A DNA stretch of 64,000 nt from Apteryx mantelli (taxonomy: Eukaryota > Chordata > Aves > Apterygiformes > Apterygidae), in assembly GCF_036417845.1 (NCBI RefSeq), contig NC_090016.1, forward strand, positions 434,001-498,000. The letters are read 5' to 3'. Under the pieces are notes generated by a model. The model ran no database searches, was not told the origin of the DNA, and saw nothing but the letters and a program-made list of their open reading frames with translations. The translations under genes and the position numbers were made by a program. Shown one piece after another: positions 1 to 64,000 of this stretch; the first letter of the stretch is position 1; every line of letters begins with the position of its first letter.

Positions 1-75
1 CTGGCGACGTACTCGAGCCTCTTCCCGGGCGCTTGCCGGAACCAGAGCATGCCGAAGTTGCTGAAGGTGCAGCAA
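1..75 (-). pseudogene. VH-like segment V0, fragment cut by the window edge
   Basis: Read on the minus strand, this encodes the end of FR1, CDR1 and FR2 ([20 protein letters not shown]). The rest of FR1 is missing toward position 80 and the 3' part lies outside the window. It shows that the array continues to the left. Confidence 0.75.
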
Positions 76-135
76 TACTCACTGTTGCGGGGAGAAACCC
101 TGGAGCTGGGAACGGAGGGGTTGGGCTGTGGCCAG

Positions 136-480
136 GGCTGCGGGCGGACGTGCAGCTGAGCGAGGCCAGAGGGGGCCTCCAGCCGCCCGGTGGGAGCCTC
201 CGCCTCTCCTGCAAGGGAACCGGCTACACCTTCAGCAGCTTCGACATGAGCTGGGTCCGGCAAGCACCTGGGAAGGGGCTCGAAGGTGTAGCAGGTATTT
301 ACAGCGATGGTAGTGATACAGACTACGGGTCTGCAGTGCAAGGGCGCTTCACCATCTCCAAGGACAACGCCCAGAGCACGATCTACCTGCAGATGAACAG
401 CCTCAAGACCGACGACACCGCCACCTACTACTGCGCGAAACGAGCTGATAGTAGTGGTGCTGGTGGTGGAGACTCAGTTG
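136..480 (+). pseudogene. VH-like segment V1 with fused D-like end
   Basis: A V exon starting just after a CCAG acceptor ([16 protein letters not shown]), with FR1 cysteine, [11 protein letters not shown] in FR2, KGRFT-type FR3 (here [14 protein letters not shown]) and YYCAK. It continues in frame into [14 protein letters not shown] with no heptamer or nonamer. No leader exon or octamer was found upstream; only an altered piece of intron remains. The exon is open throughout. It is most likely a gene-conversion donor of IGHV type; VH-delta is the alternative. Confidence 0.8.
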
Positions 481-569
481 GCCAATACCATTACTCAGCC
501 ACTCTCAATCATCTTGGACAGCTCATGGCCATGAGCACTCGTGGGTGCATCCCATCAGGGCCCGGGCCA

Positions 570-911
570 CCACAGGCTCCCCATCACCGCCACTCCCATA
601 ACCATCTTTCGCGCAGTAGTAGGTGGCGGTGTCGTCGGTCTTGAGGCTGTTCATCTGCAGGTAGAGCGTGCTCTGCGCGTTGTCCTTGGAGATGGTGAAG
701 CGCCCTTGCACCGCATCCGCGTAGTCTGTACCACTACCAGTGCTTCTAATACTCGCAACCCACTCGAGCCTCTTTCCAGGTGCCTGTCGGATCCAGTACA
801 TGTTGAAGCTGCTGAAGGTGAATCCGGTTCCCTTGCAGGAGAGGCGGAGGCTCCCGCCGGGTGGCTGGAGGCCCCCTCCAGACTCGCTCAGCCGCACGAC
901 CTCCCGCAGCC
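570..911 (-). pseudogene. VH-like segment V2 with fused D-like end
   Basis: A minus-strand V exon with conserved acceptor remnant at 912-913. It reads [16 protein letters not shown], then a [17 protein letters not shown]2 and [18 protein letters not shown], with no RSS. It is tail-to-tail with V1, about 90 bp away. About 35 bp of the leader intron 3' end survives on its 5' side, but there is no leader. Confidence 0.8.
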
Positions 912-1039
912 CTGGGGAGAGGGGAGAGAAGAGCAGAGGAGATGAGCAGGGTGGCGGTGGCGGCAGCTGGAGTGGCTCGACACGGGGCCGGCCCCAGTGG
1001 CAGCTGGGCACTCGGACCCGAGCAGATGCCCTATGCCAC

Positions 1040-1346
1040 TGACGCCAGAGTCTATTGGATCTGCGTCTCCTTCAAGGGGAACAGATTCACCTTCAGCAGC
1101 TTCGGCAAGTTATGGTTCTGGCAAGTGCCTGGGAAGGGGCTCGAGTACATCACGGGTATTGAAAGCGGTGGTGGTTATACAGAATACGCGGATGCGGTGA
1201 AAGGGCGCTTCACCGTCTCCAGGGACAACGCCCAGAGCACGCTCTACCTGCAGATGAACAGCCTCAAGACCGACGACACCACCACCTACTACTGCGCGAG
1301 AGCAGCTAGTGGTTATGGTGGTGCTCGTGGTGCAGATCCTCTTTGA
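1040..1346 (+). pseudogene. VH-like segment V3, 5'-truncated in FR1
   Basis: Begins abruptly at [18 protein letters not shown], so the first two-thirds of FR1, the intron and the leader are missing. FR2 is abnormal ([13 protein letters not shown]). FR3 is standard and ends [19 protein letters not shown] followed by a stop. Head-to-head with V2. Confidence 0.8.
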
Positions 1347-1505
1347 GGCCAGGCAAAATCCTCATCAAGTGATTCCCCCTGCAAGGCATGAGGCAGCAGT
1401 GCCTGCAAGAGCACAGCACCACTATCGTCCACTGGAGACCCAAAGGCAGCGATTCCAGCCCCAAAAGAGGCGGCGGCGCCAGGAGTCCCTTATGAGCGGA
1501 GCTGC
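1347..1505. other. Spacer between V3 and the V4 promoter
   Basis: About 160 bp conserved in front of all four promoter-bearing V segments. The first ~85 bp, read on the minus strand, resemble the stretch at 14,370-14,455 at the end of a CR1 fragment, so it may be a CR1-linked remnant. Confidence 0.4.
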
Positions 1506-1513
1506 ATGCAAAT
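1506..1513 (+). promoter_or_regulatory. Ig-type octamer ATGCAAAT of V4
   Basis: Perfect octamer 90 bp before the V4 leader ATG, the usual place for the Oct-binding element of Ig V promoters. No canonical TATA box is visible between the octamer and the ATG. Confidence 0.8.
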
Positions 1514-1602
1514 CCCGGCTGCACGGTGCCTTCAAATGCTGCCAGCCCCGCCGTGCTGCCACCACCGCTCCCAGCACCCACCGCCCCTCCCGCCCCGCCA
1601 CC

Positions 1603-2175
1603 ATGAGCCCTCGGCTCCGCGGCCTCGTCCTCCTCCTCCTCGCGGCCCTGCCAGGTAGGGCCCCTTCCCCCGCCGGCACCCGCCATCCCCGGGGGGCTCC
1701 CCCCGGCCGCGGGCACCTCCGCTCGGGTCCGGGCGCCCGGCCACCCCCGGGACCGGCCCCGAGTCGGGCCACTCCGGCTGCCGACTGCCACCCCGCTCAT
1801 CTCCTCTGCTCTTCTCTCGCCTCTCCCCAGGGCTGCGGGCGGACGTGCAGCTGAGCGAGGCTGGAGGGGGCCTCCAGCTGCCCGGCGGGAGCCTCCGCCT
1901 CTCCTGCAAGGCCTCCGGATTCGACTTCAGCAACTTCGGCATGGAATGGGTCCGGCAGGCACCCGGGAAGGGACTTGAGTGGGTCGCGGGTATTACCAGC
2001 AGTGGTAGTGCGTACTACGTGGATGCGGTGAAAGGGCGCTTCACAGCCTCCAGGGACAACGCCCAGAGCACACTCTACCTGCAGATGAACAGCCTCAAGA
2101 CCGACGACACCGCCACCTACTACTGTGCGAAAGGTGCTGGTGCTTATGGTTGGAGTGGTGGAGCCCCTTTTTTGA
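1603..2175 (+). pseudogene. VH-like gene V4: promoter, leader, intron and V exon, but fused D and no RSS
   Basis: The leader exon at 1603-1654 encodes MSPRLRGLVLLLLAALP plus one base and is followed by GTAGGG. The 176-bp intron ends CTCTCCCCAG, and the V exon starts at 1831 ([20 protein letters not shown]). All V landmarks are intact: [40 protein letters not shown]. The exon runs on into [13 protein letters not shown] and stays open to 2189. No RSS heptamer or nonamer follows, so it cannot rearrange by the normal route, although transcription and splicing elements are present. Most likely a complete but RSS-less donor gene. Confidence 0.85.
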
Positions 2176-2261
2176 GGCCTGGGCCCTGATGGGATGCACC
2201 CACGAGTGCTCATGGCCATGAGCTGTCCAAGATGACTCAGAGTGGCTGAGCAATGACATCG

Positions 2262-2608
2262 GCCAACAGGATCTTCATCACCTCCACCAGCAGTAGCAGC
2301 ATCTTTCGCGCAGTAATAGGTGGTGGTGTCGTCGGTCTTGAGGCTGTTCATCTGCAGGTAGAGCGTGCTCTGGGCATCGTCCCTGGAGGCTGTGAAGCGC
2401 CCTTTCACTGCAGATGTGTACCATGGATTGCTGCCATCACTCCAAATACTGGCAATGTATTCGAGACCCTTCCTGGGTGCCTGTCGGATCCAGAACATGC
2501 TAAAGCTGCTGAAGGTGAATCCGGTTCCCTTGCAGGAGAGGCGGAAGATTCCACTGGGGGGCTGGAGGCCCCCTCCGGCCTCGCTCAGCTGCACGTCCGC
2601 CCGCAGCC
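2262..2608 (-). pseudogene. VH-like segment V5 with fused D-like end
   Basis: Minus-strand V exon ([20 protein letters not shown]), FR2 [15 protein letters not shown], long CDR2 ([11 protein letters not shown]), [19 protein letters not shown]. Open, no leader, no RSS. Tail-to-tail with V4 across a spacer of about 90 bp. The leader-intron 3' end is retained at 2609-2645. Confidence 0.8.
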
Positions 2609-2739
2609 CTGGGGAGAGGCGAGAGAAGAGCAGAGGAGATGAGTGGGGTGGCGGTGGCGGTGGCCAGAGTGGCCTGACATGGGGCCGGCCCCGGGGCTGG
2701 CCGGGCACCCAGAGCCAAGTGGACGCCCTGTGCAACTGA

Positions 2740-3035
2740 TGCCAGAGTCTGCTGGATCTGCGTCTCCTGCAAGGGAACAGGATTCACCTTCAGCAGCTTC
2801 AGCATGAGCTGGATCTGGCAAGCGCTCAGGAAGGGGTTCACGTTCATCGCGAAAATTGACAGCACTGGTAGTACATACTACGCGGATGTGGTAAAAGGGC
2901 GCTTCACCATCTCCAGGGACAACGCCCAGAGCACGCTCTACCTGCAGATGAACAGCCTCAAGACCGACGACACCGCCACCTACTACTGCACGAAACGAGC
3001 TGATAGTAGTGGTGCTGGTGGTGGAGACTCAGTTG
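2740..3035 (+). pseudogene. VH-like segment V6, 5'-truncated in FR1
   Basis: Starts in late FR1 ([18 protein letters not shown]), with FR2 degraded to [17 protein letters not shown]3 is intact to YYCTK, followed by [14 protein letters not shown]. Head-to-head with V5. Same FR1 breakpoint as V3 and V8. Confidence 0.8.
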
Positions 3036-3123
3036 GCCAATACCATTACTCAGCCACTCTCAATCATCTTGGACAGCTCATGGCCATGAGCACTCGTGGG
3101 TGCATCCCATCAGGGCCTGGACC

Positions 3124-3467
3124 TCAAACAGGGTCTCCACCACTCCAACCATAAGCACCAGCAGCTTTCGCGCAGTAGTAGGTGGCGGTGTCGTCGGTCT
3201 TGAGGCTGTTCATCTGCAAGGAGAGCGTGCTCTGGCCGTCATCCCTGGAGATGGTGAAGCGCCCTTTCACCGCATCCGCGTAGCCTGTACTACCACCGCT
3301 GTTAATAACTGCGACCCACTCAAACCCCTTCCCAGGCGCCTGCCGGACCCATTCCATGTAGAAGCTGCTGAAGGTGAATCCGGAGGCCTTGCAGGAGAGG
3401 CGGAGGCTCCCGCCGGGCGGCTGGAGGCCCCCTCCGGCCTCAATCAGCTGCACGTCCGCCCGCAGCC
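3124..3467 (-). pseudogene. VH-like segment V7 (unit 1)
   Basis: Open minus-strand V exon: [34 protein letters not shown]2 [12 protein letters not shown]3 with the unusual [11 protein letters not shown], then [18 protein letters not shown]. No leader and no RSS. Confidence 0.82.
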
Positions 3468-3549
3468 CTGGGGAGAGGCGAGAGAAGAGCAGAGGAGATG
3501 AGTGGGCGGCAGTGGCCAGAGCCAAGTGGAGGCCCTGGGCTGCTGGTGC

Positions 3550-3845
3550 TGGAGTCTGTTGGAGTTGTGTCTCCTGCAAGGGAACCAGATTCACCTTCAG
3601 CAGCTCCTACATGTACTGGATCCAATAGGCACCCGGGAAGGGGGTCGAAGCTGTCGCACTTATTAGCAGCACTGGTAGTAGTACATGGTACCTGAATGCG
3701 GTGAAAGGGCGCTTCACCATCTCCAGGGACGACGCCCAGAGCACGCTCTACCTGCAGATGAACAGCCTCAAGACCGACGACACCGCCACCTACTACTGCG
3801 CGAAAACAGATAGTAGTGGTGCTGGTGGTGGAGACCCAGTTGGCC
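3550..3845 (+). pseudogene. VH-like segment V8 (unit 1), in-frame stop
   Basis: 5'-truncated in FR1 ([20 protein letters not shown]). FR2 has a TAG at 3628-3630 where the partner copy in unit 3 has CGG (R). FR3 is normal, ending [18 protein letters not shown]. No RSS. Confidence 0.82.
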
Positions 3846-3924
3846 AATACCATTACTCAGCCACTCTCAATCATCTTGGACAGCTCATGGCCATGAGCAC
3901 TCGTGGGTGCATCCCATCAGGGCC

Positions 3925-4277
3925 TGGACCTCAAACAGGGTCTCCACCACTCCAACCATAAGCACCAGCACCTTTCGTGCAGTAGTAGGTGGCAGTGTCG
4001 TCGGTCTTGAGGCTGTTCATCTGCAGGTAGAGCGTGCTCTGGGCATCGTCCCTGGAGATGGTGAAGCGCCCTTTCACCGCATCTGGGTACCATGGACTAC
4101 TACCACCAGGGTTAATAACAGCGACGAACTCGAGCCCCTTCCCAGGTGCTTGCCGGATCCAGAACATCCAGTGGCTGCTGAAGGTGAATCCGGAGGCCTT
4201 GCAGGAGAGGCGGAAGCTTCCACTGGGGGGCTGGAGGCCCCCTCCGGCCTCGATCAGCTGCACGTCTGCCCGCAGCC
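3925..4277 (-). pseudogene. VH-like segment V9 (unit 1)
   Basis: Open minus-strand exon with [20 protein letters not shown]1 HWMF, CDR2 [11 protein letters not shown] and [18 protein letters not shown]. The sequence 5' of the exon (4278-4330) is unrelated to the leader intron of the other copies, so this copy was truncated right at the acceptor. Confidence 0.82.
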
Positions 4278-4338
4278 CTGGCCACAGACAAACCCCTCCA
4301 TGCCCAACTCCATGGTTTCCCCCCTGATGGGGATCATT

Positions 4339-4571
4339 GCTGCACCTACAGCAGCTTCACCATGATCTGGATCCTACAAGCGCCTGGGAAGGGGCTCGAA
4401 TACATCGCATATATTAGCAGCAGTGGTGGTACAGGCTACGCAGATGCAGTGAAAGGGCGCTTCACCATCTCCAGGGACGACGCCCAGAGCACGCTCTACC
4501 TGCAGATGAACAGCCTCAAGACCGACGACACCGCCACCTACTACTGCGCCAAAAGTTCTAATAACTGTTGA
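4339..4571 (+). pseudogene. VH-like segment V10 (unit 1), 5'-truncated at CDR1
   Basis: Begins at the TYSSFTMIW equivalent of CDR1, so FR1 is absent. FR2 and FR3 are normal. The D-like part is short ([10 protein letters not shown]) and is followed by a TGA. The same V end followed by a CR1 fragment occurs inverted at V32. Confidence 0.8.
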
Positions 4572-4621
4572 GGTAGAGACGGCGTTGTGGCCAGAGCCCT
4601 GATCAGATCGACCCACCAGTG

Positions 4622-4832
4622 CTGAGGGGGCTGACTGACGCCATTACTACATTGCTCTCCATCAGCCTTGCAAGGTCATGGCCATCAGGAGAGGTGACCG
4701 AGACCCGGAAGGAAGCAAAGGTCCCTCCAGGCTTCCAAAAGGGCAGGGAGGAAGAGTCGGGGACCTCCAGGACAGTCAGCCTCACCTGCGCCCCTGCACA
4801 GGTGGTGGAGCAGCTCATCCTGGACATCATCT
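4622..4832 (+). mobile_element. CR1 LINE fragment a (reverse transcriptase part)
   Basis: The + frame reads [20 protein letters not shown], then [18 protein letters not shown], matching the CR1 RT region usually spelled with VTPVFKKGRK and GKVMEQIILD. Both CR1 ends are missing. It abuts V11 inside FR3. Confidence 0.8.
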
Positions 4833-5069
4833 GGGAGTTGTCCCTGGAGATGGTGAAGCGCCCTTTCACTGCAGACCCGTAGTATGTGCTACTACCACTG
4901 CTGCTAATAAGAGCGACAGCTTCGAGCCCCTTCCCAGGTGCCTGTCGAATCCAGTACATGTGGGAGCTGCTGAAGGTGAATCCGGAGGCCTTGCAGGAGA
5001 GGCGGAGGCTCCCGCCGGGCGGCTGGAGGCCCCCTCCGGCCTCGCTCAGCTGCACGTCCGCCCGCAGCC
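4833..5069 (-). pseudogene. VH-like segment V11 (unit 1), cut in FR3 at a CR1 junction
   Basis: Minus-strand V exon from [16 protein letters not shown] to [10 protein letters not shown], where it passes directly into CR1 fragment a. The rest of FR3 and the D part are lost. Confidence 0.8.
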
Positions 5070-5199
5070 CTGGGGAGAGGCGAGAGAAAAGCAAAGGAGT
5101 TGAGTGGGATGGCGGTGGCGGAAACTGGAGTGGCCCGGCATGGGGCTGGCCCCGGGGGCAGCCAGGCACTCAGACCTGAGTGGAGGTCCTGTGCCACTG

Positions 5200-5505
5200 A
5201 TGCCAGAGTCTATTGGATCTGCATTTCCTGCAAGGGAATCAGCTACACCTTCGGCAACATCCACATGCAATGGGTCCGACAAGCACCCTGGAAGGGGGCT
5301 CAAGCTCGTCGCGAGTATTTATGGCAGTGGTAGTTATACAGAATACGCGGATGCGGTGAAAGGGCGCTTCACCGTCTCCAGGGACAACGCCCAGAGCACG
5401 CTCTACCTGCAGATGAACAGCCTCAAGACCGACGACACCGCCACCTACTACTGCGCGAGAGCAGCTAGTGGTTATGGTGGTGCTCGTGGTGCAGATCCTC
5501 TTTGA
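5200..5505 (+). pseudogene. VH-like segment V12 (unit 1), frameshifted in FR2
   Basis: 5'-truncated FR1 ([20 protein letters not shown]), FR2 WVRQAPWKG. An extra base around 5290-5300 moves the frame, after which [20 protein letters not shown] and [19 protein letters not shown] continue in another frame. It leads into the conserved spacer before V13. Confidence 0.8.
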
Positions 5506-5664
5506 GGCCAGGCAAAATCCTCATCAAGTGATTCCCCCTGCAAGGCATGAGGCAGCAGTGCCTGCAAGAGCACAGCACCACTATCGTCCACTGGAGACCC
5601 AAAGGCAGCGATTCCAGCCCCAAAAGAGGCGGCGGCGCCAGGAGTCCCTTATGAGCGGAGCTGC

Positions 5665-5672
5665 ATGCAAAT
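5665..5672 (+). promoter_or_regulatory. Ig-type octamer ATGCAAAT of V13
   Basis: Perfect octamer 90 bp before the leader ATG at 5762, as in V4. Confidence 0.8.
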
Positions 5673-5761
5673 CCCGGCTGCACGGTGCCTTCAAATGCCG
5701 CCAGCTCCGCCGTGCTGCCACCACCGCTCCCGGCACCCACCGCCCCTCCCGCCCCGCCACC

Positions 5762-6335
5762 ATGAGCCCTCGGCTCCGCGGCCTCGTCCTCCTCCTCCTC
5801 GCGGCCCTGCCAGGTAGGGCCCCTTCCCCCGCCGGCACCCGCCATCCCCGGGGGGCTCCCCCCGGCCGCGGGCACCTCCGCTCGGGTCCGGGCGCCCGGC
5901 CACCCCCGGGACCGGCCCCGAGTCGGGCCACTCCGGCTGCCGACTGCCACCCCGCTCATCTCCTCTGCTCTTCTCTCGCCTCTCCCCAGGGCTGCGGGCG
6001 GACGTGCAGCTGAGCGAGGCTGGAGGGGGCCTCCAGCTGCCCGGCGGGAGCCTCCGCCTCTCCTGCAAGGCCTCCGGATTCGACTTCAGCAACTTCGGCA
6101 TGGAATGGGTCCGGCAGGCGCCCGGGAAGGGACTTGAGTGGGTCGCGGGTATTACCAGCAGTGGTAGTGCGTACTACGCGGATGCGGTGCAAGGGCGCTT
6201 CACAGCCTCCAGGGACAACGCCCAGAGCACGCTCTACCTGCAGATGAACAGCCTCAAGACCGACGACACCGCCACCTACTACTGCGCGAAACGAGCTGAT
6301 AGTAGTGGTGCTGGTGGTGGAGACTCAGTTGGCCA
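5762..6335 (+). pseudogene. VH-like gene V13: leader, intron and V exon, no RSS
   Basis: Leader 5762-5813 is identical in protein sequence to that of V4, with intron 5814-5989 and V exon from 5990. The V part nearly matches V4, but after YYCAK it carries [14 protein letters not shown] instead of [13 protein letters not shown], so the 3' part has been exchanged. No RSS follows. Confidence 0.85.
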
Positions 6336-6419
6336 ATACCATTACTCAGCCACTCTCAATCATCTTGGACAGCTCATGGCCATGAGCACTCGTGGGTGCA
6401 TCCCATCAGGGCCTGGACC

Positions 6420-6763
6420 TCAAACAGGGTCTCCACCACTCCAACCATAAGCACCAGCAGCTTTCGCGCAGTAGTAGGTGGCGGTGTCGTCGGTCTTGAG
6501 GCTGTTCATCTGCAAGGAGAGCGTGCTCTGGCCGTCATCCCTGGAGATGGTGAAGCGCCCTTTCACCGCATCCGCGTAGCCTGTACTACCACCGCTGTTA
6601 ATAACTGCGACCCACTCAAACCCCTTCCCAGGCGCCTGCCGGACCCATTCCATGTAGAAGCTGCTGAAGGTGAATCCGGAGGCCTTGCAGGAGAGGCGGA
6701 GGCTCCCGCCGGGCGGCTGGAGGCCCCCTCCGGCCTCAATCAGCTGCACGTCCGCCCGCAGCC
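6420..6763 (-). pseudogene. VH-like segment V14 (unit 2 copy of V7)
   Basis: Same protein as V7, ending [18 protein letters not shown]; open, no leader, no RSS. Confidence 0.82.
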
Positions 6764-6845
6764 CTGGGGAGAGGCGAGAGAAGAGCAGAGGAGATGAGTG
6801 GGCGGCAGTGGCCAGAGCCAAGTGGAGGCCCTGGGCTGCTGGTGC

Positions 6846-7141
6846 TGGAGTCTGTTGGAGTTGTGTCTCCTGCAAGGGAACCAGATTCACCTTCAGCAGC
6901 TCCTACATGTACTGGATCCAATAGGCACCCGGGAAGGGGGTCGAAGCTGTCGCACTTATTAGCAGCACTGGTAGTAGTACATGGTACCTGAATGCGGTGA
7001 AAGGGCGCTTCACCATCTCCAGGGACGACGCCCAGAGCACGCTCTACCTGCAGATGAACAGCCTCAAGACCGACGACACCGCCACCTACTACTGCGCGAA
7101 AACAGATAGTAGTGGTGCTGGTGGTGGAGACCCAGTTGGCC
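6846..7141 (+). pseudogene. VH-like segment V15 (unit 2 copy of V8), in-frame stop
   Basis: Same as V8, including the TAG in FR2 (6924-6926), so the stop is older than the unit 1/unit 2 duplication. Confidence 0.82.
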
Positions 7142-7220
7142 AATACCATTACTCAGCCACTCTCAATCATCTTGGACAGCTCATGGCCATGAGCACTCGT
7201 GGGTGCATCCCATCAGGGCC

Positions 7221-7573
7221 TGGACCTCAAACAGGGTCTCCACCACTCCAACCATAAGCACCAGCACCTTTCGTGCAGTAGTAGGTGGCAGTGTCGTCGG
7301 TCTTGAGGCTGTTCATCTGCAGGTAGAGCGTGCTCTGGGCATCGTCCCTGGAGATGGTGAAGCGCCCTTTCACCGCATCTGGGTACCATGGACTACTACC
7401 ACCAGGGTTAATAACAGCGACGAACTCGAGCCCCTTCCCAGGTGCTTGCCGGATCCAGAACATCCAGTGGCTGCTGAAGGTGAATCCGGAGGCCTTGCAG
7501 GAGAGGCGGAAGCTTCCACTGGGGGGCTGGAGGCCCCCTCCGGCCTCGATCAGCTGCACGTCTGCCCGCAGCC
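7221..7573 (-). pseudogene. VH-like segment V16 (unit 2 copy of V9)
   Basis: Same protein as V9 ([18 protein letters not shown]), with the same non-intronic 5' flank. Confidence 0.82.
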
Positions 7574-7634
7574 CTGGCCACAGACAAACCCCTCCATGCC
7601 CAACTCCATGGTTTCCCCCCTGATGGGGATCATT

Positions 7635-7867
7635 GCTGCACCTACAGCAGCTTCACCATGATCTGGATCCTACAAGCGCCTGGGAAGGGGCTCGAATACA
7701 TCGCATATATTAGCAGCAGTGGTGGTACAGGCTACGCAGATGCAGTGAAAGGGCGCTTCACCATCTCCAGGGACGACGCCCAGAGCACGCTCTACCTGCA
7801 GATGAACAGCCTCAAGACCGACGACACCGCCACCTACTACTGCGCCAAAAGTTCTAATAACTGTTGA
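7635..7867 (+). pseudogene. VH-like segment V17 (unit 2 copy of V10)
   Basis: Truncated at CDR1, ends [10 protein letters not shown] then TGA, as in V10. Confidence 0.8.
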
Positions 7868-7917
7868 GGTAGAGACGGCGTTGTGGCCAGAGCCCTGATC
7901 AGATCGACCCACCAGTG

Positions 7918-8128
7918 CTGAGGGGGCTGACTGACGCCATTACTACATTGCTCTCCATCAGCCTTGCAAGGTCATGGCCATCAGGAGAGGTGACCGAGAC
8001 CCGGAAGGAAGCAAAGGTCCCTCCAGGCTTCCAAAAGGGCAGGGAGGAAGAGTCGGGGACCTCCAGGACAGTCAGCCTCACCTGCGCCCCTGCACAGGTG
8101 GTGGAGCAGCTCATCCTGGACATCATCT
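7918..8128 (+). mobile_element. CR1 LINE fragment b (unit 2)
   Basis: Copy of CR1 fragment a with the same ends, so it duplicated with the unit and does not represent a new insertion. Confidence 0.8.
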
Positions 8129-8365
8129 GGGAGTTGTCCCTGGAGATGGTGAAGCGCCCTTTCACTGCAGACCCGTAGTATGTGCTACTACCACTGCTGC
8201 TAATAAGAGCGACAGCTTCGAGCCCCTTCCCAGGTGCCTGTCGAATCCAGTACATGTGGGAGCTGCTGAAGGTGAATCCGGAGGCCTTGCAGGAGAGGCG
8301 GAGGCTCCCGCCGGGCGGCTGGAGGCCCCCTCCGGCCTCGCTCAGCTGCACGTCCGCCCGCAGCC
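8129..8365 (-). pseudogene. VH-like segment V18 (unit 2 copy of V11)
   Basis: Same FR3/CR1 junction as V11. Confidence 0.8.
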
Positions 8366-8495
8366 CTGGGGAGAGGCGAGAGAAAAGCAAAGGAGTTGAG
8401 TGGGATGGCGGTGGCGGAAACTGGAGTGGCCCGGCATGGGGCTGGCCCCGGGGGCAGCCAGGCACTCAGACCTGAGTGGAGGTCCTGTGCCACTG

Positions 8496-8801
8496 ATGCC
8501 AGAGTCTATTGGATCTGCATTTCCTGCAAGGGAATCAGCTACACCTTCGGCAACATCCACATGCAATGGGTCCGACAAGCACCCTGGAAGGGGGCTCAAG
8601 CTCGTCACGAGTATTTATGGCAGTGGTAGTTATACAGAATACGCGGATGCGGTGAAAGGGCGCTTCACCGTCTCCAGGGACAACGCCCAGAGCACGCTCT
8701 ACCTGCAGATGAACAGCCTCAAGACCGACGACACCGCCACCTACTACTGCGCGAGAGCAGCTAGTGGTTATGGTGGTGCTCGTGGTGCAGATCCTCTTTG
8801 A
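8496..8801 (+). pseudogene. VH-like segment V19 (unit 2 copy of V12), frameshifted
   Basis: Same FR1 truncation and FR2 frameshift as V12; one base differs in FR2/CDR2 (LVTSIYG instead of LVASIYG). Ends [19 protein letters not shown]. Confidence 0.8.
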
Positions 8802-8960
8802 GGCCAGGCAAAATCCTCATCAAGTGATTCCCCCTGCAAGGCATGAGGCAGCAGTGCCTGCAAGAGCACAGCACCACTATCGTCCACTGGAGACCCAAAG
8901 GCAGCGATTCCAGCCCCAAAAGAGGCGGCGGCGCCAGGAGTCCCTTATGAGCGGAGCTGC

Positions 8961-8968
8961 ATGCAAAT
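8961..8968 (+). promoter_or_regulatory. Ig-type octamer ATGCAAAT of V20
   Basis: Perfect octamer 90 bp before the leader ATG at 9058. Confidence 0.8.
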
Positions 8969-9057
8969 CCCGGCTGCACGGTGCCTTCAAATGCCGCCAG
9001 CTCCGCCGTGCTGCCACCACCGCTCCCGGCACCCACCGCCCCTCCCGCCCCGCCACC

Positions 9058-9631
9058 ATGAGCCCTCGGCTCCGCAGCCTCGTCCTCCTCCTCCTCGCGG
9101 CCCTGCCAGGTAGGGCCCCTTCCCCCGCCGGCACCCGCCATCCCCGGGGGGCTCCCCCCGGCCGCGGGCACCTCCGCTCGGGTCCGGGCGCCCGGCCACC
9201 CCCGGGACCGGCCCCGAGTCGGGCCACTCCGGCTGCCGACTGCCACCCCGCTCATCTCCTCTGCTCTTCTCTCGCCTCTCCCCAGGGCTGCGGGCGGACG
9301 TGCAGCTGAGCGAGGCTGGAGGGGGCCTCCAGCTGCCCGGCGGGAGCCTCCGCCTCTCCTGCAAGGCCTCCGGATTCGACTTCAGCAACTTCGGCATGGA
9401 ATGGGTCCGGCAGGCGCCCGGGAAGGGACTTGAGTGGGTCGCGGGTATTACCAGCAGTGGTAGTGCGTACTACGCGGATGCGGTGCAAGGGCGCTTCACA
9501 GCCTCCAGGGACAACGCCCAGAGCACGCTCTACCTGCAGATGAACAGCCTCAAGACCGACGACACCGCCACCTACTACTGCGCGAAACGAGCTGATAGTA
9601 GTGGTGCTGGTGGTGGAGACTCAGTTGGCCA
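9058..9631 (+). pseudogene. VH-like gene V20: leader, intron and V exon, no RSS (unit 2 copy of V13)
   Basis: Leader 9058-9109 differs from V13 by one residue (MSPRLRSLV). V exon from 9286, ending [19 protein letters not shown]. No RSS. Confidence 0.85.
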
Positions 9632-9715
9632 ATACCATTACTCAGCCACTCTCAATCATCTTGGACAGCTCATGGCCATGAGCACTCGTGGGTGCATCCC
9701 ATCAGGGCCTGGACC

Positions 9716-10059
9716 TCAAACAGGGTCTCCACCACTCCAACCATAAGCACCAGCAGCTTTCGCGCAGTAGTAGGTGGCGGTGTCGTCGGTCTTGAGGCTG
9801 TTCATCTGCAAGTAGAGCGTGCTCTGGCCGTCATCCCTGGAGGCGGTGAAGCGCCCTTTCACCGCATCCGCGTAGCCTGTACTACCACCGCTGTTAATAA
9901 CTGCGACCCACTCAAACCCCTTCCCAGGCGCCTGTCGAATCCACCACATCTGGAAGCTGCTGAAGGTGAATCCGGAGGCCTTGCAGGAGAGGCGGAGGCT
10001 CCCGCCGGGCGGCTGGAGGCCCCCTCCGGCCTCAATCAGCTGCACGTCCGCCCGCAGCC
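9716..10059 (-). pseudogene. VH-like segment V21 (unit 3 copy of V7)
   Basis: Differs from V7/V14 in CDR1 and FR2 ([13 protein letters not shown] instead of [13 protein letters not shown]) and in FR3 ([16 protein letters not shown]). D part [13 protein letters not shown] is unchanged. A short patch of change suits gene conversion. Confidence 0.82.
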
Positions 10060-10141
10060 CTGGGGAGAGGCGAGAGAAGAGCAGAGGAGATGAGTGGGCG
10101 GCAGTGGCCAGAGCCAAGTGGAGGCCCTGGGCTGCTGGTGC

Positions 10142-10437
10142 TGGAGTCTGTTGGAGTTGTGTCTCCTGCAAGGGAACCAGATTCACCTTCAGCAGCTCCT
10201 ACATGTACTGGATCCGGCAGGCACCCGGGAAGGGGGTCGAAGCTGTCGCACTTATTAGCAGCACTGGTAGTAGTACATGGTACCTGAATGCGGTGAAAGG
10301 GCGCTTCACCATCTCCAGGGACAACGCCCAGAGCACGCTCTACCTGCAGATGAACAGCCTCAAGACCGACGACACCGCCACCTACTACTGCGCGAAAACA
10401 GATAGTAGTGGTGCTGGTGGTGGAGACCCAGTTGGCC
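10142..10437 (+). pseudogene. VH-like segment V22 (unit 3 copy of V8), no internal stop
   Basis: Has CGG (WIRQAPGKG) where V8 and V15 have TAG, and DNAQ instead of DDAQ in FR3. The reading frame is open through the D part [13 protein letters not shown], but FR1 is still truncated. Confidence 0.82.
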
Positions 10438-10514
10438 AATACCATTACTCAGCCACTCTCAATCATCTTGGACAGCTCATGGTCATGAGCACTCGTGGGT
10501 GCATCCCATCAGGG

Positions 10515-10870
10515 CCTGGGCCTCAAAAAAGGGTCTCCACCACTCCAACCATAAGCACCAGCACCTTTCACGCAGTAGTAGGTGGCGGTGTCGTCGGTCT
10601 TGAGGCTGTTCATCTGCAGGTAGAGCGTGCTCTGGGCATCGTCCCTGGAGATGGTGAAGCGCCCTTTCACCGCATCTGGGTACCATGGACTACTACCACC
10701 AGGGTTAATAACAGCGACGAACTCGAGCCCCTTCCCAGGTGCTTGTCGGATCCGGAACATCCAGTGGCTGCTGAAGGTGAATCCGGAGGCCTTGCAGGAG
10801 AGGCGGAAGCTTCCACTGGGGGGCTGGAGGCCCCCTCCGGCCTCGATCAGCTGCACATCTGCCCGCAGCC
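10515..10870 (-). pseudogene. VH-like segment V23 (unit 3 copy of V9)
   Basis: CDR1 HWMF, FR2 [32 protein letters not shown]. Same non-intronic 5' flank as V9. Confidence 0.82.
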
Positions 10871-10931
10871 CTGGCCACAGACAAACCCCTCCATGCCCAA
10901 CTCCATGGTTTCCCCCCTGATGGGGATCATT

Positions 10932-11164
10932 GCTGCACCTACAGCAGCTTCACCATGATCTGGATCCTACAAGCGCCTGGGAAGGGGCTCGAATACATCG
11001 CATATATTAGCAGCAGTGGTGGTACAGGCTACGCAGATGCAGTGAAAGGGCGCTTCACCATCTCCAGGGACGACGCCCAGAGCACGCTCTACCTGCAGAT
11101 GAACAGCCTCAAGACCGACGACACCGCCACCTACTACTGCGCCAAAAGTTCTAATAACTGTTGA
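10932..11164 (+). pseudogene. VH-like segment V24 (unit 3 copy of V10)
   Basis: Truncated at CDR1; ends [10 protein letters not shown] then TGA. Confidence 0.8.
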
Positions 11165-11214
11165 GGTAGAGACGGCGTTGTGGCCAGAGCCCTGATCAGA
11201 TCGACCCACCAGTG

Positions 11215-11425
11215 CTGAGGGGGCTGACTGACGCCATTACTACATTGCTCTCCATCAGCCTTGCAAGGTCATGGCCATCAGGAGAGGTGACTGAGACCCG
11301 GAAGGAAGCAAAGGTCCCTCCAGGCTTCCAAAAGGGCAGGGAGGAAGAGTCGGGGACCTCCAGGACAGTCAGCCTCACCTGCGCCCCTGCACAGGTGGTG
11401 GAGCAGCTCATCCTGGACATCATCT
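11215..11425 (+). mobile_element. CR1 LINE fragment c (unit 3)
   Basis: Copy of CR1 fragments a and b with the same ends. Confidence 0.8.
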
Positions 11426-11662
11426 GGGAGTTGTCCCTGGAGATGGTGAAGCGCCCTTTCACTGCAGACCCGTAGTATGTGCTACTACCACTGCTGCTAA
11501 TAAGAGCGACAGCTTCGAGCCCCTTCCCAGGTGCCTGTCGAATCCAGTACATGTAGGAGCTGCTGAAGGTGAATCCGGTTCCCTTGCAGGAGAGGCGGAG
11601 GCTCCCACCGGGCGGCTGGAGGCCCCCTCCGGCCTCGCTCAGCTGCACGTCCGCCCGCAGCC
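11426..11662 (-). pseudogene. VH-like segment V25 (unit 3 copy of V11)
   Basis: Same CR1 junction as V11, but FR1/CDR1 reads [16 protein letters not shown] instead of [16 protein letters not shown], a localised replacement. Confidence 0.8.
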
Positions 11663-11792
11663 CTGGGGAGAGGCGAGAGAAAAGCAAAGGAGTTGAGTGG
11701 GATGGCGGTGGCGGAAACTGGAGTGGCCCGGCATGGGGCTGGCCCCGGGGGCAGCCAGGCACTCAGACCTGAGTGGAGGTCCTGTGCCACTG

Positions 11793-12098
11793 ATGCCAGA
11801 GTCTATTGGATCTGCATTTCCTGCAAGGGAATCAGCTACACCTTCGGCAACATCCACATGCAATGGGTCCGACAAGCACCCTGGAAGGGGGCTCAAGCTC
11901 GTCGCGAGTATTTATGGCAGTGGTAGTTATACAGAATACGCGGATGCGGTGAAAGGGCGCTTCACCGTCTCCAGGGACAACGCCCAGAGCACGCTCTACC
12001 TGCAGATGAACAGCCTCAAGACCGACGACACCGCCACCTACTACTGCGCGAGAGCAGCTAGTGGTTATGGTGGTGCTCGTGGTGCAGATCCTCTTTGA
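11793..12098 (+). pseudogene. VH-like segment V26 (unit 3 copy of V12), frameshifted
   Basis: Same FR1 truncation and FR2 frameshift as V12; ends [19 protein letters not shown]. Confidence 0.8.
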
Positions 12099-12257
12099 GG
12101 CCAGGCAAAATCCTCATCAAGTGATTCCCCCTGCAAGGCATGAGGCAGCAGTGCCTGCAAGAGCACAGCACCACTATCGTCCACTGGAGACCCAAAGGCA
12201 GCGATTCCAGCCCCAAAAGAGGCGGCGGCGCCAGGAGTCCCTTATGAGTGGAGCTGC

Positions 12258-12265
12258 ATGCAAAT
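12258..12265 (+). promoter_or_regulatory. Ig-type octamer ATGCAAAT of V27
   Basis: Perfect octamer 90 bp before the leader ATG at 12355. Confidence 0.8.
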
Positions 12266-12354
12266 CCCGGCTGCGCGGCGCCTTCAAATGCTGCCAGCCC
12301 CGCCGTGCTGCCACCACCGCTCCCAGCACCCACCGCCCCTCCCACCCCGCCACC

Positions 12355-12930
12355 ATGAGCCCTCGGCTCTGCGGCCTCGTCCTCCTCCTCCTCGCGGCCC
12401 TGCCAGGTAGGGCCCCTTCCCCCGCCGGCACCCGCCATCCCCGGGGGGCTCCCCCCGGCCGCGGGCACCTCCGCTCGGGTCCGGGCGCCCGGCCACCCCC
12501 GGGACCGGCCCCGAGTCGGGCCACTCCGGCTGCCGACTGCCACCCCGCTCATCTCCTCTGCTCTTCTCTCGCCTCTCCCCAGGGCTGCGGGCGGACGTGC
12601 AGCTGAGCGAGGCCGGAGGGGGCCTCCAGCCGCCCGGCGGGAGCCTCCGCCTCTCCTGCAAGGGAACCGGATTCACCTTCAGCAGTGTCAGCATGTTGTG
12701 GATCCGGCAAGCGCCTGGGAAGGGGCTCGAGTACGTCGCGGAAATTAGTGGCAGTGGTAGTAGTACAGCCTACGCAGATGCGGTGCAAGGGCGCTTCACC
12801 ATCTCCAGGGACGATGCCCAGAGCACGCTCTACCTGCAGATGAACAGCCTCAAGACCGACGACACTGCCACCTACTACTGCGCAAAATGTGCTGATGCTT
12901 ATGGTTATGGTGGTGGAGACCCTGTTTGAG
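12355..12930 (+). pseudogene. VH-like gene V27: leader, intron and V exon, no RSS
   Basis: Leader 12355-12406 (MSPRLCGLVLLLLAALP), intron 12407-12582, V exon from 12583. The V exon differs from V4/V13: [20 protein letters not shown]1 SVSML, FR2 [18 protein letters not shown]2 [11 protein letters not shown], and [18 protein letters not shown] followed by TGA. All V landmarks are intact and no RSS follows. Confidence 0.85.
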
Positions 12931-13014
12931 GTCCAGGCCCTGATGGGATGCACCCACGAGTGCTCATGGCCATGAGCTGTCCAAGATGATTGAGAGTGGC
13001 TGAGTAATGGTATT

Positions 13015-13359
13015 GGCCAACTGGATCTCCACAACCAGCACCACTACTATCTGTTTTCGCACAGTAGTAGGTGGCGGTGTCATCGGTCTTGAGGCTGTTC
13101 ATCTGCAGGTAGATCGTGCTCTGGGCGTTGTCCCTGGAGATGGTGAAGCGCCCTTGCACCGCAGACACATAGTCTGTACCACTACCAGTGCTGCTAATAA
13201 CAATGACAGCTTCGAGCCCCTTCCTGGGTGCCTGTCGGACCCATTGCATGGTGAAGCTGCTGAAGGTGTAGCCGGTTCCCTTGCAGGAGAGGCAGAGGCT
13301 CCCGCCGGGCAGCTGGAGGCCCCCTCCGGCCTCAATCAGCTGCACGTCCGCCCGCAGCC
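13015..13359 (-). pseudogene. VH-like segment V28 with fused D-like end
   Basis: Open minus-strand exon: [23 protein letters not shown]1 FTMQ, FR2 [33 protein letters not shown]. Tail-to-tail with V27 across about 85 bp. No leader and no RSS. Confidence 0.82.
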
Positions 13360-13499
13360 CTGGGGAGAGGGGAGAGAAGAGCAGAGGAGATGAGCAGGGC
13401 GGCGGTGGCGGTGGCCAGAGTGGCCCAGCTTGGGACTGGCCCTGGGGGCGGCTGGGCACCCGGAGCCAAGCGGACTCCCTGTGCGACTGATGCCGGAGT

Positions 13500-13800
13500 C
13501 TGACGGATCTGCATCTCCTGCAAGGGAACTGGATTCACCTTCAGCAGCTCCTACATGCTCTGGATCCGGCAGGCGCCCGGGAAGGGGCTCAAGTTCGTCG
13601 CGGCTATTAGCAGCACTGGTAGTAGTACATACTACGCGGATGCGGTGAAAGGGCGCTTCACCATCTCCAGGGACAACGCCCAGAGCACACTCTACCTGCA
13701 GATGAACAGCCTCAAGACCGACGACACCGCCACCTACTACTGTGCGAAAGAAACTGGTGCTGGTCGGGGTGCTGTGCTTGTGAACACCATGTTGTGGCCA
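13500..13800 (+). pseudogene. VH-like segment V29, 5'-truncated in FR1
   Basis: Starts at [19 protein letters not shown]2 [14 protein letters not shown], normal FR3, D part [14 protein letters not shown], which is unlike the others. No RSS. Followed directly by a long CR1 fragment. Confidence 0.8.
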
Positions 13801-13814
13801 GGGCCCTGATGCAA

Positions 13815-14450
13815 TGCACCCACCAGTGGCAGATGGCATTGCTAGGTTGCTCCCCATCATCCTTGCGAGGTCATGGCCATCAGGAGAGGCGACTGAGGCC
13901 CAGAAGGAAGCAAAGGTCCCTCCAGGCTTCCAAAAGGGCAGGGAGGAGGAGTCGGGGACCTCCAGGACAGTCAGCCTCACCTGCGGCCCTGCACAGGTGG
14001 TGGAGCAGCTCATGCTGGATACCACCTCCAAGCACGTGAAGGACGAGAAGGTGCTCAGGAGTGGCCAGGCTGGGTTCCCCAAGGGGAAATCATGCTTCAC
14101 CAACCGGTGAGGCCCCTCAGATGGGTTGAGTGGCTGGGGAGATGAGGGCAGAGCAGTGGCCGTGGTCTCCCTGGACTTCAGCAAGGTTTTGGGCACTGTC
14201 TGCCATAACACCCATGTGGTCAAGCTGGGTCAGTGGGGGCTGGAGGAGCGGGCAGTGAGGTGGACTGAGAACTGGCTGCACGGCCAAGCTCAGGGGGTTG
14301 TGACGGGTGACGCAAGGTCTAGCTGGAGGGCAGTAGCTAGAGGTGTCCCATGGGGGGGGGGTCAATGCTGGGACCTGCCACTCTTGCAGCACTGCTGCCC
14401 TTGTGCCTTGTGGGGTAATCACTTGATGGGGATTTTGCTTGACCTCAAGA
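13815..14450 (+). mobile_element. CR1 LINE fragment d (longest RT fragment in the array)
   Basis: Begins like fragments a-c ([20 protein letters not shown]) and continues through RT blocks: KGKSCFTN, then [20 protein letters not shown] (normally VYLDFSKAFDTV), LEERAVRWTENWLHGQAQGV. It contains in-frame breaks and lacks the 5' part of ORF2 and the CR1 3' end. It runs up to V30. Confidence 0.85.
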
Positions 14451-14459
14451 GGGTCTCAA

Positions 14460-14796
14460 CCAGCATCACCACAATAACCAGCACCGGCACTTTTCACGCA
14501 GTAGTAGGTGGCGGTGTCGTCGGTCCTGAGGCTGTTCATCTGCAGGTAGAGCGTGCTCTGGGCGTTGTCCTTGGAGATGGTGAAGCGCCCTTGCACCGCA
14601 GATGCGTACCATGTATTGCTGCCATCGCTGCCAATATCCGCGACAAACTCGAGCCCCTTCCCAGGCGCTTGTCGGATCCAGAGCATGTTGAAGCTGCTGA
14701 AGGTGAATCCGGTTCCCTTGCAGGAGAGGCGGAGGCTCCCGCCGGGCAGCTGGAGGCCCCCTCCGGCCTCGCTCAGCTGCACGTCCGCCCGCAGCC
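14460..14796 (-). pseudogene. VH-like segment V30 with fused D-like end
   Basis: Open minus-strand exon: [22 protein letters not shown]2 [18 protein letters not shown]2 [39 protein letters not shown]. No RSS. CR1 fragment d lies at its 3' side. Confidence 0.82.
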
Positions 14797-14876
14797 CTGG
14801 GGAGAGGCGAGAGAAGAACAGAGGAGATGAGCGGGGCGGTGGCAGTCAGAGCCAAGCGGAGGTCCTGTGCCTCTGA

Positions 14877-15165
14877 TGCCGGAGTCTGTTGGAGCTGCAT
14901 CTCCTGCAAGGGAACTGGATTCACCTTCAGCAGCTCCTACATGCTCTGGATCCAGCAAGCACCCTGGAAGGGGCTCGAGTGGGTCGCAAGCATTAACACC
15001 GGTGGTAGTTGGACAGGCTATGCGGATGCGGTGAAAGGGCGCTTCACCATCTCCAAGGACAACGCCCAGAGCACGCTCTACCTGCAGATGAGCAGCCTCG
15101 AGACCGACGACACCGCCACCTACTACTGCGCGAAACCAGCAGATGGTGATACAGACCCTGTTTGC
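14877..15165 (+). pseudogene. VH-like segment V31, 5'-truncated in FR1
   Basis: Starts at [22 protein letters not shown]2 [35 protein letters not shown] then DGDTDPVC. Head-to-head with V30. CR1 fragment e follows directly. Confidence 0.8.
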
Positions 15166-15169
15166 GGTC

Positions 15170-15835
15170 AGAAAAAAAACCTGTCCAGGGGATTTCCCCC
15201 TGCAAGGCAGGAGGGCAGCAATTCCTGATTGCACCACCAGGACGCCGGCATCCTTCTCTGCAGAGATTCTTTGCCCTCTGCCCATCTCTCTGCCCTGTCT
15301 AGGTCCCTCTGAACAGCAACAAAGGCCTCTGGGGTATCAGCCATTGCTTCCAGTTTGGCATCAGCAGACTTGCTGAGGGTGCCCGCTGTCCCTTCATCCA
15401 GGTCAGGGATGAATAAATTGAACAGGATTTGACCCAGCATCAACCCCTGAGGGATACAGATAGCTAGAGGCCTCAGGGAGACCACAGCCACTGCTCTGCC
15501 CTCATCTCCCCAGCCACTCATCCCATCCAAGAGGGCTCATGGGTTGGTGAAGCATGATTTCCTCTTGGGGAACCCAGCCTGGCCACTCCTGAGCACCTTC
15601 TCATCCTTCACGTGCTTGGAGGTGGTGTCCAGCACGAGCTGTTCCACCACCTGTGCAGGGGTGCAGGTGAGGCTGACTGTCCTGGAGGTCCCTGACTCTT
15701 CCTCCCTGCCCTTTTGGAAGCCTGGAGGGACCTTTGCTTCCTTCCGGGTCTCAGTCGCCTCTCCTGATGGCCATGACCTTGCAAGGATGATGGAGAGCAA
15801 CGTAGTAATGGCATCAGTCAGCCCCCTCAGCACTG
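15170..15835 (-). mobile_element. CR1 LINE fragment e (minus strand)
   Basis: The minus strand reads [28 protein letters not shown], then after a deletion [20 protein letters not shown] and [20 protein letters not shown], matching CR1 RT (PQGSVLGPLLF-type and the ADDTKL region). It is an inverted relative of fragments a-d and joins V32 exactly as fragment a joins V10. Confidence 0.85.
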
Positions 15836-15879
15836 GTGGGTCGATCTGATCAGGGCTCTGGCCACAACGCCGTCTCTAC

Positions 15880-16203
15880 CTCGACAGTTATTAGAACTTT
15901 TGGCGCAGTAGTAGGTGGCAGTGTCGTCGGTCTTGAGGCTGTTCATCTGCAGGTAGAGCGTGCTCTGCGCGTTGTCCTTGGAGATGGTGAAGCGCCCTTT
16001 CACTGCATCCACGTAGCTTGTACTACTACCACTGCTGTAAATACTCACGACCCACTCGAGCCCCTTCCCAGGCGCTTGTCGGATCCAGAGCATGTAGAAG
16101 CTGCTGAAGGTGAATCCGGTTCCCTTGCAGGAGAGGCGGAGGCTCCCGCCGGGCAGCTGGAGGCCCCCTCCGGCCTCAATCAGCTGCACGTCCGCCCGCA
16201 GCC
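15880..16203 (-). pseudogene. VH-like segment V32 with SSNNC-type end
   Basis: Complete minus-strand V exon ([20 protein letters not shown] to [10 protein letters not shown]). The D part and 3' flank match V10/V17/V24, but the codon after TGT is CGA here instead of TGA. Unlike those copies it keeps all of FR1. No RSS. Confidence 0.82.
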
Positions 16204-16284
16204 CTGGGGAGAGGCGAGAGAAGAGCAGAGGAGATGAGCGGGGCGGCGGTGGCCAGAGCCAAGTGGAGGCCCTGGGCTGCTGGT

Positions 16285-16595
16285 GCTGGAGTCTGTTGGA
16301 GTTATGTCTCCTGCAAGGGAACCAGCTTCACCTTCAGCAGCTCCTACATGTACTGGATCCGACAGGCACCCGGGAAGGGGGTCGAAGCTGTCACTCTTAT
16401 TAGCAGCACTGGTAGTAGTACATGGTACCTGAATGCGGTGAAAAGGCGCTTCACCATCTCCAGGGACAACGCCCAGAGCACGCTCTACCTGCAGATGAAC
16501 AGCCTCAAGACCGACGACACCGCCACCTACTACTGCACGAAAGCAGCTAGTGGTTATGGTGCTGGTGGAGACCCTGCTGTGGCCAGGGCCCTGAT
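16285..16595 (+). pseudogene. VH-like segment V33, 5'-truncated in FR1
   Basis: Starts at [20 protein letters not shown], close to V22. FR2 is intact ([15 protein letters not shown]), KRRFTIS replaces KGRFTIS, ends [18 protein letters not shown]. No RSS. Confidence 0.8.
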
Positions 16596-16614
16596 CGGAT
16601 GCACCCACAAGTGC

Positions 16615-16765
16615 ATCGAGAGGTGCATCCAGACCCTCAGATGAACAGCCTCAAGACCTGCTGGAAAGCAAATCTGCAGAGAGGGACCTGGGCATCCTGG
16701 CGGTGCAATCAGGAATTGCTGCTGTCATGGCTTGCAGGGGGAAATCCCCTGAATATGCTTTTTTG
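16615..16765 (+). mobile_element. Short CR1-like fragment f
   Basis: The frame reads [20 protein letters not shown], which resembles the CR1 stretch on the minus strand of fragment e ([17 protein letters not shown]). Only about 150 bp remain. Confidence 0.5.
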
Positions 16766-16769
16766 GCCC

Positions 16770-16975
16770 ACAACCAGCATCTGTATCACCATCTGCTGCT
16801 TTTGCGCAGTAGTAGGTGGCGGTGTCGTCAGTCTTGAGGCTGTTCATCTGCAGGTAGAGCGTGCTCTGGGCGTTGTCCTTGGAGATGGTGAAGCGCCCTT
16901 TCACCGCATCTGCGTAGTCTGTTCTACTACCATCTTTGTAAATACCCGCGACAAACCTGAGCCCCTTCCCAGGCT
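16770..16975 (-). pseudogene. VH-like segment V34, truncated in FR2
   Basis: Minus strand: starts within FR2 ([20 protein letters not shown]), normal FR3, [14 protein letters not shown]1, CDR1 and most of FR2 are replaced by the intron end of V35, so the two V segments meet at a deletion junction near 16,975. Confidence 0.78.
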
Positions 16976-17013
16976 CATCTCAACTCCTTTGCTCTGCTCC
17001 CACCTTCCCCCAG

Positions 17014-17360
17014 GGCTGCGGGCAGACGTGCAGCTGATCGAGGCCGGAGGGGGCCTCCAGCTGCCCAGTGGGAGCCTCCGCCTCTCCTGCAAGGCCTCCG
17101 GATTCACCTTCAGCAGCCACTGGATGTTCCGGATCCGACAAGCACCTGGGAAGGGGCTCGAGTTCGTCGCTGTTATTAACCCTGGTGGTAGTAGTCCATG
17201 GTACCCGGATGCGGTGAAAGGGCGCTTCACAGCCTCCAGGGACAACGCCCAGAGCACGCTCTACCTGCAGATGAACAGCCTCAAGACCGACGACACCGCC
17301 ACCTACTACTGTGCGAAAGGTGCTGGTGCTTATGGTTGGAGTGGTGGAGACCCTGTTTGA
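17014..17360 (+). pseudogene. VH-like segment V35 with fused D-like end, no leader
   Basis: Full V exon after a CCCCCAG acceptor: [23 protein letters not shown]1 HWMF, FR2 [18 protein letters not shown]2 [29 protein letters not shown] then TGA. Only about 38 bp of intron lies upstream; leader and octamer are missing. It is the + strand relative of V9/V23. Confidence 0.82.
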
Positions 17361-17454
17361 GGCCCAGGCCCTGATGGGATGCACCCACGAGTGCTCATGG
17401 CCATGAGCTGTCCAAGATGATTGAGAGTGGCTGAGTAATGGTATTGGCCAACTG

Positions 17455-17790
17455 GATCTCCACAACCAGCACCACTACTATCTGTTTTCGTGCAGTAGTA
17501 GGTGGCGGTGTCGTCGGTCTTGAGGCTGTTCATCTGCAGGTAGAGCGTGCTCTGGGAGTTGTCCTTGGAGGTGGTGAAGCGCCTTTTCACTGCAGACCTA
17601 TACCATGTGCTACCACCACCAGGATTAATCTATGCGACCCCCTCGAACTCCTTCCCAGGCACCTGCCGGATCCATCCTATGCCAAAGCTGCTGAAGGTGA
17701 ATCCGGTTCCCTTGCAGGAGAGGCGGAGGTTCCCGCCGGGTGGCTGGAGGCCCCCTCCGGCCTCGCTCAGCTGCACATCCACCCGCAGCC
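17455..17790 (-). pseudogene. VH-like segment V36, last of the array; stop and lost acceptor
   Basis: Minus strand: [23 protein letters not shown]1 FGIG, FR2 [14 protein letters not shown] followed by an in-frame TAG near 17,629, then [20 protein letters not shown] and [18 protein letters not shown]. The intron end reads CCCCAT instead of CCCCAG, so the acceptor is destroyed. Confidence 0.82.
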
Positions 17791-17820
17791 ATGGGGAGAG
17801 GCGAGAGAAGAGCAGAGGAG

Positions 17821-18370
17821 CCCGGGAAGGGGCTCCAGGCGTGGGGCCGCTGCAGCGATACATTGTGATACATTGTTGCACCAAGCGACACATTGTTGCA
17901 CCGAGTGACACTGTTGCAGAGAGCGCAGCAACCCCAGCTCCGGGACTGCAGCGGTTTCGGGGGCACCGCGAGCAGCCCCCAACCTGGGGCCGAGGGCAGA
18001 GGAGGGCGCAGACCTCACTCTGCACTGTGCAAATTAATTCAGTGCAAAACAAGGTTGTTTTTTCTAATTTTTTTTGCAACAAATGGCCGGGTCGGCGCCG
18101 AACCGAGGCAAGCTCACACTGCGGCGTGAGCAGGGAGGCGTCGCGCTTCGCCGCTGGGTTGAGTCACCCACCAGCCGCTCGTCAAGGCTCCCCTCGTTTG
18201 CCTGCGCATCCTGCCACCCATCCCCTCATTTGCACGCTGGCCTACGCAAATTCCCGCCTTCGCGGCTCCACCGGGATTTGCGCCTCGGCGTCCAGAGCAG
18301 CGCCTAAGCCCCCTTCCTGCCAGCGGCGCTGGTGAGCAGCTCTGCAGCCGCACGCCTTCATTTTCCCCCC
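17821..18370. other. Edge of the V array; short tandem motif, no gene seen
   Basis: At 17,855-17,925 there is a degenerate ~20-bp tandem motif (TTGCACCAAGCGACACATTG and variants). The rest is moderately GC-rich unique sequence. I see no V, J or C sequence and no convincing exon. Confidence 0.5.
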
Positions 18371-21300
18371 AAGCCTTTCCTTATTCCTCCCTTTTAGCCC
18401 CTAAAAAGAAAGCAGGAGTTGCCTACTCCGAGGGGGAGCCATAAATGCAAGTGGAAGCCAAAAATGCAATGCGTTTGAGGGGGTTTGGGAAGCCTTTTGA
18501 ATGCTCTGATGAAATGAATGCATGCAAAAAACAACCCCCCCTTTGCTAGTTTTAGGGTGGGCTACGTGATTTGAGTGCAACATGCCCAGCTCCATGCCCA
18601 GCCTGGCCCGAGGTTCCTCAGTGGTGCAATTTCACCGTATGCACCTGGATGCCTTAATGCGCAGGAAAAATGTGCAGGAAAGATGCACAGGAAAGATGCA
18701 CCAACACACGACCCTTGCAAAATCTGGCCGTGTTCACTGTGGTGCCGGCTTAAAACATGGATTTGCAATGGGAGGCTTTGCAATTCCTCCCAGGTGCTGC
18801 AGGTGTTGCTGCACCACCTGGAAGGACGAGGGTGCCCGCATCGTTTCGGGCAGCCGGGTAAATACCCAGGCCCAAAATCACACTTCCATTAATTGCATTT
18901 CATGCAACTGTGCAGTGCAGGGGATGTTGCACCGGTGCAATGTGGTTGCATGCAATGCATGGTGCACTGAGCCTTTAAATGCCCTTTTTTCCCCCCACTT
19001 TCCTCCCCAAAACTTGTGGGGGGGTGTTAGCGGAGACGGGGTCCTTGTGGCCTCCTTCCTATTTAATAACCGTATTTGGGGGGGGGGGAAATCTGCCCCC
19101 AGATTAATTAAGCCTTTAACATTAACATTGAGCTGGCCTCCATCAGGGTTTTCCCTCGTGCAAAAATCTTGTGTTTAAATTAAGTAGGAACAGGCGGCTT
19201 TGGAGGGAAATATAGTTAATTATGGGCTGCCTGGAAAGCCTGAATTCAGGCAGGCAGGGAATAGGTTGGGCAGTTTTAGGTGCAAGCCAAAAAGGTAATA
19301 AATGCGAGAAAGCTCTGGGCAAGAAAAGGAGGGGAACGGCCCCGTTGCTGTGCAGACCTGCCCCCAAAACACAGCAAAAAGCTGGCAACGTCCCCCAAAT
19401 TCATCCTGGTGGGGGCAAATTTCCAACTTCGGCCCCAGGCGCATGGGAATGATGTTTTTTCCCACCTGGCCTTGTTCCCTGCCCTTTTTGCCCCAAATTA
19501 CTTGTTGCACCCCATGCTCCACATTAACCCCCCAAGCAGGTGCCGGAGGGTAATTTCGGGGTGCTTTTTGCAATCCTCGTTCAGCTCTCGTTATGCAAAC
19601 GGGCCAGAACAGACCTGAAAGCAGCAGCTGGCGCTCTCAGATTCGCGTCCTATTTTCGCCCTCATCTTCCCCTGAAACGGGGGAGAAAAGGCATTTTGAC
19701 CAAAACGCGCGGGTGCAAAGCGGCGGGGGAAGCTGCTACAAAGACGCCAGTGTCCAGCCCAAATAAAATCTAAATTACGGGAAAAATGCAAGGTGCAATT
19801 AACCCACCCCACACCAGGATTTTTTTTAGCCCCAAGATACGGTGTGACGCTCAAAAGTATTTTGCAAAAATGATTGCTTTGGCCAGGGAATAAACAGCTA
19901 AAGGCAGACATGTCCCATGTGCAGTGATTGCGCCAATAAATATATTGTGCTCGCCAAGCTATTAAATAGCAGATTTTGCAATATATCCTGTAGGGCCTCC
20001 GGCGCCTCCACTGTTGTGGCAATTGAATATGAACAGCTTGCAAAAAAAAACAAAAAAAAACAAAAAAAACTGCAAAATTTGCAGTGTGGAAAGAGAAAAA
20101 CGCGGGCACAAAGCGCAACATAAAGCCAGAAACCTAATTGCTGCAGGAGCCGGCGTTGCAGGGAGTGCAATAGGGTTGTCCAATTTAGGGGGGGTTCTGC
20201 CTAATTTCTGCACCCTCGGTGTGCTAAAATGATCATTTTCGCCGCCAGGCCGGGCCAAAGCAGCACTCACTTATTTTCAGGATTCTTTCTGCCGAAAATG
20301 CTCCTTTTTTTGGTTTTCCCTCCAAACACCTGAATTCAAATTTTCTGCGTTCTGGTAACTCGGAGGTGGCAGCAAGGGGGGTCGGGGGGGCCTTTCGCCA
20401 GCTGCTGCCCCCGAAAATGGCAGCTGCTTTCACCCAGGCCCCAATTAAAATATCCTTCCCGAAAGCAGGGGGCGGCAGGGGCAATTAGTGCTATTTCGGT
20501 TTTAGCAGGAATAATTTTCAGAGACGCTTGCAAAAATAAAAAAATCAAAATAAATCAAAATAAATAAATTAATAATAATAATATTAATAATAATAATAAA
20601 ACCCAAAACTGATAAAGAGGCAACATGCAACTTGCAATAGGGAAAATGGGTGATTTTATTTTTTGCATTTTTTTTTAAATAAATGTTGCAATTTCCGTGA
20701 TAATGCAGGGTAATATTAAGCTGTAGAAAAGCAGGTTTGGTGGGGATGAGAGGGGCTGGGAGACATTTTTTTTCAGGATGCAAAAGCTGTTGCAGGGAGC
20801 AAAGAGCGTGCAGCAAAGAAGGACACGGCACCTGTGATCCCCCCGTGTTCACTGAGGGTTTTGCAAAAATAACCCTTTTTTCACAAAAAACCCACCCTTT
20901 TTGGAAAAAAAAGAATTAAAATAAAATCTCGCTCTCTTGGCGTGCCTTGAGAAGAAAAAAAGTGAATTAAAACCCCATTTCTTCCCAGTGCACCTTGCAA
21001 AAAAAGCAAATTGGCAATGCTGTTCTTTTGCTCTACTTTACAAAAAATAAAAGCAAAGTGAAATCCCATTTTTCTGGGCCCCTCTTTTAATAATTAGAGT
21101 TTCTCTCTCTGCAAAGAGCCCCCCTTTGCCCCTGTTTGCAGGTGCCAGGGCCGTTTGTAGTGTGTGGGAACTGCCCCCCCCAGCAGCAGCAGCTTTTTCC
21201 CGTAAATCGCCTCAAAGCGCAAGTTTCCACCGCGGCCAAAAAAATAAATAAAAAGTAAATAAATAAAAAAAAATCCCCATTTCCCTCCAGGCTCCCCCTG

Positions 21301-21690
21301 ACTCATTTCTGCTCAAAACCGCTAACGGGCAGTTAATTTTAGCACCCCCCCCCCAGTTGCAAAATTAAAGATAATGGCGAAAATAATAATTTTTTTAAAA
21401 ATTGTGGACCCTGAATTCCAGCTTTTGGCACCATCTTACTTCCAAAAAAAAAAAGGAAAAAAAAAAAAAGCTTTCCTCCAAGCAATGCCCGGATTCGAGG
21501 AAAAATTATTGCAAAATTATTTGCAACCCCTAGTGCTAGCAGATTGCATGCTTTTTTTTTTTTTGACATAGCACTAAAAAGGAGCCGAACGCCCCTAGTT
21601 AAACCTAATTTTAACTAATTAACTAATGACCTAGTTAAACCTGTTTAGCAACCAGCCCCAGGGCAAAAGCACAGCCCAAATTTTGCAATT
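18371..21690. other. AT-rich intergenic sequence with many TGCAA/TTGCA words
   Basis: No coding gene is supported. There are poly-A/T runs (for example 20,040-20,075), an (AAT)n-type microsatellite at about 20,550-20,600, and a high density of TGCAA, TTGCA and GTGCA words. Open frames here are short and without domain character. Confidence 0.5.
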
Positions 21691-21764
21691 TGCTGCTAAT
21701 TCCCCACAAACCCGAGGTCACATCGACAGGCGAGGGCAGAACAGTTGCAAGCAGGTTTTGCAAC

Positions 21765-21985
21765 AGCACCTTATTGCAAAAGCAAGCCCCAAGCAGGGGC
21801 TAAAAGGTCGTTTTTATTGCACTAGAAACCCTAAGCAGCATTTTAAAGGTCACTTTTATACATGCTTTTTATTGCAATAAAAACCTCAAGCAAGGTTTTA
21901 AAGGTCGCTTATATATATATATGTGCTTCCTTATTGCAATAAAAGCCCTAAGCGGGGATTTAAAGGTCACTTCTGTATGCTTACA
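21765..21985 (+). repeat. Four-copy ~70-bp repeat with TTATTGCAATAA palindrome and AAAGGTCA
   Basis: Units share TTATTGCAATAAAA, an AACCCTAAGCAGG-like part, then TTTTAAAGGTCACTTxTAT. Copies begin near 21,765, 21,815, 21,865 and 21,930, and the first is most degenerate. Three or four copies contain AAAGGTCA or AAAGGTCG. Confidence 0.7.
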
Positions 21986-22577
21986 GCAAAGGAAAATACA
22001 TGTGGCAGGCAGACGAGCAGGCAGCAAAGACAAAATATTGCAAAGACAAAATATTGCATTTTTAAGCCATTTTTGCTTCGAAGCACGTTGGCCTCTGCAG
22101 TTAGCAATGTCGTCCGCCTCGCCAGCACGCATGTTTTTTAATTAAAAAAATAAGCTTAATTTGTTGCTGAAATAAAGCCGCACACCTGCCGCAGCAGCGC
22201 TGGCCCGCGCCCGGTATTTGCTTGCCGGCTTTTAAATAGATATATATTTTTTCTCTTTTCTCACAAAACATATTTTTCTGCAGCGCACGCGTTTCGGGGC
22301 GCCCGGCCAGCTGCTGCCGGGCCCCAACTTCCCGTTTCATCCGCCTGCAAATAGCAGAAGCCGAAACTGAAACTCGCATCTGCCAGGCAAAAACACGGGG
22401 GAAAAAAATTGTTTAATCGAGGCGCGTTTGGTGATGGGGAAAATTAACCCCGCGGCCTGCCACGAGGAACAGCCTTTTTGCACAAAAAGCTCCGGCATTA
22501 TGGTAAAAAATCCATGTTTAAATGGGCAAATTCGTACTTTAAAGCCAGATTAAACCCACTATATGGTAGGAGTTTGC

Positions 22578-22615
<38 letters not shown>

Positions 22616-22850
22616 TACACAACTGTATAATAAACAAAAAATATATATATATAAAAATGCATTTTATATACATATGCATGCACACATATAAAGTCATACA
22701 GAGGTATATAGCCTTAATATATCTTATGCTGAATTGCTCCTAAAATAGCACCTTGGAACACAATCAAAAATGGCAAATTTTGCCAGATTAAAACCTGGAA
22801 AAACGTGCCGGGAGGGTTTTGGAGGTGGTCCGAGGCGCCTTGGCTGCTTC
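21986..22850. other. AT-rich intergenic sequence with TA microsatellites
   Basis: A (TA)n run at about 22,580-22,612 and further TATA-rich stretches to 22,720. No gene seen. Confidence 0.5.
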
Positions 22851-23059
22851 CAGGGCATCCTCAGCCCCGTCCTTTGCCCCTTTGGGGTTTCCTGCATTGC
22901 ACACACACTCTGGTTCGGCATTGCACGCGCACCAGCTCTGCATGGCGCACACGCGCACCCCGGTTCAGCATTGCAGAGGAGCTGGTTGACGGCCAGGGTC
23001 CACCTCCTCCAAGCTCAAGGACGGTCCATCCCAACACGCAAGGCACGAGGATGAGCGAG

Positions 23060-23640
23060 GAGCTGTTATCGATCAGCCTTTAAAGGTCATGGCGATTGGC
23101 AGAAGGTCCTGAGGACCCACAGGGAGCAAACACCCCCCCGTCCTCAAGGAGGAGGATCTGGGGAGCTGCAGGCTCCACCTCCATCCTTGGGAAGGTGATG
23201 GAGCAGCTCACCCTGGATACCTTTTCCAGGGACATGGAGGTGATCGGGAGCGGTCAGCATGGCTCCACCAAGGGGAAACTGTGCTTGACCAACCTGACAA
23301 CCTTCGAGGAGGGGGTGACTGCCTTGGTGGATGAGGGCGGATCATCATTCAGCTGGAGACCAGTGACCAGGGGTGGACCGAGGTCCAACATCTCCATTAA
23401 GGCCCTGGGTGATGGGACTGATGCAACTTTGCTGAGGATAAGGAGCTTGGGAGGAGCAGTGGATGCACCAGAAGGTGCAGAGGGACCTCAAGGGGCTGGA
23501 GAGACGAGCAGGGAGGACCTTCGTGAAGGTCCACCAAGGGAAATGCCAAGCCCTGCGCTGAGGGAAGACCAACCCCCCCACACTTGGAAGTGTTGTGGAG
23601 TCTGCGTCCTTGGAGATACCCAACGCCCAACTGCACGAGG
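23060..23640 (+). mobile_element. CR1 LINE fragment g
   Basis: The + frame reads STSILGKVMEQLTLDTFSRD, GQHGSTKGKLCLTNLTTFEE and GVTALVDEGG, matching CR1 RT. The last ~200 bp resemble the CR1 stretch with RDLKGLERRAG-like sense. Diverged and broken, and independent of the array copies. Confidence 0.75.
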
Positions 23641-23884
23641 TCCTGGGCAACCTGCTCCAGGCTTTATCTGCAGCTGCCGTGAGCCATCTTCAGCGCTGGT
23701 TCTCCCATTTGCCCCAAATCTGCCCTTTTCGCCCCCCAGAAGCCCCCGTCCCGGGTTGTAGGGCCAGGATCCCTGGTGGCTCACAGTTATCTCCTCCGAG
23801 TATCTAAATAGAAGATGAGAAAACCTCCTTCACCACCTAGCAGGTGCCTAGGAGACGTCAGCCTCATTGCATCCTACCGGGGCC

Positions 23885-24130
23885 TGCAGCACACGTATTT
23901 ATATATATTTATATATATATATATATGTATATACACACAGTATCACATTGCATTTATTTTTGCATCCAGGCAGGATTGCATTGCAAGTATTTTTTGCATC
24001 GATACAGGATTGCATTTTAATTTATTTATGTATCTCTACAAGATTATATTGCATTTAGGTTTGTATCTATACAAGGTCGCATTGCAATATGTCTTTGTAT
24101 ATCTCTACAGGATTGCATTGCATTTCTGTT
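23885..24130 (+). repeat. TA microsatellite followed by ~40-bp TTGCATTT repeat
   Basis: After a (TA)n run at 23,897-23,935, a degenerate unit of about 40 bp (ATTGCATTTxxxTTTGTATCTATACAGGATTGC sense) repeats about five times to 24,130. Confidence 0.65.
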
Positions 24131-24309
24131 TACATATATGTGCGTGTGCATGTCTATACGTGTCAAACCATACGTTGGCGTTTGCAGCACAGAAACCCGG
24201 CCCGAAATGGGATGCGCTACGGCTGCTTGTTTGGGTTTTTTTGCCCGAAAGCCCAAATTTGGCGGCGTTTGCTGCCCCCTCCTGGTTATCGCATCTCGCC
24301 TGGGGCTTC

Positions 24310-24860
24310 GGGGGGCGCTGGGCCATACTGGGACTTACTGGTGGGCCCCCAGTTCCCCCCAGGCCCTACAACAGGGTTGGTCTGGGCAGACTGGGGGGCA
24401 CTGGGCCATACTGGGAGGCACTGGGGGTCCAGACTAGGGCCACTGGGCCATACTGGGGGGCACTGGGCCGTACTGGGCGGCACCAGCTGCCCTGCCTAGA
24501 GGCACTGGGACATACTGGGGGCACTGGGACATACTGGGGGCACTGGGCCATAATGGGGGGCACTGGGGGTCCAGACTAGGGCCACTGGGCCATACTGGGG
24601 GGCATTGGGCCGTACTGGGCGGCACCAGTTGCCCTGCCTAGAGGCCCTGGGCCATACTGGGGGCCCTGGGCCATAATGGGGGGCACTGGGGGTCCAGACT
24701 AGGGCCACTGGGCTATACTGGGGGGCACTGGGCCATAACGGGGGGGCACCAGCTGCCCTGCCTAGAGGCACTGGGACATACTGGGGGGCACTGGGACATA
24801 CTGGGCAGCACTAGCTACCCTGCCTAGAGGCACTGGGACATACTGGCGGCACAAGGCGCC
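24310..24860 (+). repeat. ACTGGG minisatellite with higher-order structure
   Basis: The core GGGCACTGGGCCATACTGGG repeats about 20 times. A longer unit of about 110 bp that includes GGGGTCCAGACTAGGGCCAC and CAGCTGCCCTGCCTAGAGGC recurs three to four times. The strong reading frames on both strands arise only from the repeat. Confidence 0.85.
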
Positions 24861-24879
24861 CCCCCCCCGGCCTCGCTGC

Positions 24880-25760
24880 TCCTCCGCCGTCGCCCCGGGC
24901 CGGCCACGCCGCCCGGAAATGGGCGGAGCCCAGGTGGTTACAAGGCGGAAGGGGGCGTGGCCTGGGGCGGGTCTATGAATGGGACCGGACCCGCCGCTGA
25001 TACCGGCCATTGTGACGTCGATGGGAACAGGTAGGGGCATGCTAATGAGGCGGGGGCGCCGTGCAAAGGTGGCGGCGGGGGGGCCCGTGCTCTCTGTCGC
25101 GATACCGCGGGCTCTATTACGATAACAGCGCTTATACCCATGGGGTGGTGGCGTTGGCGCGTTGCGGGGAGGGGGGCGCGCTGTCGCGGTATCGGCGCTG
25201 TCACGATAGCCCCGCACCGAGAGCGCGTAACAGGCTAGCGGGTGGGTAAGCTCGCTTTTTAATCTGCCTAGCAACGCCCGCCGCCTCGGCGCTGATTGGC
25301 TCGGAGGAGGCCGGGGGGCGTGGCGGCGCTCAGCACTGAGCGCATGCGCCGCTGGAGAGGGCTTCCCCCCCTCCCGCTCGGCTTGCGTGCATGAGGTTGG
25401 GTGAGCGCGCTTGCGCACGGACGCTGGGGGGGGGGCGGTGTCCCGGAAGTGCTCCTTTCCCTAGCAACCGCGGGGTGTCCCTTAGCAACCTGTGTGGTCT
25501 GGCCTCCCGCGGCGGGGCCTGGTGGCCCGGGGGGGGCCCCGGGGGTGACTGCGGCCTCTCTGCGTCCCCCCCTTGGGGTCCCTAAGGGGGGGGACACGAG
25601 GTCCCTGTGTCCCCCCGGCAGCCGTGGGTTTTTTTCCCTAGCAACCGTGGGTTTTTCCCTAGCAACCATAGGCCTCTTCCCCCCCCTCCCGCCCCCCAGC
25701 AAGGCCCATGCAGCCATGGAGGCCCCAGAGCAGCCCCAGGTCCCTCCTCGTTACCTCCCC
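24880..25760. promoter_or_regulatory. CpG-rich block, possible promoter of unknown direction
   Basis: Dense CpG after the minisatellite. It includes near-repeats GTCGCGATACCGCGG (25,097) and GTCGCGGTATCGGCG (25,182), and five CTAGCAAC or TTAGCAAC elements (about 25,268, 25,462, 25,483, 25,638, 25,660) that fit RFX half-sites. No attached exon could be recognised. It might serve SALL2 or an unannotated transcript. Confidence 0.45.
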
Positions 25761-27337
25761 CCCCCCACGGGGCCCGCGTCTGGCGGGGGGTGAGGGAGGG
25801 CCTAGGCGTCCGGGGGGGCCCAGGCATCCGGCTCCCCCCCCCCCACGACCCCCTCGGCAGGCGCCATCTCTCGCAGCTGGAGCAGCAGCTCCCGCTCTGC
25901 CAGGGAACAGAAAAAACACAACAAATTTGAAGAAAAAAAGTGGGAAAAAACGGGGGAAAAAAAGTGGGAAAACAACCCCAATATTTGCTTTTTCCTGCCT
26001 CAGAGCGCAGCCAGATGCCTCCCGCTGACTCTGCTGCCCCGGCCTGCCCCCACTATTTATTTTCCTTGTGGCAAAGGGACTAAAAACACCTGATTATCCC
26101 TTTTTTTTCCCGCCCCTTTTCCACCCACCACGACAAGGGTGGCAACCCCACTTCATTTTTTCCTAAAAACGGGCTTTTTCCAGCTCTTCTGCTGGGTGGC
26201 AGAAGCAGGAGGGGGCAAATTCCCCCCCCAACCACCCTGTTCCTGGAGGGGCACAAAAACCCTTTAAATATGCATTTTGGGGGGGCTCTTCTTACCTATT
26301 CCCCACTTTTTTCGCATTTATTTCTGCCTGTCACAGGGATTGGGGGGCGGCAGCTCAGAAATGTGAAATTTGCCCCGTTTTGGAGCCGCCTTTGCACCGC
26401 GCCATTGCCTGCTTGTGCAGGCACTTGCTGCTGGGCAATAAATTGATTTTTTAATTTTTTTTTTTGCTTTTTTCTCACTTTTTTCTTACTTTTTCCCCAG
26501 GAGGCTGGCAGACGGCTGCAGAGCTGTTTTGCAGGACGGAGGCGGCCGGCGCGACGCCCCCCTTCCCCCCGCCGGCGGCCTCGGCGAAAAGCTCTGCTTT
26601 CCTCCTTTTTTTTTCTCTCTTTTTTTTGTTTTTAATGCTTTTTGTGTTTTTTTTTTTTTTTCCCCCCACATTGTGCCCGGTCCTCATTAGCATTCGCCCC
26701 GCGCCGGCCTGCTTTTGTGCCGCGCCGGGGAGGTTGGGAGGCCGCCGAGGCACTGGGGTCCCCTTTCGGGGGGGAATAAACCAAGGAAATTCTCCTCTTT
26801 AAGAATATATCTATATTTTTTTGCATTGCAAAAAAAAAAAAAAAAGGCATTTGCACCCCCTCCCTGAAAAAAAAGCCTCCTGGCGCAAAAGCGATTTGCA
26901 AAATAAGTCCCCAAAAATAGTTAAAAAAAAAACAACTTGTATCAGGTGTGGGCACAGCAGGTTGCTTCTATTTATTTATTTATTTCCCCTTTTTTGCACC
27001 TAAAATGCAACAGGTTAGGTTGCACTTTTTTTTGTTTTGGGGGGGGTTTTGCTTTTGCTTTTTTTTTTTGCACCAAAATGCTCAAGTTTTGCCCCAGCGC
27101 AGGGTGTTCCCCCCCCCCCCAACCCCCCAAGCCGGGCGGGAAGGGGTTAAAGGCTTTTTGCCCACCCTGAGTGTGCACAAAAGAGGAGCAAAAAAAAAGA
27201 AAGTGCAGCAAGATTAGGACTTTTTTTTTCTTTTTTTGAGGGGAAAAAAGAAAAATAAAAGGGGGGGAAGTGCGCCACCGCCGGACGGACGGACGCGGGG
27301 GGGAACGGGGGGGACAGGGGCGTCCCCCCGTGCGGGG
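25761..27337. other. SALL2 upstream region, homopolymer-rich
   Basis: Many runs of T, A, C and G; pyrimidine-rich at 26,440-26,690. The composition turns GC-rich again close to SALL2 exon 1. No other gene is visible. Confidence 0.5.
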
Positions 27338-30300
27338 ATGCCGCGCCGCAAGCAGCGCCGGCCGCAGCAGCTCGTCTCCCTGGCCGCCGAGCACGGTGGG
27401 TGCCCCCCCTCGAGGAAGAGGAGGGGGAGGATGAAGGGGCAATTGGGAGGGGGAAACTTGCAGGATTTGGGGGGGGGCGGGGGTTGCACTGTTTTTTTCC
27501 CCATCTTAACTTTTGCAAAGGCGGCGTTTCCCCCCCTGCCCCCCCCCGGCCCGGGGGTGGGTTGTGAACTTCGCGGTGCCCCCCTTTGCTGGGGGGGGGG
27601 GGGTTCCCCTGTTTTGACCCAAAACCGACCGCCCTCCCCAGGGCAAAGTGGCCCCCCCTCAGGGAGAGGGGCCCTGCCCCGGTGCAGTATCTGCGTGCAA
27701 TGCTTGCATGCAGGATTTGTGCGCAGTATCCATGTGCAACGCTTGCATGCAGCACCTGTGTGCAATGCTTGTGTGCAATATCTGCATACGACGCTTGCAT
27801 ACAGGATCTGTGCGCAATATCTGTGCGCAATATCCTCGTGCAACGCTTGCATGCAGCATTCATGCGCAATATCTGCGTGACTCTTGCATGCAGCGCCTGC
27901 ATGCAATGCTTGCGTGCAATGTCTGCGTGCAAAAGTCACATGCAGTGTCTGCGTGCACTGGTGGCGTATGATATCTGCGTGCAACGCTTGTGTGCAGCGT
28001 CTGCGTGTGGTGCTTGCGTGCAGTATCCACCTGCAATATCCACATGCAACGCTTGCACGCAGCATCTACGCACAGCGCTTGCGTGCAACATCTGTGAGCA
28101 GCGCCTGCACGCAGTATCCGTGCATTGCGCTCACGTGCAGCATCCACCCTCGCACACGGGGGGGGGGGCAGACGTGGCTTTTCGGGCCCCCTCTGCCCCC
28201 GCTCCTTGGCCTTTCTCCCCGGCCCCCTTGCGCCGCAGCCTTGGTTTCGCCCCCCCTTTGCATCGCGGCTCGGTGTCTTTGTAGCCGTGCACCCCGAAGG
28301 GATCACTTTGTGCATCACGGCTTGGGGACCCCCCCATTGTATTAAGACTTGGGGTCCCCCCCACAATTGCATCATAGCACAGGGACCCCCCCCATTGTAT
28401 TAAGACTTGGGGTCCTCCCCCAATTGCATCACACCTTAGGGACCCCCCCTCGATTGCATCACAGCCCGGGGACCCCCCCCTCAATTGCATCATCGCACAG
28501 GGACCCCCCCATTGCATCATCGCACAGGGACCCCCCCCTTGATTACATCATAGTCTGGGACCCCCCCCCGATTGCATCATGGCTCGGGGACGCCCCCCCC
28601 CCCATCCCCTCCGGACACCAGAGGTCCCTGCAGCCGCCGCATCCGCCCGCGTCTCCTCCTCTTCCTCCTCTTCCTCCTGGAGCCGCCACCGCGGGACCGG
28701 CCATGGCCGAGCTGGGAGGTGCGGGACCCCCCCACCCTGGACGGACAGACGGACACCGCCCCCCCCTTTCCTGGGGGCTCCTCCGTCCGTCTGTCTATCC
28801 TTCGGGTCCCTCCATCCCCGCGTCCGTCCTGCCCTCTGGCTCCGGGTCCCTGCATCCGTCCTCCATGTCCCTGCATCCATCCGGCCCTGCCTGCGTCTGT
28901 CTGTCCTTCCCTCCATCCCTCTGTCCGTTCTTCCCTCTGGCTCCAGGTCTCCCCGTCCATCCATCCAACCCCACTGGCATCCCATCCGCACGTCTGTCTG
29001 TCCTTCCCTCCATCCCTGCGTCCGTCCTTCCGGCTCCAGGTCTCTCCGTCCATCCGGCCCTGCCTGCATCCGTCCCTCCATCCCCATGTCCGTCCATCTG
29101 TCCTTCCCTCCATCCCTGTGTCTGTCCTTCCGTCTCCGGGTCTCTCCGTTCACCTGGCCGTGTCTGCATCCATCCCTCCATCCCCACTTCCCTCCGTCCT
29201 TCCCTCCATCTGCAGGTGTCCATCCATCCTTCCCTCTGTCTCTGGGTCTCCCCATCCATCTGTCCATCCCTGCCAGCATCCCGTCCCTGCGTCTGTCCGT
29301 CCTTCCCTCCATCTCCAGGTGTCTCCATCCATCTGGCCCTGCCTGCATCCGTCCCTCCGTCCCCGCCTCTGTCCGTCCTTCCCTCCATCCCTGTGTCCCT
29401 CTGTTCTTCCCTCCATCTCCGGGTCTCCCCATCCATCCGTCCATCCCCACCAGCATCCCGTCCCCGCATCCGTCTGTCCTTCCCTCCATCTCCAGGTCTC
29501 TCCATCCGACCATGTCTGCATCTGTCCCTCTGACCCCACGTCCATCCGTCCTTCCCTCCATCCCTGGGTCTCTCCATCCATCCGACCCTGCCTGCATCTG
29601 TCCCTCTGACCCCACATCCATCCGTCCTTCCCTCCATCTCCGGGTCTCTCCATCCATCCAGCCGTGTCTGCATCCGTTCCTCCATCCCTGCCTCCATCCG
29701 TCCTTCCCTCCGGATCTCCCCATCCATCCGTCCATCCCCAAGGCTCATCCATCCATCCGTCCATCTGGGCGGGAGGGAAACCCCCCCCTTGATTTCTGAG
29801 CACGGGGAGCAGATTTTGGGGCCGGACAGCAGCTGATTTGGCCAATTCTCACCCCACAGGCTCCCCGGCTGCCGCTGCCGCTGCTCCTTCCTCCTCCTCG
29901 GAGCCACCGGGGATGGATGCGGAGCCGCCGCTGCCGCCGCCGCTGCCGGCGCTGGACATCCCGCTGCTGCTGGAGGAGCTGCGGGTGCTGCAGCAGCGGC
30001 AGCTCCACCAGCTGCAGCTCACGGAGGAGATCTGCCGCCAGGTGCTGCTGCTGGGCGCCCCGGCGGCCCCCAAAACTGCCGCCCCCGCCCTCTTCGCCGC
30101 CCCCAAAGCCGAACCGCCCCGGACCCCTGCATCTGGGCTGCCCCCCAAGCCCGCCTTCTTCCACCTCTACCGCCCTTGGGGGGCCAAAGCCGAGGTGGTG
30201 CCACCACCAACAGTGGTGGGACCGGCGGTGGTGGGACCGGCGGTGGTGGGACCAGCGGTGGTGGGCCGGGAGGTCTCTCTGCGGCCCCGCAACGAGGCGG

Positions 30301-32524
30301 AGGAGAAGCCCGGCGGTGGCGGGCGGCACCGCTGCCGCTTCTGCGCCAAGGCCTTCGGCAGCGACAGCGCCCTGCAGATCCACCTGCGCTCGCACACCGG
30401 CGAGCGGCCCTACAAGTGCAACGTCTGCGGCAACCGCTTCACCACCCGCGGCAACCTGAAGGTCCACTTCCACCGCCACCGCGACCGCTACCCCCACGTC
30501 CAGATGAACCCCCACCCCGTGCCCGAGCACCTCGACTACCTGCTGGCTGCCCGCCCCGGTGCCCCGCCGGAGAAGAGCGACGCCGCCGAGAAGCCACCGC
30601 TGAAGGTGCCGGTGGCCGCGGAGGGCCTCCCACTGCTGCCTCAGCCCTTGCCCGGCTTCAACAAGCTGGTGCTGCTGAAGGCAGCAGAGGAGAAGGCCAA
30701 GGGGGATGAAAACACCCCACCGGGCAAGCTGCCTGCCTGGGCCTTGCTGGCCAACCACTTCAAGGGCGGCCACCACCACCACCACCACCACCACCACCAC
30801 CACCACGCCGCCGCCGCTGCCGCATTCCCCTTCCTCCTGGAGCCGCTGGCGGCGGCCCCCTCCGAGACCTCCAAGCTGCAGCAGCTGGTGGAGAAGATCG
30901 ACCCGCCGGGGACCACCAGCACTGCGGCGGTGGTGGTGGCCACCACCGAGGCGCCGGGGATGGTGGTGGCCGCCGCCGCCGCGCCGCCGTCCTCCTCCGC
31001 CCCCAACCAGTGCCCCGTGTGCCAGCGGGTGCTGAGCTGCCCCCGGGCGCTGCGGCTGCACGCGGGGCAGCACGCTGGGGCCGAGCGCCCCTTCCGCTGC
31101 AAGGCGTGCGGCCGGGCCTTCTCCACCCGCGGCAACCTGCGGGCCCACTCGGCCGCCCACCGAGCCGGCCCGGCGGCCACCGCCGCCGCCACCCGGCCCC
31201 GAAACTCCTGCCCCATCTGCCAGAAGACGTTCGCTGACGCCCTGGGCCTCCAGCACCACGTCCGCCTCCACCTGGGCGGCCAGATCCCCAACGGCGGCCC
31301 GGTGCCAGCCCGCCGGCCCGAGGAGCTCTCCGAGGACGAGGAGGACGAGGACGAGGAGGAGGACGAGGAGGAGGACGCCTCCGAGGAGGACGAGTCCGCC
31401 GAGAGCGGCCCCGAGAAGCCCCCTGCCGAGGAGGAGGAGGACGACGACGATGAGGAGCAGGAGGAGGAGGAGGAAGGTGAAGGTTGCCGCCGGGCGGGCA
31501 GCCCCGCGCCGGCCTCAGAGGGAGCCAGCAAGCCCACGGCGGAGGAAGGAGGCGCGTGCGGAGGGGAGGAGGCCCCGGAGGAGCCGCGGGCCAGCCCAGC
31601 CAAGGAGGGTGCTCCCGACGGGGCCATGGCCAGGAAGGCTGGGCAGGTAAGGACGGTCCCGGTCCCTCCATAGGGATGCTCATGGTCCCTCCGTAGGGAT
31701 GCTCATGGTCTGTAGGGATGCTTATGGTCCATAAGGACACTTGTGGTCCGTAGGGACACTCTTGGGCCCTCCATAGGAATGCTCATGGTCCATATGGATG
31801 CTCGTGGTACCTCCATAGGGATACTCGTGGTCCATCCATAGGGACACTCATGGTCCATAAGGATGCTTCCGGTCCATAGGGAGGCTCCTGGTCCCTCCGT
31901 AGGGATGCTGGCTGTCCCTAAGGATGCTCCTGGTCCATAGGGATGTTCATGGTCCCTCTATAGGGGTACTTGTGGTCCATAGGGACCCTCTCGATCCATA
32001 GGGATGCTGGTGGTCCATAGGGACACTCGTTGTCCCTCCATAGGGATGCTGGTGGTCCATAGGGACACTCCTGGTCTATAGGGACACTCGTGGTCCCTCC
32101 ATAGCGATGCTGGTGGTCCCTATGGATGCTCCTGGCCCATAGGGATGCTCCCGGTCTGTAGGGAAGCTGCCAGCACCCCCCACCTCTCCCTTGCACCCTT
32201 CTCTCCCCGCAGGTGCCCTCGTGCTGGAGCTGCAGCCCGGCGCCCCGCACCCATCCGCCCACCCCGGACGTCCCTCCACCACCACCACCACCACCACCAC
32301 CGCCACCACCACCACCGCCGCCGCCACCACCAACGACGACGACGACGAGCCGTGGGGCTGGCAAACCGCCGGACTTCCCGGCCCGTCCGCCACCGCCGCC
32401 GCCGCCGCTCTCCTTCTGGAGCCAGTACAGCGCCTTCGTGGCAGCCGGCGCCAAGGCGGCCCGCCCCCGCCCAACGCCCACCGAGGCCCCCGCGCCCCCA
32501 GCGCCCGGCCCCGCCGACAAGTAG
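27338..32524 (+). CDS. SALL2: SALL2, spalt-like C2H2 zinc-finger transcription factor
   Basis: Nuclear zinc-finger transcription factor of the spalt family. Coding exons: 27338-27395 ([15 protein letters not shown], the NuRD-recruiting N-terminal motif), 29860-31646, and probably 32213-32524. Phases agree (1, 0) and the product is about 718 residues versus about 1,000 in human. Exon 2 has the Q-rich family helix ([20 protein letters not shown]), FFHLYRP, a finger pair at about residues 177-230 ([12 protein letters not shown]..., [12 protein letters not shown]...), [15 protein letters not shown], then three fingers at about 404-490 (CPVCQ, CKACG, CPICQ) and an acidic tail. The N-terminal CxxC finger and the C-terminal finger pair of mammalian SALL2 are not found. 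There is a run of about 14 His near 30,770. The last exon is Pro-rich and less certain. ATTAAA occurs at 32,652. Confidence 0.85.
27680..28140 (+). repeat. Minisatellite of TGCATGCA/GCGTGCA units
   Basis: About 450 bp of degenerate 17-18-bp units (CTGCGTGCAATGCTTGCA, CTGTGCGCAATATC and similar), often in pairs of about 36 bp. It gives Cys/His/Ala/Thr-rich frames on both strands that are artefacts. Confidence 0.85.
28300..28600 (+). repeat. Minisatellite GGGACCCCCCC-ATTGCATCA
   Basis: About eight units of 30-40 bp, each with a C-run after GGGGA followed by ATTGCATCATxGCxC. C-runs vary from 6 to 10. Confidence 0.8.
28702..28717 (+). CDS. SALL2: Possible alternative first coding exon of SALL2 (E1A type)
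   Basis: ATG GCC GAG CTG GGA G followed by GTGCGG: a 16-nt coding end (MAELG) in phase 1, the same phase as exon 1 at 27338, so it would splice correctly to exon 2. Mammalian SALL2 has two alternative first exons, and the longer one ends in an AELGG-like sequence. Short, so only moderately supported. Confidence 0.4.
28785..29760 (+). repeat. Long CCATCC/TTCCCTCCATC minisatellite
   Basis: Nearly 1 kb of units such as CCGTCCTTCCCTCCATC and CTCCGGGTCTCTCCATC, with a higher-order period near 110-120 bp. Strongly pyrimidine-biased. Open frames of about 400 codons run through it on both strands and are not genes. Confidence 0.9.
31660..32160 (+). repeat. Minisatellite in SALL2 intron 2 (CCATAGGGATGCT)
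   Basis: About 500 bp of units like GGTCCATAGGGACACTCGT and GGTCCCTCCATAGGGATGCT. It lies between the exon 2 donor (31,646) and the proposed last exon, where mammalian SALL2 would still encode the final finger pair. Confidence 0.85.
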
Positions 32525-32651
32525 TCCTTTTAACGCCTTTTAGTGCCCTTTTTCCGCTTTAGTTTTAGCACAGCGGGCCCCCCTCCTCCATGGCACCCTC
32601 ATTCCTCCTCCCTATAGCATAGCGCCAGCCTCTGCCCCCCCCTCCGCCTCC

Positions 32652-32657
32652 ATTAAA
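32652..32657 (+). terminator. Poly(A) signal ATTAAA of SALL2
   Basis: ATTAAA about 128 bp after the proposed stop at 32524, which supports the last SALL2 exon. Confidence 0.55.
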
Positions 32658-32779
32658 GCCGTTTTGGTGACTCCCCCGCCGCGACTCGTCTCTGCTTTTT
32701 GCTGGGGGAAGGAAATAAGAGGGAGGCGACACCATTTTGGGGGAGGTTTTTGGGGGTCCCGCACACCGCTGCGGCGCTG

Positions 32780-33126
32780 CCAGTCCGCAAGATGGCGGCC
32801 CGGCCCTCAACAAAGATGGCGGCGCGGTGACGTCGCCCGTTGCTGGGGAACCCCCTTCCCGCCGCTAAGATGGCCGCCGCGCCAGCAGCCAACATGGCGC
32901 GCGCGGCCTCGGGGTGAGGGCAGGGGCGCGTTGCTAGGACACCGCCACTTCCCCCCTCCCTTCCGCCACTAAGAGGGCCGTCGCGCCAGCAGCCAACATG
33001 GGGCGCGCGGCTTCGCGCTGAGGGCGGGGCGGGGCGCGGCCGGGCGGGCGCGGCTACTCCCCGCTTCCGGTTCGGCGGCGGCGGAGCGGGGCCGGGGGCG
33101 GCGGGGCCGGCGAGGCTGGGGTCGCG
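32780..33126 (+). promoter_or_regulatory. METTL3 promoter with repeated AAGATGGCGGC (YY1-type) sites and CRE
   Basis: CpG-rich. AAGATGGCGGC at 32,789 and 32,814 and AAGATGGCCGC at 32,867 fit YY1. TGACGTC at 32,828 fits a CRE. A ~105-bp segment containing GCGCCAGCAGCCAACATGG is duplicated (32,860-32,930 and 32,965-33,035). Confidence 0.65.
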
Positions 33127-36100
33127 ATGTCGGACACGTGGAGCTCGATCCAGGCCCACAAGAAGCAGCTGGACTCGCTGCGGGAGCGGCTCCAGCGGCG
33201 GCGGAAGCAGGACCCACTCGGTGCGTGCCGGGGCAGGACAGAGATCAAAGGGCAGCGGGGGGGGGTCAAGGGGCACCGGTGCGGGGTGGGTTGCCGGGCG
33301 GCAGGAGGGGTCAGGGGGCGACGGGAGGGGTCAAGGCTCATGGGGGTAAGGGGGGGTCAGAGGGCATCAGGAAGGGGTCAGAGAGTGGCAGCAAGGGTCA
33401 AAGTTCATGAATGTAAGTCAGGGTCAGGGGGGCACCAGGAGGGGTCAAAGGGCATGGGCATCATGGGGAGGGTCAGAGGGTGTCATGGGAGGTCGGAGGT
33501 CGTCATGGGGGGGGTCAAAGGGTGCGGGTGTCAGGAAGGGGTCAGAGGGCACCAGGAGGGGTCAGGGAGCATCAGGGCGCTCCAGGGTGGCAGCAAAGGA
33601 GCCTGGGGGGGGGGGGCTGCCCTCTGCCCCCTGGCCGCCCTCCGACTCCACCGCCCCCAGACCTGCGTCACCCAGAGCTGGCACTGGCCCCGCCGTCCCG
33701 CAGCGCCAGCCCTGCTCCCCCAGCCCCTGCGGCGGCTGGAGCGGCCGGAGCAGCCAGTGGCGGAGGAGCTGGAGGAGCCGGAGGAGCTGCCGGAGAAGCG
33801 TCCGAGCTGGCTACGGACCCGGCGCTGGAGCGGCGGCTGCTGCGGCACCTGGCCGACCTGGCGCTGCCGCTGCCCACCGATGCCTTGGCCATCTGCCGCG
33901 CCATCGCCACGGTATGTCCGCCCCCCTGTTCCCCATCCATCCATCCATCCATCCGTCCCCTCCACTGACCCCACATCCTGCAGCCGGAGGCACCGGTGAC
34001 GCAGCGCAGCGTAGAGAGCCTGCTGCAGAAGTTTGCTGCCCAGGAGCTCATCGAGGTGCGCCGGGGGCTGCTGCACGAGGAGGCTGCCCAGCCCACCCTG
34101 GTCACCTACGCCGACCACGCCAAGCTCTCGGCCATGACTGGCGCCGTGGCCGAGCGCAAGCGCCGCCCCGAAACCGGAGTCCCTGGAGCCCCCGGAGCCC
34201 CCGGTGGTGCCGGCTCTTCACCCGCTTCTGACACCGGCAAGGAGCCAGCCAAGAAGTGGCGCAAGCAGGCGTCCGATGTTGACCGGGAGATCGAGAGCTT
34301 GCTCAGCCAGCAGTCCACCAAGGAGCAGCAGAGCAAGAAGGTAGCAGCGCTCTGGCGCGGAAACCCCTCTCCTAAAGGCTCTGGGATTTCACGTTTTTTC
34401 CCCGAAAGGTTCCGGGGTTTGGCGTTTCCCCCCCCTAAAGGCTCCAGGATTTCATGTTTTTGCCCCCTAAAAGGCTCCAGGATTTTGTGGGTTCCCCCCC
34501 CCCAAAAGCCTCTAGGATTTTGTGGTTCCCCCTGCCCCAAAAAGCCTCCAGGGTTTCACGTTTCCTCCCCTAAAGGCTCTAGAGTTTCGCGTTTTTGCCC
34601 TCCTAAAGGCTTCAGGATTTGTGTTTTCCCCCCCCCCGCCAGGTGAGCCAGGAGATCCTGGAGCTGCTCAACACCACCACGGCCAAGGAGCAGTCCATCG
34701 TGGAGAAGTTTCGCTCGCGGGGCCGGGCCCAGGTGCAGGAGTTCTGCGACTATGGCACCAAGGAGGAGTGCATGAAGGCCACCGACGCCGAGCGGCCCTG
34801 CCGCAAACTCCATTTCCGGTACGCGATGCTCTTTTCCCCTTTCTTCCCCCCCCTGTTTTTGGACACCACCATTCCGTGCTTCACCCCACTTTTTCCCCCC
34901 TCCCCACCCCGTTTCCTCCAGGCGCATCATCAACAAGCACACGGACGAGTCGCTGGGTGACTGCTCCTTCCTCAACACCTGCTTCCACATGGACACCTGC
35001 AAGTACGTCCACTACGAGATTGACGCCTGCTCCGACGCCGCGGCGCCGGGCGGCCGCGAGCACAACGCCGGCCAGGAGCTGGCCTTGCCCCAGGCTGTCG
35101 GCGGCGACGCCAGCGCCGACCGCCTCTTCCCCCCGCAGGTATCGCCCTGTATTTCTGCAGGGGGGGAGGGAATTTTAGGGAAAAAGGTGGGGGAAAACAC
35201 AGATAACCTCTCCCGTTTCGCCGCCGCAGTGGATCTGCTGCGACATCCGCTACCTGGATGTCAGCATCCTGGGGAAGTTTGCTGTGGTCATGGCCGACCC
35301 GCCCTGGGACATCCACATGGAGCTGCCCTACGGCACGCTGACCGACGACGAGATGCGGCGCCTCAACATCCCCGTGCTGCAGGACGAAGGCTTCCTCTTC
35401 CTCTGGGTCACTGGGCGGTGAGCGATCAAAAAAAACCCCACAACCCCGTATCGGGGGGGGAAAACACCCCATTTGTGGCCTTGTCAGTTCTTGTCTTCTC
35501 CCCCCGGCAGGGCCATGGAGCTGGGACGCGAGTGCCTCAACCTCTGGGGGTGAGTTTTGTACCCCCAATCCCTCCCCTTCTTCACCCCTCGCAGGGGGTT
35601 TTGGCACCCCCTCTGCTTGCCCCCCCCCCCTTGGCCAGGTACGAGCGGGTGGACGAGATCATCTGGGTGAAGACGAACCAGCTGCAGAGGATCATCCGCA
35701 CTGGCCGCACAGGCCACTGGCTCAACCATGGCAAGGAGCACTGCCTGGTAGGGGGCCGCGCAATGGTGCCCTAAATCCACCCCCACCCCCCCAAAAAACA
35801 TGCACCCCGGCTCTGGCCTGGGCGCTGCGGACTGGCCAGGAAGGGGCCCCGTGTGGCAAACGCCAGCGGCTGCTGCTCCCTACCGGCAACAGGGGCTTTG
35901 GGGGCTGGTTTTGGGGCTTTGGGGGTGAATTTGGGGGTAGTTTTGGCTCTTCAGGAGACCAATTGGGGGCTTTGGGTGCCACTTTAGGGACTTTTGGGCC
36001 AGTTTCGGGGTCTTTCGGGCCAGTTTTGGGGCCATTTGGGGGTCTTAGGGGCCCCTTTTGAGTCTTTGGGGCAAGTTTTGGATCTTGGGGTCAAATTTCA

Positions 36101-37027
36101 GGTCTTGGGGAACCGGTTTGGGGTCTTGGGGGCCAACTTGGGGTCTTTGGAGTCAGTTTGAGGTCTTCTGGGGCTGTTCCAGCTTTTCAGGGGTCCCTTT
36201 TGAGTCACGCTTGGGGGACGCGTTTGGGTCTTTGGGGCCAGTTTGGGGTCTTTGGGGGCAAATTTCAGGTTTTGGGGGCCAGTGTGGGGTGTTTGGGGGC
36301 TGGTTTTGGGGCCAGTGTGGGCTCTTTTGATGCCAGTTTCAGGTCCTCGGTGGCCACTTTTGAGGCTTGGGGCCGTTTTTGGGGCCAGTGTAGGGTCTTT
36401 GGGGGCCAGTTTTTTTGGGGGGACATACTGGGAAGGCAGAAGCCCTGCTGGCACCCCACGTTCCCCCCCCCCCCAGCACCCCTTTTTTTCCCCCTGTCCC
36501 TTCCACCTCCTGTGCAGGTGGGGGTGAAGGGAAACCCGCAGGGCTTCAACCGCGGGCTGGACTGCGACGTCATCGTGGCCGAGGTGAGTCCAGAGCCAGG
36601 ACAAGGCCAGGAGGGGAAAGCCGGCCCCCCCAAACCTCCAACAACCCCCCCTGGCCGCCCCCCAGGTCCGCTCCACCAGCCACAAGCCCGACGAGATCTA
36701 CGGCATGATCGAGCGCCTCTCGCCTGGCACCCGCAAGATCGAGCTCTTCGGCCGCCCCCACAATGTCCAGCCCAACTGGTGAGTGCCGCCCGCAGCCCCC
36801 CTTCCCCCAGATTTTCCCCCCTTCCCCCAGATTTTCCCCCCTTCCCCCAGATTTTCCCCCCTTCCCCCAGATTTTCCCCCCTTCCCAGCTCTGTAACCCT
36901 CTGGCTCTTCCCCAGGATCACGCTGGGGAACCAGCTGGACGGCATCCACCTCCTGGACCCCGACGTGGTGGCCCAGTTCAAGCAGCACTATCCTGACGGC
37001 ATCATCTCCAAGCCCAAAAACATGTAG
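33127..37027 (+). CDS. METTL3: METTL3, catalytic subunit of the m6A RNA methyltransferase
   Basis: Transfers methyl from SAM to adenosine N6 in nuclear RNA, as a heterodimer with METTL14. Eleven coding exons: 33127-33220, 33661-33911, 33984-34340, 34643-34818, 34922-35138, 35230-35417, 35511-35549, 35639-35747, 36518-36583, 36666-36778, 36916-37027. Phases agree and give 573 residues (human 580). Visible: the N-terminal helix [20 protein letters not shown], two CCCH fingers in exons 4-5 (CDYGTKEEC..., [11 protein letters not shown]), the catalytic [12 protein letters not shown] in exon 6, and the C-terminal [14 protein letters not shown]. The linker encoded by exon 2 is Ala/Gly-rich and differs from mammals. 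Introns 1, 3, 8 and 10 carry tandem repeats. AATAAA is at 37,087. Confidence 0.97.
33240..33600 (+). repeat. GGGGTCAxAGGG minisatellite in METTL3 intron 1
   Basis: About ten degenerate units of about 33 bp (AGGGGTCAAAGGGCATxxG). The core resembles nuclear-receptor direct repeats, but that may be chance. Confidence 0.75.
34360..34640 (+). repeat. TAAAGGCTCCAGGATTTCATG repeat in METTL3 intron 3
   Basis: About eight units of 32-35 bp, each CCCCTAAAGGCTCCAGGATTT plus a variable TTT/CCC run, filling the intron up to the acceptor. Confidence 0.85.
35890..36420 (+). repeat. GGGGTCTTTGGGGCCAGTTTT repeat in METTL3 intron 8
   Basis: About eighteen degenerate units of 26-30 bp across the 770-bp intron. 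G-rich on the coding strand. Confidence 0.85.
36795..36890 (+). repeat. 19-bp CCCTTCCCCCAGATTTTCC repeat in METTL3 intron 10
   Basis: Five near-perfect units. Each one contains a CCCCCAG that looks like a splice acceptor, in front of the true acceptor at 36,915. Confidence 0.9.
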
Positions 37028-37086
37028 CAGAGCCCTGGCTCCATAATGCCGCAGAAGGCGTGGGGGGGGGGGCACATGGTTTTTGT

Positions 37087-37092
37087 AATAAA
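37087..37092 (+). terminator. Poly(A) signal AATAAA of METTL3
   Basis: AATAAA 60 bp after the METTL3 stop. Confidence 0.8.
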
Positions 37093-37168
37093 AGGGGAAA
37101 AAAAAACAAAACCACGCTGCAGGCAGCCATGTTTTTTTCCCCGCCACACCGCTCCTCCACCCCACCCG

Positions 37169-37174
37169 CTTTAA
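37169..37174 (-). terminator. Poly(A) signal ATTAAA of TOX4
   Basis: TTTAAT on the + strand reads ATTAAA for TOX4, about 100 bp after its stop. METTL3 and TOX4 converge with under 100 bp between their signals. Confidence 0.6.
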
Positions 37175-37276
37175 TGGAAATCAGAGAGGAAATCGCACCC
37201 GCAGGAAATTGCGGCCGTAGAAAGAAAAGGAAAAAAAAAAATGAGAAAAAGTCCGTGCAGGGCCCCCGGGCGGGGG

Positions 37277-38049
37277 CTATTTCACGAAGACGACGCTGTT
37301 GCTGGAGTTGCGGGATGCCAGCCAGGCAAGGAAAACGTCTCTGCAGGGTGGAAAAAGGGAGGGGGGGATAATCAATGAGGATGTTAGCAGTGGCGAGGTG
37401 GGGGACACGCGCATCGCAGACGCGTCCTCGCGCACTCACCGGCAGTGTTTCACCACGCACTCGCTGCTGCAGTACTCATTGTCCCAGTCGCTGCTGGCCA
37501 CTGGCGGGTTCTCGCAGCCCGAGCGCACACAGCGTGGCCGTGGCGACTCCGCCGCTGGCGACTCGGCCACCAGCTCCACCGCCATCTGCGTGGGCGACTC
37601 CACCTGCCCCGGCGAGCGGAGCAAAAATTAAAAAAGTTATTTTTTCCCTTTGTGCAATAAAACCCCCCCGCACAGAGCAGATGGGGAGAAAGATGGTTTT
37701 TTCGTGCTCACCTCCGGCACCACGTCGGCCGTGATCATCTCCACGGGCTCCGGTGAGGCCTGCAGCTCAGCGCTGGCAGTGGCAGCGCGCTCAGGGCTGG
37801 CCTCCTCCTCCTCCTCCGCTGCCGCTGCCAGCGCCAGCGGCTGGATCTGCAAAGCTGGCGGCGGCAGGATCTTGATCTGCAGCGGCGGCGGCGGCTGCTG
37901 CGGCTGCTGCAGGTGCAGGCGGGCTTTCTGCTGCGCCGGCGGCTGCTGCATGGCCTGCAGCGGCGGCGGCGGCTGCAGCACAGCCACCTGCTGCGCCGGC
38001 GGCTGCGGTGGTGGCATCTGCTGCAGCGGCGGTGGCTGCAGCCGGGGCA

Positions 38050-38084
<35 letters not shown>

Positions 38085-40415
38085 GCGGCGGCGGCGGCAG
38101 CAGCGGCCGCCTGCAGCACCGAGCGGGTGACAATCTGCGTGGCCCCCGCTGCCGCCGCCGCCGCCCCCAGCTGCAACCCCCCCCGCGAGGTCACCACCGT
38201 GGCAGGGATGACGGTGACCACGCCGCCCTGCGAGGACACGGCCAGCGAGGAGGGCAGCATCTGCTTGGGGATGATGATTTTGGTGATGCTGGGTGGTGGG
38301 GCCGGCGCAGGGGCTGCCGGCGAGGCCTCCGGGGCTGCCACCGCTGCCGGCGATGTGGGGCCGGGCTCCAGCTCCACCGTTTCCACCGAGGTCTGCGGGG
38401 AGAAGCAGCAGCGAGCGGTCAGCACGGCTCGGCAGCCTCCAACGTCTCCCCTCCATCGCAGAAAACATCCCCTCTGCCACGCTGGGACGCACCTGGATGG
38501 CCCGATACGCTGCCAGCGCCTTCAGGTATTCTTTCTTGGCTGCCTCTGTCTTCCGCTTGTAAACCTGCCGTGGAAAAAGAGAACAGGCGGCAGCTCCCGA
38601 AACGGAGGCTCCCCGCCTTCCCGTCCCCGCTCCTCTCCCACCTGCTTCTGCTCCTCGCCCAGGCTGTCCCACATGGAGGCCACGATCTTGGAGACCTCCC
38701 CAAAGGTGGCGTTGGGGTTCTGGCCCTTGATGGCGGCCTGTGTGTCGCGGAAAAAGAGGGCGTAGGCCGAGACGGGCTTCTGTGGCTCATTGGGGTCCTT
38801 CTTCTTCTTCTGCTTCTTGGGGGGCTTCTGCTTGCGCCCAGGGTCCAGCACCAGCGTGGCCGCAGCAGCAGCAGCGGGTGGCGGCGGTGGCGTTGGCGTC
38901 TTTTGGGCTGGGGCTTGCTAAAAGAACAAAAAAAGCAAAAAAAACGGGGGAGAAGAAAATAAAATGGGTTGGAAGAACGTAAACAAAACAATGTTGAAGA
39001 ACGATTTGGGGAGCTCCTCACCCGCCTGAACTCCTCGGCCTCGTCCTCCTGCAGGGAGCCAGCAGGGGACGGCGTGGGGGAGAGACGCTCCTGGGGCGAG
39101 CGGGCCGGAGCCGGTGGCAGCACAGTGCCGGTGCCGCCGTTACCGCCGCCATTGCTGTTGCCGTTGCCGCCGCTGGCGCCCAGGCTGAGCCCCAGCTGTG
39201 AGCTCAGCTCCGACTGGTCGATGGTGGTGAGCTGCCCATGGCCCAGCAGCCCGCCAGGGCTCATGGCCGCCATGGGTACATCGATGGTCACCGGCGGGTT
39301 GGCGCTGTACTGCGCCCCCATGGAGTGATCCAAGTCCTAAAAACGCAGGTGTTGCATTGCGGGATTTCGTCCTGATTTGCGGATCGAGCACACCACAGCC
39401 ACCACCGCCACCTTACCATGGACAAGCCGCCGGAGAGCAGCCCGCCACCCTGCTCCATGAGGCCGTGGCTCATGCCCACCGGCATGTCCAGTGCCTGCAC
39501 CCCGTACTGGGCGGAGAAGCCAGCATCGGCAGCACTGCCAGGGTCGCCCAGGTCGTCGAAGTGGCCCACCACGTCGGAGACAGCCAGCGAGGGGTCAGCG
39601 TCCAGGGCGATGGGGGGGATCTCGAACTCCTCATCGCCCAGGCTGGGCGTGTGGAAGGTCTAGCGAGGCGAGAAGTAGAAGGAGAAAGGAGGAAGGAGAA
39701 AAGGTGCCGTGCAGCAGCTCCCCCCCCCCGTTTCCTCCACCAGTCGCCCCCCCCGAAGGTGTGACACCCCCCCCCACCGGCCCCAGGCCTCACCTCGGCC
39801 CCCGTCAGGAAAGGGTGCGCAGTGCCAGTGATGGCCAGGTAGTTGTCGTTGCCTCCGGGGAACTGCCGGGTGATTCGGGAGGGAGGGGAAAATGGATATG
39901 GGTGAGAGGGGGAGCAGGGCCCCAGTGCTCCCCCTCAGAGCCCTCACCACCCTCCCAGTGCCCCCATCTCCCCTCTGTAGCCCCCAGCACCCTCCCAACA
40001 TCTCCATCTCTCCCTAATAGCCCCCATCTCCCCCCCAGTACCTCTGTCTCTCCCTAGACATCCCCCAGTACCTCCCAGTACTCCCCTCTCCCCCAGACAG
40101 TCTCCAGCACCCCCAGTGCCTCCCTCTCCCCCTAGACAGCCCCCAGCACCCCCAAATAGCCCACAGGACCCCACACAGTGCCCCCATCTCCCCCCAGTAG
40201 CCCCCAGCAACCCCCAATAGCCCCCATCTCTCCCCCAGTGCCCAGATCCCGCCGGCGGAGCCCCCTCACCGGGCCCCCATCCCCATGGCAACGCCCCCCC
40301 CGCCCCCGGAGGACCCCCAGCGCCAGCCAAACCGCCCCCCAGCCCCACGGCAGCGCCGCCCCGGGCCCCGGAGCCGCCGAGCACCGGCCCCCGCCCCGGC
40401 CTCGCTCACCTCCAT
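37277..40415 (-). CDS. TOX4: TOX4, HMG-box protein of the PTW/PP1 phosphatase complex
   Basis: Nuclear HMG-box protein that recognises DNA adducts and belongs to the PNUTS-TOX4-WDR82-PP1 complex acting on RNA polymerase II. Nine coding exons on the minus strand: 40410-40415 (only Met-Glu), 39794-39862, 39417-39659, 39022-39336, 38642-38917, 38493-38564, 37712-38392, 37440-37603, 37277-37340. They keep phase and give 629 residues (human 621). Visible: [33 protein letters not shown], the basic stretch before [20 protein letters not shown] that opens the HMG box (exons 5-6), a large Q/P/A-rich region with a run of 11 Gln, and the conserved end SGCENPP...[16 protein letters not shown] then [18 protein letters not shown]. 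It shares a bidirectional promoter with RAB2B. Confidence 0.97.
39995..40250 (+). repeat. CCCCCAGTAGCCCCCAGCAC repeat in TOX4 intron 1
   Basis: Degenerate 12-36-bp units of CCCCCAG/CAGTxCCCCC/ATCTCC filling most of the intron; G-rich on the transcribed-gene strand. Confidence 0.8.
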
Positions 40416-40955
40416 GGCTCCGCCGCCGAGCCAGAGTCTCCCCGCGATGCGGTTCGGCCCCCCGACCCCGGAAGCGGAAGTCCCGCCCCCCGCACGTCAC
40501 CGCGCCTCAGGACGCTTCCGGCGCGCCGGCCATAGAGGCGGCCTCCCACTCTCCGCACCCGGCAGGGGGTAATAAAAGGCGGCGGGAGGGGGAGAGACTC
40601 GCGTTTGAGTCTTCTCTGTCCTTCCTGGCCTAGAAGCGCCACAGCGGGAGCGCTGGAGCCGGCGGCACCCTGCCCCAGAGCACTCTGCTTCTGCCTAGAG
40701 CGCCGCCGGAAGTCGGAGCAGTAGAGGCGAGTGGGCGGTTAGAGCGTCACCGGAAGCCGGGGCAGTAGAGGCGAGCAGGCGGGTAGAACGCCACCGGAAG
40801 CCGGGGCAGTAGAGGCGAGCGGGCGGGTAGAACGACGCTGGAAGTCGGAGCAGTAGAGGCAGCCTGGCGGCCAGAGCGCCGCCGGAAGCCGGAGCAGTAG
40901 AGGCAACCGGCCTCCAAGGACAGAGAGGCCCTGGGCGGACCTGGTTACGGGCATC
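40416..40955. promoter_or_regulatory. Bidirectional TOX4/RAB2B promoter
   Basis: 540 bp between the two ATGs. The TOX4 side has CCGGAAGCGGAAG (40,468). The RAB2B side is built of a repeat that carries an ETS-type CCGGAAG in most units. No TATA box was seen on either side. Confidence 0.75.
40695..40915 (+). repeat. Five-copy ~43-bp promoter repeat with CCGGAAG (ETS) sites
   Basis: The unit reads AGAGCGCCGCCGGAAGCCGG then AGCAGTAGAGGCGAGCGGGC. Copies start near 40,698, 40,741, 40,785, 40,828 and 40,871. Four of five contain CCGGAAG; the fourth has CTGGAAG. The array ends just before the RAB2B ATG. Confidence 0.88.
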
Positions 40956-43217
<2,262 letters not shown>

Positions 43218-44990
43218 GGGCGCTGGATCCCGATTGGATCCGATCCGATCTTCCCTCCATGGCTTGGGGGGGGGGGGGGGGCACGAGGACGGCGGCCCCG
43301 AGCCCTCATGGCACCGTGTTATTTTTCCTCACCCTTCAGAGCTCAAGGCTGCCCCGCGTCAGTGCCTTTTTTCCCCCCCGATTTCCACTGCCGCCAAGTG
43401 CGTTTCTTGCTGCCGGAGGGGATCTGGGGGTGGCTCGTCGGCTCCTGTGGCTTTAGCACCGTCTCTGCTGCCTGTAAACAAGCTTTTCCTTATTTCTTAA
43501 TGCCATTTCCCGCTCGCGGTGGGCTTTCCTTGTCGCTATATGCCACTGTGCCGCCAGCCGGCTCCATAAATCCGAAACATCCCTCAAACCACAATATTTT
43601 GGGGGCAGAAATTCCCACCCTGGAGCCCCGCTCGTCACAGCAGCGCCCCGATTTCCTTTCTGCCTCATTCCCATGAATAATCCCGTTCCTCCTCCTGCCA
43701 AAATTAACCTGTTTTTTCCCCTCTGATAAGTTTTGCTCCAATAAGAAGAAAAAAACTGACAGCCCGACGCGGCCCCAATGTACCCGTGTAAATTTTTGAG
43801 GTGATACGGGTTGTTTTCTTCTTATTTTATTTATTTTTTTTTAACTTGCAGCGATGGAGGGGAGGATGAGTGGTCGGGATAAAATGCTTTGGCCAAAATC
43901 ACGGCGTTTTGCCCTCTTCCTCCTCAACACAGAAAAACAAAAAAACCCAAAACACAAAAAAAACCCAGCAAAACACATACAGAAAAAAATGGAAAATACG
44001 TATGTTTTTCTTCTGAAACAATGCAGATCCTTCACGTTCACCTGCTCTGCTTTATAAAAAGGAATATGAAAGTGTTTTAAAGGGATTCCCCCCCCCCTTA
44101 ACGATTTCCTTGGGAAAGATGAAAACCTGCAGTAGTAGATTTTCGGCTTTTTTTTTTATTCCCTCCCCTTAGGAAAATGAGCTGTTCAAGTTTTAAAAAG
44201 CTGCTTTTTTTCCCATGAATTTGTGGGAAAACAGTTTTAGTGGGGAAAGGCCGCTTTGGGAAGGCCCCGGCTCTAAAAACCAGTGCTGGAAGAAGATTAA
44301 AAACACACACGCACAAAAAAATTGTCTTTAACGCTGAGGCTTTTCCCCAACTTTCCCTTGTCTTGGGGTGAAATGCTGCTGCGTAAAATGGGTAAAAATG
44401 GATTTTAGGGGCCCGGTGCGGGTTTTCCCCCGCTGCCGGTGCAGGGGGAGGATTCAGGGCCAATTTTTAAACTTTCCAGCAGCTTTAACTGTGTGTTTTG
44501 GGGGTTTACGCTCCCCCAAAAATGGCTGGTGGGAGGGGTGTGAATACGACATTTTTGCACAGCTGAAACCCTGTTTTTGTGGTTTTTCTGCATTTTAGTA
44601 ACTAAAAAAACACACTTAATTGGGGGAAATGAGGTTTCGGGGGTTGCGAGCTTCCCGATTCTGAGTTTTTTAGTAGTTTTAACTGGGTTTTTTTTTGCAC
44701 TTTATTAATAATGAAAATAAAGCCCAAGCAGGAGGCCAGGAGGCAAATTTGAGCTTCCGACCTGTTTAAAAAGTGAATTCTTGCATTTTTTCCCCCTATA
44801 TGTTTCTTTTAATAGGCAAATTGCAGGGTCAGGCTGCGCTTTGGAGCATGAAACATCAAATTTGGCGTTTTATTAATTAAAAAAAGGGGGGGCAGTCAGC
44901 TGGGGGAGGGGTTGAATGTGCCGCAGAGTTTAGGGGATTTTTTTTTTTAAGAGATTAAGGAGTTTTATGAGGGACGGGGGGGATTTGGGG
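43218..44990. other. RAB2B 3' UTR/intergenic region
   Basis: AT-richer sequence with A and T runs after the RAB2B stop. No other gene or clear repeat is seen. Possible AATAAA signals are at about 44,717 and on both strands near 43,675-43,860; which one is used is unclear. Confidence 0.4.
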
Positions 44991-45900
44991 GCGAGGGAGA
45001 CGCCGCCGCCATGGCGGGGAGGGGGTTAACGCCGCGGCAAGATGGCGGCGGCACTTAGCTGCCCGCGGCGCTGCCTGACGGGAGGCGCCGCCCCCTTCCG
45101 CCGCGCCTCGGCCGCGCAGGAAGACGGGGAGACCCGGAGCGCCGCATCCCGCCGCGGTAAAAAAAATATATATATATATAAAGGAGGAAGGGAGGAAGAA
45201 GAGTTGACGTTAATTAAAGGGAAATATTTAGTGAGGGGAGGGGGCGTCAGGCGGCGCGGCGGCAGCCCCCCCCCCCCGCTCAGGCCCCCTCTGCGGCCAC
45301 TTCCGGGAAGGCGCGCAGCCTACCCTGCTGGCGCTCGGTCACGCCCACCGCGCTGCGGCGCGCAGCGGAGGGAGTGGGCGTGGCCTGGCCGTGCGTGGCG
45401 ACGTGCGCGCGTGCGTGCGTTGCGTGCGTGGGGGGGGGCGCAATCACGCTGCGTTGCGCCGCGCCCGCGCGGGCCGCCTTGTTCTCGCGCTTCCCCCCCC
45501 TTGCCGGAGGGGCGGGGGAGGGGGCGCCGGGTGAGGCCACCGCGGGGCGGGGGGGGGGGGACAGAGACACCCCCGCCCCCCCAGGTAAGACCCCCCCCTC
45601 CCCCTTCCCGGTTGGCATGGCGACGCGCGCGCGCGGGGGGGGCGTATTATGGGATGGCGCGGCCCCGGCGCGGGTGGAGGTTCCTCCCTCCTGCCCCCCC
45701 CGGCGCGGGCGGGATGGTTCAGCCCCCCCCCCCCCCGTGTTGGGGGAGGTGGGGCGCGTCCATGTCGCGGCGGCGGCGGGGGGGGAGGGAGCGCCGCGGA
45801 AGGACGGTAGGGCCGCCGCGGGGGGGCGGGGGGGCACGTGGGCGCGACCGCGCGGCTCCCGTAGATGGGGGGAGGAAACGGGGGGGGGGCGGTGGGGACC
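44990..45900 (+). promoter_or_regulatory. CpG island, likely CHD8 promoter and 5' non-coding exon
   Basis: Very CpG-rich, with AAGATGGCGGC at 45,038. CHD8's ATG exon begins with an acceptor (CCCCCTGCAG ending at 47,680) and only 20 nt of 5' UTR, so an upstream non-coding exon is needed. A candidate ends at CCCGCCGCG before GTAAAA near 45,158. Confidence 0.5.
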
Positions 45901-45904
45901 GGCC

Positions 45905-46640
45905 TGTGACTGGGCAGCCCAGTGCTCCCAGTTTCGGCGTCACTGGGAGGCCCGGTGCCCCCAGTTCCCCCGTGACTGGGCACCCCAGTGCTCCCAGTTC
46001 CTTGTTACTAGGGGGCCCAGTTCCCCCATGACTGGGTGGCCCAGTGCCCCTAGTCCCTCTGTGACTGGGCACCCCAGTGCTCCCAGTTCCTTATTACTAG
46101 GTGGCCCGCTTCCCCCATGACTGGGCACCCCAGTGCCCCCAGTTCCCCCGTGACTGGGCACCCCAGTGCTCCCAGTTCCTTGTTACTAGGCGGCCCAGTT
46201 CCCCCATGACTGGGTGGCCCAGTGCCCCCAGTTCCTCTGTGACTGGGCACCCCAGTGTTCCCAGTTCCTTATTGCTAGGCAGCCCAGTTCCCCCGTGACT
46301 GAGCACCCCAGTGCCCCCAGTTCCTTATTACTAGGCGGCCCAGTTCCCCCATGGCTAGGTTGCCTAGTGCCCCCAGTTCCGCCTGTCTGGGCACCCCAGT
46401 GCCCCCAGTTCCCCCATGACTGGGCACCCCAGTGCTCCCAATTCCTTATTACTAGGCAGCCCAGTTTCCCCGTGACTGGGCACCCCGGTGCTCCCAGTTC
46501 CCCTGCTACTGGACGTCCCAGAGCCCCCAGTCTCCCCTGTGACTGGGCATTCCATTTCCCTGTTACTGGTCCCCCCAGTGCCCTGATCTCCCCATTACTG
46601 GTCCCCCCGGCCCCCCAGTTACTGGCCCTCCCGTGCCCCG
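45905..46640 (+). repeat. CCCAGTGC/GACTGGGCA minisatellite upstream of CHD8
   Basis: About 20 units of about 33 bp (TGACTGGGCACCCCAGTGCT, CCCAGTTCCTTGTTACTAGG). Pairs form 66-bp units. The CACTGGG/CCCAGTG core is shared with the array at 24.3-24.9 kb. Confidence 0.88.
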
Positions 46641-47019
46641 GCCCCCCCGTTACTGGGAGCTCGCCCCCCTGCTCCCCCCCCTCCGGCTTCGCATCTCCCT
46701 GAGTCACCGCCCGGCCGGGCCGGAGCCGGAGCGGGATAACGCCCCGGATGGCTCCGCAGCTCCAGCCAGACCCCGGTGCCCTGCTTTTGGCGACGGGGGG
46801 GGAATGCCGTTCCCGTGGCCCCCCTCCTCCACGGGCGCCGGGCTGCGGTTTTGGGGGCACTGTGGGGGGGTCTCGCTGGGCAGCCGCGGAGGGGGGCGCG
46901 AGTGCCGCGGGGGGGGGGTGGCGTTTTCGGGGGCTCCGCCTCGGCCCCCCCCCCCCGGACACTCCCGCCACTGCTGCGGGCCGGGGCCGGGGCCACAGCG
47001 GGTGCGCAGGAGCTGGGGG

Positions 47020-47560
47020 GCAATTGCAGGGGATCTGGGGGGGGATCGAGGAGGAGTTGGGGGTCTGGGGGGGATTGTAGGGGGGTTGGGGGGGATCGCA
47101 GGGGAGTTGGGGGTCTGGGGGGGGATTGCATGGGTCTGTGGGGCAGGAGGGGGCTCTATGGAGCCTGAGGGGGATCACAGGGGGCCTGGGGGGGATTGTT
47201 GGGGGTCTGGGGGGTTTTGCATGCGTCTAGGGGGGAGATTGCAAGGGGCCTGGGGGTCAGGAGGAAGCTGCATGGGGTCTGGAGGGGATTGCATGGGGGT
47301 TGGGGGTCGGGGGTGGGCTGAATGGGGTCGGGGGGGTTGCATGGGGCCTGGGGGTCTGGGGGGGATTGTATAGGGTTTGGGGGGGGTTGCAGGGGGTCTG
47401 GGGGGCTGCAGGGGGTCTGGGGGAGATCGCATGGGGGGTTGGGAGGCAGGAGGGGGCTGCAGCGGGTCTGGGGGGGTATTTCAGGGGGTGGGGGGGTTGC
47501 AAGGGGTCTGGGGGGAGATTGCATGGGGCAGGGGGGCAGGAAGGGGTTGGGGGGGGCATC
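47020..47560 (+). repeat. GGGTCTGGGGGGGATTGCATG minisatellite before CHD8 exon 2
   Basis: About 20 degenerate units of about 25 bp, G-rich on the CHD8 coding strand, ending about 120 bp before the coding exon. Confidence 0.85.
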
Positions 47561-47680
47561 GCGGAGGCGCGTTTCGCCCTGTAGCGGTGGCGTGGGACAG
47601 CCGGGCACCTCGGCCCCCCCGCCGACCCGCTGTGTCCGCGTCACCCCCCCAAATCCCAACCCCACTTCTGCCCCCTGCAG

Positions 47681-60846
<13,166 letters not shown>

Positions 60847-61107
60847 GCGTGCGCGCGTGCCCCCCTTCCCCCCCCCCCCCCGAAACTGTCTCCTCTCTCC
60901 CCACCGCGCCCCGGGCGCTATATTTATATAAATATGTAAAAATGTCTTGTGTCATACGGCAGGGGGGGAGGGGAAGGGGGGAGGGGGGCTAAGGGGGGGT
61001 GTTATCTAGGGGCGGCGGTGGTGGGGTCTTTTGGGGGGCGGGGTGGTTCGAAGGCTTTGGGGGTAGAGCTTCCCGTAGTTGGAGTCTTTTTCTTTTTTTT
61101 TTTTTCT

Positions 61108-61113
61108 AATAAA
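61108..61113 (+). terminator. Poly(A) signal AATAAA of CHD8
   Basis: AATAAA about 260 bp after the CHD8 stop, just before the SUPT16H CpG island. Confidence 0.75.
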
Positions 61114-61149
61114 AAGGGACAAAAACGGGCCGGAAACGGGCGTTTTTTG

Positions 61150-61632
61150 TGTGTGTCTGCGAGCGCGGCCCGCGCGGCGGCGCCCTTCGCCCACGGCGCT
61201 GTGAGGGGGAGGGGGAGAAGGAGGAGGGGTCACGCGACACCTCGCGCCAGCCTTTTCCCGCCGGCGCCCTCCCGCGCGTGCGCAGTGCGCAGCGGCGCCG
61301 CCAGCGCGCCAGCCCCCCTCCCCATCCACCCACCCACCGCCATTTGCAGCCCCGCCCACTCGCGCGCGCGCCGGTGGCGGGAGCTTCTCGGGGGGGAAGC
61401 GGAAACGCGCACGCGCCGGGGTCGCGGCACCGGAAGCGGAAACGCGCGCGCGCTCTCGCGCGCTCTCTCTCGCTCCCGTCGTCCTGGTGGTGGCGGGCGG
61501 CGGCGGCGGCGAGGGAAGCGCTTCCGGGGTGAGCGCGGGAGGCGGCTGCGGGGGGGGCGGCGGCGGCGGCGGGGAAGCCCCCGCACGGCGGCACCGGCGA
61601 CCGCAGCGCCCCGGCGAGCCCGAGCCGCCCCT
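61150..61632 (+). promoter_or_regulatory. SUPT16H CpG-island promoter and 5' UTR
   Basis: Very CpG-rich, with CCGGAAGCGGAAACGCGC near 61,430 (ETS-like) and GC boxes. CHD8 poly(A) and SUPT16H ATG are about 520 bp apart. Confidence 0.65.

Positions 61633-64000
<2,368 letters not shown>

Follow-up and report, generated by a model that had tools for sequence, protein, structure and literature searches.

The window analysed here, i.e. the whole stretch of 64,000 nucleotides (G000:C40:434001-498000 of the host genome), contains a dense array of VH segments followed by the genes SALL2-METTL3-TOX4-RAB2B-CHD8-SUPT16H (Table 1), as an earlier note on this DNA had described. The array had been thought to reach position 33000; however, it ends at 17,788, and the DNA from 17.8 to 27.3 kb before the first SALL2 exon (27,338) is non-V. 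METTL3, RAB2B and SUPT16H were named by PDB matches, and TOX4, CHD8 and SALL2 by domains (an HMG box, an SNF2 domain and C2H2 fingers, respectively) plus gene order. With respect to the claimed agreement with human 14q11.2, order and strands (+ + - + + +) mirror the human arrangement, with the qualification that the names TOX4, CHD8 and SALL2 themselves rest partly on order.

Table 1. Features of the window (window positions) and of the adjoining part of contig C40 to its left (positions prefixed C40).
Feature	Position	Strand	Remarks
AGCTGG-rich switch-like repeats	C40:377059-379581		between J and IGHM
J (one found)	C40:384.4 kb	minus	WGRGTAVTVSS
Two D	C40:419.6-419.8 kb	minus	12-RSS on both sides of each
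IGHV1	C40:422723-423037	minus	octamer, leader, 23-RSS
IGHV pseudogene (putative conversion-donor) array	1..17788	both	37 VH segments, no RSS
VH copy	1833..2144	+	octamer ATGCAAAT at 1506, leader exon, no RSS
Tandem duplication inside array	2757..12920		unit about 3,296 bases
VH copy	5992..6297	+	octamer at 5665, leader exon, no RSS
VH copy	9288..9593	+	octamer at 8961, leader exon, no RSS
VH copy	12585..12899	+	octamer at 12258, leader exon, no RSS
Non-V spacer, array to SALL2	17789..27337
SALL2	27338..32524	+	alternative first exons 27338 and 28703 (MAELGG), zinc-finger exon; end read by eye
METTL3	33127..37027	+	PDB match; exon 35179-35418 matched; ends read by eye
TOX4	37277..40415	-	HMG box at 38525-38917; ends read by eye
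RAB2B	40956..43217	+	PDB match; ends read by eye
CHD8 exon-bearing frames	48583..55997	+	SNF2 domain; approximate extent
SUPT16H exons, cut by window end	62379..64000	+	PDB match; approximate start

The segments inside or overlapping the window (20 on the plus and 17 on the minus strand) are continued by further segments over 11.3 kb beyond its left edge, up to C40:422723 (window position about -11277), and the whole array comprises 55 segments, 28 on the plus and 27 on the minus strand. At its left end sits IGHV1, a V gene predicted from its sequence to be functional and the only one of the 55 with a 23-RSS, the other 54 on both strands having none. Within the window, no 23-RSS was found for any of the 37 segments at a loose threshold passed by 2.6% of 5,500 random pieces of the region, the test being meaningful for 34 of them, as three end short of the V end, and a separate loose RSS scan of the window gave matches at 20-62 kb only, none of them beside a V. 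An octamer and a leader of the IGHV type are kept in six of the 55 array copies. The sequences at 2,757-9,620 and 6,053-12,920 share 98.1% identity, and some of the copies thus go back to a recent tandem duplication.

The description of the array as a V-D fused pool is borne out by D-like tails: of the 48 RSS-less copies that extend to the V end, 43 have such a tail behind it and five have none at the chosen threshold; another six of the 54 are cut short, and an in-frame stop was found in two of 26 full-length copies. Among the 22 distinct full-length protein rows, the frameshifted copy being excluded, entropy amounts to 1.35 bits in CDR2, 0.81 in CDR1, 0.29 in FR1, 0.49 in FR2 and 0.26 in FR3, and for all 26 rows the corresponding values are 1.45, 0.84, 0.29, 0.60 and 0.38 bits. 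Since variation is highest in CDR2 and CDR1 and most complete V ends carry D-like tails, the 54 RSS-less copies look like a gene-conversion donor pool of the chicken type. A dead relic array, devoid of any donor role and kept by duplication only, would fit the lack of an RSS in 54 of 55 copies, the truncated copies and the recent tandem duplication, but it is highly improbable given the rarity of in-frame stops, a conserved framework with variable CDRs as expected of maintained donors, and the active state of the same architecture in chicken (PMC10917233).

To the left of the window, the minus strand of the same contig carries a bird-type IGH locus. IGHV1 is the RSS-bearing V nearest the D genes, and its RSS, with an off-consensus heptamer (CACGGTG), is the sole minus-strand 23-RSS in C40:384-424 kb at the threshold applied there. 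The two D genes were found by searching with one pattern and lie 35 kb from the J, whose 23-RSS-like site is weak (heptamer CACCGTG, poor nonamer). The constant genes comprise IGHM, IGHD-like exons, an inverted IGHA, IGHY1 and IGHY2. A loose C-domain pattern scan was swamped by simple repeats, and use was made of its clean rows alone, which lie at 374-377 kb. IGHM CH4 has Ig mu as its best match, and IGHY1 CH4 matches heavy chains in the PDB, chicken IgY among them but outscored by two others, so that PDB rank alone leaves the IGHY label unfixed. Of the 13 matches of the IGHM CH4 query, eight lie on C40 and the remaining five are weak hits to C17 and C32; these aside, Ig heavy constant genes were found by this query on C40 only, with one IGHM CH4. 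The contig combines the features of an avian IGH of the chicken type: Ig heavy constant genes (mu, inverted alpha and upsilon), one V with a 23-RSS nearest the D, D and J genes, and RSS-less donors.

Extension to the left, which the earlier note had proposed for distinguishing TRDC and DAD1 from IGH genes, hence yielded D, J, IGHM and IGHD-like exons, while TRDC, TRDJ and TRAJ cluster on C28 and DAD1 lies on C70. Querying the genome with TRDC returned three TRDC-like exons, on C28, C7 and C11, and no match on C40. The TRAC profile PF09291 matched neither here nor in any of 14 controls, and PF02096, meant for OXA1L, had no match in this genome but matched 11 of the 14 controls, all prokaryotes. 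V genes of the TRA/TRD type with a 23-RSS facing a constant gene were not found among the window segments, nor was a TRD2-type VH gene with an RSS beside a TRDC-like gene found on C40. A TRAV array was rejected on account of the mixed strands, the lack of RSSs, the octamers and the IGH constant genes on the contig.

It had also been suggested that the array might be a VH-delta donor pool serving a TRD locus by templated conversion. In its favour, the literature records SALL2-METTL3 as a TRA/TRD flank in several vertebrates and the existence of VH-delta genes in birds (PMC5278385, PMC10972964). However, IGHV1, D, J and the Ig heavy constant genes found are all on C40, whereas the TRDC matches are on other contigs, and the TRDV-like V genes on C28 are only 30-52% identical to the array query and therefore far too distant for ongoing conversion. 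Moreover, in contrast to the octamer-bearing array copies, the one C28 TRDV read closely, which has its own 23-RSS, has no octamer in the 10-kb stretch around it. With TRDC located elsewhere, a TRD donor pool was rejected, and we consider it extremely improbable. The other suggestion, in which the pool consists of IGH pseudogenes and is linked to the flank of TRA/TRD, is supported, as IGHV1, D, J, IGHM, IGHA and both IGHY genes lie to the left on the contig that also holds the METTL3 exon.

This linkage would be false, the array itself still being a real IGHV pool, if a misjoin had placed an IGHV contig beside SALL2. The array is repetitive, C40 measures 647 kb and has N runs further left (281,892-281,953 and 303,558-303,757), and the IGH loci of birds are often confined to short contigs, probably owing to dot chromosomes (PMC13320880). 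However, neither the window nor C40:303,758-498,000 contains any N, so that the stretch from the IGH constant genes to the SALL2 side is free of N, and the METTL3 exon is single-copy in the genome, its only match being the one here. On C40, IGH is bounded on its other side by a pair of cardiac myosin genes, which in human lie in the same band as the SALL2 block. In addition, the SALL2-METTL3-DAD1-ABHD4 block of newt is also beside IgH in one haplotype (PMC12698447). A misjoin is thus very unlikely, and an N-free sequence from constant genes to SALL2 is useful in view of the short contigs on which bird IGH loci are otherwise found.

According to PMC10917233, chicken donors lack an RSS, lie upstream of the functional genes, are fused to IGHD-like pseudogenes and vary mostly in the CDRs, matching the conversion hotspots. 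The present locus is alike in its one RSS-bearing V next to D, its RSS-less upstream donors, mostly D-tailed and CDR-varied, and the one J found, but differs in its 54 donors as compared to the 120 heavy-chain pseudogenes used for chicken (PMC10917233), and in having IGHD-like exons and two IGHY genes, as opposed to three isotypes in chicken (PMC5389807). IgD and two IgY genes are likewise reported for ostrich and emu in PMC5389807, together with two IGHM genes, in contrast to the one IGHM CH4 found here. Avian TRD2 (chicken chromosome 10, duck) shares the VH-type V but is a single V-D-J-C cassette (PMC5278385 and PMC10972964), unlike the array, which is without TRDC and without RSSs. As in Xenopus, with its IgH-TRA/D linkage, and in newt (PMC12698447), IGH is near genes that flank TRA/TRD elsewhere; here, however, SALL2 is the immediate neighbour of IGH, and TRD/TRAJ and DAD1 lie on two further, separate contigs.

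The array is thus very probably the germline donor pool of a leftward-transcribed bird IGH locus undergoing chicken-type gene conversion, with the SALL2 block as its 5′ neighbour. RAG would join the single RSS-bearing V, IGHV1, which we infer to be the expressed V, to a D and to the one J found. In B cells, gene conversion started by AID would then use the 54 RSS-less V copies as donors of tracts that are copied into the rearranged V-D-J. The broken V copies would in this way most likely serve as templates for antibody variation. Converted stretches would mainly comprise CDR2, CDR1 and the V-D tail, donor orientation would be irrelevant to conversion, and the 3.3-kb tandem duplication would represent recent growth of the array.

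The SALL2 block, in turn, may be what is left of a former neighbourhood of IGH and TRA/TRD, the latter having since separated from it. In human, TRA/TRD is bracketed by cardiac myosin genes and SALL2. Since the SALL2 side belongs to IGH in this genome, the statement that the array sits where the TRA/TRD V genes should be is correct for position and not for function. Chances are about even, in our view, that IGH here holds the TRA/TRD slot of other tetrapods, from the SALL2 block to the cardiac myosin genes, as the outcome of a split in an ancestral region that had comprised both IGH and TRA/TRD, followed by the departure of the latter. Two papers from 2025 (one being PMC12698447) describe bird TRA/TRD as flanked by METTL3 and SALL2, a pattern that this assembly does not show. 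Searches of open PMC main texts revealed no paper in which the IGH locus of birds is placed next to SALL2 or to myosin genes: the dot-chromosome and chicken-genome papers searched gave no match to SALL2- or myosin-type gene names, nothing was found in PMC11754216, and the chicken sources compared do not state a SALL2 neighbourhood of IGH.

What appeared to be a new T-cell receptor system is accordingly an ordinary bird IGH locus beside genes that border TRA/TRD in human, and the point of interest is its position between the cardiac myosin genes and SALL2. This position makes it possible to test concretely how birds came to have IGH apart from TRA/TRD, the two being linked in Xenopus, and bears on the sites at which an exchange of VH-delta genes could have taken place. 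If the location of IGH in the TRA/TRD slot were general in birds, the SALL2/METTL3 flank ascribed to bird TRA/TRD would be wrong and the split could be dated.

For a bird, the VH array is ordinary; it is part of the immunoglobulin heavy-chain (IGH) locus. A local tblastn search of C40:234001-498000 (C40 being contig NC_090016.1), with the protein of IGHV1, the V gene that carries a recombination signal sequence (RSS), as query, gave 59 pieces that merged into 55 VH segments, all within C40:422,723-451,788 and divided between the strands (28 plus, 27 minus); 37 of them fall wholly or partly within the window (20 plus, 17 minus). The window, which occupies C40:434001-498000, contains no N, nor does C40:303,758-498,000. 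A consensus scan of the window confined VH framework-3 ends, on both strands, to 0.4-17.6 kb and found the exact octamer ATGCAAAT four times, each upstream of a leader-bearing copy, octamer plus leader being present in six of the 55 segments, four of which are in the window. A unit of about 3.3 kb in the array is tandemly repeated with 98.1% identity. A reverse-transcriptase-like repeat, which looks like CR1, occurs twice in opposite orientation inside the V array (window positions of about 13,900-14,400 and 15,300-15,800), and C40:426.9-427.3 kb and 430.0-430.8 kb contain similar frames.

Under both a strict and a loose threshold (the latter with a background of 2.6% in 5,500 random 80-base pieces of the region), a 23-RSS was found in one of the 55 segments. 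The V end, the expected site of an RSS, is present in 49 segments, and the other six are cut short. Among the 48 RSS-less copies that reach this end, 43 have a D-like tail, defined as at least five of about 16 triplets of the GGT, GCT, TAT, AGT, GAT, TGT, GTT or ACT kind in one frame, and the other five form one family ending in AGTTCTAATAACTGT; IGHV1 itself has four triplets by this measure. Full length against the query is reached by 26 segments, with 23 distinct DNA sequences and in-frame stops in only two copies, one of them frameshifted. With CDR bounds set by motif, mean column entropy over these 26 copies was 1.45 bits in CDR2, 0.84 in CDR1 and 0.94 in the tail, and 0.29, 0.60 and 0.38 bits in the frameworks; when the frameshifted copy was left out and equal protein rows were collapsed (22 rows), the values were 1.35, 0.81 and 0.98, and 0.29, 0.49 and 0.26 bits, respectively. 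This architecture matches what one account says of chicken IGH, where RSS-less pseudogenes fused to IGHD-like pseudogenes lie upstream of the functional genes and are donors in AID-started gene conversion, diversity arising where donors differ (PMC10917233). By analogy with chicken, we infer that the RSS-less copies would act as conversion donors.

Features of the IGH locus on contig C40, from the array leftward
Feature	Position on C40	Strand	Remarks
IGHV1, RSS-bearing V	422723-423037	minus	octamer, leader, intron, V exon, then CACGGTG, 23 bases, GCAAAAACC
D	419829-419808	minus	12-RSS both sides
D	419645-419625	minus	12-RSS both sides
J	384446	minus	RSS weak
AGCTGG-rich repeats	377059-379581		
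IGHM exons	376612, 376137, 375678, 374400	minus	
C1-type exons, candidate IGHD	368859, 366657, 366152	minus	between IGHM and inverted IGHA
IGHA exons, inverted	between 358886 and 361525	plus	
IGHY1	343750-339012	minus	four C1 exons
IGHY2	327418-322142	minus	four C1 exons

The earlier note had offered two readings, one of which, an IGH pseudogene pool linked to the TRA/TRD flank, is supported by D, J, IGHM, IGHA, IGHY1 and IGHY2 on the same contig. The AGCTGG-rich repeats resemble Ig switch regions. The best PDB match of the IGHM CH4 exon is Ig mu. Used as a genome query, this exon gave 13 matches: eight fall on C40, another two on C32, and three on C17, which at 30% identity may represent light chain. 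The three C1-type exons are possibly those of an IGHD gene. In PDB, several heavy chains match the middle exon; UrIg2 and IgM score highest, and IgD gives an E value of 1.3e-12. For CH4 of IGHY1 the PDB matches are heavy chains of various kinds, among which chicken IgY ranks third, so that the name of the gene rests also on gene order and exon number. According to one paper, IgD is known from ostrich and emu, whereas none is reported for chicken, duck, penguin or zebra finch, and two IGHY genes are found in ostrich and emu, one reportedly being kept in many other birds (PMC5389807). The D-J interval contains repeats at C40:401-419 kb, with one spacing of 2.3 kb and with four copies of an RSS-like CACAACG match; the repeats may account for part of the 35-kb D-J distance.

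The alternative, a VH-delta pool feeding a TRD locus by templated conversion, is contradicted by this gene content and by the distance to the TRDV genes. The VH query gave at least 89 matches in the genome (1.504 Gb, 408 contigs), those on C40 all inside the array; among the matches listed are a plus-strand series at C28:7,439,622-7,676,450 (30-52% identity) and smaller numbers on C12, C7, C17, C4 and C2. The one C28 V examined closely has a 23-RSS, and the same contig carries two short D flanked on each side by RSS, two TRD-type J, a TRDC exon at 7,705,716 and, after it, 14 TRAJ-type J motifs in the final 10 kb of the contig, which ends at 7,760,717. A TRDC query of the genome found such exons on C28, at C7:2530746 (51%) and at C11:2968127 (47%), and none on C40. 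Extension to the left, proposed to decide between TRDC/TRAC/DAD1 and IGHD/IGHJ/IGHM, yielded two D, a J, IGHM and a candidate IGHD; TRDC and DAD1 (on C70) lie elsewhere. Around the C7 exon, VH-like V places lie on both strands at 2.50-2.61 Mb in three equal-score pairs; this region and the C11 exon are candidate TRD2 (VH-delta) loci. A lone VH-like exon with 47% identity to the array query lies at C12:2400207-2400542, and no C exon was recognised in the 10 kb inspected near it.

Further left than IGHY2, exons of two myosin heavy-chain genes are found at C40:248-259 kb and 275-277 kb, the second scoring 333-340 bits with Myosin-7 and Myosin-6 versus 304 bits with chicken skeletal myosin; seven further myosin places on C19 (75-80% identity) are presumably the skeletal cluster. 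Human 14q11.2 holds MYH6 and MYH7 beyond TRA/TRD and DAD1 as seen from SALL2. Synteny on this side is weaker than on the SALL2 side, because two N runs separate the myosin pair from IGHY2.

The METTL3 exon has a single match in the genome, on C40, and TRDC and TRAJ are on C28; therefore, in this assembly, the SALL2-METTL3 side belongs with IGH and not with TRA/TRD. Separate contigs for the two loci fit both the presumed placement of bird IGH on dot chromosomes, as stated in PMC13320880, and the location of chicken TRA/TRD on chromosome 27, as stated in PMC10972964. Bird TRA/TRD is said in PMC12698447 and PMC12529555 to be flanked by METTL3 and SALL2, which is not so here on the SALL2-METTL3 side. 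The former source also reports IgH-TRA/D linkage in Xenopus and, in a newt haplotype, a SALL2-METTL3-DAD1-ABHD4 block directly adjoining IgH (PMC12698447), and on account of these linkages it is plausible that IGH and the genes of this block are ancient neighbours. The synteny of IGH and SALL2 is worth following because it can be tested in further bird assemblies.
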